A stretch of DNA of 64,000 bases from an uncultured Pseudomonadales bacterium (lineage in GTDB: Bacteria > Pseudomonadota > Gammaproteobacteria > Pseudomonadales > Azotimanducaceae). The DNA is taken from NCBI GenBank assembly GCA_958296195.1, contig OY282455.1, forward strand, positions 2,108,001-2,172,000. The letters run 5' to 3'. Below the pieces are notes generated by a model, which was not told where the DNA came from, made no database searches, and worked only from the letters and a program-made list of their open reading frames with translations. Shown here in pieces: positions 1 through 64,000 of this stretch. Made by a program: the position numbers and the translations under genes. Each line of letters begins with the position of its first letter. Within the stretch, counting starts at the first letter, position 1.

Positions 1-46
1 GGAAGCTCCATTAAAGTAGCGGGCCTGCACGGCTTAGCCTAGGCCT

Positions 47-61
47 TGGGGCGTTGCCCCA
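47..61. terminator. small GC hairpin at window start
   Basis: TGGGGC, loop GTT, GCCCCA form a perfect 6-base stem 37 bases before the first gene. It could end an upstream transcript, but no T-run follows, so its role is a guess. Confidence 0.25.
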
Positions 62-97
62 GACTGAGGAACCCGCCTCCCCAGCAAGAGAGAACGC

Positions 98-946
98 ATG
101 ATTTTTGACAGCACCGACACCTACATATCCACCGACGAACTCAGCATGGCCGTCGATGCGGCGGTCAAGCTGCAGCGGCCGCTGCTCGTCAAGGGGGAGC
201 CGGGCACGGGCAAGACCCTGTTGGCCGAGGAGATCGCCAAGACCCTAGGGCTTAGCCTGATTCAATGGCACATCAAATCCAGCACCAAGGCCATCAACGG
301 CCTCTATGAATATGACGCCGTCTCCCGCCTGCGGGACTCGCAGCTAGGCGACGCCCGGGTGGGAGACATCCGCAACTACATCAAGAAGGGCAAGCTGTGG
401 GAGGCGTTCGACGCCGATGAGCGGGTGGTGTTGCTGATCGACGAAATCGACAAGGCGGACATCGAGTTCCCCAACGATCTCCTGCAGGAGCTGGACCGCA
501 TGGAGTTCTTCGTCTATGAGCTTTCGGAGACGGTCACCGCCAAGCAGCGCCCCATCGTGGTCATCACCTCCAACAACGAAAAGGAACTGCCGGACGCCTT
601 TCTGCGGCGCTGCTTCTTCCACTACATCAATTTCCCGGACCGGGAGACCATGCAGGAAATCGTCGAGGTGCATTTCCCCTCCATCAAGAAGGACTTGGTC
701 AAGGAGGCCATGGAGATATTCTTCGATGTGCGCAAGGTGCCGGGCCTAAAGAAGAAGCCCTCCACTTCGGAGTTGATCGACTGGCTGAAGCTGCTGATGG
801 CGGACGACATTCCGGACGAAATCCTCACCAACCGGGACACCAGCAAGGCCATACCGCCGCTGTACGGCGCTTTGGTGAAGAACGAGCAGGACGTGCATTT
901 GCTGGAGCGGCTGGCCTTCATGAACCGCCGGGACGCGCGCGGCTAG
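98..946 (+). CDS. MoxR-family AAA+ ATPase
   Basis: A 282-residue AAA+ ATPase of the MoxR type. Walker A is GEPGTGKT (residues 33-40), Walker B is LLIDEID (about 112-118), and a sensor-1-like TSNNEKELPDAF segment follows near 158-169. MoxR proteins act as chaperones that load metals or mature other proteins, almost always with a von Willebrand A (VWA) partner; that partner is the next gene. The size is typical for the compact members of the family. The start ATG follows a weak AAGAGAGAA purine stretch. The client protein cannot be told from the sequence. Confidence 0.9.
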   Translation: MIFDSTDTYISTDELSMAVDAAVKLQRPLLVKGEPGTGKTLLAEEIAKTLGLSLIQWHIKSSTKAINGLYEYDAVSRLRDSQLGDARVGDIRNYIKKGKLWEAFDADERVVLLIDEIDKADIEFPNDLLQELDRMEFFVYELSETVTAKQRPIVVITSNNEKELPDAFLRRCFFHYINFPDRETMQEIVEVHFPSIKKDLVKEAMEIFFDVRKVPGLKKKPSTSELIDWLKLLMADDIPDEILTNRDTSKAIPPLYGALVKNEQDVHLLERLAFMNRRDARG

Positions 947-1099
947 TCCCGGCTTTTTGTTGAGGGCTGCGCCAGCGCAAAATGCATCTTGGGGACCTAC
1001 GGCGGGGGAGGCTGAGCTTGAAGGCGGGAAGCGCATTCTGTGGCGGCGGGCGGCTGGGTCGCTCGCCAGTGCGGCGCAGCCGAAGCGGAAGTTGGCGCC

Positions 1100-2260
1100 A
1101 TGCTGATTAACCTCTTTGTGACGCTGCGCAAATACAAGGTCCCCGTCACCATCCGGGAGCTGATGGACCTGCTGGCGGCCCTCCAGCAGCGCCTCGTTTA
1201 CGCCAATCTCGATGACTTCTACCTGATCGCCCGCACCTGCATGGTCAAGGACGAGAAGAACTACGACAAGTTTGACCGTGCCTTCAGCGCCTATTTTCGC
1301 GGGCTGGAGGACCTGCACGGTCTGTTGGAGTCCCTTATTCCTGACGAATGGCTGCGTCGGGAGTTCGAGCAGTCCCTAAGCCCGGAGGACCTGCGGAGAA
1401 TTCAATCCCTAGGCGGGCTGGAGAAGCTGATCGAGGCTTTTCGGGAGGCCAAGGAGCAAGCGGAGTCGGAGCAGGCCAAGCAGGCTGGGGAAGGCCGGGA
1501 GGGTGAAGGTCAGCAGCCCGGCGGGAAGGGGCCGGGCGGCCTCGGCAAGGGCAGGAAGAAAAAGGCCAAGAAGGTCTGGGATCAGCGTCAGTACAAGAAC
1601 CTGGACGACTCCGTGGAGCTGGGCACCCGCAACATCAAGATGGCGCTGCGCCGCCTGCGCAAGCTCGCCCGCACCGGCAAGGAGGAGGAGCTGGACATGG
1701 ACGGCACCGTCCGCCGCACCGCCCACAACGGCGGCCTGCTGGACATCAGGATGCAGCCGGAGCGCAAGAACACCGTGAAGGTGCTGCTGTTGCTGGACAT
1801 CGGCGGCTCCATGGACAGCCATGTGAAGATCTGCGAGGAGCTGTTCTCCGCCACGCGCACGGAGTTCAAGCACTTGGAGAGCTTCTACTTCCACAACTTC
1901 ATCTATGAGTCGGTGTGGAAGGACAACCGCCGCCGCATGATGGAGCGCATCCCCACCTGGCAGGTGCTGAACAAGTACGCCCAGGACTACAAGGTGGTGT
2001 TCGTGGGCGACGCCACCATGGCGCCCTACGAGATCACCCACGCCGGCGGCAGCGTAGAGCACTGGAACGAGGAGCCCGGCGCCCTGTGGATGGCGCGCTT
2101 CACGGAGCTTTACGACAAGCTGGTTTGGATCAACCCCACCCCTCAGGAAACTTGGGATTACTCCACTTCGGTGGCCATGACCCAGAAACTGGTTGGCGGG
2201 GCCATGTATCCCCTTACCATCCGCGGCCTTGAGGAGGGCATGGCGGCCCTGACCAAGTAG
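1100..2260 (+). CDS. VWA-domain protein, CoxE-like, partner of MoxR
   Basis: A 386-residue protein. The N-terminal half (VTIRELMDLLAALQQ) resembles CoxE/VWA-containing proteins, residues about 115-160 are a charged Gly/Lys/Glu-rich linker, and the C-terminal half is a VWA domain. The metal-site motif is DIGGS (about 233-237) rather than canonical DxSxS, so the first Ser is replaced by Gly. I chose ATG 1100 because the 20 residues before it (from 1040) look like untranslated sequence. MoxR-VWA pairs are known cofactor-insertion chaperones, so the two genes very likely act as one unit. No CO dehydrogenase or other obvious client is nearby. Confidence 0.85.
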   Translation: MLINLFVTLRKYKVPVTIRELMDLLAALQQRLVYANLDDFYLIARTCMVKDEKNYDKFDRAFSAYFRGLEDLHGLLESLIPDEWLRREFEQSLSPEDLRRIQSLGGLEKLIEAFREAKEQAESEQAKQAGEGREGEGQQPGGKGPGGLGKGRKKKAKKVWDQRQYKNLDDSVELGTRNIKMALRRLRKLARTGKEEELDMDGTVRRTAHNGGLLDIRMQPERKNTVKVLLLLDIGGSMDSHVKICEELFSATRTEFKHLESFYFHNFIYESVWKDNRRRMMERIPTWQVLNKYAQDYKVVFVGDATMAPYEITHAGGSVEHWNEEPGALWMARFTELYDKLVWINPTPQETWDYSTSVAMTQKLVGGAMYPLTIRGLEEGMAALTK

Positions 2261-2473
2261 CGTCATGGCGGCTTGTGGGGACAATCTGCATCAAGAAGCG
2301 GAATTTGCGCACAGAGGCTTTTTTTCCTCGAATAAGGTGCTACACTCCGTTGCGTTCGTTTGGAACGGGTGAGGGCGAAGAGCCTTCTTCTTGTTGAGTG
2401 GCCTTGCGCGGCATCTTCGTTGCGCAGGCGTTGTGGCAACTTGGGAAGCCCGCTTGGGCTCAGGAGAACTGAA

Positions 2474-2770
2474 ATGTTGAACAACAAACTGAAGCCGATC
2501 GCTATTGCCATCGGTGCTGCTTTTGCTGGGTCCTTGGCCTCCGTGGCGCTCGCCGATGCCGAAGCGGACCTCTTCGCGGCTGACGAGCTGGAGCCCAGCT
2601 ATGATCTGGTGGCTGACAAGCACGAAGGCGATGGTTCCTGCGGCGACAAGGAGTCCAGCGATGGCGCCTGCGGTGACGGAACCTGCGGCGACAAGGAGTC
2701 CAGCGAAGGCGCCGGTGATGACGATCCCGAAGAAGCTGCCGAAGGCGCCGCCACCGGCGACGACGCTTAA
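2474..2770 (+). CDS. secreted Cys-containing MNIO precursor peptide (bufferin/HvfA-like)
   Basis: A 98-residue secreted peptide. A Sec signal (MLNNKLKP then a hydrophobic stretch, predicted cleavage after VALA at 27) is followed by a short acidic segment and a low-complexity Gly/Asp/Ser tail with three cysteines (56, 66, 71). The tail is an imperfect tandem repeat of a CGDKESSxGA unit; in the second copy the Cys after the unit has become Gly. ATG 2474 has a good AGGAGA ribosome site. It is followed by a DUF692 (MNIO) gene and a DUF2063 gene, the arrangement of bufferin and HvfABC operons, where the enzyme converts precursor cysteines into copper-binding heterocycles. Which cysteines are modified here is unknown. 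Confidence 0.8.
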   Translation: MLNNKLKPIAIAIGAAFAGSLASVALADAEADLFAADELEPSYDLVADKHEGDGSCGDKESSDGACGDGTCGDKESSEGAGDDDPEEAAEGAATGDDA

Positions 2771-2791
2771 GGCCGCACTGCCCTGGAGGCG

Positions 2792-3643
2792 ATGAGTTCG
2801 CCGATTGTCGGCGCGGGTTTGGGCCTGCGCCGCGCTTTTCTCGGCGACCTTATCGCAACCGCTGCGCAAGCTCCGGATTTTTTGGAGGTTGCGCCGGAAA
2901 ACTGGATCGGAGTTGGCGGTCGCCGCGGCCGCCAATTTCACCAAGTGGCCGATCGATACCCTTTGGTTTGCCACGGCCTTTCCCTTTCCATCGGCAGCCC
3001 CGCGCCGTTGGATTTCCAATTCCTAGCGGCAATCAAGTCCTTTCTGGACCGTCATGAAGTGCTGGCCTACACCGAGCACCTAAGCTATTGCAGCGACGAG
3101 CGGGGACAGCTGTACAACCTCATGCCCATCCCCTTCACCGAGGAGGCCGTTGCCTACGTCGCCGGCCGCATTCGACAAGTGCAGGACTTTCTGGAGCGCC
3201 GCATCGGCATTGAAAACGTTTCCTGCTACGCCACTCCCGGCCAAGAACTCACGGAACTCGAGTTCGTCAACGGCGTACTTCGGGAGGCGGACTGCGATCT
3301 GCTGCTGGACGTCAACAACATTTACGTCAACAGCATTAACTTTCGCTACGATCCCCACGAGTTTCTCGCCGGCATTGATGGCCAAAGGACCGTTTACGTT
3401 CACGTCGCCGGGCATGAGGCGAGAAGTGCGGACCTACGAGTGGACACCCACGGCGCACCGGTGATCGAACCGGTGTGGGAACTTCTTGACGAGGCGTATG
3501 AACGTTTCGGGCCGTTGCCGACGCTGCTGGAGCGGGATTTCGACTTCCCGCCCTTCGCCGACCTGCTTGGCGAAGTGAAGCGCATTCGCGCGGCGCAGGA
3601 GCGGTCAAGCACCGCCGCGCTGGCGGGAGGTCGAGCAAGCTGA
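2792..3643 (+). CDS. DUF692 multinuclear non-heme iron oxidase (MNIO), RiPP-modifying
   Basis: A 283-residue TIM-barrel enzyme of the DUF692/MNIO family. Visible family motifs are the start segment GLGLRR, VAPENW (about 34-39), VCHGLSLSIGS (His 61), YTEHLSY (His 96), DVNNIYVNS and HVAGH, which supply metal-ligand His/Asp/Asn/Glu residues. MNIOs are iron enzymes that oxidise Cys or other residues in peptide substrates; the obvious substrate is the precursor 21 bases upstream. The start ATG 2792 has a TGGAGG ribosome site. Full length for the family (about 280). Confidence 0.92.
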   Translation: MSSPIVGAGLGLRRAFLGDLIATAAQAPDFLEVAPENWIGVGGRRGRQFHQVADRYPLVCHGLSLSIGSPAPLDFQFLAAIKSFLDRHEVLAYTEHLSYCSDERGQLYNLMPIPFTEEAVAYVAGRIRQVQDFLERRIGIENVSCYATPGQELTELEFVNGVLREADCDLLLDVNNIYVNSINFRYDPHEFLAGIDGQRTVYVHVAGHEARSADLRVDTHGAPVIEPVWELLDEAYERFGPLPTLLERDFDFPPFADLLGEVKRIRAAQERSSTAALAGGRAS

Positions 3644-4404
3644 AAGGCGCCGATCTGCTTGCGACGCAACGTGAGTTCGCCGCCCGCATCCGCAACCCGC
3701 AACTCAACCCGGCGCCGGATGACGTGGATGCGGTGCGCATGCGGCTGTACGAACAGCTCTTTTACGGCAACCTTGAACGTTTCCTTGCCTCCGGCTTCCC
3801 CGTCTTCAAGAGGATGCTGGGTGACGCCCGCTGGCGCAAGCTGGTGCGGGCTTTCTACGACCGACACCCTTGTCAGACACCATACTTTCGAGAAATCGGC
3901 CAGGAGTTTTTGGCCTATTTGGAGGCCGGCAACCGCCAAGATCTGCCCGATTTTCTGGTGGAGCTTGCCCACTACGAAGCAACGGAGCGCTCCCTGCAAG
4001 TGGCCGAGGATGCCGCCTCACCGGCGGACATCGACCCTGCCGGCGACCTTCTGAACCAGCCCGTGGTGATTTCGCCCTTAACTCGTCTGCTGTCCTACCG
4101 CTACCCCGTGCAGGAGCTCGGCGCCGTCGGCGCAGCGGATGCGCCCAAGCCAAAGCCAACCTTTTTGATTGCTTGCCGCCGTCAGGATGGGGAAGTCAAG
4201 ATGCTGGCGTCCAACGCCCTGACCCATCGCCTGCTTGAGCTTCTGCGCGAGGAGGTCAGCGGCCGGCAAGCCTTGGCCGCTTTGGCGGCGCAAATGCCGA
4301 ACATCGACAACGCCCGTCTGCAAACCCAAGGCGTCGCCATTCTCAATCGATTGCGCCAGGCGGAAGTTTTGCTCGGCGCCAGAATTCGGGCGCCGTTGTC
4401 CTAA
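3640..4404 (+). CDS. DUF2063 protein, MNIO partner (BufC/HvfC-like), probable CTG start
   Basis: A DUF2063 protein, which in these operons binds and delivers the precursor to the DUF692 enzyme. The conserved N-terminal pattern (Q-x-E-F-A-A-R-I-R-N-P) begins upstream of the first usual start codon, GTG 3724, and no ATG, GTG or TTG exists in frame before it. A CTG at 3640 overlaps the TGA of the upstream gene (CTGA) and has GGGAGG nine bases before it, so I take CTG as the start, giving 254 residues. Later segments (FLASGFPVFKRML, ELAHYE, LLSYRYPV) fit the family. Translational coupling to the DUF692 gene is likely. Confidence 0.85.
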   Translation: MKGADLLATQREFAARIRNPQLNPAPDDVDAVRMRLYEQLFYGNLERFLASGFPVFKRMLGDARWRKLVRAFYDRHPCQTPYFREIGQEFLAYLEAGNRQDLPDFLVELAHYEATERSLQVAEDAASPADIDPAGDLLNQPVVISPLTRLLSYRYPVQELGAVGAADAPKPKPTFLIACRRQDGEVKMLASNALTHRLLELLREEVSGRQALAALAAQMPNIDNARLQTQGVAILNRLRQAEVLLGARIRAPLS

Positions 4405-4557
4405 GCCTTGGATCGGCCCCTCTTGCGGCCCGGCAAAAGGTCTCAAAAGCGGGTTCTTCAGAATTCTTGCATAATGCCTGCATAATGCTTGTCATATTGG
4501 TTGTTATGGGAGTAAGGTGTACCCACGCATTTGCGTGAAGTTTGCCTTGCCGAAAAA

Positions 4558-5667
4558 ATGAGCCTTCTGGTCGTCGAAACTGGCCCAGGGGGAGCCTCGC
4601 CGCTTGCCGATCAGCTCATCCACTTGGGCTATGTCCCCTTGTCCGCGTCAAACCTTAAGACTGCGGTTCGAATGTGCGACCATGCGCACCCGGAACTCAT
4701 CGTTTGCGACCGGCTGGAGTGGTCGGAGGAGTTGGCCGGCCAGTACGGCTACATTCCCGTGGCGTTGGCGTCAAGGGAGTGGTCAACGGAGGTTCTGTCC
4801 AAGGCGTTGCGGGCGGGGCTTGCGGACGTTTGGGAGATGCCTGGGGACTCGGCGGCGTTCGGAGAGCGCATTGCGGCGGTATTGGCCCGCTCCAAGGCTG
4901 TGGCGGGCCAGCTGGAGACCCGCTTGGACCAATTCGTCCGGGACGTGCAGCGGGACCAGCAAGCCGGCCGCCATGTGCAGCTCGGCATGTTGCCGCCAAA
5001 TCCGATGGCCATCGACCACTATCGGCTGCACCACCGCATCGTCCCCTCCCTCATTTTGAGCGGCGATTTTGTCGATTACTTCCGCATTAGTGAGCGCTAT
5101 TTTGCGTTTTACGTCGCCGACGTTTCCGGCCACGGCGCCTCCTCGGCCTTTGTCACCGTGCTGTTGAAGAACTTCTCCCGCCGGCTGCGGCGGGAGTATC
5201 GCCCGGCGATGATGCAGAACCCGGGTCTCATATTGGAGTGGCTCAATCAGGAGCTTCTCGACCAGCACATGGACAAGCATGTGGCGCTGCTCATCGCCGT
5301 GTGCGACCTTGCAAGCAACAGTTTTCACTTCGCCAACGCCGGCCATTATCCGCAGATCGCCTGCGTCACCGGCGGCGAGGCTCGATTCCTGGACCTGAAG
5401 GGCAAGCCCATCGGCTTGTTTGACTCTGTCAGCTACGAGGTGGCCAGGCTGCAGCTCGCCGTCGGCGACCGCCTGGTGATGTTCACCGACGGCGTACTCG
5501 AGGTCCTGTCCGGCAAATCGCTGGAGGAGAAGGAGCAAATGCTGCTGCGGGCCATCCGGGAAAGCGGCTCCTTAGATGGCCTTTGGCGCTTCTTGGAACT
5601 GACCGAGGGCGAAGACGCCCACGGCCCGGATGACATCACTTGCCTGATGGTGGCGCGGGAGTCCTAG
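4558..5667 (+). CDS. PP2C-type (SpoIIE) serine phosphatase with degenerate receiver domain
   Basis: About 369 residues from ATG 4558; a TTG at 4531 is an alternative start. Residues 1-120 look like a response-regulator receiver (LIVCDRLEW at the usual Asp site), but the usual Lys is missing (WEMP in place of KP), so phosphorylation is doubtful. A helical linker leads to a SpoIIE/RsbU phosphatase domain with SGDF, VADVSGHGASSAF, FANAGHYP, MFTDGVLE and DDITCLM, which carry the metal-binding Asp residues. Such phosphatases dephosphorylate STAS anti-anti-sigma proteins; the STAS gene follows with a one-base overlap. No RsbW-type kinase is nearby. Confidence 0.88.
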   Translation: MSLLVVETGPGGASPLADQLIHLGYVPLSASNLKTAVRMCDHAHPELIVCDRLEWSEELAGQYGYIPVALASREWSTEVLSKALRAGLADVWEMPGDSAAFGERIAAVLARSKAVAGQLETRLDQFVRDVQRDQQAGRHVQLGMLPPNPMAIDHYRLHHRIVPSLILSGDFVDYFRISERYFAFYVADVSGHGASSAFVTVLLKNFSRRLRREYRPAMMQNPGLILEWLNQELLDQHMDKHVALLIAVCDLASNSFHFANAGHYPQIACVTGGEARFLDLKGKPIGLFDSVSYEVARLQLAVGDRLVMFTDGVLEVLSGKSLEEKEQMLLRAIRESGSLDGLWRFLELTEGEDAHGPDDITCLMVARES

Positions 5668-6188
5668 TGTCTGGTCAAATCCTAGTCGCCGCCTACGATG
5701 GCGTTTACGAGTTGAAGTTCGTCGGCGACGTGCGCCTGACGGTCAGCAGCGCCATTGACGGCTTCGTTGCGCACATGTTCAACGACGAGGGCTTCAAGTC
5801 GGTGTTGATCGACCTCAGCGAAGTGGAGGCCATCGACAGCACCTCCCTAGGTCTGCTGGCAAAGCTCTCCATTGAAGCCAAGCGGCGTTTCGACTACGCC
5901 CCCACGCTGGTTTCCACTCAACCGGACATAACTCGAATACTGCTCACGATGGGCTTTGACGATGTCTTCCACATCATTGACACGCCCTTGCAGGAGAGCG
6001 CTCAACTCACGGAACTGCCCCGAGTCGCCAACACCAGGGAGGAGGAGCTGCGCAATCGAGTCATCGACGCCCATCGTGCGCTGGTGTCGATGAACGCCCG
6101 CAATCACGACACCTTCAAGGACCTAGTGGCCGCTCTCGAAGCGGAAGCGGATGAGGCTAGGGCGCCGCAGCAAGCTGCTTCGCTTTGA
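5667..6188 (+). CDS. STAS-domain anti-sigma factor antagonist
   Basis: A 173-residue protein. Residues 1-105 form a STAS domain with the switch motif VEAIDSTSLGLL, in which the Ser after Asp is the usual phosphorylation site, and LTMGFDDVF near the end. The last 60 residues are a helical extension not part of a minimal STAS domain. GTG 5667 overlaps the stop of the phosphatase gene, so the two are translated together and probably form a partner-switching module. Its 3' end overlaps the convergent TerB gene by 32 bases. Confidence 0.85.
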   Translation: MSGQILVAAYDGVYELKFVGDVRLTVSSAIDGFVAHMFNDEGFKSVLIDLSEVEAIDSTSLGLLAKLSIEAKRRFDYAPTLVSTQPDITRILLTMGFDDVFHIIDTPLQESAQLTELPRVANTREEELRNRVIDAHRALVSMNARNHDTFKDLVAALEAEADEARAPQQAASL

Positions 6189-6606
6189 GCTTGGCGGCGA
6201 TGAACCGACCGTGGTCAACATACAGCAGCTCCGCCGCCTTGCGGATGGCCGCCTCCTCGTATTTGTCCAGCTCCGCATCGCTGTAGGCGAGACGCCATAG
6301 CTCCACCACCAAGTCGAAGCGGCGTTGCAGCGGCCAGTCCTCAACGATGGTTCGGGTGAAGCGATGCAGACCCACGCTGTTGTGGTGCGCATTGCGGGAT
6401 TGCGCCAGCAGCGCTTGAACGTCGTCATCAGACAAGGCGAACGTCGCGGAGAGCGCCCGCTCCATCGCGGCTGTCTCAGCTTCGGACACTTGGTGGTCCG
6501 CGCAAGCCACTTCGACGAGCAACACCGCCGCCGCCAATTCGATCTTGACGGCCGGTTCTTCATTGGTTGGCGGCGTTTGAATTCGCTCGAGCAGCCGGGC
6601 GAGCAT
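6157..6606 (-). CDS. TerB-like tellurite-resistance domain protein
   Basis: A 149-residue helical protein matching the TerB/DjlA-type fold: VKIELAAAVLLVEVACADHQVSEAE, with an acidic patch (ADHQVSEAE and later SDAELDKYEE). TerB-like proteins bind metal and are linked to stress response, but the role here is not defined. ATG 6606 overlaps the stop of dusA (ATGA), so it is the second gene of that operon. A longer reading frame going back to 6906 lies within dusA and is discarded. Confidence 0.8.
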   Translation of the reverse strand: MLARLLERIQTPPTNEEPAVKIELAAAVLLVEVACADHQVSEAETAAMERALSATFALSDDDVQALLAQSRNAHHNSVGLHRFTRTIVEDWPLQRRFDLVVELWRLAYSDAELDKYEEAAIRKAAELLYVDHGRFIAAKLKAKQLAAAP

Positions 6607-7616
6607 CAGGCGGCCTTTTGGCTTGGGCCGTAGGTCGGCGCCATCGCCGCGACCGCCGCCCGCACTGCGCCAAGGTCGTTGCTGTGGGTCGTCAGCGTCG
6701 CGGAGAGCGTCTGTCGATAGCGGCGGGCGCCGGGCTGGCCTTTGAACAGACCGAGCATGGGCTTGGTCAAGTCGGCCAGGGGTGCGCCGGCGGCCAATTG
6801 CTCCGCCGCATAGTCGAGATAGGCGGTGGCCGCGTCCTGCTCCGCAACGGTTGGAGCGCCGAACATCATGGCGTCGAGTTCGCCGAGGAATCGAGGTCCG
6901 TGCCAAGCGGCTCGCCCGATCATGATGCCGTCGCTGCGCTGCAAGTGCGTGGCGGCTTCGGCTAGGTTGGTGATGCCGCCGTTGACGATGACGTTCAGGC
7001 CGGGAAAGCGCTCCTTCAGCCGGTACGCCCGTTCCGGCTGCAGCGGCGGTATGTTGCGGTTCTGAGCCGGGTTCAGGCCGCTGAGCAGGGCCTTGCGGGC
7101 GTGGACGTAAACCGTTTGGCAGCCGGCGCCGGCTATGGCTTCGATGAAATTATCGAGATGCGCGTCGCTGTCCCGGTCGTCTATGCCGAGGCGGCATTTA
7201 ACCGTGACCGGCCGCCCGGCCGTGCGCATGGCCTTGACGCAACGGGCCACCAAGGCCGGCTCCGCCATCAGCGCTGCGCCGAAGCAACCTTGGCGCACCC
7301 GAGGGGAAGGGCAGCCGACATTGAAATTGATTTCCGCAAAGCCCGCCGCGACGGCCGCTTCGGCGGCGGTGGCCAACAGCCCCGGGTGGTTGCCGCCCAA
7401 CTGGCAAGCCACCGACCTCTCGGCCGGATGGCGCTTAAGCAATCGCTCTTGGGGACCACGCACAACGGCGTCCGCCGTGATCATTTCCGTGAAGAGCAGG
7501 GCGTTGACGCTGAACAGGCGATGCAGATAGCGGCAGTGGCTGTCCGTCCAAGCCATCATTGGCGCCACCGCCAGCAGTTTCCTCACTTGGGCCGCATCGT
7601 CCATAGTGTGGGACAT
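6606..7616 (-). CDS. dusA: tRNA-dihydrouridine(20/20a) synthase DusA
   Basis: An FMN-dependent TIM-barrel enzyme that reduces uridine in the tRNA D-loop. Matches to DusA include LAVAPMMAWTDSHCRY, ACQLGGN, INFNVGCPSPRVRQGCFGA with the catalytic Cys, VHARKALLSGL, NGGI and GIMIGRAAW, and the DusA-specific MLGLFKGQPGARRYR near the C-terminus. I chose ATG 7616 (MSHTMDDAAQ), giving 336 residues, close to the family norm; ATG 7604 is also possible. The reading frame extends to 7724 but that part has no homologous feel. Confidence 0.93.
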   Translation of the reverse strand: MSHTMDDAAQVRKLLAVAPMMAWTDSHCRYLHRLFSVNALLFTEMITADAVVRGPQERLLKRHPAERSVACQLGGNHPGLLATAAEAAVAAGFAEINFNVGCPSPRVRQGCFGAALMAEPALVARCVKAMRTAGRPVTVKCRLGIDDRDSDAHLDNFIEAIAGAGCQTVYVHARKALLSGLNPAQNRNIPPLQPERAYRLKERFPGLNVIVNGGITNLAEAATHLQRSDGIMIGRAAWHGPRFLGELDAMMFGAPTVAEQDAATAYLDYAAEQLAAGAPLADLTKPMLGLFKGQPGARRYRQTLSATLTTHSNDLGAVRAAVAAMAPTYGPSQKAA

Positions 7617-7787
7617 TGTACCGGCATCGGCCGCCCGTCCCGCACGACATCCCGGATGGAGAGTTGTGGACATGACGGAAGCCTTTTGGTGCAGCAGATC
7701 GATTAGTCTCCATTTTTGCTTCATTTTCTAGCCAAGCATCTGTATAGTCGCTGCTTCGAGACGCCCTAGAGGTGAAAACAGCCATCC

Positions 7788-8702
7788 ATGATTCCCCAAC
7801 GCACGATCAGCCAGCCAGTGCATGCCATTGGCATCGGTGTGCATTCGGGCCAGAAGGTTCGGATGACGTTGCGCCCTGCGGCGGAGAACAGCGGCATCCG
7901 CTTCGTCCGCACCGACATCCATGCCTTGGCCCGAGTCCGCGCCCTAGCCCAGAACGTATCCGATACGACGCTGGCCACCAGCATTTCCGAAAACGGCTGC
8001 CAAGTTTCGACCGTTGAGCACCTGATGTCCGCGCTTTGGGGTTTCGCGGTGGACAACCTCATCGTGGAGCTCAACGCGGAGGAGGTGCCGATCATGGACG
8101 GCAGCGCCGCCGCCTTCGTTGACCTCATCAGTTCGGTTGGCATCGTGGAGCAGAACGCCGCTAAGGAGTTCATTCGCATCAAGCGGGAAATCCGGGTCAC
8201 GCAGGGAGAAGCCTTCGCCTCCCTCTCGCCCCACCGAGGCTTTAGAGGTGCCTACACTTTTGTGTTCGACCATCCGGTTTACAACCGCTTCCCGAAGCAA
8301 ATTTGCCTTGATTTTGCCCGGGTGGCCTATGTGGATTCGGTGAGCCGCGCCCGTTCGTTCGGTCTGGTAAGCGAATTGGACCAAGCGCAGAAGATCAACA
8401 AGTGCCTAGGCTCCAGCTTGGCCAACGCCGTTGGCGTTGGTGACTACAGCATCTTGAACGAAGAGGGGCTGCGCTACCGCGATGAGTTCGTCAGGCACAA
8501 GCTGCTCGACGCCATTGGCGACCTGTATCTGCTGGAGCGCCCCATTTTGGGGGCCTTCACCGGCTACATGTCCGGCCATGCGCTGAACAACAAGCTGGCC
8601 AAGGCCTTGCTGCGCTGCGCTGACGCCTGGGAAGTGTCCACGGTCGGCCGGGATTGCCCGTGGGACGGAACCATCATGCCAGCGGTGGCCGTTCAAGCCT
8701 GA
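7788..8702 (+). CDS. lpxC: UDP-3-O-acyl-N-acetylglucosamine deacetylase LpxC
   Basis: The committed, zinc-dependent step of lipid A synthesis, 304 residues, collinear with the E. coli enzyme. Key segments are GIGVHSGQKV, STVEHLMSAL (zinc His), EVPIMDGSA, SRARSFG and FVRHKLLDAIGDL (zinc His and Asp), then SGHALNNKL. It stands alone between dusA (divergent) and gltX instead of following ftsZ. A TATAGT hexamer at 7743-7748 may be its -10 box, but no well-spaced -35 is visible. The start ATG follows AGAGGTG. Confidence 0.97.
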   Translation: MIPQRTISQPVHAIGIGVHSGQKVRMTLRPAAENSGIRFVRTDIHALARVRALAQNVSDTTLATSISENGCQVSTVEHLMSALWGFAVDNLIVELNAEEVPIMDGSAAAFVDLISSVGIVEQNAAKEFIRIKREIRVTQGEAFASLSPHRGFRGAYTFVFDHPVYNRFPKQICLDFARVAYVDSVSRARSFGLVSELDQAQKINKCLGSSLANAVGVGDYSILNEEGLRYRDEFVRHKLLDAIGDLYLLERPILGAFTGYMSGHALNNKLAKALLRCADAWEVSTVGRDCPWDGTIMPAVAVQA

Positions 8703-8714
8703 TTGGCCGGCGTC

Positions 8715-8744
8715 GCGGCTGCGGCCGTGCGCTTGCGCAGCCGC
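8715..8744. terminator. hairpin between lpxC and gltX
   Basis: GCGGCTGCG (8715-8723) and CGCAGCCGC (8736-8744) form a perfect 9-base stem around a 12-base loop, 12 bases after lpxC. There is no T-run, so termination would be of a non-classical kind. Confidence 0.4.
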
Positions 8745-8750
8745 CCACCC

Positions 8751-8756
8751 TATAAT
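8751..8756 (+). promoter_or_regulatory. TATAAT box just before gltX
   Basis: A perfect TATAAT lies only 8 bases before the gltX ATG. If used, transcription would start within a few bases of the ATG, giving a nearly leaderless message. No good -35 is seen at the right spacing. Confidence 0.45.
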
Positions 8757-8764
8757 GCGGCCCC

Positions 8765-10225
8765 ATGACCGTGCGCACCCGCGTTGCTCCCTCCCCCACG
8801 GGCGATCCACATCTTGGAACGGCCTATGTTGCGCTGTTCAACTGGGCCTTCGCCAAGAGTCAGGGGGGTGAATGCATTCTGCGCATTGAGGACACCGACG
8901 CGGTGCGCAGTTCGGCGGCTTCCGAGGCGCGGATTCTGGCCGCGCTTGCATGGTTGGGCATCAACTGGGACGAAGGGCCTGACGTCGGCGGCCCCCGCGG
9001 CCCGTATCGCCAGAGTGAACGCAGCGCCATCTATCGCCGCCATGCGGAGCAATTGGTGGCCGCCGGCCACGCCTTTCGCTGCTTCTGCAGCCGGGGGAGG
9101 CTGGAGGCCATGCGCACGGAGCAGCGCGCGTCGGGTACACCGGTTGCCTACGATGGCCGCTGTCGGCAACTGACCGAAGCGGAGGTCTCCGAGCGGCTGC
9201 GGCGTGGCGAAGCCTCCGTGGTGCGGATGCGGGTGCCGGCCTCGGGGCAATGCCGTTTTCGCGATGAACTGCGCGGCGCGGTGGAAATTCCCTACAGCCA
9301 GATCGACATGCAGGTGCTGCTGAAGGCGGACGGTCTGCCCACCTACCATCTAGCCGTGGTGGTCGATGACCACTTGATGGGCGTCACCCACATCCTGCGC
9401 GGCGAGGAATGGCTCAACTCCGTGCCCAAGCACAAGCTGCTGTTTGACTACTTCGGCTGGCCGATGCCAGCCTTGGCGCATCTGCCGCTGCTGCGCAATC
9501 CTGACCGGAGCAAGCTGTCCAAGCGCCGCAACCCCACCAGCATCGACTACTTCCGCGATCTGGGCTACCTGCCGGAGGCGTTGGTCAATTACCTGTGCCT
9601 AATGGGTTGGTCCATGCCGGACGAGCGGACGCTGTTCACGATGCAGGAGTTCGAGCAGGCGTTTTCCTTGGAGCGGCTGTCCTTGGGCGGCGCCGTCTTT
9701 GACTTGGACAAGCTGAACTGGCTGAACGGGCAATATCTACGCGCCCTGGATGTGGAAGCCTTCATGGACCGGCTGGCGAGTTGGGCCATCAACCGGGAGC
9801 GGCTAAGCGCCTTGGCGCCGCTGCTGCAAACCCGCACTCAGCGCTTTTCGGACATCGCGCCGCAGGTGGCCTACCTGCTCGGAGACCGTCCGCCTTTGGA
9901 AGCCGGGAACTTCGTCCACAAGAAACTGAACCAGGAACAGGTCGGGGAAATACTCTTCCGCGTGGCCGCCGCCACCTTGACGGATTGGCGTCGGGAGGAA
10001 CTCCACGCCCTTTGCAAGGCCGGCGCCGAACGGATGGGGCTGAGTCTGCGCGATTTCCTCTTCCCGCTGTACGTCGCCATCAGCGGTCGCCCGGCGGCGC
10101 TGCCCCTGTTTGATTCCATGGTCTTCCTCGGCGCCGACGTCACCCGAGCGCGCCTGCGCGAAGCCATCGCCGCGGTCGGCCTCTCAAAAAAGCAGCGCCA
10201 ACGCTTGGAGAGGCTGCCGCCTTGA
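8765..10225 (+). CDS. gltX: glutamyl-tRNA synthetase
   Basis: A class I tRNA synthetase of 486 residues. The HIGH-type motif is in APSPTGDPHLGTAY and the KMSKS-type motif is KLSKRRN; RIEDTD and the GEEW segment are also typical. The ATG at 8765 matches the conserved start MTVRTRVAPSPTG. No ribosome site precedes it, consistent with a very short leader. The next gene starts 16 bases after its stop. Confidence 0.96.
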   Translation: MTVRTRVAPSPTGDPHLGTAYVALFNWAFAKSQGGECILRIEDTDAVRSSAASEARILAALAWLGINWDEGPDVGGPRGPYRQSERSAIYRRHAEQLVAAGHAFRCFCSRGRLEAMRTEQRASGTPVAYDGRCRQLTEAEVSERLRRGEASVVRMRVPASGQCRFRDELRGAVEIPYSQIDMQVLLKADGLPTYHLAVVVDDHLMGVTHILRGEEWLNSVPKHKLLFDYFGWPMPALAHLPLLRNPDRSKLSKRRNPTSIDYFRDLGYLPEALVNYLCLMGWSMPDERTLFTMQEFEQAFSLERLSLGGAVFDLDKLNWLNGQYLRALDVEAFMDRLASWAINRERLSALAPLLQTRTQRFSDIAPQVAYLLGDRPPLEAGNFVHKKLNQEQVGEILFRVAAATLTDWRREELHALCKAGAERMGLSLRDFLFPLYVAISGRPAALPLFDSMVFLGADVTRARLREAIAAVGLSKKQRQRLERLPP

Positions 10226-10241
10226 AGCCGGCCAACCGATC

Positions 10242-11375
10242 ATGACGAGCGTCGTCACCGCGGCCGCCGGCCTCAGGATCTGCTTCGTCATTCCCACCTA
10301 TGACGAGGCCCCCAACATCGAGCCGCTGCTGCGGCACCTGGCCCATCTCCATCCAAGTCCAGAGACGGCCTTTCTGATCGTTGACGACAACAGCCCCGAC
10401 GGCACCGCCGGCCTAGTGCGGAAATTCTCCTCCCAGGAACCCCGCGTCCATCTGCTCGAAGGCGAGCGGCAAGGGCTTGGGAGCGCCTATTTACGCGGGA
10501 TCACCTACGCCATGGACGTTTTGGGCGCGGACGCGGTGGTGCAGATGGACGCTGATTTCTCCCACGATCCCAGCGACGCCGGCCGCCTGCTGGAGCGCAT
10601 TGCCGTCGATGCGGATGTGGCGGTGGGCAGCCGCTATGCGCCCGGCGGGGCAGTTGACCCCCATTGGGGTCGCGGCCGTCGCTGGCTGTCCCGTTGGGGC
10701 AACCGCGGCGCACGCTGGATTGCCGGCCTCAGGGGCATCCGCGACTGCACTTCCGGCTTCAAGGCGATCAGAACGACAGCGCTCAAGTGCGCCGGGATTC
10801 AGGACATTCGGGCGCAAGGCTACGTCTTTCAGGTGGCGCTGCTGCACCGCCTGCAAACGACTGGCGCCCGCATTGTGGAGGAATCGATCTATTTTCGGGA
10901 TCGCGAGCGGGGCCAAACCAAGCTCGGCGCCAAGGACACCCTGGAGTTTTTGCTGCAAATCTGTCGGCTAGGGGCGGCGCAGTACCGCAATGTGTGGAAG
11001 TTCGGCTTGACCGGCTCGGTTGCGGCGGCAGTCAACCTAGGCTCCTTCTACTACCTGCTTGAGTTGGGCTTGAACAAATACTTGGCGTCGCCAATTGCGG
11101 TCGAGATATCGATCATCCTGAACTTTCTGATCAACAATCACTGGACCTTTGGCGACCGACGCTTGGCCGGCCCGCGCCGGGTTCGCGGCCTGAAGTTCAA
11201 TTTCATCGCCTTGCTGACCTTGGCGTTGAACTACGCCATCTTCGTGACGCTTTCACTGCTGTTTGTCGAGGCGTCGCCGCTGCTGCTGCAGGCCTGCGCC
11301 ATCGCGCCTGTGGCGGCGGTCAACTATCTGGTGCATTTCCATTGGACCTTTCGCGAAGCGGGGGAGCGTTTCTGA
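10242..11375 (+). CDS. GT2 polyprenyl-phosphate glycosyltransferase fused to GtrA membrane domain
   Basis: About 377 residues from ATG 10242. The N-terminal 230 residues are a DPM1-like GT2 domain with VIPTYDEAPNI, VDDNSPDGT and QMDADFSHDP (the DxD sugar-nucleotide site). The C-terminal 140 residues hold about four membrane segments of the GtrA type (FGLTGSVAAAVNLGSFYYL, NFLINNHWTF). This fused form makes and probably flips a polyprenyl-phosphate-linked sugar for glycan or lipid A decoration. It sits just before lpxB and shares the transcript. The sugar is unknown. Confidence 0.88.
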   Translation: MTSVVTAAAGLRICFVIPTYDEAPNIEPLLRHLAHLHPSPETAFLIVDDNSPDGTAGLVRKFSSQEPRVHLLEGERQGLGSAYLRGITYAMDVLGADAVVQMDADFSHDPSDAGRLLERIAVDADVAVGSRYAPGGAVDPHWGRGRRWLSRWGNRGARWIAGLRGIRDCTSGFKAIRTTALKCAGIQDIRAQGYVFQVALLHRLQTTGARIVEESIYFRDRERGQTKLGAKDTLEFLLQICRLGAAQYRNVWKFGLTGSVAAAVNLGSFYYLLELGLNKYLASPIAVEISIILNFLINNHWTFGDRRLAGPRRVRGLKFNFIALLTLALNYAIFVTLSLLFVEASPLLLQACAIAPVAAVNYLVHFHWTFREAGERF

Positions 11376-12553
11376 ATCCTCAAGCCGGCAGTTCGCTCAC
11401 CATCGGCATAGTCGCCGGCGAGGCTTCAGGGGACCGGCTTGGCGCGGGATTGATGCGCTCCCTAGCCGACCGGCTGCAGCGGCCCCGCTTCATAGGCATT
11501 GGCGGCGAGGCGATGTGCGCGGCCGGTCTGGAGCCCTTGGCGTCCTTCGAGCTGCTGGCCGTCAACGGCTTCAGGGAGCCGCTCCTCAAGCTGCCGAGCC
11601 TGCTGCGCCTGCTGCTGCGGCTGCGGCGTGAGTTGCTGGCCAAGCCCATCGACCTGTTCATCGGCGTTGACTTCAACGTATTCAACTTGCTGTTGGAGGC
11701 TAGGCTGAAGCGGGCCGGCACACCCACGGTCCACTACGTCAGCCCTGCGGTTTACGCTTGGCGCCGAGGCCGCGTCAAGCGCATCAGCCGGTCTGCGGAC
11801 CTGCTGCTCGCTCTCTACCCTTTTGAGCCGGCGCTGTACGCCGGCGCGGACATTCGCGTGGTCTTTGTGGGCCATCCCTTGGCGGACGCCATTGCCCTTG
11901 ACGGCGGCGACGAGGCCCAGCGCAGCGCCGCCCGGGCCGCTCTGGGCTTGACCTCGGAGGAAACCGTCATTGCCCTTCTGCCTGGCAGCCGGGTTGGCGA
12001 AGTCAGGCGTCACATGGGTGTGCTGCTCGAAGCCGCGGCGATCATCGATGCGCACCTCGGCGGCACGGCCTTTGTGGTGCCCTGTCCCCGCACCGCGCTG
12101 GCCGCGGAGCTGGAGCGATTCTGGGCGCGGAGACCGGAGCTTAGGATGCGCATCCACCAAGGCGACGCCCGGCCGGCGCTGACCGCCTGCGACGGCGCCA
12201 TCGTCAAGTCCGGCACGGGCGCTTTGGAGGCCCTGTTGCTGCGCCGTCCAATGGCTATTATGTATCGGCTGGGTGCGCTTAGCTACGGACTGGCGCGTCT
12301 GCTGGTGCGTACGCAGTTCGTGGGGCTGCCCAATCTGCTTGCCGGGCGGCAACTGGTGCCCGAACTGCTGCAGCGGCAGGCGACGCCGGCTGCGTTGGCG
12401 GCGGCGTTGCTGAAGGCGCTCGACAAAACCCCTGCACAAGCGGAAACTCTAGCTAGGTTTGCGGCCCTGCATGAGCAACTGCGCCGCAACGCGAACGAAC
12501 GCGCCGCCGATGCGGTCATGGCGCTGTTGGAAGGTGGTTCAGGGCAACCATGA
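11372..12553 (+). CDS. lpxB: lipid-A-disaccharide synthase LpxB, probable CTG start
   Basis: GT19 enzyme joining UDP-diacylglucosamine and lipid X. Motifs are GIVAGEASGDRLGAGL, GIGGEAM, GVDFNVFN, LLPGSRVGEV and SGTGALEALL. No ATG or GTG fits the conserved N-terminus. A CTG at 11372 overlaps the upstream TGA (CTGA), has GGGGAG five bases before it, and gives NPQAGSSLTIGIVAGE, matching the length of the E. coli N-terminus. A TTG at 11342 would add ten unmatched residues. From CTG the protein has 393 residues. It is coupled to rnhB by an ATGA overlap. Confidence 0.95.
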   Translation: MNPQAGSSLTIGIVAGEASGDRLGAGLMRSLADRLQRPRFIGIGGEAMCAAGLEPLASFELLAVNGFREPLLKLPSLLRLLLRLRRELLAKPIDLFIGVDFNVFNLLLEARLKRAGTPTVHYVSPAVYAWRRGRVKRISRSADLLLALYPFEPALYAGADIRVVFVGHPLADAIALDGGDEAQRSAARAALGLTSEETVIALLPGSRVGEVRRHMGVLLEAAAIIDAHLGGTAFVVPCPRTALAAELERFWARRPELRMRIHQGDARPALTACDGAIVKSGTGALEALLLRRPMAIMYRLGALSYGLARLLVRTQFVGLPNLLAGRQLVPELLQRQATPAALAAALLKALDKTPAQAETLARFAALHEQLRRNANERAADAVMALLEGGSGQP

Positions 12554-13155
12554 GTGGGCTTCAGCAATGGAATTCGGCTTCGGCTGGTGTCGATGAGGCC
12601 GGCCGCGGGGCCTTGGCTGGCCCGGTCTATGCCGGCGCCGTCATGCTGCGCCAGGATTGCGCCATTCAGGGCATCAAGGACTCCAAGCAGTTGCCTCCCA
12701 AGCGGCGGGAGCAACTCGCGGTGCTGATTCGCAGCCAAGCCGTCGCCTTTGCCTTGGGCCGGGCCGAAGTGGAGGAGATCGATGCACTCAATGTGCTGCA
12801 GGCCAGCCTGCTGGCCATGGCGCGAGCGGTTGCCGGCCTTGCCGTGCGGCCCGACCGCGTTTATGTGGACGGCAATCAGGTGCCTCGGATCGGCTTGGGC
12901 ATTCCCGTGGTTGCCGTGATCAAGGGCGACGCGCTGCTGCCGCCGATCAGCGCCGGCGCCATTCTCGCCAAGACGGCGCGGGATGCGGAAATGCGCCGTC
13001 TGGCCGCTGTCCATCCTGGTTACGGCTTCGCCCGGCACAAGGGCTACGGCACCAAGGAGCATCTGGCCGGCTTGGCGGCGCTCGGCCCTTGCCCGATTCA
13101 TCGCCGCACCTTTGCGCCGGTGCGGAATGTGGTTGTTGGCAAGGAGGTTGGATGA
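12550..13155 (+). CDS. rnhB: ribonuclease HII
   Basis: Cleaves the RNA strand of RNA-DNA hybrids and removes single ribonucleotides. 201 residues with VDEAGRGALAGPVYA (catalytic Asp-Glu), YVDGNQ and SAGAILAKTARD. ATG overlaps the lpxB stop, and its own stop overlaps the dnaE start, continuing the conserved lpxB-rnhB-dnaE order. Confidence 0.96.
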   Translation: MSGLQQWNSASAGVDEAGRGALAGPVYAGAVMLRQDCAIQGIKDSKQLPPKRREQLAVLIRSQAVAFALGRAEVEEIDALNVLQASLLAMARAVAGLAVRPDRVYVDGNQVPRIGLGIPVVAVIKGDALLPPISAGAILAKTARDAEMRRLAAVHPGYGFARHKGYGTKEHLAGLAALGPCPIHRRTFAPVRNVVVGKEVG

Positions 13156-16100
13156 GCTCCGCCGGCTTCGTGCATCTGCGCACCCACAGCGAATACTCCA
13201 TCGCCGATGGGCTTGCCAAGGTTGTGGACTTGGCGAACCGCGCCGCCGAACTCGGCATGTCGGCGGTGGCCTTGACGGACCTGGGCAACCTCTTCGGCCT
13301 CATCAAGTTCTATCGCGCTTGTCTGGACAAGGGCGTGAAGCCGATTCTAGGCATCGATCTGCACCATCAGCCGGAGGGGGCGGAGGACAAGCGCCGGCTG
13401 ACGGTTTTGGCGTGCAGCGCCGCTGGCTATCGCAACCTGCTGCGCTTGACCTCCTGCATCTACACCGGCGCTGAAGGCCGGAAGACGGCGCCCATGCAGC
13501 GGATTGTGGAATACGGCGAGGGCCTGATCGTTCTGTCCGGCGCTCCCGACACCGAAATCGGCCAAGCCTTGCTGCACGGTGACACGGCTAGTGCGGAGCG
13601 AGCCGCCGCGCAACTGGCCCGCCACTTTCCAGAGCGCTTCTATTTGGAGGTGCTGCGCACGGGGCGAGCGGAGGAGGAGACCTGTCTGCGGGCCGCGGTG
13701 GGCCTGGCGGAGCGGCTGGACTTGCCCGTAGTGGCCACCAACGACGCCTGCTTTCTGACCGCCGAACACTTTGCGGCCCACGAGACGCGAGTGTGCATCA
13801 ACGAAGGCTGGGTGGTGCATGATGCGCGCCGCCCGCGGCGTCATTGCCCAGAGCAGCACCTGAAGTCGGCGGACGCCATGACGAAGCTGTTCGCCGACCT
13901 GCCGGAGGCGGTGCTGAACACCTTGGAGGTCGCCAAGCGCTGCACGGTCGAACTGGAGTTGGGCCGCTCCTGTCTGCCGAACTACCCGGCGCCGGAGGGT
14001 GAAGCCCTAGCCGACTACTTGGAGAAGACGGCCCGGGAGGGGTTGGCCACACGCTTGGCGGAGATCAAGGCGCTGGGCGCCTACTCGGCGGATGAGCAGG
14101 TTTATCAAGACAGGCTGACGTACGAACTCGGCGTCATCAACGAAACCGGATATCCAGGCTACTTCCTCATCGTCATGGAGTTCATCGCTTGGGCCAAGGA
14201 GCAGCAAATCCCGGTGGGGCCGGGACGCGGCTCCGGCGCCGGCTCATTGGTGGCCTACGCCTTGGGCATCACCGACCTGGACCCGGTGTACTACGACCTG
14301 CTGTTTGAGCGCTTCCTGAATCCCGAGCGCGTCTCCATGCCGGACTTCGACGTGGATTTCTGCGTCGAAGGCCGGGACCGAGTGATCCAGCATGTCTCAA
14401 CCCTCTACGGCCAGGAGGCCGTCAGCCAAATCGCCACCTTTGGCAGCATGGCGGCCAAGGCGGTGGTGCGGGACGTGGCCCGAGCCCAAGGCAAGCCCTA
14501 CGCCTTGGGGGACAAGCTGTCCAAGCTCATTCCCAACAAGCTGGACATCACCTTGGCTGACGCCATTAAGGAAAGCGCTGAGCTCAAGGCGCTTGTTCAG
14601 GCCGACGAAGAGGCCGGCGAGGTCATGGACATGGCCTACCAGCTCGAGGGCGTGGTGCGCAATGTCGGGCAGCACGCCGGCGGCGTGGTCATTGCGCCGT
14701 CCCGGTTGACGGATTTCGTCCCCCTCTATGTGGATGAGCGCAGTGGCAGCCTGATCTCTCAGTACGACAAGGACGATGTCGAACAGGCGGGCTTGGTCAA
14801 GTTCGATTTTCTGGGCCTGACCACGCTAACCATCATCGATTGGGCGGTGCAGGCGGTCAACCGAGCAATCCGCGCCCGAGGCGGGGCGCCGATCGACATC
14901 GGCCGGCTGCCGATGGACGACCGGGACACCTACAACCTGCTGAAGCGGACGGAGACCGTTGGCGTGTTTCAGCTGGAGTCCCGGGGCATGAAGGAGCTGA
15001 TTCGCCGCCTCCAGCCGGACAGCATCGATGACGTCATCGCGCTCGTGGCGTTGTACAGGCCGGGGCCGCTGCAGAACGAGGCGGACAAGGACTACATTGA
15101 GCGCAAGCACGGGCGCGCCAAGAGCACCTATCCCCACCCGGAGCTTGAACCCGTCCTGAAAGGCACCTTCGGAGTCGTCATCTATCAAGAGCAGGTGATG
15201 CAAATCGCCCAGGTTCTGGCGGGGTTCAGCCTCGGCCAAGCCGACATCCTGCGCAAGGCCATGGGCAAGAAGAACCCGGAGGAGATGGCCAAGGTGCGCG
15301 GCCGGTTCCTTGCCGGCGCAGAGGCGCACGGCGTCAAAGCGGCCCTTGCCAACAAGCTGTTTGACCAAATGGCCACCTTCGCCGGCTACGCCTTCAACAA
15401 GTCCCATTCGGCCACCTACGCTTTGGTGGCCTATCAGACCGCTTGGTTGAAGGCGCACCATCCGGCGGAGTTCATGGCGGCCACGCTGTCCGCCAAGATG
15501 GAGCATACGGACAAGGTGGCTGAATTGATCCATGAGGTCCGGCGCATGCGGCTCAAACTGAGGCCGCCGTGCGTCAACCGCAGCCAATTCCGCTTCTCGG
15601 TGGTCGATGGCGACATCGTCTATGGCCTTGGCGCCGTGCGCGGCGTCGGTTCGGGGCCGGTGGAGAGCATCATCGCCGCCCGCCAAACCGAGCCGTTCGC
15701 CAGCCTGCGGACCTTTTGCCTGAGAGTGGACGCCAAGCGCGTCAACAAGCGGGTACACGAGGCTTTGATCCACGCCGGCGCCATGGACGAATTCGCTGAA
15801 CTTGGGGAAAGCGTTGAAGCGGTGCGGGCGCGCTTGCTTAGTGAACTGGACCAGGCGCTGCAAGCCGCCGATCAAGCATCCCGCAGCGCGGCGCTGGGCA
15901 TCAACGACATGTTTGGCGGCGTCAGCGAGGAGGAGCAGCCGGCCTTGGCGCCGCCGTCGGCCAAGGCCCTGACATACGCCGAGCGTCTTGAACTGGAGAT
16001 GAGCGCCCTGGGGCTGTACCTCACCGGCCACCCGGTCGATCCTTACCTGCCGGAGTTTAAGGATCACTGCCGCCGCCTAGCGGACGTGCAGGCGTCCCCG

Positions 16101-16610
16101 TCCAAGCAGCGCCTGTTCGGTTTGGTGGCCGATCATTGGACCCATCGCCAAAATTCGGGCAAGGAGAGGGGCAAACTCGTCATGGACGACGGCTCCGCCC
16201 GCATGGGGGCTGTTCTGCACCCGGAGGTCTATGAGAGAAGCAAGGAAAAAGTGCAGAAGGGCGGCATTCTCGTGCTCGAAGGCGTCGTGGAGTTCGATCA
16301 ATACAGCGGCGCTGAGCAGTTGCGCGTTGACAACGCCTTGACCATTGAGGAATGGCGGCAGCGGCCCGGTGCTTGCCTGCGCATCGACCTCAACGGCGAC
16401 GAGCCGCCCGAGGGCTTGCCGAAGCGCTTGGCGGCGGCGCTCAAGCCGCACCAGGTGGACCAGGGCGGCTGCCAAGTCACCATCGGCTACCAAGCGGCGG
16501 AGGTGGCGGGTTCGGTTCGCCTCGGCTGGCGGGTCAAGCCCGCCGAAACCCTGCTGCAGCGCCTGAAGGCCGAATTCGGTGACGACCGGGTGCAGATGGA
16601 ATTCAACTAG
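13152..16610 (+). CDS. dnaE: DNA polymerase III alpha subunit
   Basis: Replicative polymerase of 1152 residues. N-terminal PHP domain (FVHLRTHSEYSIADG), polymerase active site PDFDVDFC with the catalytic Asp pair, GPGRGSGAGSLVAYAL, then the helix-hairpin-helix and OB regions. The start is ATG 13152 inside the rnhB stop; an open frame running back to 12657 is rnhB read in another frame and is not part of the protein. The last about 58 codons are duplicated near 23415, marking the duplication joint. accA, which usually follows in relatives, is absent here. Confidence 0.97.
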   Translation: MSSAGFVHLRTHSEYSIADGLAKVVDLANRAAELGMSAVALTDLGNLFGLIKFYRACLDKGVKPILGIDLHHQPEGAEDKRRLTVLACSAAGYRNLLRLTSCIYTGAEGRKTAPMQRIVEYGEGLIVLSGAPDTEIGQALLHGDTASAERAAAQLARHFPERFYLEVLRTGRAEEETCLRAAVGLAERLDLPVVATNDACFLTAEHFAAHETRVCINEGWVVHDARRPRRHCPEQHLKSADAMTKLFADLPEAVLNTLEVAKRCTVELELGRSCLPNYPAPEGEALADYLEKTAREGLATRLAEIKALGAYSADEQVYQDRLTYELGVINETGYPGYFLIVMEFIAWAKEQQIPVGPGRGSGAGSLVAYALGITDLDPVYYDLLFERFLNPERVSMPDFDVDFCVEGRDRVIQHVSTLYGQEAVSQIATFGSMAAKAVVRDVARAQGKPYALGDKLSKLIPNKLDITLADAIKESAELKALVQADEEAGEVMDMAYQLEGVVRNVGQHAGGVVIAPSRLTDFVPLYVDERSGSLISQYDKDDVEQAGLVKFDFLGLTTLTIIDWAVQAVNRAIRARGGAPIDIGRLPMDDRDTYNLLKRTETVGVFQLESRGMKELIRRLQPDSIDDVIALVALYRPGPLQNEADKDYIERKHGRAKSTYPHPELEPVLKGTFGVVIYQEQVMQIAQVLAGFSLGQADILRKAMGKKNPEEMAKVRGRFLAGAEAHGVKAALANKLFDQMATFAGYAFNKSHSATYALVAYQTAWLKAHHPAEFMAATLSAKMEHTDKVAELIHEVRRMRLKLRPPCVNRSQFRFSVVDGDIVYGLGAVRGVGSGPVESIIAARQTEPFASLRTFCLRVDAKRVNKRVHEALIHAGAMDEFAELGESVEAVRARLLSELDQALQAADQASRSAALGINDMFGGVSEEEQPALAPPSAKALTYAERLELEMSALGLYLTGHPVDPYLPEFKDHCRRLADVQASPSKQRLFGLVADHWTHRQNSGKERGKLVMDDGSARMGAVLHPEVYERSKEKVQKGGILVLEGVVEFDQYSGAEQLRVDNALTIEEWRQRPGACLRIDLNGDEPPEGLPKRLAAALKPHQVDQGGCQVTIGYQAAEVAGSVRLGWRVKPAETLLQRLKAEFGDDRVQMEFN

Positions 16611-16673
16611 CGGCTCGCAAGCCACCTGAACGAAGGTTTGACGACGAACTTCGCCCTAACTAGACTTGGGCGC

Positions 16674-17951
16674 ATGAGCAGGAAGCGATCCGAAACGACA
16701 TTGGCGGGTGTGGAAAAGGCCAAAGTCCGGATTTCAAGCTCCGGCAATCCGTTCCGTCCCGGAGCGGGAAGCAAGCCGCCTCATTTCGCGGGGCGGGAGG
16801 ACGACTGGAGGGTCTTCGACTCTTGCCTGTCCTGCCTGCAGGATGGCGGCGTTCCCTTGGGACCCATGGTGCTGTTCGGCCCCCGGGGCAACGGCAAGAC
16901 GGTGTTGATGCACCGCATGGCCGAGCAGGCGCAGGGGCTGGGCATGAATGCACTCCACATCGACCCTCAGGACGTCGATTCGCCCGAACAACTGCAGCTG
17001 ACCTTGGCCAACGCAGTCGAGGCGGGGGCGGGCGTTCCAGCAGGCCGTTCATGGCAGTGGGGCGGCAAGGCGGGCTTCGGCGGTGCGGGCGTGGACGGAA
17101 GGAAGGTCGAAACACGCACTCTGCCGACACCGAAGGCGCGGGATTCCATGCTCCGGCTCGGCGAAACGCCGACCGTCATCCTGCTCGACGAAGCCCACCG
17201 ACTTTCCCAGGCGGGGGGAGCGCTGCTGCTGTGCGCCGAGCAGTCCGCCCGCGGCGAAGGTGCGAAGGTGCAGTTGGTTCTGGCCGGCACCCCGGACCTT
17301 CCGGACGCCCTGCGCCGCATGGAGGCGACGTTCTGGGACAGACTGGAGCAGCGTCCGCGCCCCTTGGGGCGGTTGGACAGGAGCGCGAGCTTGGCGGCCG
17401 TGGCGAAGCCCATGGAAGCGTCCGTGACGCTCGCCGCCGGGGATGAGATCATGCGCCTCACCTCGGGATACCCGTATTTCCTGCAGATTATGGGGCGGTC
17501 CCTGTGGGACGCTCTGCCGCCGCCTCGGGCCGAGATCGACTCCGCCGCCGTGGCGCGGGCGGCGGATGAATTCCTTGAAGCGAAAGATGCCTACTACTTC
17601 GACCGGGTGGCCGACTTGGAGGCGAAGGGACTCTTGATGGCCGCCTACGAAGTGGCCCGCACGGCGCGCGCTACCGGGGAGGGCTTGAGGAACGCGGCTG
17701 TCCAGGAGGCTGTGCGGCGAAGTGCGGGAGGAGCGGCGGATGCGGACAGGGACCACGCCTTGGTGCGGGGGCTGAGGCACGAGGGATTTTTGTGGCGAGA
17801 CAAACTGCAGCAGCCGTGGACCTGTGGGATACCGACCTTGGCGGGCTGCGTCATTGAGTACGTCAACAGGGAGTACGCGCCGGCCGTCGCAGCGGCAAAG
17901 AAAACGGCCAAGCGACAAGCGGGGACGTCCGAGCCACCCCCGTTCGGGTGA
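16674..17951 (+). CDS. AAA ATPase of the 'GRED' accessory type
   Basis: About 425 residues from ATG 16674 (a TTG at 16638 is an alternative start). A Pro-rich entry segment NPFRPGAGSKPPHFAGRED leads to Walker A GPRGNGKT and Walker B VILLDEAH, then a helical C-terminal region ending in CGIPTLAGCVIEYV. It is a distant full-length relative of the ATPase at 33257-34693, which has the same layout and a matching YEFGIPSFAKHTVEYA end. The function of this ATPase type is unknown to me. In unit B only a fragment of it remains. Confidence 0.7.
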   Translation: MSRKRSETTLAGVEKAKVRISSSGNPFRPGAGSKPPHFAGREDDWRVFDSCLSCLQDGGVPLGPMVLFGPRGNGKTVLMHRMAEQAQGLGMNALHIDPQDVDSPEQLQLTLANAVEAGAGVPAGRSWQWGGKAGFGGAGVDGRKVETRTLPTPKARDSMLRLGETPTVILLDEAHRLSQAGGALLLCAEQSARGEGAKVQLVLAGTPDLPDALRRMEATFWDRLEQRPRPLGRLDRSASLAAVAKPMEASVTLAAGDEIMRLTSGYPYFLQIMGRSLWDALPPPRAEIDSAAVARAADEFLEAKDAYYFDRVADLEAKGLLMAAYEVARTARATGEGLRNAAVQEAVRRSAGGAADADRDHALVRGLRHEGFLWRDKLQQPWTCGIPTLAGCVIEYVNREYAPAVAAAKKTAKRQAGTSEPPPFG

Positions 17952-18097
17952 CGTTTTTCGGCGGGAGCACCTCTGTCGCCCGTTGGATCCGGACCTTCAT
18001 GGGGCGCTTGCTGGATCGTGTCTTACGTCAGCCTGTCGGTCTGCGCCGCTGGTCTTTTGGTGATTCAAACTGAGGCACTGCCGCTTGCTGCTGCAAT

Positions 18098-18126
18098 TTG
18101 ACAGCCATGCCTGTGTGGAGTATTTT
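18098..18126 (+). promoter_or_regulatory. sigma-70 promoter of unit A operon
   Basis: TTGACA (18098-18103), a 17-base spacer, TATTTT (18121-18126). The same boxes and spacing occur in unit B, while the sequence upstream differs, which supports a selected promoter. Confidence 0.7.
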
Positions 18127-18154
18127 GCCGCAATGAACTTAGCTATTTCCTTGA

Positions 18155-18174
18155 CCCCCCCCCCCCCCCCCCCC
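18155..18174. repeat. poly-C tract (20 C) in the operon leader
   Basis: An uninterrupted run of 20 C about 30 bases after the promoter -10 box. Unit B has 22 C at the matching place. Exact lengths may be affected by sequencing. Confidence 0.85.
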
Positions 18175-18258
18175 GCAAAAGCGCGGCCAGGAAGACCGTT
18201 GCGCAATGCGCGTGCTGAGGACTCGGCTCAAGCGTAAGCCGCCGATTTTCGTTGCCCG

Positions 18259-18656
18259 ATGGGACTAGGACTGAAAGTCCGGTTCGTGGCTGCGCAGCAG
18301 GTCCCCTTCACCATCGACGCGGACTTCGACTTGGGCGAAGCCGCCGCTCCCTATTCCCGTGCGCACGGCGCCGACGTGGTCGTTCGCCGCGGTGTGGTGC
18401 CGTTGTCGCTGCCGCGTCCAGAACAGCGGGGGGTTGCCTGGCAACACGCCGCCGGCCGCACGTTGATCCTGACGCCCTGCGGTGTGCGCTTCCTCGTCGA
18501 GGGCGGCTCGACCATGCGCTACGCGCTCGATGGCGGCGCCTCGCCGGCGGACCTGCGGCTGTTCTTCCTGGGCACGGCGCTTAGTGTGCTGGCTGCGCAG
18601 CGCGGCCTGCTGCCCCTGAAGGCAAGCGCCGTTGCCAACGGTGAGGACGTGCATGC
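18259..18656 (+). pseudogene. truncated HprK-like kinase 1, unit A
   Basis: Matches the first about 133 residues of the intact kinase at 24212 (TIDADFDLGEAAAP, LAAQRGLLPLKASAV, GEDVHAL) and then stops matching immediately before the P-loop. A deletion joins it, out of frame, to the sulfotransferase remnant. Without the P-loop it cannot be an active kinase. Confidence 0.85.
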
Positions 18657-18892
18657 CCTCGGCGGCGGCCGAGCCGGTTGGCATCAACGACGTCGGGAGT
18701 GCGATGTCCAGCGCCCTTTACCACGGCCGGCCGTGGTTCGACAGCGTGGCGGGCATCTCATCGTCGGACTGCACGGAGGACGAGGCCGAATCCCTGCGTC
18801 CGGCCGTTGTCCGATTCTGGGCCCAGGAGGCGAAGCGCGAGGTCCTGGCCGCCCATGGGGCGACGATGGCCCGTTTCGGCTATTCATGTTGA
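18657..18892 (+). pseudogene. sulfotransferase remnant, unit A
   Basis: Two pieces of the sulfotransferase intact at 25201: an internal piece (AAEPVGINDVGSAM to RFWAQEA) and the last about 16 residues (VLAAHGATMARFGYSC). Both the cofactor loop YPRSGNTW and the RNPLD motif are deleted, so it is inactive. It may still be translated from an internal start at 18632. Confidence 0.85.
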
Positions 18893-18901
18893 GCTACTTG
18901 G

Positions 18902-19204
18902 ATGAGGAATATGGAGATCACGCCAAAAAGCCGCGTAAGACGCACTCCCGACAACTTCGTCAACGCCATGCTGGACGACGATCTGGTGTTCATGGACGTT
19001 GCCGAAGGCGAGTTCTACGGCCTCCGGGAAGCGGGCTTGCGCGTCTGGCAACTCATTGAGGAGGACAGCGGGACCTGGACGCAGGTTCAGGAGTTGACGG
19101 CGGCTCTGTGCGCCGAATTCAGGGTCGACGAGGAGAAGTGCCTGCGCGACCTGGCGGTGCTTCTGGATGAACTGCAGGCGGTCGGCCTGGTCGAGCTGTC
19201 GTAG
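18902..19204 (+). CDS. PqqD-like RiPP recognition protein (B1-type), unit A
   Basis: A 100-residue PqqD-fold protein (VRRTPDNFVNAMLDDDLVFMD, EFYGLREAGLRVWQLIEE, winged-helix end VLLDELQAVGLVEL). Such proteins are the leader-binding element of lasso peptide and PQQ systems. The start ATG 18902 matches the coupled start of the unit B copy. Nearly all residues are identical between copies, and the frame is intact in both, suggesting both are still selected. It would be expected to bind the W-x2-P-x-L leader of the precursors at 22078 and 30066. Confidence 0.85.
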   Translation: MRNMEITPKSRVRRTPDNFVNAMLDDDLVFMDVAEGEFYGLREAGLRVWQLIEEDSGTWTQVQELTAALCAEFRVDEEKCLRDLAVLLDELQAVGLVELS

Positions 19205-19225
19205 GTCGAGCGGCCGCAGGAAGGC

Positions 19226-19924
19226 ATGATTCAGCTCACGACCAGCGGTGTGCGCATTGCCAGGGACGACGCCTGGGCGGCGCAGCAGCAGGAGTTCGCG
19301 CAACGCCACTGCGTTGTGCTGGAGGGCTTTCTCGACGATTCCATTTTGCGCCATATCCCCCGGATGCTGGAGCAGGGCGAGTTCGACCTGCGCGGCGACT
19401 TCAATTGCGCAGGGCGGGAATTCGCCAGGGAGCTTACGATGCGGAAGTCTGAAGCGCTGCCGCAGATGCTCTTCTATTTCCTCAATCAACCCCCGCTGCG
19501 CGAGGCGATTGCCGAGCTCACGGGTTGTGAAAAGACCATTCGAACCTTCGTCGGCCGCTGCTTCAAGCACCTTCCGGGCGTCGGTCATTTCGATTCCTGG
19601 CACGGGGACGTCAGGGATGAACGGCTGCATGCCCTGAGCATCAACTTGTCCAGGGAGCCCTTCGAGGGCGGCAACTTGCAGATTCGAAGCAGGAGAACCA
19701 GGGAGGTTTTCCAAACGGTCGGGGCGGACCGGTTTGGGGACGCCTGCCTGTTCCGCATTGACGAATCCCTGCAGCACAGGACTCTTCCGCCACGGGGAAC
19801 CGCGCCCAGGTGTCGCTACGCGGGATGGTTCCGAGCCCAGGGAAGCTTGAGTGAGATAGTGTTGCGAAGCGCATTGTTTCCACTTGGGCGGCACCCGTCG
19901 GTTCGAAGAACGGACCGAGCATGA
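19226..19924 (+). CDS. 2OG-Fe(II) oxygenase 1, unit A
   Basis: About 232 residues. The iron triad is visible as H126-x-D128 (SWHGDV) and H184 (SLQHRT), with a downstream Arg in RCRYAGWF for 2-oxoglutarate; FEGGNLQIR is typical of the double-stranded beta-helix. It would hydroxylate or otherwise oxidise a peptide or amino acid side chain. Compared with the unit B copy it has a 33-base insertion just before the last 24 codons, changing the C-terminal tail. It overlaps the kinase 2 remnant by four bases (ATGA). Confidence 0.82.
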   Translation: MIQLTTSGVRIARDDAWAAQQQEFAQRHCVVLEGFLDDSILRHIPRMLEQGEFDLRGDFNCAGREFARELTMRKSEALPQMLFYFLNQPPLREAIAELTGCEKTIRTFVGRCFKHLPGVGHFDSWHGDVRDERLHALSINLSREPFEGGNLQIRSRRTREVFQTVGADRFGDACLFRIDESLQHRTLPPRGTAPRCRYAGWFRAQGSLSEIVLRSALFPLGRHPSVRRTDRA

Positions 19925-20031
19925 CTGCGCCGGAAGTTCCCTTCACCGTCGATGCGGACCTCGACCTGGACGAAGCGGCGGCGCTCTCAGCGCTGCCGGC
20001 CGGTCCACTTCCGGCGCTGGATTGCGCATGA
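19921..20031 (+). pseudogene. internally deleted HprK-like kinase 2, unit A
   Basis: An in-frame 36-codon remnant: the first about 21 residues (MTAPEVPFTVDADLDLDEAA) joined to the last about 13 (ALPAGPLPALDC) of the kinase intact at 27080. About 830 bases are missing, including the P-loop. Start and stop overlaps with its neighbours are kept, so translation coupling to the cyclase gene survives. Confidence 0.88.
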
Positions 20032-21998
20032 CGGCCTTGGCCGGGATCTTTCTCCGCGACGGGCGGCCGGTGGACCGCAAGCGCCTCACCGCCGTGGCCG
20101 ACTCCCTGCGGCCCTTCGGCGCCGGAGCTCCAACGGTGTGGCGCAGTGGCCCCGCGGGGTTGGTGAAGACGGTCTCCGTCGTTGCCACGCCGCAGGACGA
20201 GTTCGACAGCCAGCCGATCGAATTGCATGGCGGACGTGTCCTGTTGTTCGACGGCTTCCTCAACCACCGCGAGGAGCTGGTCTCCGCGCTGGGCCTGACC
20301 CAGGGCGAAGCGCAGCGGACTGCGGACGGCGCCCTGTTCGCCCGCGCCGTGGCGCGTTGGGGGGACGCGGCCGCCGAGCGGGCGGAAGGCTGGTTCACCG
20401 CCGTGCTCTGGGACCCGCACACCCGCGTCCTGCAAGCCGTCTGCTCACCGATCACGGCGCCGCCGCTGCATTTCTCCGTCGATTCCCGCCGGGTGATCAT
20501 TGCCACCGTTCCCCGCGGCATCTTCGCGTGGGGCGACGTCCCGCGCCGTCTCGACGACGCGTATTTCGCCAGCAGCCTCATTCTCGACTACGGCGACCCC
20601 CGCGCCACGTTCTATCAGGGCGTGTCCTCCCTCTCTCCCGGCGAGATGCTGACGGTCGGGCCGCGCAAGGACGAAGTGAGGCGCTACTACGATCTGGCCG
20701 AGCGGGCTCGTCCGGTTCGGCTGCCCAAGGATGAGGACTATGTGGAGGCGGCCAACGACTTGCTGCGCGGCGCGGTGCGCAGCGTGTTGCGGGCGCCGGA
20801 GACGCCGGCCGTCCTGATGAGCGGCGGATTCGACTCGACGTCGGTTGCGGTCACGGCCATGGAGGTTCTGGAGGGGTGTCCCGGCGCGGCGCCGCTCATC
20901 TCCTTCACGGCGGTCCCCGAGCCGGGGTGGGACGGACGCGTTCCGGCGGGCCATACGGGAGACGAGGGCGATGCGGTGCGGGCTCTGGCGCGGATGCATC
21001 CGGATCTCGACGCCCGGTTCGTCGCGGCCGCGGGCCGCAGCGTCGCCGACCCGCAGATGCGGATGTTCGAGCTGGCGGAGTTCCCCATGCGCAACCCCGG
21101 CAACGCGTACTGGATCCATGAATGCCTGCGCCAGGCCGCGGCCGCGGGGCGGCGCGTCGTCCTGCACGGCACCGGCGGCGGCCACATGCTCAGCCGCAGC
21201 GGCTACGGGCGCTTGAGCGATGCGTTCCGCGCTGGGCGCTGGCGGGCCCTGTGGCGGATGGCCGCCGGTCTGCCGCACGGGCGGCTCGGCCGGTTCTCGC
21301 CCCTGCTGCGCCACGCAGTCCTTCCCAACCTGCCCGAGGGGATGCACCGCGTCCTGCGCAAGGTTGCGTACGGCGACCGCGGCTGGCGCGGGTACAGCCC
21401 CGTCCATCCCGACTACGCCCGCTCCGCGGGAGTGGACGAACGCGCCCGGGAACGGGGCTTCGATCCCTTTTTCAAGCAGCATCCGTCCGGCCAGGAAGCG
21501 GCGCTGCGCGCGCTGTCGAGGCCGATTGTGCGCAACGCCAGAGCGTCGTTCCGGGCACTGGGGGTCCTCCACGGCGTTGCGCTCCGGGATCCGCTCCTCG
21601 AGCGCCGGCTGATGGAGTGGGGCTGCGGGCTGCCGTACGACCAGTTTCTGCGCGAGGGCCGGAGCCACATGCTGGTCCGAAGGCTCATGCAGGATCGGCT
21701 GCCGGCCGAGATTCTGGATGGGCCCAAGGGCCTGCAGGCAGCGGACTGGCACTTGCGGATCACCCGCCGGCTGCCGGAAATCCGCATGACCCTGGAGCGC
21801 TGGCGCGACGATCCCGCCGTCGCCGGACGGCTCGACCTCGATCGCCTGCTGCGCGCCCTGGACACCTGGCCGGAGTACACCCCGTTGTCGGCTCGCGACC
21901 ATCCCGACTGGCTGGTGCTGCGCCACCTGCCCCGCGCGCTCAATGCCGGGCGTTTCATCAAGTGGGTCGAGGGCGGCGGCAATTGGGCGGCGATGTGA
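20028..21998 (+). CDS. asparagine-synthetase-like lasso cyclase (C-type), unit A, intact
   Basis: A 656-residue AsnB-like protein. The N-terminal glutaminase domain starts MTALAGIF, so the catalytic Cys 2 of true asparagine synthetases is absent. The ATP-pyrophosphatase loop is SGGFDS (265-270). Both features fit lasso peptide macrolactam synthetases, which adenylate an Asp or Glu side chain of the precursor and close a ring with its N-terminus. ATG overlaps the kinase 2 stop. The unit B copy is frameshifted, so this is the only intact cyclase in the window. Confidence 0.85.
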   Translation: MTALAGIFLRDGRPVDRKRLTAVADSLRPFGAGAPTVWRSGPAGLVKTVSVVATPQDEFDSQPIELHGGRVLLFDGFLNHREELVSALGLTQGEAQRTADGALFARAVARWGDAAAERAEGWFTAVLWDPHTRVLQAVCSPITAPPLHFSVDSRRVIIATVPRGIFAWGDVPRRLDDAYFASSLILDYGDPRATFYQGVSSLSPGEMLTVGPRKDEVRRYYDLAERARPVRLPKDEDYVEAANDLLRGAVRSVLRAPETPAVLMSGGFDSTSVAVTAMEVLEGCPGAAPLISFTAVPEPGWDGRVPAGHTGDEGDAVRALARMHPDLDARFVAAAGRSVADPQMRMFELAEFPMRNPGNAYWIHECLRQAAAAGRRVVLHGTGGGHMLSRSGYGRLSDAFRAGRWRALWRMAAGLPHGRLGRFSPLLRHAVLPNLPEGMHRVLRKVAYGDRGWRGYSPVHPDYARSAGVDERARERGFDPFFKQHPSGQEAALRALSRPIVRNARASFRALGVLHGVALRDPLLERRLMEWGCGLPYDQFLREGRSHMLVRRLMQDRLPAEILDGPKGLQAADWHLRITRRLPEIRMTLERWRDDPAVAGRLDLDRLLRALDTWPEYTPLSARDHPDWLVLRHLPRALNAGRFIKWVEGGGNWAAM

Positions 21999-22077
21999 TA
22001 GCATCTTTTCTGGTAGAGTTGCTGCGTTTCAGTGGACAGCTCGCTTGAATTCAGGGAACAACAGGAGGAATAAGCCG

Positions 22078-22236
22078 ATGGGCAGCGAGAACCAAATGGA
22101 TCCCCCCGACGAGCGCAAGGCTTGGACGGAGCCCCGCTTGGCGCGGTTGGGCACTGACCTGCAGGATGTCGAGGCGGTCAAGTCCTTTGACCCCGATAGT
22201 GATGGCTTGGATCATGACCCACTACCGATGTCGTAA
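22078..22236 (+). CDS. lasso-like RiPP precursor A
   Basis: A 52-residue peptide with AGGAGG nine bases before its ATG. Residues 11-28 (DERKAWTEPRLARLGTDL) match the lasso leader pattern aromatic-x2-P-x-L-x2-LG. After residue 28 it differs completely from precursor B although surrounding DNA is nearly identical. Taking the shared Lys 35 as the last leader residue, the core would be SFDPDSDGLDHDPLPMS, with Asp at position 7 as a possible ring acceptor and a C-terminal Ser. The cleavage point is inferred; the typical Thr before it is Val here, and no Gly starts the core. Confidence 0.75.
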   Translation: MGSENQMDPPDERKAWTEPRLARLGTDLQDVEAVKSFDPDSDGLDHDPLPMS

Positions 22237-22279
22237 GCTGCAGCGGTCGGCGGAAGGCCGTGACCGGGCCGGATAGAGG

Positions 22280-23179
22280 GTGGTTGTGCCGGAATGCAAA
22301 TTCTCCCGGGTGACGCCCGGGCTGCTGGCCCTGGGCGGGGTGCTTGACCAGGCCGAGTGCGTCGCGCAACGGGCGCTGGCGGCGGATGGCCGCGACGGCC
22401 AAGCGCTCTGGAGGCTTGGCGACATCCATCGGATGCGGGGAAACCTCGACACCGCAAGAGATCTATACCGACGCCTGAGCGAGTCCGGCCCCGATCGGCT
22501 GAAAGCGTCTTGGTTGAGTGCGCTGCTCGACGGCCGCGGGTTGCCGGAAGCGCCGCCCCACGGCACCCATCCCGCCCCATTCGTGCGGATGAAGGATTTC
22601 CTGACCGCGCAGGAGTGCGGCCGCCTGTTCGCGCTGGCGCTGGCTCGGCGCGAGCGCTTCGGCGCCGCACGAGTGGTGCATGAGGGAGGCGGGCGCGTGA
22701 AACCGCAGGCACGAATCACCTTGGAGGCGGAACCACGCGCGCGGCGGGACGTCAGGCTCTGGTTTTTGCCGAGGCTTGAACATGCGATTCCGCAGATCCT
22801 GACGCGCCTGCGCCTAAAGGATCCGGGTCGATACCGCATCACGATGAACATGCGGGTATATCCAGCAGGTGGTTTCTATACCATCCACTGCGACAACAGA
22901 GACGAGCCCTTTCGTGACCGAGTGCTGAGCTTCATCTGTTTTTTCCATCCCGAACCCAGGCGTTTCTCCGGCGGAGACCTTCTTCTCTACGATTCCAACC
23001 AAAGGGGAGGGCATCCGGTTCCTGCTTTCTCGCGCATCGAGCCGTTTCGCGGGGGCATTGTCTTCTTCATGAGCGAAGACTGGCACCAAGTGACGCCTGT
23101 GGAGTGCGATGCCGACGATTTCGGGGCGGGGCGCTTCGTCTTGAGCGGCCACGTCTCCTTCCCCAGCGGCAGCGAATGA
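22280..23179 (+). CDS. prolyl-4-hydroxylase-like 2OG-Fe(II) oxygenase, unit A
   Basis: About 299 residues. Residues 1-80 look like a TPR-type helical repeat (ALWRLGDIHRMRGNLDTARDLY). The C-terminal 200 residues are a P4H-type oxygenase with YTIHCDN (HxD), FSGGDLLLYDSN and DWHQVTPV plus GRFVLSGHV (distal His and 2OG-binding Arg). The ATG used by the unit B copy is lost here, so translation must start at GTG 22280 or 22286. It follows the precursor by 43 bases and may hydroxylate its Pro or Asp residues. Confidence 0.8.
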   Translation: MVVPECKFSRVTPGLLALGGVLDQAECVAQRALAADGRDGQALWRLGDIHRMRGNLDTARDLYRRLSESGPDRLKASWLSALLDGRGLPEAPPHGTHPAPFVRMKDFLTAQECGRLFALALARRERFGAARVVHEGGGRVKPQARITLEAEPRARRDVRLWFLPRLEHAIPQILTRLRLKDPGRYRITMNMRVYPAGGFYTIHCDNRDEPFRDRVLSFICFFHPEPRRFSGGDLLLYDSNQRGGHPVPAFSRIEPFRGGIVFFMSEDWHQVTPVECDADDFGAGRFVLSGHVSFPSGSE

Positions 23180-23236
23180 CCAGCGCCCGCGGGCATGGCC
23201 TTGCACCATCAGCGCGAACCTTAACTTGAGCGAAAC

Positions 23237-23267
23237 TGCCGCAGAGGCCGCCAAAGGCTCTGCGGCA
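23237..23267. terminator. 10-base-stem hairpin before tilS copy, unit A
   Basis: TGCCGCAGAG (23237-23246) and CTCTGCGGCA (23258-23267) pair perfectly around an 11-base loop. The same hairpin precedes the true tilS at 31228. It probably separates the RiPP operon from tilS; no T-run follows. Confidence 0.5.
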
Positions 23268-23296
23268 CTGGTTGGCGGGAACGATGTCGATGCGCG

Positions 23297-23587
23297 ATGG
23301 ACAGCCATGATCTTCTGCGTCCAGCGTTAGCCGGGCTCGACTGCAAGCGCTTGACGGTCGCGTTCTCCGGCGGCATGGACTCCACCGTGCTGCTCCATCT
23401 TGCGGTGCCGGCGGCGCTCAAGCCGCACCGGGTGGACCAGGGCGGCTGCCAAGTCACCATCGGCTACCAAGCGGCGGAGGTGGCGGGTTCGGTTCGCCTC
23501 GGCTGGCGGGTCAAGCCCGCCGAAACCCTGCTGCAGCGCCTGAAGGCCGAATTCGGCGACGACCGGGTGCTGGTGGAATCCAACTAG
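23297..23587 (+). pseudogene. in-frame chimera: first part of TilS fused to last part of DnaE
   Basis: A 96-codon open frame. The first 38 codons copy tilS (including the PP-loop SGGMDST), and the rest copies the dnaE end (QGGCQVTIGYQAAEVAG to the stop). The joint is at CGGCGG, shared by both parents. It is the scar of the tandem duplication; a product is possible because start and leader of tilS are kept, but a function is unlikely. Confidence 0.92.
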
Positions 23588-23650
23588 CGGTTCGCAAGCC
23601 GCCTGAACGAAGGTTTGACGACGAACTTCGCCCTAACTAGACTTGGGCGC

Positions 23651-23786
23651 GTCCGTCACGCCCGCCGCCGGGGATGAGATCATGCGCCTCACCTCGGGAT
23701 ACCCGTACTTCCTGCAGATTATGGGGCGGTCCCTGTGGGACGCCCTGCCGCCGCCTCGGGCCGAGATCGACTCCGCCGCCGCGTAG
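23651..23786 (+). pseudogene. remnant of the AAA ATPase, unit B
   Basis: Matches the unit A ATPase from ASVTLAAGDEIMRLTSGYP to PPRAEIDSAA. Everything from just before the ATG to about residue 250 and the C-terminal third are gone. Confidence 0.9.
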
Positions 23787-23825
23787 CGCCATGCCGAACG
23801 GAGCGCCCCCGATCCAGCCGCCGCC

Positions 23826-23882
23826 GGGCTTTGCGCCTCGGGCTGCGGTCGCTGCGCTCCCTTCGCCCGAGGCGCAAAGCCC
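23826..23882. repeat. long perfect palindrome, unit B
   Basis: GGGCTTTGCGCCTCGGG (23826-23842) pairs perfectly with CCCGAGGCGCAAAGCCC (23866-23882), 17 bases per arm with a 23-base loop. It resembles REP-type or MITE-type intergenic palindromes. Absent from unit A. Confidence 0.8.
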
Positions 23883-23980
23883 GACTGAAACCCGAACGGC
23901 GCCGGCTTCAAGCGCCGGCCGTCCGGATGCAAACTTGCGCTGCGGAAAGCGCCAAAGCCTTGCCCGCGCCCACCGCAGCC

Positions 23981-24031
23981 AAACCGGACAGTTTATTTGT
24001 TCTAAAACCGGACACTTCTATTTGTTGCTAA
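23981..24031. mobile_element. insertion-sequence-like end repeats
   Basis: Two adjacent direct repeats: AAACCGGACAGTTTATTTG (from 23981) and AAACCGGACACTTCTATTTG (from 24005), each followed by a TTxTAA-like tail. Closely spaced repeats of this kind are typical of the ends of some insertion sequences (for example IS21-like). No transposase is present, and unit A lacks this sequence. Confidence 0.45.
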
Positions 24032-24049
24032 CAGCTGCTGCTCAGCAAT

Positions 24050-24078
24050 TTGACAGCCATGCCTATGTGGAGTATTTT
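24050..24078 (+). promoter_or_regulatory. sigma-70 promoter of unit B operon
   Basis: TTGACA (24050-24055), 17-base spacer, TATTTT (24073-24078), same as in unit A with one spacer change. Transcription would start near 24085, giving a leader of about 125 bases that contains the poly-C tract. Confidence 0.7.
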
Positions 24079-24105
24079 GCCGCAATGAACTTAGCTATTT
24101 CCTTG

Positions 24106-24127
24106 CCCCCCCCCCCCCCCCCCCCCC
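24106..24127. repeat. poly-C tract (22 C) in the operon leader, unit B
   Basis: Uninterrupted run of 22 C between the promoter and kinase 1. Such tracts change length readily; here a change would alter the untranslated leader rather than a reading frame. Confidence 0.85.
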
Positions 24128-24211
24128 GCAAAAGCGCGGCCAGGAGGACGGTGGCGCAATGCGCGTGTTGAGTCCTCCGCTTAAGCGTAAGCCGCCAATT
24201 TTCGTTGCCCG

Positions 24212-25204
24212 ATGGGACCAGGAATGAAGGTTCGGGCCGTGGCTGCGCAGCAGGTCCCCTTCACCATCGACGCGGACTTCGACTTGGGCGAAGCCGCCGC
24301 TCCCTGGTGCCGGGCGCACGGCGCCGATGTGGTCGTTCGCCGCGGCGCGGTGCCGTTGTCGCTGCCGCGTCCGGAATCGCGGGGGGTTGCCTGGCAACAC
24401 GCCGCCGGCCGCACGTTGATCCTGACGCCATGCGGCGCGCGCTTCCTCGTCAAGGGCGGCTCGGCCATGCGCTACGCGCTTGATGGCGGCGCCTCGCTGG
24501 CGGACCTGCGGTTGTTCTTCCTCGGCACGGCGCTTGGTGTGTTGGCTGCGCAGCGCGGCCTGCTGCCTCTGAAGGCAAGCGCCGTTGCCAACGGCGAGGA
24601 CGTGCATGCCCTCGTCGGCATGCCGACGAGGGGCAAGTCGGCCTCGGCGGCGGCGTTGGCCGCGCGCGGCTATCCATTCTTCGCCGACGACCTGTTGATT
24701 CTCGATCCCACGGGCTTGGACACGGAGGCGCGCTGCTATCGCTGCGACGACTTGAAGGTGTGGCCAAAGGCTCTGGAGCTCGCCGACTGCGAGAAAGTTG
24801 GGCCCGTACGCCCAACCTCGAAGTACCGCAAGCTGTACGCCGTGCCGCGCCAAAGGGCGGCCCGAGTGTCGGGGCGCCTGCGAACCGTTGTGTACCTGGC
24901 CAGCTTCAAGAGGGGCGATGCTTCCGGTGATCGCCACTCCATGCACTTGGAGCGGCTGTCGGGGAGCAACAAAGTGGAAACAGTGATTGAAGCCGCCATA
25001 CACTCCCGGCCGATCACGATTGCCGTCGTTGGGCGCCTGCCGCTCTTTCAATGGGTCATGGCTTTGAGCCGCCGCGTGGAGATGCTGAGGCTCACCCGCC
25101 CCGAAATCCCGGCCATGTTCGGAGCCGGCGTCAACCGCATCGCCGCGCTGCTGTCGGCAGCCGAATCAGGCGCCGTGCAGACGTGCAAGGACGCGGTGCC
25201 ATGA
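24212..25204 (+). CDS. HprK-like serine kinase 1, unit B
   Basis: 330 residues from ATG 24212 (ATG 24224 is an in-frame alternative with a nearby AGGA). It resembles the HPr kinase/phosphorylase-like proteins of lasso peptide clusters: LLPLKASAV (112-125 region), P-loop GMPTRGKS (136-143), and YPFFADD with tandem Asp (154-160). Relatives such as the paeninodin kinase phosphorylate the C-terminal Ser of the precursor; both precursors here end in Ser. It is the first gene after the promoter and overlaps the sulfotransferase start by four bases. Confidence 0.75.
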   Translation: MGPGMKVRAVAAQQVPFTIDADFDLGEAAAPWCRAHGADVVVRRGAVPLSLPRPESRGVAWQHAAGRTLILTPCGARFLVKGGSAMRYALDGGASLADLRLFFLGTALGVLAAQRGLLPLKASAVANGEDVHALVGMPTRGKSASAAALAARGYPFFADDLLILDPTGLDTEARCYRCDDLKVWPKALELADCEKVGPVRPTSKYRKLYAVPRQRAARVSGRLRTVVYLASFKRGDASGDRHSMHLERLSGSNKVETVIEAAIHSRPITIAVVGRLPLFQWVMALSRRVEMLRLTRPEIPAMFGAGVNRIAALLSAAESGAVQTCKDAVP

Positions 25205-26097
25205 CGAGGGCGCACCCGGTGTCCGGCCAACGGCGCATCGCCTGGTTGGCGAGCTACCCGAGATCGGGCAACACCTGGACGCGCCTGCTGTTGGCGAACT
25301 TCCTGTCGGCGGCGGCCGAACCGGTTGGCATCAACGACCTCGGGAGTGCGATGTTCAGTGCCCTTTACCACGGCCGGCCGTGGTTCGACAGCGTGGCGGG
25401 CATCTCATCGTCGGACTGCACGGAGGACGAGGCCGAATCCCTGCGTCCGGCCGTTGTCCGATTCTGGGCCCAGGAGACGCAGCGCAAGGCAACGCCGCTG
25501 TTCTGCAAATCGCATGAAGCCTGCCGCGCTACTCCGGCCGGCGAACCCTTGTTTCCGGACGACGTGACGGTCGGCGCGGTGTACCTGATCCGCAACCCGC
25601 TCGACATCGCCGTGTCCTGGGCGTTTTACTTGGGCGACAAGGGCTTCGCGGACAGCGTCGCCTATCTGAATGCCCGGACAAGTGGCCTAGGAGGCGCCGG
25701 AAACCATGAGCTTCGCCAGCGGTTGTTCGATTGGTCCGGCCACGTCGAGAGCTGGACGGGCGCGTCGTTTCCCGTGCTGACGGTGCGTTACGAAGACCTG
25801 CTTGCGGACACCGCCGGCTGGCTGGGCAAGATCGCTTCGTTCCTGCGCCTCGACGGCGCTTCCGACCGCCGGCGGCTGGAGCAGGCCGTTGCCCACTCGG
25901 CCTTTGCGCGGCTGCAGGAGAACGAAGGCCGCGAAGGCTTCCATAAGAACAGTCCGCACAGCCGGACCCCCTTCTTCCGCTCGGGCGTCGCCGGAGATTG
26001 GGGGCGGCATCTCTCGGCGGCACAGGTGCGCGACGTCCTGGCCGCCCATGGGGCGACGATGGCGCGCTTCGGCTATTCATGTCGAGCTACTGGATGA
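25201..26097 (+). CDS. PAPS-type sulfotransferase, unit B
   Basis: 298 residues with the PAPS-binding loop SYPRSGNTW (18-26) and the 3'-phosphate motif VYLIRNPLDIAVSW (about 127-140), both hallmarks of sulfotransferases, and a C-terminal FRSGVAGDW segment. It probably moves sulfate from PAPS to a hydroxyl on the peptide product or another small molecule. ATG overlaps the kinase 1 stop and its stop overlaps the PqqD start (ATGA both times), so it is tightly bound to the operon. The unit A copy is destroyed. Confidence 0.85.
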   Translation: MTRAHPVSGQRRIAWLASYPRSGNTWTRLLLANFLSAAAEPVGINDLGSAMFSALYHGRPWFDSVAGISSSDCTEDEAESLRPAVVRFWAQETQRKATPLFCKSHEACRATPAGEPLFPDDVTVGAVYLIRNPLDIAVSWAFYLGDKGFADSVAYLNARTSGLGGAGNHELRQRLFDWSGHVESWTGASFPVLTVRYEDLLADTAGWLGKIASFLRLDGASDRRRLEQAVAHSAFARLQENEGREGFHKNSPHSRTPFFRSGVAGDWGRHLSAAQVRDVLAAHGATMARFGYSCRATG

Positions 26098-26396
26098 AGA
26101 ATATGAAGATCACACCGGAAAGCCGCGTAAGACGCACTCCCGACAACTTCGTCAACGCCATGCTGGACGACGATCTGGTGTTCATGGACGTTGCCGAAGG
26201 CCAGTTCTACGGTCTCCGGGAAGCGGGCCTGCGCGTCTGGCAACTCATCGAGGAGGACAGCGGGGCCTGGACGCAGGTTCAGGAGTTGACGACGGCTCTG
26301 TGCGCAGAGTTCAGGGTCGACGAGGAGAAGTGCCGGCGCGACATCGCGGTGCTTCTGGATGAATTGCAGGCGGTCGGCCTGGTCGAGCTGTCGTAG
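26094..26396 (+). CDS. PqqD-like RiPP recognition protein (B1-type), unit B
   Basis: 100 residues, same family and start (MKNMKITPESRV) as the unit A copy, with only a handful of substitutions (for example EGE to EGQ, DLAV to DIAV). ATGA overlap with the sulfotransferase supports the ATG 26094 start. Presumed leader-binding partner of the cyclase. Confidence 0.85.
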   Translation: MKNMKITPESRVRRTPDNFVNAMLDDDLVFMDVAEGQFYGLREAGLRVWQLIEEDSGAWTQVQELTTALCAEFRVDEEKCRRDIAVLLDELQAVGLVELS

Positions 26397-26417
26397 GTCG
26401 ACCGGTCGCAGGAAGGC

Positions 26418-27083
26418 ATGATTCAGCTCACGGCCAGCGGTGTGCGCATCGCCAAGGACGACGCGTGGGCGGCGCTGCAGCAGGAGTTTGCGCAACGCCA
26501 TTGCGTTGTGCTCGAAGGCTCTCTCGGCGAGTCCATTTTGTGCCATATCCCCCGGATGCTGGAGCACGGCGAGTTCGACCTGCGCGGCGACTTCAATCGC
26601 GCAGGCCGGGAATTCGCCAGGGAGCTGACGATGCGGAAGTCTGAAACGCTGCCGCGGATGTTCTTCTATTTGCTCAATCAACCCCGGCTGCGCGAGGCGA
26701 TTGCCGAGTTCACGGGTTGTGAACAGACCATTCGAACCTTCGTCGGCCGCTGCTTCAAGCACCTTCCGGGCGTCGGTCTTTTCAATTCTTGGCATAGGGA
26801 CGTCGGGGATGAACGGCTGTATGCCCTGAGCATCAACTTGTCCAGGGAACCCTTCGAGGGCGGCAGCTTGCAGATTCGAAGCAGGAGAACCAAGGAGGTT
26901 TTCCAAACGGTCGGGTCGAATCGGTTTGGGGACTCCTGCCTGTTCCGCATTGACAACTCCCTGGAGCACAGGATTCTTCCGCTACGGGGAACCGCGCCCA
27001 GGTGTCGCTACGCCGGGTGGTTCCGAAGCGCATTGTTTCCACCTGGGCGGGACCAAGTGGTTCCAAGAAAGGACCCGGCATGA
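26418..27083 (+). CDS. 2OG-Fe(II) oxygenase 1, unit B
   Basis: 221 residues. The triad is H126-x-D128 (SWHRDV) and a later His in SLEHRIL, with Arg in RCRYAGWF. It lacks the 33-base insertion of unit A and is probably the ancestral form. Its stop overlaps the start of kinase 2. No close functional assignment is possible beyond an oxygenase acting on the pathway. Confidence 0.82.
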   Translation: MIQLTASGVRIAKDDAWAALQQEFAQRHCVVLEGSLGESILCHIPRMLEHGEFDLRGDFNRAGREFARELTMRKSETLPRMFFYLLNQPRLREAIAEFTGCEQTIRTFVGRCFKHLPGVGLFNSWHRDVGDERLYALSINLSREPFEGGSLQIRSRRTKEVFQTVGSNRFGDSCLFRIDNSLEHRILPLRGTAPRCRYAGWFRSALFPPGRDQVVPRKDPA

Positions 27084-28018
27084 CTGCGCCGGAAGTTCCC
27101 TTCACCGTCGATGCCGACCTCGACCTGGACGAAGCGGCGGCGCCTTGGCTGCGGCCAGGGCGCGCGGACGTCGTCATCAGGCGCGGCGCGGTGCCGGAGT
27201 CGTTGCCGGAGGTGGAGCACGGGGGGCGGTTCTGGAGCGCCGCCCAAGGCCGTTTCCTTGTGAAGGCGCCCCACGGCTTGCGCATCCTGGTTGAAGGCGG
27301 GGAGCGCGTCCGCTACGAGGCGCCCGGCCTGGCGGCGGACGAGGTCCGGCCGTTCCTGCAGGGTTCCGCCTGGGCGGCGCTTGCCTGCCAGCGCGGCCTG
27401 CTGTGCCTGCACGCCAGCGCGGTGGTTTGCGCCGACGGCGTCCATGCGTTCACCGGCGCGTCCAGGGACGGGAAGTCAACGTTGGCGGGTGCGCTCTCCA
27501 TGCGCGGCTATCCGTTCTTCTCGGACGACGTCCTGACGCTCGCGCCGCTCCGCTTCGGCGATGAGGTGCGGTGCTGTTCGCACCAGGACATGAAGCTGCA
27601 CCCGGACGCCATGGCGTTGCTCGGGGCGCGCATCCAGCGGCCCGTGGACAGGGAGGCGGGGGACGGCAAGGCATATGCCCTCCCGCGCCAGCGCTGGCCG
27701 CATGTCTCCGCCAGCCTCAAGGCGCTCTACGTTCTGAAACGGGAACAGCGCCCAGCCCTTGAACAGGGCCCTTGCACTGTGGAGCGCCTTTCAGGGGTCC
27801 AGGCGCTGAACGCATTGCTTCGCACCGTCTTTCGCCCCAAGTTCGCCGTGGCGATCCTGGGCCGCGGCCGGCTCTTCCAACAGCTCGCCGCGCTGCAACC
27901 CCAAATCGGCGTATTCCGGTTCTACCGTCCCTTCGCCCACGAGTGGTTCGACCGAGGGGTGGCCCACATGGCTGAAGCGCTGCCGGCCGGTCCACTTCCT
28001 GCGCTGGATTGCGGATGA
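27080..28018 (+). CDS. HprK-like serine kinase 2, unit B
   Basis: 312 residues from the ATGA overlap at 27080; the open frame back to 27002 is oxygenase sequence. HASAV (111-115), P-loop GASRDGKST (126-134) and GYPFFSDD (143-150) are close to classical HprK-like motifs. It shares N-terminal pattern (VPFTVDADLDLDEAAAPW) with kinase 1, so the two are old paralogs. Having two kinases in one lasso-like cluster is unusual. It is directly coupled to the cyclase gene. Confidence 0.78.
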   Translation: MTAPEVPFTVDADLDLDEAAAPWLRPGRADVVIRRGAVPESLPEVEHGGRFWSAAQGRFLVKAPHGLRILVEGGERVRYEAPGLAADEVRPFLQGSAWAALACQRGLLCLHASAVVCADGVHAFTGASRDGKSTLAGALSMRGYPFFSDDVLTLAPLRFGDEVRCCSHQDMKLHPDAMALLGARIQRPVDREAGDGKAYALPRQRWPHVSASLKALYVLKREQRPALEQGPCTVERLSGVQALNALLRTVFRPKFAVAILGRGRLFQQLAALQPQIGVFRFYRPFAHEWFDRGVAHMAEALPAGPLPALDCG

Positions 28019-29986
28019 CGGCCTTGGCCGCAATCTTTCTCCGCGACGGGCGGCCGGTGGACAGGGAGCGCCTGACCGCCGTGGCCGATTCCCTGCGGCC
28101 CTTCGGCGCCGAAGCTCCGACGGTGTGGCGCGGCGGCCCCGCGGGGTTGGTGAAGACGGTCTCCGTCGTTGCCACGCCGCAGGACGAGTTCGACAGTCAG
28201 CCGATCGAATTGAACGGCGGACGTGTCCTGTTGTTCGACGGCTTCCTCAACCACCGCGAGGAGCTGGTCTCCGCGCTGGGCCTGACTCAGGGCGAGGCGC
28301 TGCGGATTGCGGACGGCGCCCTGTTCGCCCGCGCCGTGGCGCGTTGGGGGGACGCGGCCGCCGAGCGGGCGGAAGGCTGGTTCACCGCCGTGCTCTGGGA
28401 CCCGCACACCCGCGTCCTGCAAGCCGTCTGCTCACCGATCATGGCGCCGCCGCTGCACTTCTCCGTCGATTCCCGCCGGGTGATCGTCGCCACCGTTCCC
28501 CGCGGCATCTTCGCGTGGGGCGATGTCCCGCGTCGTCTCGACGATGCGTATTTCGCCAGCAGCCTCATTCTCGACTACGGCGACGCCCGCGACACGTTCT
28601 ACCAGGGCGTGTCTTCGCTCTCTCCCGGCGAGATGCTGACGGTCGGGCCGCGCACGGACGAAGTGAGGCGCTACTACGATCTGGCCGAGCGGGCTCGCCC
28701 GGTTCGGCTGCCCAAGGATGCGGACTATGTGGAGGCGGCCGGCGACTTGCTGCGCGGCGCGGTCCGCAGCGCGTTGCGGGCGCCGGAGACACCGGCCGTC
28801 CTGATGAGCGGCGGATTCGACTCGACGTCGGTTGCGGTCACGGCCCTGGAGGTTCTGGAAGGGTGTCCCGGCGCGGCGCCGCTCGTCTCTTTTACGGCGG
28901 TCCCCGAGCCGGGGTTTGACGGACGCGTCCCGGCGGGCCAGACGGGAGACGAGGGCGATGCGGTGCGGGCTCTGGCGCGGATGCATCCGCGCCTTGACAC
29001 CCGGTTCGTCGAGGCCGCAGGCCTCAGCGGCGCCGACTCGCGGATACCGATATTCGAGCTGGCGGAGTTCCCCGTGCGCAACCCCGGCAACGGGTACTGG
29101 ATCAATGAATGCCTGCGCCAAGGCCGCGGTCGCGGGGCGGCGCGTCGTCCTGCGCGGGAACGGCGGCGACTTCATGCTCAGTCGCAGCGGCTACGGGCGC
29201 TTGAGCGAGGCGTTTCGCACGGGGCGTTGGTGGGCCCTGTGGCGGATGACCGCCGGCCTGCCGCGCGGGCGGCACGGCCGGTTCTCGCCCCTGCTGCGCC
29301 ACGCAGTCCTTCCCGGCCTGCCCGAGGGGATGCACCGCGTCCTGCGCAAGGTTGCGTTCGGCGGCCGCGGTTGGCGCGGGTACAGCGCCATCCATCCCGA
29401 CTATGCCCGCTCCGCGGGAGTGGACGAGCGCGCCCGGGAACAGGGCTTCGATTCCTATTTCAAGAGGCATCCGTCCGGCCGGGAGGCGGTGTTGCGCATG
29501 CTGTCGGGGCCTCTCTTGCGCAACGGCAGAGCGACGAAGCGGGCCCAGGAGGTCCTCCACGGCGTCGCGATCCGGGATCCGCTCTTCGAACGCCGGCTGA
29601 TGGAGTGGGGCTGCGGGCTGCCGTACGACCAGTTTCTGCGCGAGGGCCGGAGCCACATGCTGGTCCGCAGGCTCATGCAGGATCGGCTGCCGGCAGAGAT
29701 TCTGGATGGGCCCAAGGGCCTGCAGGCGGCGGACTGGCACTTGCGGATCACCCGCCGGCTGCCGGAAATCCGCATGACCCTGGAGCACTGGCGCAAAGAT
29801 CCCGCCGTCGCCGGACGGCTCGATCTCGATCGTCTGCTGAGCGCCTTGGACACCTGGCCGGAGCGCACCCCGTTGTCGGCTTGCGATCACCCTGACTTCC
29901 TGCTGCTGCAATTCCTGCCCCGTGCGCTCAATGCGGGGCGTTTTATCAAGTGGGTCGAGGGCGGCGGCAATTGGGCGGCGATGTGA
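28015..29986 (+). pseudogene. lasso-type cyclase, unit B, frameshifted
   Basis: Full-length copy of the 20028 cyclase, with the same MTALAAIF start and SGGFDS loop. An extra A at 29120-29121 (CCAAGG where unit A has CCAGG) shifts the frame about 368 codons in; the correct C-terminal half continues in another frame to 29986 with no other damage. Either the gene died recently, uses slippage, or this is a sequencing error. As written it makes a protein with a scrambled C-terminus. Confidence 0.88.
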
Positions 29987-30065
29987 TAGCATCTTTTCTG
30001 GTAGAGTTGTTGCGTTTCAGTGGACAGCTTGCTTGAATTCAGGGAACAACAGGAGGAATAAGCCG

Positions 30066-30221
30066 ATGAGCAGCGAGAACCAAATGGAGACCCCCGACGA
30101 GCGCAAGGCTTGGACGGAGCCCCGCTTGATGCGGTTGGGCACTGACCTGCGGTATGTCAACTCTACCAAGATTCCCTCGGCACCCCAAGAGGCCGACGAT
30201 CATGTGCCACCGGAGTCGTAA
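30066..30221 (+). CDS. lasso-like RiPP precursor B
   Basis: 51 residues; AGGAGG nine bases before ATG. Residues 10-21 and 23-28 are identical to precursor A (PDERKAWTEPRL, RLGTDL). The rest differs: RYVNSTK then a possible core IPSAPQEADDHVPPES. Here Thr 34 sits at the usual leader position -2 if Lys 35 ends the leader, Glu would be core position 7 and Asp position 9, and the last residue is Ser. A starting Ile would be unusual for a lasso core, so the cut site is uncertain. Confidence 0.75.
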   Translation: MSSENQMETPDERKAWTEPRLMRLGTDLRYVNSTKIPSAPQEADDHVPPES

Positions 30222-30276
30222 GCTGTAGCGATCGGCGGAAGGTCGTGACCGGGTCGGATCGAGGGCGGTAATACCG

Positions 30277-31170
30277 ATGTCCAAATTCATCCGATTGGCG
30301 CCTGGGCTGCTGGCCCCGGGCGGGGTGCTCGACAAGGCCGAGTGCGCTGCGCAAAGGGCGCTGGCGGCGGATGTCCGCAACGGCCAGGTGCTGTGGAGGC
30401 TTGGCGACATATATCGAATGCAGGGAAACTTCGACGCCGCGAGAGATTCTTACCGGTGCCTGAGCGAGTCCGGCCCCGGTCGGCTGAAAGCGTCCTGGTT
30501 GGTCGCGCTGCTGGACGGCCGCGGGTTGCCGGAGGCGGCGCCCCACGGCACCTGTCCCGCCCCGTTCGTGCGGATGAAGGATTTCCTGACCGCGCAGGAG
30601 TGCGACTACATGTTCGCACTGGCGCTGGCTCGGCGCGAGCACTTCGGCGCCGCAAGAGTGTGGAGCAATGCAGAGGAAGGCCCCCGCGTGAAACCGGAGT
30701 CACGAATCACCTTGGAGATGAAACCAGGCGCACGGCGGGACTTCAGGCTCTGGTTTTTGCCGAGGCTTGAACGTGCGATTCCGGAGATCCTGGCGCGCCT
30801 GCGCCTGGAGGATCCGGGGCGATATCGTATTACGATGAATGTGCGGGTATATCCAGCGGGCGGTTTCTATACTGTCCACCGCGACAACAGCGTTGATAGC
30901 CATCGTGACCGAGTGCTGAGCTTCATCTGTTTTTTCCATCCCGAACCCAGGCGTTTCTCCGGCGGGGACCTTCTTCTCTACGATTCCAACCAAAGAGGAG
31001 GGCATCCGGTTCCTGCTTTCTCGCGCATCAAGCCGTTGCGCGGGGGCATCGTCTTCTTCATGAGCGGAGACTGGCACCAGGTGACGCCCGTGGAGTGCGA
31101 TGCCGACGATTTCGGCGCGGGGCGCTTCGTCTTGAGCGGCCACGTTTGCTTCCCCAGCGGCAGCGATTGA
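30277..31170 (+). CDS. prolyl-4-hydroxylase-like 2OG-Fe(II) oxygenase, unit B
   Basis: 297 residues from ATG 30277. TPR-like N-terminus (VLWRLGDIYRMQGNFDAARDSY), then the P4H-type domain with H201-R-D203 (YTVHRDN), FSGGDLLLYDSN, H267 (GDWHQV) and R283 (GRFVLSGHV). It is more divergent from the unit A copy around residues 128-137 and 203-209, near the active site, which may reflect adaptation to a different core peptide. Confidence 0.82.
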   Translation: MSKFIRLAPGLLAPGGVLDKAECAAQRALAADVRNGQVLWRLGDIYRMQGNFDAARDSYRCLSESGPGRLKASWLVALLDGRGLPEAAPHGTCPAPFVRMKDFLTAQECDYMFALALARREHFGAARVWSNAEEGPRVKPESRITLEMKPGARRDFRLWFLPRLERAIPEILARLRLEDPGRYRITMNVRVYPAGGFYTVHRDNSVDSHRDRVLSFICFFHPEPRRFSGGDLLLYDSNQRGGHPVPAFSRIKPLRGGIVFFMSGDWHQVTPVECDADDFGAGRFVLSGHVCFPSGSD

Positions 31171-31227
31171 CCAGCGCCCGCGGGCATGGCCTTGCGCCAT
31201 TGGCGCGAACCTTAACTTGAGCGAAAC

Positions 31228-31258
31228 TGCCGCAGAGGCCGCCAAAGGCTCTGCGGCA
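31228..31258. terminator. hairpin before tilS, unit B
   Basis: Same TGCCGCAGAG/CTCTGCGGCA stem as at 23237; lies 30 bases before tilS. Confidence 0.5.
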
Positions 31259-31287
31259 CTGGTTGGCGGGAACGATGTCGATAGGCG

Positions 31288-32616
31288 ATGGACAACCATG
31301 ATCTTCTGCGTCCAGCGTTAGCCGGATTCGACTGCAAGCGTTTGACGGTCGCGTTCTCCGGCGGCATGGACTCCACCGTGCTGCTCCATCTTGCGGTGCC
31401 GGCGGTGGCTTCGTCAGCGCCGGTGCCGCAGCCGCCGGACCTGCCCGCCTCGGTCCCGACCGGCACTGCGCAAGCGAGCTCGGCTGTCAGCGAAGCGCCA
31501 CTCAGGGCGCTGCACATCAACCACGGCCTGCATCCCGATGCGGACCGATGGGAGGCGCATTGCGCGGCGGTTTGCAACCGCCTTGGCACACCGTTTTTAA
31601 GTCGGCGAGTGCAGGTTGAGGGCGGCAATTTGGAGGCCGCCGCGCGACGCGCCCGCTACCGTGCGTTCAACGAACTGCTCGGCCCCGGCGACCTGCTGCT
31701 GCTTGGCCACCATCAGGACGACCAAGCGGAGACCCTGTTGATGCGCTTGCTCCAGGGCCGGGATGTTCGGCCTATGCCGCGCAGCCGCCGCCTTCCGGGC
31801 GGCGCGGTGATTCTGCGCCCGCTGCTGAACACTCCTAGGCGGAAAATTCGCCACGCAGCCGAAGCCATCGGCGCAACCTGGATCGAGGATCCCAGCAACT
31901 CCGCCCGCCGCTTTGACCGCAACTTCCTGCGCCACGAGATTCTGCCGCGGCTGGCGTCGCACTGGCCCAACGCCAAGGCCGCCTTGGTGAACGCCGGCCG
32001 AGCAAAGGCCGCCCATGACGCCTTGCTGGCGCATCTGCTTGATGAAGACTCCCTTGCGTTGGGCGAGTTGCCGTCGGAGTTGCATGTGCCCGCATTGCGG
32101 GCCTGGCTGGCCCGCTTCGGCGAAACCGGGGCCGGCGACCGGGCGCTGGCGGAGTTCGCCGCCCAAATCAACGCGCGGGCGGACGCCCAACCGGAACTGC
32201 GCTTGGTCCACGGCAGCCTGCGCCGCTGGCGAGGCGCGGTGCGCTACGCAACTTCCTGCGGCGGCTTGGAAAGCAGCTACGCCTTGCAGCCGCCGGGCGT
32301 CCTGTCGCTGCCCCACGGCGAACTGTCCATCAAGCCGGCGAAGGACGGTGGATTTCACGCCAAGGGCGCCGTTCAGGTGCGCTTTCGCCAAGGCGGTGAA
32401 CGCCTCCGCATGGGTGGCCGCTCGCGTTCGCTGAAGACCCTCTTGCAGGCCGCCGCCGTACCTCCCTGGGAACGCGGGGTCCAGCCACTGATTTTCCAAG
32501 GCGACGAACTTCTCGCCGTGCCGGGCGTCGCCGTCGCCGATTTGCCAGCGGGGCCGCCGCGTTGGCAAGCAGCCTGGACGCCGAACCCAAGGGCGTCCGC
32601 AACGAGTCGCTGCTGA
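31288..32616 (+). CDS. tilS: tRNA(Ile)-lysidine synthase
   Basis: 442 residues. PP-loop SGGMDST near residue 25, HINHGLHPDA, ARYRAF, LLGHHQDDQAETLLMRLLQG and NFLRHEILP are diagnostic. The enzyme makes lysidine in the CAU anticodon of an isoleucine tRNA and is essential. A Pro/Ser/Ala-rich insert follows the PP-loop (about residues 38-70). Its first 38 codons are duplicated at 23297. Confidence 0.95.
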   Translation: MDNHDLLRPALAGFDCKRLTVAFSGGMDSTVLLHLAVPAVASSAPVPQPPDLPASVPTGTAQASSAVSEAPLRALHINHGLHPDADRWEAHCAAVCNRLGTPFLSRRVQVEGGNLEAAARRARYRAFNELLGPGDLLLLGHHQDDQAETLLMRLLQGRDVRPMPRSRRLPGGAVILRPLLNTPRRKIRHAAEAIGATWIEDPSNSARRFDRNFLRHEILPRLASHWPNAKAALVNAGRAKAAHDALLAHLLDEDSLALGELPSELHVPALRAWLARFGETGAGDRALAEFAAQINARADAQPELRLVHGSLRRWRGAVRYATSCGGLESSYALQPPGVLSLPHGELSIKPAKDGGFHAKGAVQVRFRQGGERLRMGGRSRSLKTLLQAAAVPPWERGVQPLIFQGDELLAVPGVAVADLPAGPPRWQAAWTPNPRASATSRC

Positions 32617-32675
32617 AACGCCCGCCGGCAACACCGAAGTCGCTTGCGCCTGGCGTGGAAATTCCGCCGCGGTCG

Positions 32676-32860
32676 TGTCAATCCAAAGCAGTAATGCCCT
32701 CTTTCGCCAAAGTGGAAATGTTCTCTTTTGGCTGTGCTGGGGGTGGGCCAAGACGCACCAATAAGTGCGCCCGAACTGGGAGTCGGCCCCGGACCATCCC
32801 TCGAGGCGGGCGGTGCGCATCGGTGCCGAGTGCGCCGCGGTGAATCCCCCGGCCTCCGCT
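32676..32860. repeat. direct repeat R, interrupted copy, left part
   Basis: Matches 36292-36480, starting at TGTCAATCCAAAGCAGTAATG-like sequence (which in the other copy is the end of the Clp-fold protease gene) and ending GGCCTCCGCT. The repeat resumes at 34967 after the inserted element. Confidence 0.85.
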
Positions 32861-33121
32861 ATAGCCGTTTGCAACTTTTCGGCATTTTTGCCCGTTTTGC
32901 GCTTAGTCAGAAAACCCGAATTTCCTTAAAAATCAACCCCTTGTCAAACGGGAGACTGGGGGTTAGGAATGCCGGCTTTCCACCGAGGGGATGCTCCGCC
33001 GATTTGGCGCAGGATTCGCGCTCCGACGAGAACGTTCCGCCACTGGCTCCGGTGCATTTGCCTGAGTTCGGCCAGTCGGTTGATGTGCCGCCATTCGATG
33101 TGCGCGGGCTTCAGGGCCGAT

Positions 33122-33140
33122 CAAGCGCCTAGGGCGCTTG
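33122..33140. repeat. small perfect palindrome in the element
   Basis: CAAGCGCC, TAG, GGCGCTTG: 8-base arms, 3-base loop, about 120 bases past the end of the ATPase gene. Possibly its terminator. Confidence 0.45.
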
Positions 33141-33256
33141 GGGTGTCCGCCGTCCCCACTGGGCAGATCCGGCGGGGTTGGGTCAGTGCGTCGAGAGCCG
33201 TCCGCTCTTTGGCTGGCAGCCGCGTCAGTGGCGCCACTCAGATCGTCGCCGTCCGG

Positions 33257-34693
33257 CTAGGGCGAACGCCCCAATGACGATGCTTCCACTTCGGGCGCAT
33301 GGTCGGGGATTGTGATGCTTTGGGCGATGCTTCGAAGGTGCTTCATATCACTTGATGCGGCGTACTCCACAGTATGCTTGGCGAAACTGGGGATGCCGAA
33401 TTCGTAGTGGGCCGACTCGGATCCGTTCTGCCCCCAGATCAGGCCGGTGTGCAGCAGTGCCGCTTCGGCGTCCTCGCCATAACGCGCCCACTCTGTACGT
33501 CGCGTCTTGGCATGCCATATCGCCTCATCCCTCGCTTCCACTCCTTCGTTGCATAGGGACTTCAGTTTCGCGGACGTCAGATGGCCCTCAGCGAAAATTT
33601 CCTGCGCCACAAGCAACGCCGCCTCCAAGGAGCCGGCGGCCTCCAGCTCCTTCCGGCGCTCCTCGTAGCGTTGCCGCTTCAGCCCTTCGAATCCGGGTAG
33701 GGCAGCGGCGGCGAGGCTGCTGTCGATGACTTGGGATTCCGGCGCATGCTCCAGCAGGCTTTCGCACAGGCAGGCCCCGAACTCCTGAATGAAGTACGGA
33801 TAGCCCATGGTCGCCTGCCACGCGGCCTCCAAAACGCCCCGTTCCACCTTCACGTCGTGCTGCGATAGAGGTTCAGAAATGGCTTGATGGGTAGCGCTTT
33901 GGTCCAGGCATCCCAGCGGGATGTTGCTTTTTCTGACAGGAGCCACGCCGATCATGCGCTCCACGAAGGTGCCACAGGAGCGGAGGTGTCCGTAGGCGTC
34001 CGGTGTCCCCGCCATGATCAGGCCGACCGGCATCTGCGCGCCCGCAGCGCCGCTGCGCTGGATGCAGTTCAGCAGGCTCCTCAGCACACTCTCCCGGCCT
34101 TGCCCCTGCACGGCATGCACTTCGTCAACCGCCAGAAGCAAAGGTGCACCCTCCATGCTGTCTCCATCCTCATGCACACCGATGGCGCAGAAGCGGATGG
34201 CGTCCGCTAGACTGACGATGTTGCGGGAAGCCGCCCCATCGCCTTTCCCAATGGATAGTTGCATCCCAGTGCCCGCCACAGCGGCACCTAGGGAGAAATG
34301 CAAGGTGCGCTTGGGTATCGACCGCCCCTCAGTGGCTTGATTGATGATGGTTTGCGCCAGCCGCCCGGCGTCCAGAAAATCGTCCGCGTCCAGATGCGCC
34401 ACCTTGATGCGCGGGGACAGGTTCCGCAATGCCTCATTCATCAGGCAGGTCTTGCCGGTGCCCCGGGCACCATGGATCAAAACCGCATTGGTGGGCGGTT
34501 GGCCCGACGCCAGCGGACGTTCCAGAACTTGGGCAATGCATCCCAACCACCGATCCCTGCCTGCTAGTGCCGGCGGCGGATGCCCCGCACTGGGCTTGAA
34601 CAAGGTGTTGATGTCTGACGAGTTTGCCTGCCCAACGGCATTCCCCATAGCGGACATGACGCGGCGGTGCTTCGGCATTAACGGCTTGGACAT
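33257..34693 (-). CDS. AAA ATPase inside the TIR element
   Basis: About 478 residues from ATG 34693; the frame runs open to 34858 but the extra part looks non-coding. Layout: ALAGRDRW entry motif, Walker A GARGTGKT (75-82), Walker B LLLAVDEVHA (185-194), LIMAGTPDAY, GYPYFIQEFG, and a C-terminal domain ending EFGIPSFAKHTVEY. The same order of motifs, including GTP(D)-, GYPYF- and GIP-containing segments, is found in the ATPase at 16674, so both belong to one family. It may drive or regulate the element in which it lies; this is an inference. Confidence 0.75.
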   Translation of the reverse strand: MSKPLMPKHRRVMSAMGNAVGQANSSDINTLFKPSAGHPPPALAGRDRWLGCIAQVLERPLASGQPPTNAVLIHGARGTGKTCLMNEALRNLSPRIKVAHLDADDFLDAGRLAQTIINQATEGRSIPKRTLHFSLGAAVAGTGMQLSIGKGDGAASRNIVSLADAIRFCAIGVHEDGDSMEGAPLLLAVDEVHAVQGQGRESVLRSLLNCIQRSGAAGAQMPVGLIMAGTPDAYGHLRSCGTFVERMIGVAPVRKSNIPLGCLDQSATHQAISEPLSQHDVKVERGVLEAAWQATMGYPYFIQEFGACLCESLLEHAPESQVIDSSLAAAALPGFEGLKRQRYEERRKELEAAGSLEAALLVAQEIFAEGHLTSAKLKSLCNEGVEARDEAIWHAKTRRTEWARYGEDAEAALLHTGLIWGQNGSESAHYEFGIPSFAKHTVEYAASSDMKHLRSIAQSITIPDHAPEVEASSLGRSP

Positions 34694-34966
34694 GGTGCGG
34701 ACACTATGGCCCAACGGCTCGGAGTGCGCAAACTTTTGCGATGGGATACCCCCTTGCCGTTCGCAATTTTCGTTATTTCGCCCGTCCCCCGCACATGGTC
34801 GAACCTCGCGGCAGCCTAAAAATCCTGAATGACACCATCCGCCCACTGGCAGCGCCATTCATGATGGCACGCAAAACATGGCGAATTTGCGCCAGTTTAA
34901 TTTTCAATCAAGTTGTTGATTTTATTTAAGAAAAACGGAGAATGCCGAAAAATTGCGAACGGCTAG

Positions 34967-35009
34967 CTCCGCTTGGGAATCGGAAAGGGGACCTCTCCGC
35001 TTTGGTTTG
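34967..35009. repeat. direct repeat R, interrupted copy, right part
   Basis: CTCCGCTTGGGAATCGG and following bases match 36474-36516 with one change. Starts with the 7-base target duplication. Confidence 0.85.
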
Positions 35010-35147
35010 CCCTCCCCTCCCCCTCCCCCCTCTCCCCACTTTCGTGTATGCTTTGGTACTCAGGTGCTGAACTGTCAAAGCAGCCTGTCGAAGCGCCTTT
35101 GCAGCAACAAAAGACCAAGACAAAACTGAACGCGAGAGGAGGAGAAG

Positions 35148-35354
35148 ATGACCACACACACGGACAAACACCCGTCCAAGCGCACAGAGCAGCACGCCGC
35201 CATGCTTGAGGAGGCACTTCAACGCCCAGGCGTACGCGACGTCATGAAAGTCTATGGGGAGTGGCAACGGGCTGATAAAGGCCTTGACGCCTATCGAACT
35301 GCAAACAAGGAGGGGTACGTCACCACCACTACAGACCACGCGAACGCCCAGTAG
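35148..35354 (+). CDS. small hypothetical protein upstream of Clp-fold protease
   Basis: 68 residues, hydrophilic, helical (HAAMLEEALQRPGVRDVMKVYGEW), preceded by a strong GAGGAGGAG ribosome site. No family recognised. It ends 23 bases before the protease gene and is probably co-transcribed; a partner or regulator role is possible. Confidence 0.6.
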   Translation: MTTHTDKHPSKRTEQHAAMLEEALQRPGVRDVMKVYGEWQRADKGLDAYRTANKEGYVTTTTDHANAQ

Positions 35355-35377
35355 CCGTCGACCGCAGGTAGCTGGCC

Positions 35378-36310
35378 ATGCCGACTTGGAGCGAGATACT
35401 CGGCGAACTCGGCGGGACCGCTACGGAGAACCAACTTCCGGATTTCGACCGGGTGCGCCGCAAGTACCTCCACGCCCTCCATCTGCACACCGGACGACAG
35501 ACGATCTTGTACACATCTGGCTGGCTGCAAAAAGAGGATGCTCCCGCCGCACGGACTTCCATTTACGAGGAGGATATCCATGCGTTGATGGAGGTTACCT
35601 ACGGGATGTCAGGCCATGAGCTTGATCTCATTTTACACAGCCCTGGAGGCTCGGTTGAAGCGGCGGAGTCAATCGTCAGTTATCTTCGATCCCGATTTTC
35701 CCACATCCGCGTGATCATTCCGCATCTTGCGATGTCGGCCGCTACTATGATCGCATGTGCCGCAGACGAAGTAGTGATGGGGAAGCACTCATTTCTAGGC
35801 CCCACTGATCCTCAATTTCTGCTTTCAACACCCCTTGGTATCCGATCCGTTCCGGCGCAGGCCATCTTGGACCAGTTCGAAAAAGCAAAGCGTGAGTGTA
35901 CTGACCCCGCCAAGCTGTCAGCATGGTTGCCGATGTTAACTCAGTATGGTCCCGACCTGCTGGAGCGGTCAGAGATGGCCCTTAAGTTATCTAAGACACT
36001 CGTAAAGCAGTGGCTGAAAGCATACATGTTCGGGTCCGCTGATGGCGCAGAGGCACAGGCGGAGTCAGTTTCGAACTGGTTGACAAGTCACCAGAACTTC
36101 AATAGCCATGGTCGTCATTTGCCAAGAGCGGAACTGATCGAAAAAGGCATGAGAATAGTCCAGTTAGAGGAAGATCAAGCGCTTCAGGACAAGAGCCTCT
36201 CGGTCTTCCACGCAACCAATCACACATTCGCGGGCACACCGGCAGTCAAGATAGTCGAAAATCACCAAGGGAAGGCGTTCATAAAGCGCTTTGTCAATCC
36301 AAAGCAGTAA
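35378..36310 (+). CDS. Clp-fold serine protease of the SDH_sah/SppA-like type
   Basis: 310 residues. LILHSPGGSVEAAESI (85-100) and HLAMSAATMIACAADEVVMG, with Ser 120 as the likely nucleophile, then FLGPTDPQF, match the serine dehydrogenase proteinase (SDH_sah) group of the ClpP/crotonase fold. No signal peptide is visible, so it probably acts in the cytoplasm or at a membrane. The last five residues and stop lie within direct repeat R. Its substrate is unknown. GC content is lower than in the neighbouring housekeeping genes, suggesting transfer. Confidence 0.8.
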   Translation: MPTWSEILGELGGTATENQLPDFDRVRRKYLHALHLHTGRQTILYTSGWLQKEDAPAARTSIYEEDIHALMEVTYGMSGHELDLILHSPGGSVEAAESIVSYLRSRFSHIRVIIPHLAMSAATMIACAADEVVMGKHSFLGPTDPQFLLSTPLGIRSVPAQAILDQFEKAKRECTDPAKLSAWLPMLTQYGPDLLERSEMALKLSKTLVKQWLKAYMFGSADGAEAQAESVSNWLTSHQNFNSHGRHLPRAELIEKGMRIVQLEEDQALQDKSLSVFHATNHTFAGTPAVKIVENHQGKAFIKRFVNPKQ

Positions 36311-38330
<2,020 letters not shown>

Positions 38331-38331
<1 letters not shown>

Positions 38332-39176
38332 TGCGGCTGTGCGGGTTTGAGGTCGGGCTGGACAAACCCCTGTTCCTCATCGCCGGGCCTTGCGTCATCG
38401 AAAGCGAGGCGCTGGCGCTTGGCAGTGCGGAAGCGCTTAAGGCCGTTGCGGACGGCCTGAACGTGCCGTTCATTTACAAGAGCTCCTTCGACAAGGCCAA
38501 CCGCTCCTCCCATAGCAGCTACCGCGGCCCCGGTCTTGAACAGGGGTTGCGCATACTCGAGAAAGTGCAGCGGGACATCGGCGTTCCAGTGCTGACGGAC
38601 GTGCATGAGGACACGCCCTTGGACGAGGTGGCGGAGGTGGTCTCCGTGCTGCAAACCCCGGCCTTCCTCTGTCGCCAGACGAACTTCATCCAGCGGGTGA
38701 GCGCTTGCGGCAAGCCGGTCAACATCAAGAAGGGGCAGTTTCTGTCGCCGGCGGAGATGGGCAACGTGGTGGCCAAGGCCCGAGCCGGCGGCAATGACCG
38801 GATTTTGGTTTGCGAGCGCGGGGTCAGCTTTGGCTACAACAACTTGGTCAGCGACATGCGCTCCCTTGCCATGATGCGGCAAACCGGCTGCCCAGTGGTC
38901 TTTGACGCCACCCACTCCGTGCAGATGCCCGGCGGGCTTGGCCATGCCTCCGGCGGCCAGCGGGAGATGGCGGCGGTGCTGGCGCGGGCTGCGGTTGCCG
39001 TCGGCATCGCCGGCCTGTTCATGGAAACCCATCCGCACCCGGACCGGGCGCTTTCCGACGGCCCCAACGCTTGGCCTCTGAGCCTCATGGGTGACTTGCT
39101 GGAGGGCGTTCAAGCCATAGACGAAGCGGTCAAGGCGCGGCCCTTTCCGGAGTGCGCTGCGGGAGCGGTGCATTGA
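38331..39176 (+). CDS. kdsA: 3-deoxy-D-manno-octulosonate 8-phosphate (KDO8P) synthase
   Basis: 281 residues. [55 protein letters not shown] and [17 protein letters not shown] are all KdsA landmarks. Makes the KDO precursor for LPS. Start ATG 38331 sits on the pyrG stop; its own end overlaps the eno start. Confidence 0.96.
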
Positions 39177-40462
39177 GCGCCATAGTGGCCGTCAAGGGCC
39201 GGGAAGTGCTGGATTCCCGAGGCAACCCCACCGTGGAGGCGGAAGTGCATACCGTGGCCGGCGGCCTTGGCCGCGCCATCACGCCCTCGGGCGCCTCCAC
39301 CGGCTCCAGGGAGGCGCTTGAACTTAGGGATGGCGATCAGGCCCGTTATCTGGGCCGTGGCGTCACTCAGGCCTTGGCCGGCGTTCGCGGGGCCATTGCC
39401 GCAGCGGTCGTCGGCATGGAGGCGGCCGACCAGTTCGCCGTCGATGCGCGGCTGCGGGAGGTGGACGGCACCGCCAACAAATCCAAGCTTGGCGCCAACG
39501 CCATGCTGGCGGTGTCCTTGGCGGCGGCCAAGGCGGCCGCCCAGGATATGGGCTTGGCGCTGCACGCCCACATCAATGAGTTGGCCGGCCGGCCGGAGAT
39601 GCGGCTGCCGACGCCGATGATGAACATCGTCAACGGCGGCGCCCATGCGGACAACAATCTGGACATCCAGGAATTCATGATCCAGCCGCTCTCCCAGACG
39701 AGTTTCTCCGAGGCGCTGCGCTGCGGCGTTGAAGTGTTCCATCATTTGCGCCAGTTGCTGCGCAAGCGCGGGCTGACCACGGCGGTGGGCGACGAAGGCG
39801 GGTTTGCGCCGAACTTGGCTTCCAATGCGCAGGCCATTGAGGCCGTTCTGGAGGCCGTTGAACGGGCCGGCTACCGCCCCGGCGAGGATGTGGCGTTGGC
39901 GCTGGACTGCGCCGCTTCCGAATTTTACGCAGATGGGAAATATGCGCTTAGCGGCGAAGGCAGGCGCTACGACAGCGCCGGCTTCGTCGGCTATCTGGAG
40001 AGCTTGGCGGCCGCCTATCCGGTGACGTCCATTGAGGACGGCATGGACGAGGACGACTGGGAGGGCTGGTCCCGGCTTACCCAGGCGTTGGGCGGCGGCG
40101 TCCAATTGGTGGGGGACGACCTGTTCGTCACCGACGCAGCGCTGCTTAGGCGAGGCATTGACTCGAACGTCGCCAACGCCATTCTCGTCAAGCCGAATCA
40201 GATCGGCACCCTGTCGGAGACGCTGGACGCGATCAGCGTGGCCCAGCAGGCCGGATACGGAGTGGTGGTCTCCCATCGGTCAGGGGAGACGGAGGATGCG
40301 ACCATAGCGGACTTGGCGGTCGGCGTCGGCGCTGGGCAAATCAAGACGGGATCCCTAAGCCGCTCCGATCGAGTGGCGAAGTATAATCAGTTGCTGCGCA
40401 TAGAGGAGGCCCTCGGCGGCCAAGCCCAATACCGGGGACGGTTGGAGGTCAGGAACGCATGA
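39173..40462 (+). CDS. eno: enolase, TTG start
   Basis: 429 residues from TTG 39173, which overlaps the kdsA stop (TTGA), has GGGAG seven bases before it and gives [19 protein letters not shown], aligned with known enolases. An ATG at 39152 would add seven residues within kdsA. Catalytic and metal segments: [52 protein letters not shown]. Confidence 0.96.
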
Positions 40463-40737
40463 AAATACTCACTGCGGCCTTGGTGTTGCTCCTGCTCGGT
40501 TTGCAGTATCGAGCGTGGTTTGGCGACAGCGGCTATTTCACCGCCGCCGCCCTGAAGGAGCAGTTGCACGTTCAGGAGCGCCGTGCGGAGCGGCATGTGC
40601 AGCGCAATCGCCGCCTCAAGACAGAAGTGATGGCTTTGCGCCAAGGCCAGACCGCGCTGGAGGCGCGTGCGCGGGCCGATCTGGGCATGATCAAGGAGGG
40701 CGAAGTGTTCTATGTGGTGACCGACGGCCTCCGGTGA
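40459..40737 (+). CDS. ftsB: cell division protein FtsB
   Basis: 92 residues: one N-terminal membrane segment ([20 protein letters not shown]), a coiled coil and the conserved end [15 protein letters not shown]. Part of the FtsQLB divisome complex. ATGA overlap with eno. ispD/ispF, which follow ftsB in many relatives, are absent. Confidence 0.93.
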
Positions 40738-41408
40738 CGCGCTACGACTTGGCCGGCATCGGCATGACATCGGTCCGCGCCAGGGCGCGGTTCGTGGACC
40801 GCTTGGCGGAGAAGGGCATCGATCACCCGGAAGTGCTTGACGCCTTTTCCGCAGTGCCTCGGCACATTTTCGTCTCCGAGGCGTTCAACCACCTCGCCTA
40901 CTCGGACCAGCATTGGGACAAGGCGCTGCCCATCGGCCACGGACAGACCATTTCCCAGCCGTTCACCGTCGCCCTGATGACGGCAACGCTGCTGGACAGG
41001 CCGCGGCGCAGCGTCCTTGAAGTGGGCACGGGGTCCGGTTTCCAAACGGCGGTGCTTGCCCATCTTTGCGAGCGGGTGTTCAGCATAGAACGGCTGGAGC
41101 CCCTGCTGCTGCGCGCCCGGGAGCGGTTGGAGGCGTTGGGCGTCACCAATGTCCGCAGCAAGCTGGGCGACGGCCACCAGGGTTGGCCGGAGCGGGGGCC
41201 GTTCGCCGGCATTCTGGTGACGGCGGCGCCTTGGGCCGTGCCCCGCGCCCTGTTGGAGCAGCTTGAAGTGGGCGGTCGCATGGTCATGCCGGTGGGCGGC
41301 GACGAAGCCCAGGAACTCAAGGTCTATGACCGCACGGCGGACGGCTTTGAGGAGCAGGTCATTGAGGCGGTGCGCTTTGTGCGCTTGGTCAAGGGCTTGG
41401 GGACCTGA
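40734..41408 (+). CDS. pcm: protein-L-isoaspartate O-methyltransferase
   Basis: 224 residues from GTG 40734 (GTGA overlap with ftsB). MTSVRARARFVDRL, VPRHIFV, LPIGHGQTISQPF and the SAM loop VLEVGTGSGFQTAVL are diagnostic. Repairs isoaspartyl residues in damaged proteins. The earlier open frame to 40515 belongs to ftsB sequence. Confidence 0.95.
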   Translation: MTRYDLAGIGMTSVRARARFVDRLAEKGIDHPEVLDAFSAVPRHIFVSEAFNHLAYSDQHWDKALPIGHGQTISQPFTVALMTATLLDRPRRSVLEVGTGSGFQTAVLAHLCERVFSIERLEPLLLRARERLEALGVTNVRSKLGDGHQGWPERGPFAGILVTAAPWAVPRALLEQLEVGGRMVMPVGGDEAQELKVYDRTADGFEEQVIEAVRFVRLVKGLGT

Positions 41409-41564
41409 CCGGAGCGGCTGGCTTGAGGATTGCGCCGCAGTCCGCTCGAGCGCTGCCGCCCAACTGCCGGCGCATTGCGAATATCGGATTTAACTAATTG
41501 AAAAGAAAAGCGTTTTTTCCAAGTGGGCACAGGTTGGCGAGCAATTTTTGCGGCCTAGCCGAGC

Positions 41565-42509
41565 ATGGGCGGTAGCGATCTTCCGGGCCAGGGTGCGGAA
41601 CCCGGCACGGCGGGCTTGCGCGGTCCCGGCGCTTGGCTCGGCGTCTTCGCCCGCGGCCTCGTCATGGGGGTGGTGGAGGTCATCCCTGGGGTTTCCGGCG
41701 GCACCATCGCCTTCGTCACCGGCATCTACCGGGAGCTGGTGGCGAGCCTAGCATCCTTCTCGCCCAAGACCCTTATTTGGTGCGCAACGGACCCGAGGCG
41801 GTTCTGGCGCCATCACAATCTCTCCTTTCTGGCCTGCCTGGGCGTCGGCATGGTCATTAGCCTGCTGGTCTTCGCCCGCCTTCTCAGGCACTGGCTGGAG
41901 GTGGCGCCGGTTTTGGTTTGGGCGTTCTTTTTTGGGTTGATTCTCTATTCGGCGTTTGCGATCGGCCGGGCTAGAAGGCTCCCCGGCTTGGTCACTTTCG
42001 GGCTTGCCGGGGTCTTGTGCGGGCTGCTCGTGGCCGCAATCGATCCCTTTGCCGCGGCGCCGGGGCTGGCGGCGTTCCTTTTCGGCGGCGCCTTGGCGGT
42101 CGGCGCCTGGCTGCTGCCGGCGGTGTCCGGCAGCTTCGTGCTGCTGCTGCTTGGCCTGTACTTGGGTGCGCTCGACGCCATCGCCACCTTCAACTGGCCG
42201 GTGCTGGCCGCCTTGGGGTGCGGCGCCTTGATCGGCTTGGCCGTCTTTCCGCGCCTGTTCGATGCGCTGCTGCGGCGGCACTTCGAGCCGGTCATGAATT
42301 TCCTCACCGGCCTGATGATCGGCAGCTTAGCGCAGCTTTGGCCTTGGCGGTTGGACGGCGAGCTGCTCCCTCCCGCGAGTTGGAGCTTGGCGGTGGGCGC
42401 TCCCGCGCAAGTGCCGCTGGCCGTGCTGATGATGTTGCTTGGGGCCGGCAGCCTATGGCTGCTGACCTTGCTGCGCCCCGACGCCGGCCGCCGAGCGCGG
42501 AACGGCTAG
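41565..42509 (+). CDS. DUF368 polytopic membrane protein, polyprenyl-phosphate transporter family
   Basis: 314 residues with about eight membrane segments. VEVIPGVSGGTIAFVTGIY and the internal repeat GAWLLPAVSGSFVLLLLGLY are the DUF368 signature. Members have been shown to recycle undecaprenyl phosphate across the membrane. ATG 41565 lacks a strong ribosome site; a slightly later start is possible. 156 bases before it hold no gene. Confidence 0.85.
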   Translation: MGGSDLPGQGAEPGTAGLRGPGAWLGVFARGLVMGVVEVIPGVSGGTIAFVTGIYRELVASLASFSPKTLIWCATDPRRFWRHHNLSFLACLGVGMVISLLVFARLLRHWLEVAPVLVWAFFFGLILYSAFAIGRARRLPGLVTFGLAGVLCGLLVAAIDPFAAAPGLAAFLFGGALAVGAWLLPAVSGSFVLLLLGLYLGALDAIATFNWPVLAALGCGALIGLAVFPRLFDALLRRHFEPVMNFLTGLMIGSLAQLWPWRLDGELLPPASWSLAVGAPAQVPLAVLMMLLGAGSLWLLTLLRPDAGRRARNG

Positions 42510-42513
42510 AAAG

Positions 42514-43050
42514 GTGGAATTGCCCAGCACAGGCTTTTCCCGAGCTCTGGACCCTTGGCTTGAGCGCATAGGGCGTTGCGCCTCCTGGTTGTGGCTGCTG
42601 TTGCTCATCGTCATCGTCGCCAACGTGGTGCTGCGCTACGCCTTCGACCAAGGGCGCATAGAGTTTGAGGAAATTCAATGGCACCTGTACGCCACCGGCT
42701 TCCTGTTCGGCCTGAGCTACGCCCTCAAGGACGATGTACACATTCGCGTGGACCTCCTGCACGAACGCTTTGGGCCGACGCTAAGGGCCTGGGTCGAACT
42801 GTACGGCATCCTCCTCCTGCTGTTGCCGTTCATCGCCCTGGTGCTGATCTTCAGCGTCTCCTTCGTAGCGGTGAGCTACCAATTGGGGGAGGTTTCCTCA
42901 TCCCCCGGCGGGCTGCCGTATCGATGGGCCATCAAGGCGGTGCTGCCCCTGGGCTTCGCCCTTCTGCTGCTCGCCGCCCTGTCCCGTCTGACGCAGGTTT
43001 GGGCGTACCTTTTTCTTGGCCGGAGGGGGGCCGGCAGTGAATCCGAATGA
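42514..43050 (+). CDS. TRAP transporter small membrane subunit (DctQ)
   Basis: 178 residues, four membrane segments, with ALKDDVHIRVDLLHERF typical of DctQ. GTG 42514 starts four bases after the DUF368 stop. Pairs with the DctM gene that overlaps its end. No DctP binding protein lies nearby, so the substrate cannot be guessed. Confidence 0.88.
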   Translation: MELPSTGFSRALDPWLERIGRCASWLWLLLLIVIVANVVLRYAFDQGRIEFEEIQWHLYATGFLFGLSYALKDDVHIRVDLLHERFGPTLRAWVELYGILLLLLPFIALVLIFSVSFVAVSYQLGEVSSSPGGLPYRWAIKAVLPLGFALLLLAALSRLTQVWAYLFLGRRGAGSESE

Positions 43051-44386
43051 GGTTTTGGCGGTCGCCATGTTCGCCAGCTTCATCGGCTTGGTCTTCACCG
43101 GCTTTCCCGTGGCCTGGATTTTAGGCGGCCTCGCCGTCGCCTTCACCGCCTTGGCCATCGTATTCAACGCCGACTTCAACTTCCCTTTCGCCGTCGATTG
43201 GGGCTACACCTCCCTAGTGGTGGACCGCTCCTGGAACGTCATGGAGAACTGGGTGATGGTGGCGCTGCCCATGTTCATCTTCATGGGATTGCTGCTGGAC
43301 CGCTCCGGCATCGCCAACCAGCTCATGGTCAGCTTCTCCAGACTGTTCGGGGGGCTGCGTGGGGGCCTTGCCGTGGCCATAGCCCTGATCGGGATGCTGC
43401 TGGCGGCCACCACTGGCATCATCGGCGCATCGGTCGTGCTGCTGGCGCTGTTGGGATTGCCGGTGATGCTCCAGAATGGCTATGACCGCTCCTTGGCCGC
43501 GGGCGCCGTCTGCGCGGTGGGCACCTTGGGCATATTGATTCCACCGAGCATCATGCTGGTGCTGATGGCGGACCGCATGGCCATGAGCGTCGGTGATCTT
43601 TTTCTCGGTGCCCTGTTCCCCGGTGCCATGCTTGGTGGCCTTTACATCGTCTATCTGCTCGGCTACGGGCTGCTGAAGCCGGAGGGAGCGCCGGCCGGCA
43701 AGCATGATCCCATGGATTGGCGGGCGCTTGGCGACCTTGGCGTCGCCATTCTGCCGCCGGCCTTCCTGATTCTTGCCGTGCTGGGCAGCATCTTTTTCGG
43801 CTTGGCCACCCCCACCGAGGCGGCCGGCGTCGGTGCCGCCGGCGCTCTGCTGCTGGCCGCGGCGAAACGTAAAATCGACCTGCCGGTGCTCAAGAACGTG
43901 TTGTTGCAGACCACCCGCACCACGGCGTTCATTTTCGGCGTGTTGTTGGGGGCCACCGCCTTCGCCTTGGTGCTGCGCGGCCTGGGCGGCGACGAACTGA
44001 TCGAACGCGCCCTGCTGAACCTGCCGTTCGGCCCCACGGGCATCATCGTCACCATTCTGTTCGCCACCTTTCTATTGGGTTTCTTCTTGGATTGGATCGA
44101 ACTGACGCTCATTGTCCTGCCCTTGGTGTCGCCGGTGGTCGTCAACCTAGGGTTCGACCCGATTTGGTTTACGGTGCTGTTCGCCGTCTGCCTGCAAACC
44201 AGCTTTCTCACGCCGCCGGTTGGATTCGCCATCTTCTACCTCAAGGGCGTGGCGCCGCCCGGCGTGGAGGTGAGGACCATCTACCGGGGCGTGGCGCCCT
44301 TCATTGCCCTGCAGCTCATCGGTCTAGTCATCCTCTTCAACTGGCGGGAACTGGTGACTTGGCTGCCCTCGCAAGCGTATCGGTAG
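43037..44386 (+). CDS. TRAP transporter large permease subunit (DctM)
   Basis: 449 residues from GTG 43037, with GGAGGGGGG before it. About 12 membrane segments; MLLAATTGIIGASVVLLALL and GTLGILIPPSIMLVLM are DctM hallmarks. Uses a sodium gradient to import organic acids or similar solutes together with a separate binding protein. Confidence 0.92.
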   Translation: MNPNEVLAVAMFASFIGLVFTGFPVAWILGGLAVAFTALAIVFNADFNFPFAVDWGYTSLVVDRSWNVMENWVMVALPMFIFMGLLLDRSGIANQLMVSFSRLFGGLRGGLAVAIALIGMLLAATTGIIGASVVLLALLGLPVMLQNGYDRSLAAGAVCAVGTLGILIPPSIMLVLMADRMAMSVGDLFLGALFPGAMLGGLYIVYLLGYGLLKPEGAPAGKHDPMDWRALGDLGVAILPPAFLILAVLGSIFFGLATPTEAAGVGAAGALLLAAAKRKIDLPVLKNVLLQTTRTTAFIFGVLLGATAFALVLRGLGGDELIERALLNLPFGPTGIIVTILFATFLLGFFLDWIELTLIVLPLVSPVVVNLGFDPIWFTVLFAVCLQTSFLTPPVGFAIFYLKGVAPPGVEVRTIYRGVAPFIALQLIGLVILFNWRELVTWLPSQAYR

Positions 44387-44551
44387 AGGGTGCTGATGAG
44401 ACTGGGGCGCATCTCAGCTAGGCGTCGGCCCGTGCCGCAGCCGAAATCCGGGAGCTCCACCTGGCCAGAGCGTCGATGGCGCGTTTTAGCCGGGCGCTGG
44501 TCCCTGTCGCAGCAGCCTCGCCGAGGCGTTTCCCTAGAAGGGCGCTGAAGG

Positions 44552-45166
44552 GTGGGCCAAGGTCGCATCGCTGTTTTGGCGTCGCATGGCGGCTCCATCC
44601 TGCAGGCGGTGATGGACGCTTGCGCCGCCGGCGCCCTCGGTGCCCAGGTGGCGGTGGTTATCAGCAACAACGGCGGCAGCTTGGCCTTGCGCCGCGCCGC
44701 CGCCGCCGGTCTTAAGACCCGCCACCTAAGCAGCCGCACCCATCCGGCCCCAGCCCGCTTGGACGCCGCCATCTGCGCCGCGCTGCAGGCGGCGGGAGCG
44801 GATTGGGTGCTGCTGGCCGGCTACATGAAGAAACTGGGGCCGCAGACCCTAGCCGCCTTCCACCGCCGCATTCTGAACGTACACCCAGCCTTGCTGCCCA
44901 AGTACGGTGGACGCGGCTTCTATGGCCGCAACGTGCATCAAGCCGTGGTCGCGGCCGGCGAGGCCGAAACCGGCGCGACGGTCCACTTCGTGGAAGACGA
45001 CTACGACACCGGCCCCATAATCGCCCAAGTACGGGTGCCCGTTAAGCCCAATGACCGAGTCGAAGACGTGGAGGAGCGAGTGCAGGCGGCGGAGCGAAAG
45101 CTGGTGGTGGAAACGCTGGCGAAGCTCTTGGCCGGCGCTGGGCACGAAAGGCTTGCGCCGTTCTGA
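44552..45166 (+). CDS. purN: phosphoribosylglycinamide formyltransferase (PurN type)
   Basis: 204 residues from GTG 44552. AVLASHGGSILQAVMDAC, VVISNNGGS, LAGYMKKL, NVHPALLPKYGGRGFYG (catalytic Asn/His region) and VEDDYDTGPII fit the GART family. The GGRGFYG stretch is less usual than in E. coli PurN, so another formyltransferase role remains possible. purM, the common neighbour, is not here. Confidence 0.78.
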   Translation: MGQGRIAVLASHGGSILQAVMDACAAGALGAQVAVVISNNGGSLALRRAAAAGLKTRHLSSRTHPAPARLDAAICAALQAAGADWVLLAGYMKKLGPQTLAAFHRRILNVHPALLPKYGGRGFYGRNVHQAVVAAGEAETGATVHFVEDDYDTGPIIAQVRVPVKPNDRVEDVEERVQAAERKLVVETLAKLLAGAGHERLAPF

Positions 45167-45210
45167 AGGCCGCTTCCCCCAGCCGTTTCCGCATCAGCGG
45201 ACAGTTGAGG

Positions 45211-48171
45211 CTAGGCGAGCAGTTCGTCCGCCGTGTGGACGACGCGATAGCGGGCTGGCGATTCACCAACCTGCAGCGCCTTGAAGTGCGCCTTGCCGCA
45301 CTCCACCTTGGCCCGTTCGGCGTTGCGCAGGTCGTCCAGAAAGGCGCTGCCCTTGGTTTCAACCACTAGGTACAGCCGCTCGCCTTCGTCGTCTTCAATG
45401 AGGACCGCCCAGTCCGGGTTGTACGGGCCGAGCGGCGTTGGAATCTGAAACCAGCGCGGCAGCTTCGCGTACACCTTGACGGCTGTGAATTGCTCCAATG
45501 ACTCTGCGAAAGCGGCCTCGTTGTCCGAATCGTACACCACATGGTCGTACACGGACTTCTGCGCCGCCATCGTGCTCTTGAGATAGCCGATCAGCTCTTC
45601 GTTGCGGAACAGTTCTTGCGCAAAGTAATGCTCATCGCCCAGCCGTTGATACTTGACGCCGTCTACCAGCGCCAAGCGCTTGCGGCGATTGATCACCTCG
45701 GCGACCATCTCGATGAACTTGGTGGGATTATCTGCGAAGTCGTCTAGGCGGTCGCTAGCAGCCAAGATGCGTTGAATGCTGCGGCGCGTCAGACCCGTTC
45801 GGTTTTGCAGGTCGGTCAACAGGTCCGGCAGATCTATGTCTGCGTCGATGAGGTACGCGGCTGTGGATTCGCGCACTTCGCCTTTAACGCCACCGCGCTC
45901 CAAGGCGAGCCCGCCTCGTTGCCACAGCAAGCGCGGGCGCGGTATCGGCGGCGCGTCGGCAAGCGCTCGCGCACAGGCTTCAAGCATCGCTTCGTTGTCG
46001 AAGTGGACGCGAAAGGTCGTTTTGTGCTTGATGCGCTCCCACAGGGCTTGGAACTCCGCGCTTTCCAGCACGGCCTCGCGGGGTTTCACAGCGCGACGTT
46101 CATCCACCCTCTTTATCTTGACCCGAGTGGTGAATCTGCGAAGTACCTGCGTGATGGCTTCGCGCAATGGCTCGAATTCGTCGGGCAAAACCACACCGTC
46201 GCCGTCAAGCGCTTCCTGCAACGCGTCTCGGGCTTGCCCTTTGCGATCGAGGTAGCCTTGCGAGATCAGATGATCCCAAAGCCGCTTCGACCGCTCGACG
46301 CCGAGAGGTCCGGCTTGACCGCCATCGTCCTCAACGACGACGGATGCGAACGAATGCCGTTCCACCAAACCAAACCTGAGCCCCGTTTCCTGCTCGATTT
46401 CCTGTTGCAGGTTCTCGGCGAACTCTTCGTAGCTCTCGCGGGCGATGACCGTCAAGGTGTTCACCTCAAATCCCCGCTGCCGCTCGCCGGCCTTATTGAC
46501 GCAAAGGCGCAGACCGCGGCCGATAGTTTGCCGGCGTTCGCGCTCCGTGGAGATGTCGCGCAAGGCGCATATCTGGAAAACGTTGGGATTGTCCCAGCCT
46601 TCGCGCAGGGCGGAATGCGAGAAGATGAACTGCAAGGGTTCCTCAAAGCTGAGCAGCCGTTCCTTGTCGCGCATGATGAGCCGGTAAGCGCGTTCGGCGT
46701 TGTCGCGGTTGGCCTGATTGTTCTCGGCGGTATCGGTCCAACCATCTTTGCGGTCGATGGAAAAGTAGCCTTCGTGGCAGCTTGCCGCCGCTTCCTGCAC
46801 ATCCACTCCGCCGAACAGCGACCCATATTCTGGGCGATTCGCCGCACGGCGGTATTCTTCCTCAAAGATGCGGGCGTACTCGCCCTTGATGGGGTTGCCG
46901 CCAGCGTCGTAGCGCCGGTAGTGCGCTACCTTGTCGATGAAAAAGAGCGTGAGCACCTTGATGTCCTGCGGCCCAAGCCGCTGCTGCTTGTCCAGATGCT
47001 CCCGGATGGTCTTGCGCATCATCTCCCGGTGAACGGCGAGCGCGTCCACGCCGCCGTAAATGTCGCCAAGGCGCATCCATTGCTCGCCTTCCGGCAGCCG
47101 CAATTCCAGGTATTCTTTGCCGCGCTCGACGTGGATTTCGCCAATGCGGTGGCCGCGGTACAGGTCACGGTGCGTCTTTCGCGCCAGGTCGTCGCCATCG
47201 GTCAACTTAAGCGTGCGGCGTTGCACCCCGCCGGCCGGAGTCGCCACATCCACCTCCACTTCGGCCCAGATAACGCCCCGTTGCCGGCGCGTGGCCACTA
47301 GGCGAACATACGGCCGGTTGTGATCGTCCGCGACGACGCCGGCGGCCACCTCGATCTGCTTCACCAGCTTGCGCTCGTAGGCGTCCACCGCGTTGAGCCG
47401 ATAGACCATGTGGTGCTTGTCCGCATGCGTGGCCGAGTAGCGCAGTGTGCAGAGCGGATTCATCTCGTGGAGCGCCTGCCGCCCCTGCCCCTTCAGGCCG
47501 CCGTCAACGCTTTGCGGCTCGTCAACGATCAGCACCGGGTTTGTGGCCCGCACCAAATCGATGGGTTTCTCGCCACCGGTCTTTTCGTTTGGTTGGTAAA
47601 TGTTGTTGACGTCGCGTTTGTTGATGGCGCCAACCGTCACTACCATCACCTGCACTTGTGGGCTGGTGGCGAAGTTCCGCACCTGCCCTAACTTCGTGGA
47701 ATCGTACACAAAGTGCTCGAACGGCACAGCCGAATATAGCGCTCGAAGGTGCGGTCCGATGATGAGCAATGACTTGTCGACGCCCTCCTTGATGGCCACC
47801 GACGGCACCACGACAATGAACTTCGTGAATCCGTAGCGTCGGTTGAGCTCGAAGACGGTGCGCAGATAAACGTAGGTTTTGCCGGTGCCCGTCTCCATCT
47901 CCACCGTGAAGTCGTGGGACTTCAACGCATCCGTCGGCAACAATCCATTGCGCAACTGCACCTGCTGAAGATTGGCCAGCAAGGCGTCATCGTCCAACTG
48001 AAGCCGGTTCCCAACCCCGAGCTCGCTTTCCTGAAACCCGGGAAGCTGGTCCGCCATATTGTGAGATACGGCGAACTGGGCGCGAGACATCTCCTGACCC
48101 TGAAAAAGATCGCAGACGGCCGCGATGGCGTCTTGCTGAAAGTCCAGGTCCGGTTCGAACCGCAGTCTCAC
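45211..48171 (-). CDS. res: type III restriction enzyme, Res subunit
   Basis: 986 residues. Superfamily 2 helicase motifs: ETGTGKT (93-99), LIVDEPQS, RYSATHADKHH; the QTIGRGLRLCVN motif VI near the middle; and a C-terminal PD-(D/E)xK nuclease, YNPDWAVLIEDD then LVVETKG. Start is GTG on the minus strand, overlapping the mod stop by one base. It translocates along DNA and cuts when two unmethylated sites lie head to head. Complete and intact. Confidence 0.93.
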   Translation of the reverse strand: MRLRFEPDLDFQQDAIAAVCDLFQGQEMSRAQFAVSHNMADQLPGFQESELGVGNRLQLDDDALLANLQQVQLRNGLLPTDALKSHDFTVEMETGTGKTYVYLRTVFELNRRYGFTKFIVVVPSVAIKEGVDKSLLIIGPHLRALYSAVPFEHFVYDSTKLGQVRNFATSPQVQVMVVTVGAINKRDVNNIYQPNEKTGGEKPIDLVRATNPVLIVDEPQSVDGGLKGQGRQALHEMNPLCTLRYSATHADKHHMVYRLNAVDAYERKLVKQIEVAAGVVADDHNRPYVRLVATRRQRGVIWAEVEVDVATPAGGVQRRTLKLTDGDDLARKTHRDLYRGHRIGEIHVERGKEYLELRLPEGEQWMRLGDIYGGVDALAVHREMMRKTIREHLDKQQRLGPQDIKVLTLFFIDKVAHYRRYDAGGNPIKGEYARIFEEEYRRAANRPEYGSLFGGVDVQEAAASCHEGYFSIDRKDGWTDTAENNQANRDNAERAYRLIMRDKERLLSFEEPLQFIFSHSALREGWDNPNVFQICALRDISTERERRQTIGRGLRLCVNKAGERQRGFEVNTLTVIARESYEEFAENLQQEIEQETGLRFGLVERHSFASVVVEDDGGQAGPLGVERSKRLWDHLISQGYLDRKGQARDALQEALDGDGVVLPDEFEPLREAITQVLRRFTTRVKIKRVDERRAVKPREAVLESAEFQALWERIKHKTTFRVHFDNEAMLEACARALADAPPIPRPRLLWQRGGLALERGGVKGEVRESTAAYLIDADIDLPDLLTDLQNRTGLTRRSIQRILAASDRLDDFADNPTKFIEMVAEVINRRKRLALVDGVKYQRLGDEHYFAQELFRNEELIGYLKSTMAAQKSVYDHVVYDSDNEAAFAESLEQFTAVKVYAKLPRWFQIPTPLGPYNPDWAVLIEDDEGERLYLVVETKGSAFLDDLRNAERAKVECGKAHFKALQVGESPARYRVVHTADELLA

Positions 48172-50039
48172 TACAGGCTCCGCACGTCCTTGATGCCGTA
48201 TTGCCGCAGAATCTCTGTTACGTTCGCCTTGGCCACGTCGTCCTCAAAGGCGCTGTCCCGGAAGATGACGGCAAGGTCTTCCGTCTCGTCCATCTCATCC
48301 CGCCAGGCGACGATGCCCAAGGTCAGTTCATCGACTTCCGACGCCCTGATCGACTCCGCCAAGCAGGTCACCAGTGCGCCGCCGGCGACGGCGTTGACCC
48401 GCTTGCCGGCGATCTCCCGCCGCTCGACGGGTGCGCAGAGGTCGTAGCCGAGCTTGAGCAGCAGCTCGTAGAAAAGGTCGTCCTCGCTGCGGTCCGGCTT
48501 GATGTGTTCAACGTAGTCGATCAGGGACTGCGCCAAATCGTTCTTGTCCGGCTCCCATGCCCTGATGTTGGAGCTGTCCAGCTTGAACACGCGGAAACCC
48601 GATGTCGCTCCGGCAGATGCTTTAGCGATAGTCCTTTGAAGCCTTTCTTTTCCAATGTCAGCCACGTTTGCGCAGCCCAGCTCTCTCGCGTTACGTCCAT
48701 TCTGGCTATTGGATATCACTGGCTCTTGTAGTTGAACTAGAATGAACCGGATCGGATTCTCTTCCGCCTCATCGGTTCTTTCCAAAACGGCTTGCCCCAG
48801 CGGACAGGATCCAGCAAAGAAGTCCATAACGAGATCGCCACCTTTAGCAGCTAGGTTCAGCAAGTGAGACATCAGCTTGACAGGTTTTGGAAAGTCCATC
48901 ACGTCCACGCCGAAAAGTGCTTTGAGATCTGTCTTCCCAGTGCGGGTACGACCGAATCTCTCGTCGACTAGCAGGCTCCTTGGCTTGGCCCCATTTTTCT
49001 TTTCGTAATTTTTCGTGTAAACATAGGGCCACTTGAATACCAGTTCGTCATATCGCTTTTGAACGGTATCTTTGCCCCAACGCCAGCGTGCGATCTTGTG
49101 GTCAGGATCTTTGTGTTCTACGATGTATGTTTTTCCGTCAGGTCCTTCAATAGGAAAGTCCAGCGATTTCTGGTATCCCAAGGACTGTTTATCGAGACGA
49201 TCCAAGCTATAACGTCGCCCATCGACATCACTCTTATTATAGGTTGTGGTAACCTGTGCAAACGGATCGTTCTTGATTCCCGGTTCTTCCGTTTTTCCGT
49301 AACACAGTATCGTTTCGTGGTCGATTACGACAGAGCCAACGTCGCCACCACCGCCGGACTTCTTTTTCCAGATGAATTCGCAGACGAAGTTCTCCTCGCC
49401 AAATATTTCGTCGCAGATTAATCTCAGCCGTGCGCTCTCGTTTTCGTCGATACTGATGAAACACACACCGTCAGGGCGTAGCAGAGTGCGTGCAACCTTC
49501 AACCGCGGATAAATCATGTTCAACCAGTTCGTGTGGAACCGGCCGGAGGCGTCGGTGTTCGAGCAAACCCTGTCGCCGTTGTCGTCGAGTTGCCCGGTGA
49601 TCTGGAGGTAGTTCTTTATCCCGTCCTTGTAGTTGTCCCGGTACACGAAGTCCTTACCGGTGTTATAAGGCGGGTCTATGTAGATGAGCTTCACCTTGTT
49701 GGTGTAGCTCCTTTGCAGCAGCTTGAGCACCTCGAGGTTGTCGCCTTCGATCATCAGGTTTTGCGTCGAATCCCACTCAACGCTCTCCTCGGGGCAAGGG
49801 CGCAACGTGCCGGTGCTCGGCGTCAGCGCCAAGCGGCGGGCGCGGCGCTTCCCGTGCCAGCTCAGGCCATATTTCTCATCGCCGCTGTCCAAGGCATCGC
49901 CAAGCAGCTCGCGCAGGGCGTCAAAATCCACCTTGCCTTCGGCGACCGCATCCGGGAACAGGGAAGCCAGCTCCGCAATGTTGGCCGCCGCCAAGTCGGG
50001 AGAATGGCTCTCCGGGTCTTCCGTAGTGATTCGCTTCAT
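48171..50039 (-). CDS. mod: type III modification methyltransferase, Mod subunit
   Basis: 622 residues, N6-adenine methyltransferase of the beta layout: catalytic IDPPYNTGKDF (121-131) comes first, then the target-recognition region (about 210-400), then the SAM motif DLVMDFFAGSCPLGQAV. The recognition region and some flank are clearly lower in GC than the two ends, so that part may have been swapped in. It both protects host DNA and gives the Res subunit its specificity. Confidence 0.93.
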   Translation of the reverse strand: MKRITTEDPESHSPDLAAANIAELASLFPDAVAEGKVDFDALRELLGDALDSGDEKYGLSWHGKRRARRLALTPSTGTLRPCPEESVEWDSTQNLMIEGDNLEVLKLLQRSYTNKVKLIYIDPPYNTGKDFVYRDNYKDGIKNYLQITGQLDDNGDRVCSNTDASGRFHTNWLNMIYPRLKVARTLLRPDGVCFISIDENESARLRLICDEIFGEENFVCEFIWKKKSGGGGDVGSVVIDHETILCYGKTEEPGIKNDPFAQVTTTYNKSDVDGRRYSLDRLDKQSLGYQKSLDFPIEGPDGKTYIVEHKDPDHKIARWRWGKDTVQKRYDELVFKWPYVYTKNYEKKNGAKPRSLLVDERFGRTRTGKTDLKALFGVDVMDFPKPVKLMSHLLNLAAKGGDLVMDFFAGSCPLGQAVLERTDEAEENPIRFILVQLQEPVISNSQNGRNARELGCANVADIGKERLQRTIAKASAGATSGFRVFKLDSSNIRAWEPDKNDLAQSLIDYVEHIKPDRSEDDLFYELLLKLGYDLCAPVERREIAGKRVNAVAGGALVTCLAESIRASEVDELTLGIVAWRDEMDETEDLAVIFRDSAFEDDVAKANVTEILRQYGIKDVRSL

Positions 50040-50791
50040 CCGAGGGGCATCCGGTTCTTGGTGCAGGTCAAGGGAGGATTTGGGTTCGCTTCAGCGGCTG
50101 AACCCCTCCCCTTTCCGTAGTGTCCACCCAAGAACCGCACTTGTCAAACCCGCCCTCCGGCCGCGTCCGTCAATGCGGTGGACGGCTCTGCCAAGCCATG
50201 CGCAAAGTGCCCTCACCTGTCCAGCACTTATACTCTTTAGGCTTCGCTGGTGAGCTGCGTACCTTGACCTGTGTTGCGGTAAGCGTAGGCGCTGGACGGG
50301 CTGGGCGGCGGTTACACCTGCATCCAGGTCGGTGCGCCAGGCCGTTTCGCGCTCAACTGCCGGCGCTTCTGGCCGTGCTGGGCAAGCTCGCAGCGCATCG
50401 CAGACGTGAGCGACGACTTCCACGCTGCCGGCCGCTGCCACAAGACGATGACTCAGCGGCAAGGTGCCATCCGGCGGGGGAGGCGGTTCCTCATGGGTGC
50501 GCCGGATCTTACCCTCTCATCCCCAAGGACGCCGCCACCATCCACACTAATGTCGCCACCGCCTTCCGCGACTTAGGGCCCCATGCTTGACCTCTTCGTC
50601 AAGAGCGCTGGTGCCGACCATGTCAACCTTTCCTGCCCCGCTCCCTTCCCATCCGCGCCGAGGATTGCGACCCTCGCATCTGAGTCGCATTGCGGATCAG
50701 ATCCTTACGCCTGCGCTGCCTAGCCACCCTCCAAGCCGACCTGTGGTAGGATGCCCACACAGCCCAACTGTCGAAGCCCGCCGCCAAACCC
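50040..50791. other. region upstream of mod without a convincing gene
   Basis: Several short frames exist on both strands but none shows a recognisable domain or a good start. Decayed sequence is the likeliest reading. It should contain the mod promoter. Confidence 0.4.
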
Positions 50792-51127
50792 ATGACCGCC
50801 ACACCTCAACCGCCATCAGCTACCAACCCCCAGCCCATGACGGCCACCAATGCCCCACTTGTGACCACTATTGATGCCTTCCGCAAAGACGCCTGGATCA
50901 AGCGAGGTCTGCACCTTCCCTACGACTGGCCCACCCGAACCTTGGACTGGCGCTACGACTACACCCGCCGCCAAGCCCCAGTCGAAGTCGACATCCTAGC
51001 CGCCAACGCTTGGGAGGATGTCTGCGACCTAAGGAATTGCGCGGCCACGGCCCGGCACACCGACGACACTCGACTGGCTGTATCCACGGTAACCTACCAC
51101 CACGCTATCTCGCGGGCTACATGTTAG
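50792..51127 (+). CDS. hypothetical ORF upstream of the nuclease gene
   Basis: 111 codons. A Thr/Pro-rich start is followed by AFRKDAWIKRGLHLPYDWP and WRYDYTRRQAPVEVDILAAN, which has strongly GC-biased third positions like a real gene. After about residue 85 a more sensible frame seems to continue in another frame (TGCIHGNLPPRYLAGY), so it may be frameshifted. It ends nine bases before the nuclease start, so it could be the first gene of a three-gene unit. No family recognised. Confidence 0.35.
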   Translation: MTATPQPPSATNPQPMTATNAPLVTTIDAFRKDAWIKRGLHLPYDWPTRTLDWRYDYTRRQAPVEVDILAANAWEDVCDLRNCAATARHTDDTRLAVSTVTYHHAISRATC

Positions 51128-51136
51128 GCCAAAGCT

Positions 51137-52369
51137 ATGACGTTAGGAGAAGACTACCTGTTCGGGCACACGGACTGGTTTTCCATAAGGGATAGACATA
51201 AACAAGCTATGCTCAAGGAAATCGACGCGGTAGAAGGTAATCGCCTACTCAATATATCGGTGGACGATCTATGTCGGTATATTGAGAAAAAATACACCAT
51301 TAACGTACCTTCTCTTAACAGAGATGGAATCGTTTTAGATTACCATGAAACAAAAATTGATGTCAGGCATGATCCACACCGAGTTATCCGATATCGTAAT
51401 CGGTCCATCTATGTCGATGGCACTGCGATTGAGGTCATTGTCCCGTTCACTGGCGATGCTGAGATGTTTTCTGTCCAGCCATCGCGCTATACTTCAAATC
51501 CGCCTCGTGCCCAAATCCTGAACAACAACCTGAAAATTCTTATACAAGGAACCGATCTAACGAGCGATAGAGTGACCTCGATCATATCCAATACACTTTC
51601 CTCCATCGAGAGCTATTTGGACTGGCAACGGAATGATGTCAGATCGTTCAACGACCAAATTTTCGAGATGGCGAAGGAGAAGATTACCCGTCGTCGGAAA
51701 AAACTCCTACGCGACCAGGACTTAGTTTCCTCTCTAGGCTTCGCACTGAAGCAGCGAGAAAACTCTGCCCAAACCTATGTGGCACCGGAAATACGTCGCC
51801 GCGTTGCCCCGAAAATGCCAGCGGCGACTACTGCGCCATATGTTCCAGAACCCACTTTATCGGATGATGATTTTGAACACATACTCTCGATCATCGACAA
51901 TATGGCTGAGGTTATGGAGCGTAGTCCTTCCGCATTCAAGTCAATGGACGAGGAGGCGATCAGAATGCACTTTTTGGTTCAATTGAATGGCCATTACCAA
52001 GGTCAGGCAACTGGAGAGACCTTTAACTTTAATGGAAAGACGGATATCCTGATACGCGTTAATGGGAAGAACATTTTTATTGCGGAATGTAAATTCTGGA
52101 GCGGCCCTAAGGTGCTTACCGAGACGGTGGACCAGCTGCTCGACTACGCGAGCTGGCGAGACACCAAGGTTGCTATCATTGTATTCAACCGTCAAAGAAA
52201 CTTTACCCACATTCTGGAATCCATTCCGGAAGCCATCGGAAAGCATCCCAACTGTAAGCGTACGGTTGGAAGAAAATCAGAGACTATCTCCAGATATGTC
52301 TTCAGCCATAAAGACGATCCAAATAGAGAACTCGTCTTGGTGGTTATGGCATTCGACGTTCCGATATAG
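51137..52369 (+). CDS. PD-(D/E)xK nuclease-like protein, putative defence effector
   Basis: 410 residues, much more AT-rich than its surroundings. The N-terminal 240 residues are unrecognised, with a Lys/Arg-rich helix (EKITRRRKKLLRD) before a Pro/Ala linker (about 222-238). The C-terminal domain has DEEAIRMHFLVQLNG, KTDILI (Asp 303), FIAECKF (Glu 317, Lys 319) and QLLDYASW, the order of an Mrr-like PD-(D/E)xK nuclease. Six bases separate it from the caspase-like gene. It is next to a type III restriction system, and the linker could be a cleavage site, but that is inference. Confidence 0.7.
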   Translation: MTLGEDYLFGHTDWFSIRDRHKQAMLKEIDAVEGNRLLNISVDDLCRYIEKKYTINVPSLNRDGIVLDYHETKIDVRHDPHRVIRYRNRSIYVDGTAIEVIVPFTGDAEMFSVQPSRYTSNPPRAQILNNNLKILIQGTDLTSDRVTSIISNTLSSIESYLDWQRNDVRSFNDQIFEMAKEKITRRRKKLLRDQDLVSSLGFALKQRENSAQTYVAPEIRRRVAPKMPAATTAPYVPEPTLSDDDFEHILSIIDNMAEVMERSPSAFKSMDEEAIRMHFLVQLNGHYQGQATGETFNFNGKTDILIRVNGKNIFIAECKFWSGPKVLTETVDQLLDYASWRDTKVAIIVFNRQRNFTHILESIPEAIGKHPNCKRTVGRKSETISRYVFSHKDDPNRELVLVVMAFDVPI

Positions 52370-52411
52370 GGTTAGGTGGCGGAATTCGACCAGCAAAACC
52401 GAGTACCGGAA

Positions 52412-53077
52412 ATGGCACGAGTATTCATCCTTGAAAGCCCCAATCCAGTCGATCTTCTTGAGAATCGAGGGGAGAGGTCGTCGCTGGAGTCAGTGTGCAA
52501 TCTGTTCGGGTATGATTCGGCTGCTTTTCTTCTCACGAATCGTAGCGAGCTTGAGAAGGCGCTTATGTACGTTCGAGAGGTTGGCGCATTCTCCGGAGAC
52601 CTAACTGGCAATGGTGTGGCCCCACTCTTTATTCACATCAGTGCTCATGGTGACGACAATGGAATCAGCATTGGACCGGACTTCGTTGAATGGCCTGACC
52701 TAGCCAAGCTGGTCGTGAGAATGTATAGCAGGTTGGGTCAATATGGTGGACCAGTAATACTGGTTCTTTCGTCATGCGGATCTAAAGGTCAAAGTTTGAC
52801 TCGATGGTGGACGAAGTTCTCCAGTAAGCTTCGGGAGGAGAGGGGATTAAATTTTGTGCCACCCGAATATGTCTTTGTGTTTTCTGACGAAGAAATTGAT
52901 TGGCGGGACTCTGTGGTGACGTGGACTATATTCTATCGAAAAGCGTCGGAGTTGGACTTTAGTAGTCGTTCTCATGTGCAGCAGCTTCTCAAACAAGTAG
53001 CTCGGTCGGGGTTTGGTAAGTTAATGTATTTTCGTTTGGATGTTGAGGAGAAGAAATACAAGCGTTGGGGCGGCTAA
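52412..53077 (+). CDS. caspase/CHAT-like cysteine protease
   Basis: 221 residues from ATG 52412 (GTG 52376 would add 12). LFIHISAHGDDNGISI supplies a catalytic His, and VILVLSSCGSKGQS supplies a Cys after a hydrophobic strand, the His-Cys dyad layout of CHAT and caspase-like peptidases; VEWPDLAKLV between them also fits CHAT proteins. No repeat or sensor domain is attached. AT-rich like the nuclease gene, with which it forms a pair. Confidence 0.68.
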   Translation: MARVFILESPNPVDLLENRGERSSLESVCNLFGYDSAAFLLTNRSELEKALMYVREVGAFSGDLTGNGVAPLFIHISAHGDDNGISIGPDFVEWPDLAKLVVRMYSRLGQYGGPVILVLSSCGSKGQSLTRWWTKFSSKLREERGLNFVPPEYVFVFSDEEIDWRDSVVTWTIFYRKASELDFSSRSHVQQLLKQVARSGFGKLMYFRLDVEEKKYKRWGG

Positions 53078-53374
53078 AACGTACTGGATTTAATGTGGCT
53101 TCTTGGTTTCTCATTTATTTTAAGGTAGTGACCTCCTCGAATCAGAATGTGACGAGGCGCTGGTACGATATCGAGCGCTGGTTCAGGAGCGAGGTCGGCC
53201 AAAAGACTTCCTTAGTGCCCGAAGAGCCTTTGGTCAAGGCCATCAACGCCTGTCTTTAACTCCGTCAGCAGCGGCGCAAGCTGGATGCAGGCAAGCAAAC
53301 CAGTACGTGGGTGGTGGCGGACTTCTAGGAACCTAGCCGCTCCTGTCCTATGCGCTCGCGGTTTCGGCGGACAC

Positions 53375-53923
53375 TTAGCCGTCGTCGGTGCGGTTGTACC
53401 GCGGATTCTGGCCACTATGTCCCCGTCTATAGGTGTCAAGCGCCCGCGCTTCCTTCTCCTTTGCGCCGTCGGCCGTCATGCGCCGGGAGGTCTGCACCAG
53501 CCTGTCGAAGTCCTTGCCATCAGCACGGTGCTTCGCTTCGCGTGCCTTCGGGTCGTTGGTAGTCCCCTTATACACGACCCGTTGGCCTTTCTTCAGGTCA
53601 TATGTGATCGTGTCCATTGGCTGTTTTGGCATTCTCGGTTGTCCCAAAGTGTCCTTTGAGCGTGATATTGGGGCAATTGGTCCGGTTTCAACCCCCAAAT
53701 CTAGTGTCTTGCCGATATCCTGGTTGCCAGCGCCCGAGACGGGATGCGCTTGCGACGGCCGGACGGTAGCAACTGCCGAGGGTGTGTCGCCGGCTGGTGA
53801 AAACTCGACCTCCAGCGCATGGCCGCCGGAATAGACGTGAATGATTGTGCCTACGGCGCCCGCCGGCAAGCCGTGCTCCGCGAGGTCGCTCGTCAGAATT
53901 ATGCGGTCATGTTCCATCAGCAT
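53375..53923 (-). CDS. DUF4926 domain joined to a GIY-YIG-like domain
   Basis: 182 residues. The first about 65 (MEHDRIILTSDLAEHGLPAGAVG to VRPSQAHPV) match DUF4926, small proteins often found in toxin-antitoxin-like pairs. A low-complexity stretch leads to about 75 residues (ITYDLKKGQRVVYKG, DPKAREAKHRADGKDFDRL) like small GIY-YIG-related proteins. The second part has its own possible start (MDTITYDL), so this may be a recent fusion of two genes. Role unknown; it closes the defence-type block. About 300 bases before its 3' end (53078-53374) show no gene. Confidence 0.6.
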   Translation of the reverse strand: MLMEHDRIILTSDLAEHGLPAGAVGTIIHVYSGGHALEVEFSPAGDTPSAVATVRPSQAHPVSGAGNQDIGKTLDLGVETGPIAPISRSKDTLGQPRMPKQPMDTITYDLKKGQRVVYKGTTNDPKAREAKHRADGKDFDRLVQTSRRMTADGAKEKEARALDTYRRGHSGQNPRYNRTDDG

Positions 53924-54096
53924 TGCAGTCTGCCTACGCTGGAGTGGCTGTCCGACAGCAGGTAGTCAACGACTTTGAGCGGTCAACACGAGCCTGCTGC
54001 GCGTTTGGCAGTTTCATCAAGGCTTTCCGCCGGCCATCGACCTAGGCACCGAATCGGCACTATGATAGTGCCGACATTCGCCAGCGGAGCAACGCC

Positions 54097-54471
54097 ATGC
54101 CACGCGACGTGATCGTTCCCGACCAGGATCGGAACCTTTACGACAATTTCCACTTCGCGCCGGCGGTTCGCGCCGGCGGCCTGTTGCTTTGCTCCGGGCA
54201 AATCGGGCTGGACGCGGCCGGCAAACCGCCGGAGGACCCTGAGGAGGAGTTCCGCTGCGCTTGGCGAGGCGTGGGCCGGGTTTTGGCGGCGGCCGGCTTG
54301 GGTTATGCGGACATCGTGGAGTTCACCAGCTACCATGTCGGCCTTGGGCGGCACATCGCCGCCTTCATGAAGGTGAAGGACGAATTCGTCACCGAGCCGT
54401 GGCCGGCTTGGACGGCCATCGGCGTCGAGGAGCTGGCCGTTGCCGGCGCCCCCGGGTGGAGATTCGCGTAA
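54097..54471 (+). CDS. RidA/YjgF-family protein, probable C-terminal frameshift
   Basis: 124 residues of the RidA fold: FAPAVRAGGLLLCSGQIGLD, EEEFRCAWRGVGRVLAAAGLGYADIVEFTSYH, and WPAWTAIGVEELA. RidA enzymes hydrolyse reactive enamines and imines. The normal ending (VEIRVTA) is present in the DNA but in another frame, reaching a stop at 54485; the shift lies in a CCCCCGGG run near 54450. Either the gene is slightly damaged or one base is missing in the sequence. Confidence 0.8.
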   Translation: MPRDVIVPDQDRNLYDNFHFAPAVRAGGLLLCSGQIGLDAAGKPPEDPEEEFRCAWRGVGRVLAAAGLGYADIVEFTSYHVGLGRHIAAFMKVKDEFVTEPWPAWTAIGVEELAVAGAPGWRFA

Positions 54472-54569
54472 CGGCGGCCCTCTGAAGGAGGGATTCGCAG
54501 CCGACCGGCGTTGCGCCACTACCTTATTCTTAAACAGGCTCCCAAGCTGATCGCCTAGGTTGGCGCAAC

Positions 54570-55928
54570 ATGGCGCAACGCGACCTCACCCAAGGATCCG
54601 TATCCCGGTCCCTTTACCGGCTGACCGCACCCATGATGCTGGGCGTCTCCTCCAGCATTCTGGTGCATACCTTGGAGATGGGCTTCATCGGGCAGCTCTC
54701 CACGGAGCATGTCGCCGCGGTGACCTTCACCTTTCCCATCACCATGATCTTGACCAGCATCGCCTTGGGCGTGGGCATTGGCGCCTCCTCGGTGATCGCC
54801 CGCAGCGCCGGCGCCGGGGACCGGCGGGACATGCGCCGCTTGGGCATCCACAGCATCCTTCTGATGGGCGGCCTGATGTCCGTGCTCGCCTTGGCCGGCT
54901 GGATGGTCATCGACCCGCTGTTCCTGGCGATGGGTGCGTCGCCGGACATGCTGCCGCTCATCCACAGCTACTTGGACATCTACTATCCCGGCGCGGTGCT
55001 GTTCACCCTGACCATGATCGCCAGCAGCATTCTGCGCGCCGCCGGCAACGCCGGCGTGCCGGGGTTCATGATGGCCGCCGGCGCCCTGTTCAATCTGGCC
55101 ATCGACCCGATCCTGATCTTCGGTTGGTTCGGCTTCCCGCGCCTGGAGCTGGCCGGCGCGGCGCTGGCCATGACGGTCACCCGCGTCCTGACCACGGCGG
55201 CGCTTTTGTTCTGCGTTCATCGGGACGGCTTGGTGCAGACTGCGGCGCCGTTCAAGGGCTTCATAAGCTCAACCGCCCGCATTCTGAAGATCGCCATTCC
55301 CGCCGCCGCCACTCAGGTCATTGGCCCTCTCTCCGGTGCTTTGATCACCCGTCTGCTGGCGGCCCACGGGGAGGCTGTGGTCGCCGGCTTCGGCGTCGCC
55401 ACCCGCATCGAAGCGGTGGCGGTGATGTCCTTGTTCGCGCTGTCCGCCAGCATCGGCCCGTTCGTCGGCCAGAACTGGGGCGCCAACCGCCTAGGCAGAG
55501 TGCGGGTCGGCGTGAGGGCGGCCTACCGCTTCAGCTTGGCTTGGGGCCTCGCCGCCGCCTTGCTGATGGCGCTTTGCGGCGGCCAGGTGGCGGGTTGGAT
55601 CAACGCCGACGCCGAAGTGGTCGCCGTGGCGGCGCTCTACCTCTGGATCGTGCCCATCAGCTACGGCTTCTGGGGGCTGTTGATGATGTCGTCGGCCTCC
55701 TTCAACGCCTTGGGCAAGCCGGTGCCCTCGACGATTCTTTCCTTCACGCGCATGTTTGTGGTCTATGTGCCCTTGGCGATGCTGCTGGACAGCCGCTATG
55801 GCTACGGCGGCATCTTTGCGGCCACCGCGCTCAGCAACAGCATCATGGGCTTGGCGGGCTTTTTGTGGTTCCGCCGCGCCTTCTTTGTTGAACGGGACGG
55901 GCAGGATGGGTACGGGAACTCTGGTTGA
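54570..55928 (+). CDS. MATE-family efflux transporter
   Basis: 452 residues with about 12 membrane segments arranged as two similar halves (LTAPMMLGVSSSILVHTLEMGFIGQL; AIPAAATQVIGPLSGALITRLL). Exports cationic drugs or metabolites using a sodium or proton gradient. ATG 54570 has no strong ribosome site. GPFVGQNWGANRLGR is a MATE landmark. Confidence 0.92.
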   Translation: MAQRDLTQGSVSRSLYRLTAPMMLGVSSSILVHTLEMGFIGQLSTEHVAAVTFTFPITMILTSIALGVGIGASSVIARSAGAGDRRDMRRLGIHSILLMGGLMSVLALAGWMVIDPLFLAMGASPDMLPLIHSYLDIYYPGAVLFTLTMIASSILRAAGNAGVPGFMMAAGALFNLAIDPILIFGWFGFPRLELAGAALAMTVTRVLTTAALLFCVHRDGLVQTAAPFKGFISSTARILKIAIPAAATQVIGPLSGALITRLLAAHGEAVVAGFGVATRIEAVAVMSLFALSASIGPFVGQNWGANRLGRVRVGVRAAYRFSLAWGLAAALLMALCGGQVAGWINADAEVVAVAALYLWIVPISYGFWGLLMMSSASFNALGKPVPSTILSFTRMFVVYVPLAMLLDSRYGYGGIFAATALSNSIMGLAGFLWFRRAFFVERDGQDGYGNSG

Positions 55929-56098
55929 ACTTGCCGTTCAATCCCGCAGGATTGCCCCTGACAGGCTGCGCAAGCGCCGCCGTTGGCTGTTGCTCTTGTC
56001 CGGCAGGGTCTATTATCGGCGTCATTGGGCGGGGAACGTCGGCAAAGCGCTTGGTGCAGGGGAAGATGTTATGCGATCCAATGTTTTGAGATGGGTTC

Positions 56099-57700
56099 AT
56101 GCGTAAGCCCCTTGGCTGGATGGCGCTTGCGCTCCTGCTCGGCGCCTGCGGCGCGGAAAGCCCTGGGACGAAGGAGGCGGCGGCCCGCATCGGCGACGCC
56201 AACATCAAGGCGACCGTTTACGGTCCAGTGCGCGGCGAGGCGGTGGAGGGCATGGGCGTGTTTCGCGGCATCCCCTACGCGGCGCCGCCGGTGGGAGACC
56301 TGCGCTGGAGGCCGCCGGCCCGCCCCGCCGCATGGGAGCAACCCCGGGACGCCACGGCCTTCGGCACCGCCTGCTGGCAGCCCATCATCACCGGCATCTA
56401 CAGCCGTGGCGACCTGGAGCGCAGCGAGGACTGCCTGTACCTGAACGTCTGGAGCCGCGCCAATGCCGGCGACGCCCAGCCGGTGATGGTCTGGATTCAC
56501 GGCGGCAGCCTGCGCATCGGCCACGGCCATTTGCCCATGTACGACGGTGGCGCCCTCACCAAACAGGGCGTGGTGTTGGTCAGCATCAACTACCGGCTGG
56601 GGCCTTTGGGATTTCTGGCCCATGAGAGCCTGTCCGCCGAATCTCCGCACGGCGTGTCCGGCAACTACGGCCTGCTCGACCAAATCGCGGCTTTGGAGTG
56701 GGTGCGCGACAACATCGCCGCGTTCGGCGGCGACCCGAACAACGTCACCGTCTTCGGCGAGTCGGCCGGTTCCTGGAGCGTGTGCTACCTCTACGCCTCG
56801 CCCCTGGCCAAGGGACTGTTCCACCGCGCCATCGGCCAATCCGGCGGTTGTTTCGCACCGCAGCCGCTGCTGGCGGAGGACTCCGGCGCCGGCCGGTCCG
56901 GCCATGCGGTTGGCGCGGCTTTGGCGACCATGCTGGAGGCGCCCGACGCCGCCGCGTTGCGGGCCATCCCCGCCACGACTCTTTACGCCAAGCTGGAGGA
57001 GACGGATTGGGCGGCGGACACCCGCATCGTCTATGTGGATGGCCATGTGTTCCCCGCCGCCATGGCCGAGTTGGTCGCCGCCGGCCAACACAGCCGAGTG
57101 CCCGTGCTGGTGGGCTCCACCGCCGACGAGGGCACTTCGCTGTTTACCGACTTGCCGGACATCGACCACGAGGCTTGGCGGCAGGAAGTGCAGGGCGCCT
57201 GGGGCGAGCAGGCCGACGGCATTCTCGACGCCTACGCCGAAGACGCCGCCCAGAGCTTGACCAGAGCTCGGCAGCAGCTCCTCTCCGACCCATTCTTCGC
57301 TTGGGAGATGCGCACCTGGGCCCGGCGGCACAGCGCCCAAGGCGATCCGGCGTGGCTCTACTTCTACACCCATGTCACGGACCTTGGCGGCGCATACGGC
57401 ACTTCCCTAGGCGCCTTTCACGCTGCGGAAATTCCCTATGTCTTCGGCAACCCGCACTTGGGTTTTGGCCGGCAGACCACCGTGACGGACAACGACGCTG
57501 AGGTCTCGCGCCTGATGGTCGGCTACTGGACCAACTTCGCCAAGACCGGCGACCCGAACGGGGAGGGCCTGCCCCCTTGGCCGCAATACCGCGCCGCAAC
57601 GGACCTGGCGCTGGAGATTTCCGCCACGCCCAGAGTGCTTGCCGGTTTGCGCCGAGCCAAGCTGGACGCCATGGACAGGTTTTACGCGGCGGAGCGGTAA
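56099..57700 (+). CDS. secreted lipoprotein carboxylesterase type B
   Basis: 533 residues. Lipoprotein signal with LGAC lipobox (Cys 17), then the alpha/beta-hydrolase fold with FRGIPYAAPPVGDLRW, SEDCLYLNVW, oxyanion-hole GGSLRIGHG, nucleophile FGESAGSWS (Ser 222) and a late GTSLGAFHAAEIPYVFG (His). Hydrolyses carboxylic esters; anchored on the outside of the cell membrane or outer membrane. Confidence 0.92.
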   Translation: MRKPLGWMALALLLGACGAESPGTKEAAARIGDANIKATVYGPVRGEAVEGMGVFRGIPYAAPPVGDLRWRPPARPAAWEQPRDATAFGTACWQPIITGIYSRGDLERSEDCLYLNVWSRANAGDAQPVMVWIHGGSLRIGHGHLPMYDGGALTKQGVVLVSINYRLGPLGFLAHESLSAESPHGVSGNYGLLDQIAALEWVRDNIAAFGGDPNNVTVFGESAGSWSVCYLYASPLAKGLFHRAIGQSGGCFAPQPLLAEDSGAGRSGHAVGAALATMLEAPDAAALRAIPATTLYAKLEETDWAADTRIVYVDGHVFPAAMAELVAAGQHSRVPVLVGSTADEGTSLFTDLPDIDHEAWRQEVQGAWGEQADGILDAYAEDAAQSLTRARQQLLSDPFFAWEMRTWARRHSAQGDPAWLYFYTHVTDLGGAYGTSLGAFHAAEIPYVFGNPHLGFGRQTTVTDNDAEVSRLMVGYWTNFAKTGDPNGEGLPPWPQYRAATDLALEISATPRVLAGLRRAKLDAMDRFYAAER

Positions 57701-57802
57701 AGACCAAAATGCACAGGCCGCCCTAATTCCATTATTCAGTTGTTGTGGAATTCGCTTTGGTATTGAATGCGCCTCTAGTTGCATTGGCCATGAGGGGATG
57801 TC

Positions 57803-59305
57803 ATGAGCAGATCTTGTCGTTGTCGGCGTCAAGCCACTTTCACTAGTGGCGGGCGGCGCGTTGCGGATGGACTTCCTAGTTTTCTGGACCGGCTGCTTGG
57901 GCTGCCGCATGGCGCGGCATTCTCGCCCAGCGAGCGCCTGTTCGCCTGTTCGCATCGCCGTTCTGCAGCTTGCTTGGTTGCCGCTGCGCTGCTCTCTGCG
58001 GCGCTTCCCGCCGCCGCGCAAGACGCCCTGTCATCGGCGTCCCTAAACAATTCATGCACGGACGATGTGCAGATGCTGACCTTCGGCTACTACTCGGATT
58101 TCAGGCCGGTCAGCTATGCGGAGAACGCCATCCCAGCCGGTCAGGCCTGCTATGTCCATAAGGGCTACGAGGCGGATCTGCTGACCGCGGTGGAGGCGAT
58201 TGCCGACGCCGGCCTGTCCTTCCGCCGCCGCGATGTCGGGGTTTGGGAGGGCGACTGGCTGGGCGTGTCGGGTGGTGTGTGGCAGCGGTCCGCGACCCAG
58301 TACGACGTCGTGGGCGGCGGCATCACCATCCGCGCCGACCGCGAGAAGAACGCCGCCGGCGAAACCATCGTGCGCTTCACTTCCGGGCACGTCGCGTTCC
58401 AGCAGTCCTTGTTGGTGCGCGCCGAAGATGCGGCCCGGCTGGCGAGCTACGCCGACTTGACCAGCGATGTGCGCGTCGGCGCGGTGGCCGGCACCACAGG
58501 AGAGGAACGCCTACTGCAACTGACCGGGTTGACCAATGCGGACGGCGTTCTTGCTGCTGGCGTCTGGGTGGAGACGCCGCAGGGCGAAGTGGTGGCGGAC
58601 GGCGGCCCAGGCTATCGAATCACCGCCGCCGGCGAAAGCGCCAATCTTGTCGGTCGGCAGCGCCTGCAGCCGCCGAATTCAAACCTGCCGCAGGTGGTTT
58701 ACTTGCCGGGCGAAACCGAGCTTTTGCCGGCTCTCGGCGCTGGTGAAATTGATGCGGTGGCCAGAGGCGGAATCGGCAACTCCGACGCTTCCGTCGATTC
58801 GGGAGGTGCATTCGTCATCTCCGCATTGGACTCCGCCGTGGAGTACGGCGGCTTCACCGTCGCCGCTGACCGAGAGGCTTTGCGCTCCTGCTTGAACGAG
58901 AAGATTTCCTGGTTGACCGATGAACGACGCATCGGCTACGCCCAGTGGCGGGAGGACCCGGGCCTGTTCCTGCGCCGGGCGAGCACTTGGAACCGGCTGC
59001 AAAACGGCCTGCAACAGGACGCCAATGGTGTGCTGACCATTGACTTGGCCAGTGTGGCGCCGGGCGCAATGTCCTTTGCGGCTGCATCCGACAATCCGAA
59101 TTTAGCGGCCGTCAGCGTCGCTGGCGGTGTGCTGACCGTCCGCCCCAATGAAGACGGCGAGGACGGCGTGGCCGCCATCACCGTCACGCTGACGGAAAGC
59201 GACGGCTCGGTGACGACGCTGCGTTTCGAGGTGGTTGTGAAGTCCGACCCGCTCGCGCCCGCCTATTTTCGGGGCTGGCGGCTCTCCTTGCTGACGGACG
59301 CTTAA
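57803..59305 (+). CDS. periplasmic solute-binding-like protein with C-terminal Ig-like extension
   Basis: 500 residues. A Sec-type signal (AACLVAAALLSAALPAAAQDA) begins about 55 residues after the first ATG, so the true start may be later, although ATG 57803 has GAGGGG before it. Residues about 90-390 resemble family 3 extracellular solute-binding proteins (YEADLLTAVEAIADAGL, DVVGGGITIRADRE, GAVAGTTGEERLL). The last about 90 residues (TIDLASVAPGAMSFAAASDN to TLRFEVVVKS) look like a bacterial Ig or cadherin-like domain. No ABC permease lies nearby. Confidence 0.65.
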   Translation: MSRSCRCRRQATFTSGGRRVADGLPSFLDRLLGLPHGAAFSPSERLFACSHRRSAACLVAAALLSAALPAAAQDALSSASLNNSCTDDVQMLTFGYYSDFRPVSYAENAIPAGQACYVHKGYEADLLTAVEAIADAGLSFRRRDVGVWEGDWLGVSGGVWQRSATQYDVVGGGITIRADREKNAAGETIVRFTSGHVAFQQSLLVRAEDAARLASYADLTSDVRVGAVAGTTGEERLLQLTGLTNADGVLAAGVWVETPQGEVVADGGPGYRITAAGESANLVGRQRLQPPNSNLPQVVYLPGETELLPALGAGEIDAVARGGIGNSDASVDSGGAFVISALDSAVEYGGFTVAADREALRSCLNEKISWLTDERRIGYAQWREDPGLFLRRASTWNRLQNGLQQDANGVLTIDLASVAPGAMSFAAASDNPNLAAVSVAGGVLTVRPNEDGEDGVAAITVTLTESDGSVTTLRFEVVVKSDPLAPAYFRGWRLSLLTDA

Positions 59306-59848
59306 CGCCCCGCAAACGCGCCGCAGCAGCACGGCGCCTCCACCAAGGCCGCATATCCAGCCGGCGTCCCCTCCAAGCCGGCGAATCGCAACGCCGAGAC
59401 ACTTGCGCTGTTCTGAAACCCGCGCCCTGTCTGGCTTTCGGCGCACCCTCAAATAAATTTCAACCTACTTTTCGGCGGTGGCGCGCGGGTTTGCGGGGCG
59501 TTGGGAAACGCCCCCAAAACACGCCCACGCCCCGCCAAAAACTGAAAAACACACCCGAAACGACCCGAACTGGGCCGTTCCGCAGCGCTCTGAGGACGCC
59601 GGCGGGCGCCGGCGTAGGAAAGCATGCGGCAAAAAGGGGCTGGAAAAGCCCACAGCGCAAGTGTCTCCTTCCGAACAACGCCTTGCGGCCACCGAGCGGA
59701 AACGCTAACTTAACGGCATGGACAACGATTTCAAAACACTCACCCCGCCCTTGGGCGCACACCACACAAGGCGGAGCAACGCAGCCAGGAGTCTAAAAGA
59801 CCCGCAGACAATGTGTAGTTATTTGTGGAGGACATAAGGAGCGTTGCA
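59306..59848. other. intergenic region before maleylacetate reductase
   Basis: About 540 bases with no convincing gene. Contains a strong hairpin at 59596-59615 and, near its end, the AAGGAG ribosome site for the next gene. Confidence 0.6.
59596..59615. terminator. 9-base-stem hairpin
   Basis: ACGCCGGCG, GG, CGCCGGCGT: perfect inverted repeat with a 2-base centre. Could end transcription from 57803; no T-run. Confidence 0.4.
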
Positions 59849-60913
59849 ATGATCGAGCCCTTCGTTCATGTGGGGGTGCCGTCCAGAGTGGTTTTCGGAC
59901 GGGGCACCGTCTCCCAAGCCGCTGCCGAGGCAAGCCGGCTGGGCATCACCAAGGCGTTGGTGCTGTCCACCCCGGACCAGAAGGGGATGGCCAAGGGTCT
60001 GGCGGATCGGTTGGATGGCGTCGTCGCCGGGCTGTTCCCCGGCGCCGCCATGCACACCCCCGTGGGGGTCACGGAACGCGCCTTGACCGAAATGCGCACC
60101 TTGGGGGCCGACGGCTTGGTTTCCATCGGCGGCGGTTCCACCACTGGCTTGGGCAAGGCCCTCGCCCTGCGCACCGACGCGCCCCAGCTGGTGCTGCCCA
60201 CCACCTATGCAGGCTCGGAGATGACCGACATCCTCGGCCAGACCGAAGGCACGGAGAAGACCACCCTGCGCGACCCCCGGGTGCGGCCGGAAGCCGTCAT
60301 CTACGATGTGGACCTCACGCTAAGCCTGCCGGCTGCGCTGTCCGGCACCAGCGGCATCAATGCCGTCGCCCATGCCGTGGAAGCCCTTTATGCGCAGAAC
60401 GCAAATCCCTTGTTGTGCGTGGTGGCCACCGAGGGAATTGCCGCCCTGCACCGCAGCCTGCCGCGCATCACCGAGGCGCCAGATGACGTGGAGGCGCGGA
60501 CGGATGCCCTGTACGGGGCTTGGCTTTGCGCAGTTTGCCTAGCCTCGGCCGGCACCGCGCTGCACCACAAACTGTGCCATGTGCTGGGCGGTTCCTTCGC
60601 CTTGCCCCATGCGCAGACCCACACCGCCGTGCTGCCCCATGCTCTGGCCTACAACGCGCCAGCGGTGTCCGATGCCATCAAGCGCCTGCAAGGCGCCATG
60701 AACACGGATGATCCCGCCGCCGCCCTGTTTGACTTAGGCATCAGCGTGGGGGCGAACATGGCGCTGCGGGACTTCGGCATGCCGGAGGACGGTATCGATC
60801 AGGCGGTTGAGAGCACCCTCAGAAATCCCTATTGGAACCCCCGCCCGCTGGAGCGGGAGGGCATCCGCCAAGTCATCGCCGCGGCTTGGTCCGGGCAGCG
60901 CCCGGAGGCCTAG
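59849..60913 (+). CDS. maleylacetate reductase (iron-ADH-type fold)
   Basis: 354 residues from ATG 59849 with AAGGAG before it. VFGRGTV, SIGGGSTTGLGKALAL (NAD-binding), LPTTYAGSEMTDI, SGINAVAHAVEALYA and HHKLCHVLGGSF, ending with PHAQTHTAVLPHALAYN, match maleylacetate reductases. It reduces maleylacetate to 3-oxoadipate in the breakdown of resorcinol, hydroxyquinol or chlorinated aromatics. The adjacent LysR gene and phenol-type hydroxylase support this. Confidence 0.88.
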   Translation: MIEPFVHVGVPSRVVFGRGTVSQAAAEASRLGITKALVLSTPDQKGMAKGLADRLDGVVAGLFPGAAMHTPVGVTERALTEMRTLGADGLVSIGGGSTTGLGKALALRTDAPQLVLPTTYAGSEMTDILGQTEGTEKTTLRDPRVRPEAVIYDVDLTLSLPAALSGTSGINAVAHAVEALYAQNANPLLCVVATEGIAALHRSLPRITEAPDDVEARTDALYGAWLCAVCLASAGTALHHKLCHVLGGSFALPHAQTHTAVLPHALAYNAPAVSDAIKRLQGAMNTDDPAAALFDLGISVGANMALRDFGMPEDGIDQAVESTLRNPYWNPRPLEREGIRQVIAAAWSGQRPEA

Positions 60914-60997
60914 TTCCGCCGCTGTTCCGGCGCATGGCGAAAGCGGAAAAATCCATGTCGCCCATGCCGTCACGCCGACTGGCATGGAACGGGGCCT

Positions 60998-61912
60998 ATG
61001 GAAGTGGTCGTTGACTTGAATCTTAAGCACCTGATGGTGTTCCAAGCCCTGATGAAAAAGGGACAGCTGAGCTTGGTGGCCGAGGATCTCGGCCAAACCC
61101 AGCCCAGTGTGAGCCGCGTCCTAGGCCATCTTCGCGAGCACTTCGCCGATCCGCTTTTCGTGCGTACGCGAGACGGGATGAAGCCAACCCCGCACGCTAA
61201 GGAAATAGCGCCTTGCATAGATCAAATGCTGAATTTGTACTATTCAAGACTATCGCAAAAGAAGCATTTCGATCCGAAGCGGTCAAGGCGCACGGTTCGC
61301 ATCGCCGCTTCGGAGATTGGCCACGCCATGCTTTTTCCTGAGTTGATCAACGAAATCGACGCCCTAGGCAGCGCCATAAGGCTTGAAGCGGTGCCGCTGG
61401 GCCTGCAGTCGCTGCTGTATGAATTGGAAACCGGCGGCGCGGACATCGCCGTAGGCGCATTTCCGAAGTTGTTCGCCTGCATTCATGAGCGCCCTCTGTT
61501 CCGAGAACACTATGTCTGCTTGGTGCGGCCCGACAAATTGAACGCCAAGGAACGGATCACCATTAAGCAGTACGAGGAATCGAACCACATATTGGTTTCC
61601 ACCCGCGGCTTCGGGCACGCCCATGAGGAAGTTGAAAAGGCATTGTTGAACATCTGCCCAGCGGAGAAACTGCGGGTTGTTTCACACAGCTTTTTCGTCG
61701 CAGCCTTGTTGGCGGAGCGCTCCGGATACATCGCCACGTTGCCTTCGCGGCTGATCCAAGTTCTGGGCGGAAATCACAATCTGCGCGCTGCGCCGGCACC
61801 GATGGAGCTGCCAACTTTCCTGGCTAAGGTTTACTGGCATGAACGCTACCATCAGGAGCCTTCCAACCAGTGGATACGGCGAATCATCGCCGACAAGTTC
61901 ATTGAGGACTAA
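60998..61912 (+). CDS. LysR-family transcriptional regulator
   Basis: 304 residues. N-terminal winged helix: LNLKHLMVFQALMKKGQLSLVAEDLGQTQPSVSRVLGHLRE, then a substrate-binding-like domain (VRIAASEIGHAMLFPEL, ADIAVGAFPKL). Probably controls the aromatic-degradation genes on either side in response to a pathway intermediate. It converges with the hydroxylase gene. Confidence 0.9.
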   Translation: MEVVVDLNLKHLMVFQALMKKGQLSLVAEDLGQTQPSVSRVLGHLREHFADPLFVRTRDGMKPTPHAKEIAPCIDQMLNLYYSRLSQKKHFDPKRSRRTVRIAASEIGHAMLFPELINEIDALGSAIRLEAVPLGLQSLLYELETGGADIAVGAFPKLFACIHERPLFREHYVCLVRPDKLNAKERITIKQYEESNHILVSTRGFGHAHEEVEKALLNICPAEKLRVVSHSFFVAALLAERSGYIATLPSRLIQVLGGNHNLRAAPAPMELPTFLAKVYWHERYHQEPSNQWIRRIIADKFIED

Positions 61913-61987
61913 CCTCCGGTGGCCTGTTCAGCAGAACCAGCGCTCGGCTGGTTTGCGGCGGCGGGCGCAGCAGGGCGTCGGCATGGA

Positions 61988-63583
61988 TTACGACTGGGCT
62001 TCGGCGGAAATGAGCCAGTCGCCCAAATACTGAACGAAACGATGCCTTTCCCTGAGCAGGCCGTGATAGGCGATGTAGCCGTCCGGCCGAACAAGATGGA
62101 AGTGCCCCGCCTTGTTGCGGCCGTAACGCTCCGCAAAGGTGCCGTTTGCGCCAAGGATCTTGGCATCATGCCTACCGGCGGGCGGAGGTGCGGCGGATAC
62201 GGTTATCGGCTTGATGATGGCGCCATAACGCTTGGCAACGACGCTAGACAGTTCTGCCGCCAACTCATCTTCATGCTCAGACGCAATCACCAGCGTCAAC
62301 CGGGGATGACGCAGAAGATCGAATAGCCTGAGGCCGTCCGCCAGCTCCGCGTCCGGCGCTCGGGCACCCGGTGGCGGGCCATCCAGCGCAGCCCCTTCGA
62401 CAGGGGCTTGCACCATGTCCTTGTAGTTGTAGGTTAATCCGGAGATGCCGCCGACCGTCCGTTCGTGCCACCCCTCCGCTCGGATGAGCGCCAGCCTGTC
62501 CTCCATGCCGTGGCCGTGGGCCATGATGATGTCGTGCATGGCGTCCGTGTTGGCGATCACCTGTTCGCCGACGGGCTTCCGTTCGGGCGCGTAGCTGTCA
62601 AGCAATTCAGCCTTGGCCAAGCCCTGAACGACCAGCGCCAACTTCCACCCCAAGTTATAGGCATCCTGCATGCCCGCGTTCATGCCCTGCCCGCCGGAAG
62701 GCGAATGCACATGGGCCGCATCGCCGGCGAGAAAAATCCTATCGGCCCGATAGTCACTGGCGATGCGCCGCCAGATCTCCCACTTGGTTGCCCAACGTGG
62801 CGCCGCCAGGCTTGACCCCTGCACATGACCCTCAACCAATCTCTGAAAGGCGTCTCGGACGTTTAGGTTCGGATCATCAGCCTCGCCCATGTCGCTGATC
62901 AGCACACGGTGGTCGCCGGAGGGCAGCTTGGTGACCAGAAGAAAATTGTCCTTGGACATGTAGTAGTGGATCCAGTCGTCGTCGCCGGGAAAGCCCTCAT
63001 AGGCCACATCCATCATCTGCATGACCATGCCTTGGTAGTTGGCGCCTGAAAAGTCCAGGCCGGCAGCGCTGCGCACGAAGCTGTGCACACCGTCGCATCC
63101 CACAACCCAATTCGGCTCGATCACCTCCTTGCGTCCGTCCTTGCAACGGAGCTCCGCCCGGCAGCCATCATCGGCCACGCTGAGTCCACTGAGTTCGGTG
63201 GACCACTCCGGACGGACGCCGTAGGCGCAGTCCAGATGTTCACGCAGCCGGCTTTCCGTCTGATTCTGGTTGTACACAAGAATGTAGGGAAAGGGGGAGT
63301 CCAGTGCGGTGAAGTCCAGCGTTGGACGCACATCCTTGCCCTTGAAGTTGAAGACGAAGCCACGGCTGCGAATCCCGTCCTTCAGGAACTTTTCCGAGAT
63401 GCCCATTTGCTCGAACATCTCCAACGTCCTTGCATGAAGCGTAAATGAGCGGGACGTGAAGCTGGGACCGCTGCGCTTATCGATCATGCGATAGGGGATG
63501 CCGCGCCGGGCCAATTCGATGCCCAACACCATGCCTGTGGGACCGGCGCCTACAATCAGCAAGTCATTTTTATCGGAACTCAT
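61988..63583 (-). CDS. FAD-dependent aromatic hydroxylase (phenol/resorcinol type)
   Basis: 531 residues. FAD motifs: LLIVGAGPTGMVLGIELARRG at the start, VVGCDGVHSFVR, and FLAGDAAHVHSPSGGQGMNAGMQDAYNLGWKL. A C-terminal thioredoxin-like domain (LTLVIASEHEDELAA, FHLVRPDGYIAYHG) is typical of phenol and 2,4-dichlorophenol hydroxylases. Adds one hydroxyl to a phenolic ring using NAD(P)H and oxygen. The product could feed a ring cleavage that ends at maleylacetate, but no ring-cleaving dioxygenase is in the window. Confidence 0.9.
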   Translation of the reverse strand: MSSDKNDLLIVGAGPTGMVLGIELARRGIPYRMIDKRSGPSFTSRSFTLHARTLEMFEQMGISEKFLKDGIRSRGFVFNFKGKDVRPTLDFTALDSPFPYILVYNQNQTESRLREHLDCAYGVRPEWSTELSGLSVADDGCRAELRCKDGRKEVIEPNWVVGCDGVHSFVRSAAGLDFSGANYQGMVMQMMDVAYEGFPGDDDWIHYYMSKDNFLLVTKLPSGDHRVLISDMGEADDPNLNVRDAFQRLVEGHVQGSSLAAPRWATKWEIWRRIASDYRADRIFLAGDAAHVHSPSGGQGMNAGMQDAYNLGWKLALVVQGLAKAELLDSYAPERKPVGEQVIANTDAMHDIIMAHGHGMEDRLALIRAEGWHERTVGGISGLTYNYKDMVQAPVEGAALDGPPPGARAPDAELADGLRLFDLLRHPRLTLVIASEHEDELAAELSSVVAKRYGAIIKPITVSAAPPPAGRHDAKILGANGTFAERYGRNKAGHFHLVRPDGYIAYHGLLRERHRFVQYLGDWLISAEAQS

Positions 63584-63656
63584 GGCATGTCACCCCAACG
63601 GAAGCGTTTTTCGAACCTGAATGGCATGGCTTGACGAATCACACCGCGAAGCCAAG

Positions 63657-64000
63657 CTAGAACCTGTAGGCCAAGCGACCGCTTATCTGACGAGGTGGGT
63701 TGTAGGTAATGGTTTCAGTTCCGCCGCCGCCAGGCACATCGATGAATCCGATGCCGCGGAGGATGTTTCCCTCTTGCGCTTCGTCGGTCAGGTTGGTGGC
63801 GGCTAGTTCGATTGTCCATTTCCCATCCGCGCTATACCGAAACAGCCGAACATTGAGATTTTCATAGTCATCGGCAAGATCGCTGCCGCCCGGGTCCGCA
63901 AAACCGGCGTCGCGGTTCAAGGCGGTGTAGAAAATCTCGTCAGTGTAGGCGTATTCGATGCGCAATCTCCAGGACGCCCCGCTGCTTTGGTTCCAGTCCT
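63657..64000 (-). CDS. TonB-dependent receptor, C-terminal fragment (cut by window edge)
   Basis: About 113 codons from the window edge to the stop. Alternating beta-strands (WRLRIEYAYTDEIFY, LNVRLFRYSADGKWTIELAATNLTDE) and a final LAYRF ending in Phe are typical of the last strands of an outer-membrane TonB-dependent barrel. It is probably the first gene of the hydroxylase transcript and may import an aromatic substrate. Confidence 0.82.
   Translation of the reverse strand, partial: DWNQSSGASWRLRIEYAYTDEIFYTALNRDAGFADPGGSDLADDYENLNVRLFRYSADGKWTIELAATNLTDEAQEGNILRGIGFIDVPGGGGTETITYNPPRQISGRLAYRF

Follow-up and report, generated by a model that had tools for sequence, protein, structure and literature searches.

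Can a gene set of lasso type that shows neither a B2 leader peptidase nor an exporter direct the synthesis of a lasso peptide, and if so, with whose protease? The question arises from a locus between dnaE and tilS in the window, i.e. the whole stretch of 64,000 nucleotides analysed here. The locus carries two copies, each damaged in part, of the genes for a small knot-like peptide. Its best reading is a sulfotransferase-bearing variant of the kinase-type lasso systems that receives its B2 in trans and is possibly decaying in this strain.

Structure of the locus

The initial annotation proposed a coupled operon present as two tandem copies, encoding a PqqD-like protein, a cyclase without Cys2, a small precursor, two HprK-like kinases, a sulfotransferase and two oxygenases. 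Profile matches and reading frames recover this whole inventory (Table 1), and stop/start overlaps couple kinase A to the sulfotransferase, oxygenase 1 to kinase B and kinase B to the cyclase in copy 2. The proposed limits, 16432..31405, coincide with the ends of a direct duplication, each unit of which begins in the 3' end of dnaE and stops in the 5' end of tilS. The two copies are nevertheless not both complete. Their breakage is complementary, by deletions in copy 1, where the loss of 694 and 546 bp has left kinase A and the sulfotransferase as one fused remnant, and by a frameshift in the cyclase of copy 2; taking both copies together, each gene of the set still has an open frame in one or the other. 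An AAA ATPase gene precedes the set in unit 1 and is mostly deleted in unit 2. The insert is missing from all seven same-genus loci examined; dnaE itself is 59–73% identical to that of eight same-genus genomes.

Table 1. Features of the dnaE–tilS interval, in window coordinates
Feature	Coordinates	Strand	Basis or remark
dnaE	12657..16610	+	left neighbour of insert; start uncertain; translation
AAA ATPase (PF13401)	16638..17951	+	intact in unit 1 only
kinase A remnant, N-terminal part (copy 1)	18259..18658	+	694 bp missing vs copy 2
sulfotransferase remnant (copy 1)	18659..18893	+	out of frame with kinase A remnant
PqqD / B1 (lasso RRE type), intact (copy 1)	18911..19204	+	PF05402 9.9e-14; NF033536 1.6e-12
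2OG-Fe(II) oxygenase 1, intact (copy 1)	19226..19924	+	PF13640 7.8e-7
kinase B remnant (copy 1)	19921..20031	+	internal deletion, 828 bp
lasso-type cyclase cyc1, open frame, GGG type	20028..21998	+	NF033535 1.6e-57; tree; motif column
precursor 1, 52 aa, C-terminal Ser	22078..22236	+	reading frame; leader common to precursor 2 and G062
TPR + 2OG-Fe(II) oxygenase 2, intact (copy 1)	22280..23179	+	PF13640 9.7e-14; TPR_16 under cut-off
tilS 5' fragment	23297..23400	+	closes unit 1; joined to dnaE 3' fragment
dnaE 3' fragment	23401..23587	+	opens unit 2; 97% identity to dnaE
kinase A (HprK type), intact (copy 2)	24212..25204	+	TIGR04352 2.7e-5 (under cut-off); profile vs HprK 6e-9; 89.5% identity in G062
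PAPS sulfotransferase, intact (copy 2)	25201..26097	+	PF00685 4.6e-20; 88% identity in G062
PqqD / B1 (copy 2)	26103..26396	+	NF033536 1.1e-13; TbiB1 1.7e-10
2OG-Fe(II) oxygenase 1, shortened C-terminus (copy 2)	26418..27083	+	33-bp gap vs copy 1
kinase B (HprK type), intact (copy 2)	27080..28018	+	TIGR04352 1.2e-6 (under cut-off); AlphaFold + Foldseek
cyclase cyc2, GGD type, frameshifted	28015..29986	+	1-base insertion near 29121
precursor 2, 51 aa, C-terminal Ser	30066..30221	+	frame; 78% identity to G062 precursor A over 49 codons
TPR + 2OG-Fe(II) oxygenase 2 (copy 2)	30277..31170	+	PF13640 1.5e-14
tilS	31288..32616	+	right neighbour of insert; adjoins dnaE in same-genus loci examined (7/7)

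A relative in a distant genome

A relative of the cassette occurs in an uncultured gammaproteobacterium (OY282353.1, hereafter G062) at 86–94% nucleotide identity, mostly 92–94%. As the DnaE of this host is only 50% identical to that of the window, the cassette moved horizontally. The common block starts at 18224 and 24184 in the two window copies, leaving the AAA ATPase outside. The G062 cassette shares the gene order of the window, has two cyclase types and three precursors, and differs by its genomic site, its break points and the fact that both its cyclases are open. Its kinase B and oxygenase 2 are cut and one precursor carries an insertion; two long open frames in the latter match no Pfam family, so that its identification as an IS was dropped.

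The dnaE and tilS pieces at the unit ends, 93–97% identical, and the five letters (GGCGG) common to both fragments at the unit junction could be accounted for if a single operon had simply been duplicated in tandem not long ago, without any exchange between genomes. We consider this very improbable, for besides the distance between the hosts, in two patches of the cyclase the copies are closer to the G062 paralogs than to each other: the GGG paralog is the partner of cyc1 and the GGD paralog that of cyc2, which makes the two types older than the local duplication. Over the whole cyclase alignment, 32 sites follow type, 38 follow genome and 2 are crossed.

The cassette is not widespread: a search at 1e-20 found no match in 57 relatives, and at 1e-50 only two of 369 class genomes matched, the own genome and one of 29% identity (with at most three candidates scored per genome). 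A phage origin was set aside, viral contigs scanned with exact peptide patterns giving no relative, as was a plasmid origin: 33 of 72,556 records matched, all below 60% identity and at best 31.6% among the matches listed.

The cyclase

NF033535 is the best profile match of the cyclase (195 bits, below the cut-off of 525; the NF033536 and TIGR04352 scores of the other proteins likewise fall short of the curated cut-offs). It also matches TIGR01536 (1.2e-27) and TIGR03108 (1.5e-23), as would be expected of an ordinary asparagine synthetase or exopolysaccharide amidotransferase lying by unrelated small ORFs. This explanation is hardly credible. Cys2 is found in all 11 MCG(I) rows and in none of the 52 rows of cyclases from B2 loci, and cyc1 has Thr2; moreover a starred branch of the tree puts the cyclase, together with 24 cyclases of B2-bearing loci, apart from the MCG(I) asparagine synthetases. 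The grouping with true asparagine synthetases that would have spoken against the initial annotation is thus not observed, and an XrtA amidotransferase is ruled out on the same grounds. The gene also adjoins PqqD and precursors that keep their leader while changing their core. Together with the resemblance of PqqD, a PF05402 protein, to TbiB1 (hence its designation as B1), the NF033535 match and the tree sustain the lasso-like RiPP reading.

The two window cyclases are 85–91% identical in amino acids. At position 385 cyc1 has Gly, whereas D, N or E occupies this position in 95 of 97 relatives; as cyc2 is frameshifted, a competent cyclase of the window family may be lacking in this strain.

Precursor peptides

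Both window precursors and both intact G062 precursors share the leader motif WTEPRL (W-17, P-14, L-12), i.e. the aromatic-xx-P-x-L pattern of lasso leaders at -17 to -12. We took this register from PMC10368454; by its rule the core starts at W+17. All four intact precursors then have Lys3 and an acid at position 10, residue 1 being A, S, G and G; an acid at 7–9 occurs in precursor 1 only (position 8). By analogy with a sister precursor, a register of W+18 may equally apply, which would bring the acid to position 9. The usual Thr(-2) is replaced by Val in the four precursors. Val(-2), the acid at 10 and Gly385 of cyc1 are the departures from the lasso rules.

These features leave room for a sister RiPP class that uses lasso machinery but is not lasso and forms another amide, e.g. 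in an unthreaded ring closed through the acid at 10, or with the side chain of the invariant Lys3. The conserved acid and Lys3, Val(-2) and the long branch (1.1) of the window family in the cyclase tree argue for it, as does the lack of Val at the equivalent place in the precursor candidates of the nearest named relatives: a motif scan of ten relatives' loci gave eight candidates at six loci, some of them surely false, none with Val at W+15. On the other hand the nearest cyclases belong to lasso-type loci, residue 1 is one of A, S and G, and PMC10368454 describes Ile/Val(-2) as a minority among phosphorylated lasso precursors, some of them from Acidobacteriaceae and Sphingomonadales, the tree neighbours of cyc1. 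Given the outcome of our scan, the link of Val(-2) to these neighbours rests on that source. We consider a non-lasso product unlikely. The fixed acid at position 10 offers a direct test of the lasso ring size limit.

Between the two copies, the first 34 precursor codons are 74% identical in amino acids and the core 35%. As dS of the core is also high (0.95), the change may reflect replacement by recombination rather than selection. A C-terminal Ser is found in both window precursors and in 10 of the 14 distinct precursor candidates of this genome. A ring scan of the candidates, in which many registers were tried, is weak evidence. Ten precursors, including two from elsewhere in this genome, served as seed for the leader profile; its matches at loci L021 (E 0.11) and L003 (0.65) and the second at L017 (9.3) score within the chance range, and these candidates were retained on visual inspection because they show a proline run and the leader motif.

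Tailoring enzymes

A profile of 25 kinases matches HprK (6e-9), in agreement with an HprK-type kinase in the operon. The AlphaFold model of kinase B (pLDDT 88) retrieves first PEPCK (3e-7) then HprK/P (1.1e-5) in Foldseek, with modest TM values (0.30/0.51). The two oxygenases are different, as claimed, both being PF13640 proteins and only the second having TPRs. The combination of kinase and sulfotransferase is not unique to the window: such a pair lies beside lasso-type cyclases in 7 of 80 loci fetched. The literature searched, a small part of the matching papers, yielded no sulfated lasso peptide.

B2 protease and exporter

No B2 leader peptidase lies within the window interval and no exporter is among the genes assigned there, as was first remarked. 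The alternative then raised, a protease encoded elsewhere, is supported by the genome search: one B2, at 1,215.8 kb and 0.9 Mb from the window, exceeds the NF033537 cut-off (71.1 bits for 33) and is the genome's only one above that of PF13471. A second PF13471 match (3,178.9 kb), under cut-off and inside a long protein, was rejected. An NTP transferase adjoins the B2 gene; at 0.68 Mb there is an ABC transporter accompanied by a separate PqqD. The genome has eleven lasso-type cyclases at ten loci, a further one at 3,855 kb having been dropped as an ordinary asparagine synthase by NCBIfam, and precursor candidates are found at all nine other cyclase loci. It seems that one processing protease is shared by many plug-in loci, the window locus among them.

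Such an arrangement could be generalized as hub-and-spoke biosynthesis. The resident hub would consist of one B2 with its NTP transferase and a PqqD with its exporter, the dispersed spokes of precursor, cyclase, kinase, sulfotransferase, oxygenase and glycosyltransferase genes; the spokes would move among distantly related bacteria, the hub would not. The window product would be phosphorylated, sulfated and hydroxylated, with a ten-residue ring, and made by paired cyclases, GGD canonical and GGG divergent. Taken as a whole this picture is tentative and rather doubtful. Close relatives of several spokes at 50% DnaE identity do suggest an exchange network for peptide recipes. If true, cluster-finding tools that want B2 nearby would miss, or call incomplete, many cyclase-precursor cassettes with a shared protease.

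Proposed biosynthetic model and possible decay

That the locus is a kinase-bearing, paeninodin-like lasso-type RiPP operon, exchanged horizontally as a spoke cassette and served by B2 in trans, appears likely to us. PqqD would bind the leader with its W-17, P-14 and L-12. Tailoring would take place on the linear peptide: the kinases would phosphorylate it, with the C-terminal Ser as the most likely site, both oxygenases would hydroxylate it and the sulfotransferase would sulfate one of its hydroxyls. The remote B2 would then cut off the leader and the cyclase close the macrolactam. The same B2 and the 0.68 Mb transporter would serve the window cassette and the nine other cyclase loci. The peptide probably carries phosphate, hydroxyl and sulfate groups.

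The cassette might also be a decaying relic, its two copies having lost different genes, with no product in this strain and a live version in other genomes. The deletions of copy 1, the cyc2 frameshift and Gly385 of cyc1 point this way, as do dN/dS values of 0.45–0.72 between copies (cyclase, both oxygenases) and the absence of constraint on oxygenase 2 of copy 2 compared with G062 (0.97, p 0.47), itself damaged in kinase B, oxygenase 2 and one precursor. Between the window and G062 dN/dS ranges from 0.21 to 0.97 and is often relaxed. Against complete decay, an open frame of each gene persists, dN/dS is 0.47 for kinase A, 0.54 for kinase B (p 0.025) and 0.21–0.49 for PqqD, and two distant genomes both keep the frame of the GGG cyclase open, its dN/dS being 0.57 (55 non-synonymous against 34 synonymous changes; p 0.009 in a one-sided Fisher test). 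A relic is a serious possibility without being the reading we would choose; the locus may be partly inactivated in this strain, as our preferred reading of a B2-dependent lasso operon allows.

Comparison with known systems

PadeK and ThcoK of the paeninodin-type lasso clusters are HprK-like kinases acting on a C-terminal Ser. These clusters share with the window the HprK-type kinase, PqqD, the cyclase devoid of Cys2 and the precursor ending with Ser, and Paenibacillus and Bacillus cyclases fall in the same starred set of 44 tree rows as the window cyclase. The window differs by its two kinases, sulfotransferase and two 2OG oxygenases, by Val(-2) and the acid at 10, and by the absence of B2, exporter and NTP transferase from the cluster.

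The LPP family (PMC13381572) also combines an HprK-like kinase with a discrete RRE, and a link to canonical lasso enzymes exists for no more than about one third of its peptidases; unlike the window, which has a cyclase, it uses a SpI-like peptidase and its expressed operon lists no cyclase. CanE of canucin is a 2OG-Fe(II) oxygenase of a lasso cluster that acts on the linear precursor (PMC8498205); compared by description only, the window has two different oxygenases, one with TPRs. The phosphorylated lasso systems with Ile/Val(-2), among them bsf of Bradymonas (PMC10368454), resemble the window by the aromatic residue at -17, Pro-14, Leu-12, the kinase and Val(-2) as a described minority. The bsf cluster encodes a B2, an exporter and an NTP transferase, and its product has a ring from Gly1 to Asp8 and is phosphorylated at Ser3, where the window has Lys3; the window also lacks a local B2.

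Among the nearest named cyclases are those of Sphingomonas sp. QA11 and of an alphaproteobacterial MAG (loci L042 and L074), about 30% identical to that of the window. Both loci have kinase and PqqD; L074 differs from the window by having B2 in the locus, and resembles it further by a sulfotransferase and a relative of oxygenase 2.

Results

The cassette lies in a 14.7-kb insert between dnaE and tilS, made of two direct units, each opened by the dnaE 3' end and closed by the tilS 5' end; where the units join, the letters GGCGG are common to both parents. Eight other genomes of the genus matched, one without an assigned locus, and dnaE and tilS lie at most about 230 bp apart in all seven loci examined, so that the insert site is empty there. 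The initial annotation described two tandem copies: this stands for the two direct units but not for their genes, several of which are remnants in unit 1 while the cyclase is frameshifted in unit 2. Each gene keeps at least one open frame across both units taken together.

Poly-C tracts stand upstream of both kinase A copies. Elsewhere in the genome poly-C encodes the proline run with which precursor candidates begin, so the tracts may represent precursor starts that have decayed or are prone to slippage. Several lasso loci of the genome also have AAA ATPases nearby, in the window (Pfam) and at L017 and L024 (by eye); they are not part of the block shared with another gammaproteobacterial genome, G062.

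Features and their positions (window coordinates unless a locus or genome is named)
Feature	Position	Details
Unit 1		AAA ATPase, kinase A and sulfotransferase remnants, PqqD, oxygenase 1, kinase B remnant, open cyclase, precursor 1, oxygenase 2
Unit 2		kinase A, sulfotransferase (PF00685), PqqD, 2OG oxygenase 1, kinase B, frameshifted cyclase, precursor 2, TPR-2OG oxygenase 2
Unit join	near 23401
Stop/start codon overlaps	25201-25204, 27080-27083, 28015-28018
Poly-C tracts	18155-18174, 24106-24127	20 and 22 C
AAA ATPases	16638-17951, 33257-34858
B2	window genome, 1,215.8 kb	157-aa frame adjoining NTP transferase (PF14907)
ABC transporter	window genome, 0.68 Mb	with its own PqqD
Precursor ORFs	L020:3392-5187 (G000:C1 204,392-206,187)	three near-identical, lasso-type, in a row; TPR-2OG oxygenase fragments interspersed
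Kinase/oxygenase frame	L020:1239-3149, reverse strand	636 aa, matches both HprK-type kinase and TPR-2OG oxygenase
B2/NTP transferase frame	G062, L079:5278-7119, reverse strand	613 aa, adjoining ABC transporter
Precursor insertion	G062, L112:8701-10501	about 1.8 kb

The cyclase had been taken for a lasso-like enzyme rather than an asparagine synthetase, and this is borne out. The best match of the unit 1 cyclase (cyc1) is the lasso cyclase model (1.6e-57, under the model's cut-off), and Cys2 is absent. In a quick tree of 97 rows (SH-aLRT support without bootstrap; branches are long), cyc1 falls within a 44-row set that is delimited by a starred branch and includes 24 cyclases of B2-bearing loci; the remaining 53 rows hold 28 further B2-locus cyclases and the MCG(I) asparagine synthetases, the latter as a starred subgroup. 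Support is just 80-89% for the forks linking cyc1 with cyclases of Sphingomonadales, Alphaproteobacteria and Acidobacteriaceae. PqqD matches TbiB1 (1.7e-10), and HprK structures are matched at 6e-9 by a profile built from 25 kinases; the kinase B model (pLDDT 88) matches PEPCK (3e-7) then HprK/P (1e-5), with modest TM-scores. Relatives of PqqD, B2, cyclase and kinase stand together in 45 of the 80 named loci fetched, and a kinase and sulfotransferase of the window type in seven (L036, L074, L084, L087, L089, L092, L095).

Cyc1 has 13 matches in its own genome, which come down to eleven lasso-type cyclases at ten loci once an asparagine synthase (3,855 kb) is set aside and the split unit 2 cyclase (cyc2) is taken as one. 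For each of the nine other cyclases the top NCBIfam match is the lasso model, every score being under its cut-off. Precursor candidates with related leaders, many with a proline run, occur at all nine other loci and at 1,223 kb, three of these candidates scoring weakly; 10 of 14 distinct candidates end in Ser. The suggestion that the leader protease lies elsewhere finds its counterpart in this genome, where a single protein passes the B2 cut-off; the layout resembles one hub with dispersed spokes. No complete cyclase adjoins it; a precursor candidate, a glycosyltransferase, sulfotransferases, a kinase and a putative cyclase C-terminal remnant (by eye) lie about 7-11 kb away. A GT8 glycosyltransferase (PF01501) and a second sulfotransferase family (PF13469) form a recurrent module at several spokes (L018, L022, L023, L024, L030).

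Other genomes have 13 cyclase matches for one B2 (G062, an uncultured gammaproteobacterium) and 6 for one (G060), any asparagine synthases being included in both figures, compared with 1/1 in the genome of L036, 4/2 in that of L074 and 7/3 in Sphingomonas sp. QA11. In G062 the locus L079 is a compact hub. In a Pseudomonadales MAG, the locus L036 holds one cyclase with two kinases and a sulfotransferase, surrounded by four precursor candidates whose last residue is Ser; that genome has a single B2 over the cut-off, which shares the contig of the cyclase at a distance of about 32 kb.

The window operon is 86-94% identical to G062 at the nucleotide level (most pieces 92-94%, oxygenase 2 86-88%), whereas DnaE proteins of the two genomes are 50% identical, a contrast that points to horizontal exchange of the cassette. 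The setting differs, with no dnaE or tilS match in 42 kb of G062 sequence at the cassette. Among spokes, the longest pieces of L024 reach 93-95% with G060 and 91-96% with G062, and L025 90-91% with G062; of the hub, only NTP transferase and ABC transporter pieces match, at 72-76%. Contamination is an unlikely source of the shared cassette, given the differences between the copies and the presence of host genes at the junctions.

Discussion

These sequence comparisons are probably best read as a lasso-type cassette, bearing kinases and a sulfotransferase, that would depend on the B2 and exporter of its host, the distant B2 presumably serving it in trans. Phosphate, sulfate and hydroxyl would be added to the peptide, at sites that we infer from the enzyme families.

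The locus might instead be a decaying relic in the window strain, which we consider possible but somewhat less than probable. One motif reads GGG in cyc1 and in one G062 cyclase, but GGD in cyc2 and in the other G062 cyclase. At the position that differs, which we take by analogy with beta-lactam synthetase work to be a metal-binding residue, D, N or E stands in 95 of 97 aligned cyclases (cyc2 being outside the alignment). In the window strain it is the GGD cyclase that is broken, which argues for decay. On the other hand no operon enzyme reaches a dN/dS of 1 against G062 (range 0.21-0.97; kinase A 0.47), which counts against full decay. One-sided Fisher tests on rounded counts (six comparisons against G062) gave the following p values: cyc1 0.009, kinase B 0.025, sulfotransferase 0.07, PqqD copy 1 0.005, oxygenase 2 copy 1 0.00002 and oxygenase 2 copy 2 0.47. 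Two cyclase patches pair by type across genomes and the rest by genome (32 sites follow type, 38 follow genome and 2 are crossed); two older cyclase types are thus undergoing homogenisation.

Precursors 1 and 2 share 24 of their first 28 residues, and their identity falls from 74% over the first 34 codons to 35% over the core. Core dN and dS are 0.83 and 0.95, against a cyclase dS of 0.10-0.14 between the same copies, and leader dN is raised too (12 non-synonymous changes versus 1 synonymous); with core dS so high and leader dN raised, selection and replacement by recombination are equally possible. G062 has two further intact precursors and one interrupted by an insertion, neither of whose two long open frames (492 and 484 aa) has a Pfam match. 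With residues numbered as in PMC10368454 (YxxPxL at -17 to -12), Val(-2), Lys3, an acid at 10 and Ser at the C-terminus are common to all four intact precursors, whose residue 1 is A, S, G and G. An acid within positions 7-9 occurs in precursor 1 alone, and none of the four follows the Thr(-2) rule. The same source describes Ile/Val(-2) for phosphorylated lasso precursors, including those of Acidobacteriaceae and Sphingomonadales. Val(-2) is absent from the candidates found in loci neighbouring in the tree; because these fail to bear out the link, we hold the reading of a host-dependent cassette slightly less firmly.

The whole analysis being sequence-based, the peptide product is a prediction. 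Among the matches listed in literature searches, none showed a sulfated lasso peptide or a lasso pathway whose B2 lies at a distance. A sulfotransferase gene is mentioned for lasso clusters of Firmicutes in PMC8498205, and C-terminal Ser phosphorylation and CanE-type hydroxylation are described for lasso systems in PMC8498205 and PMC9266682.
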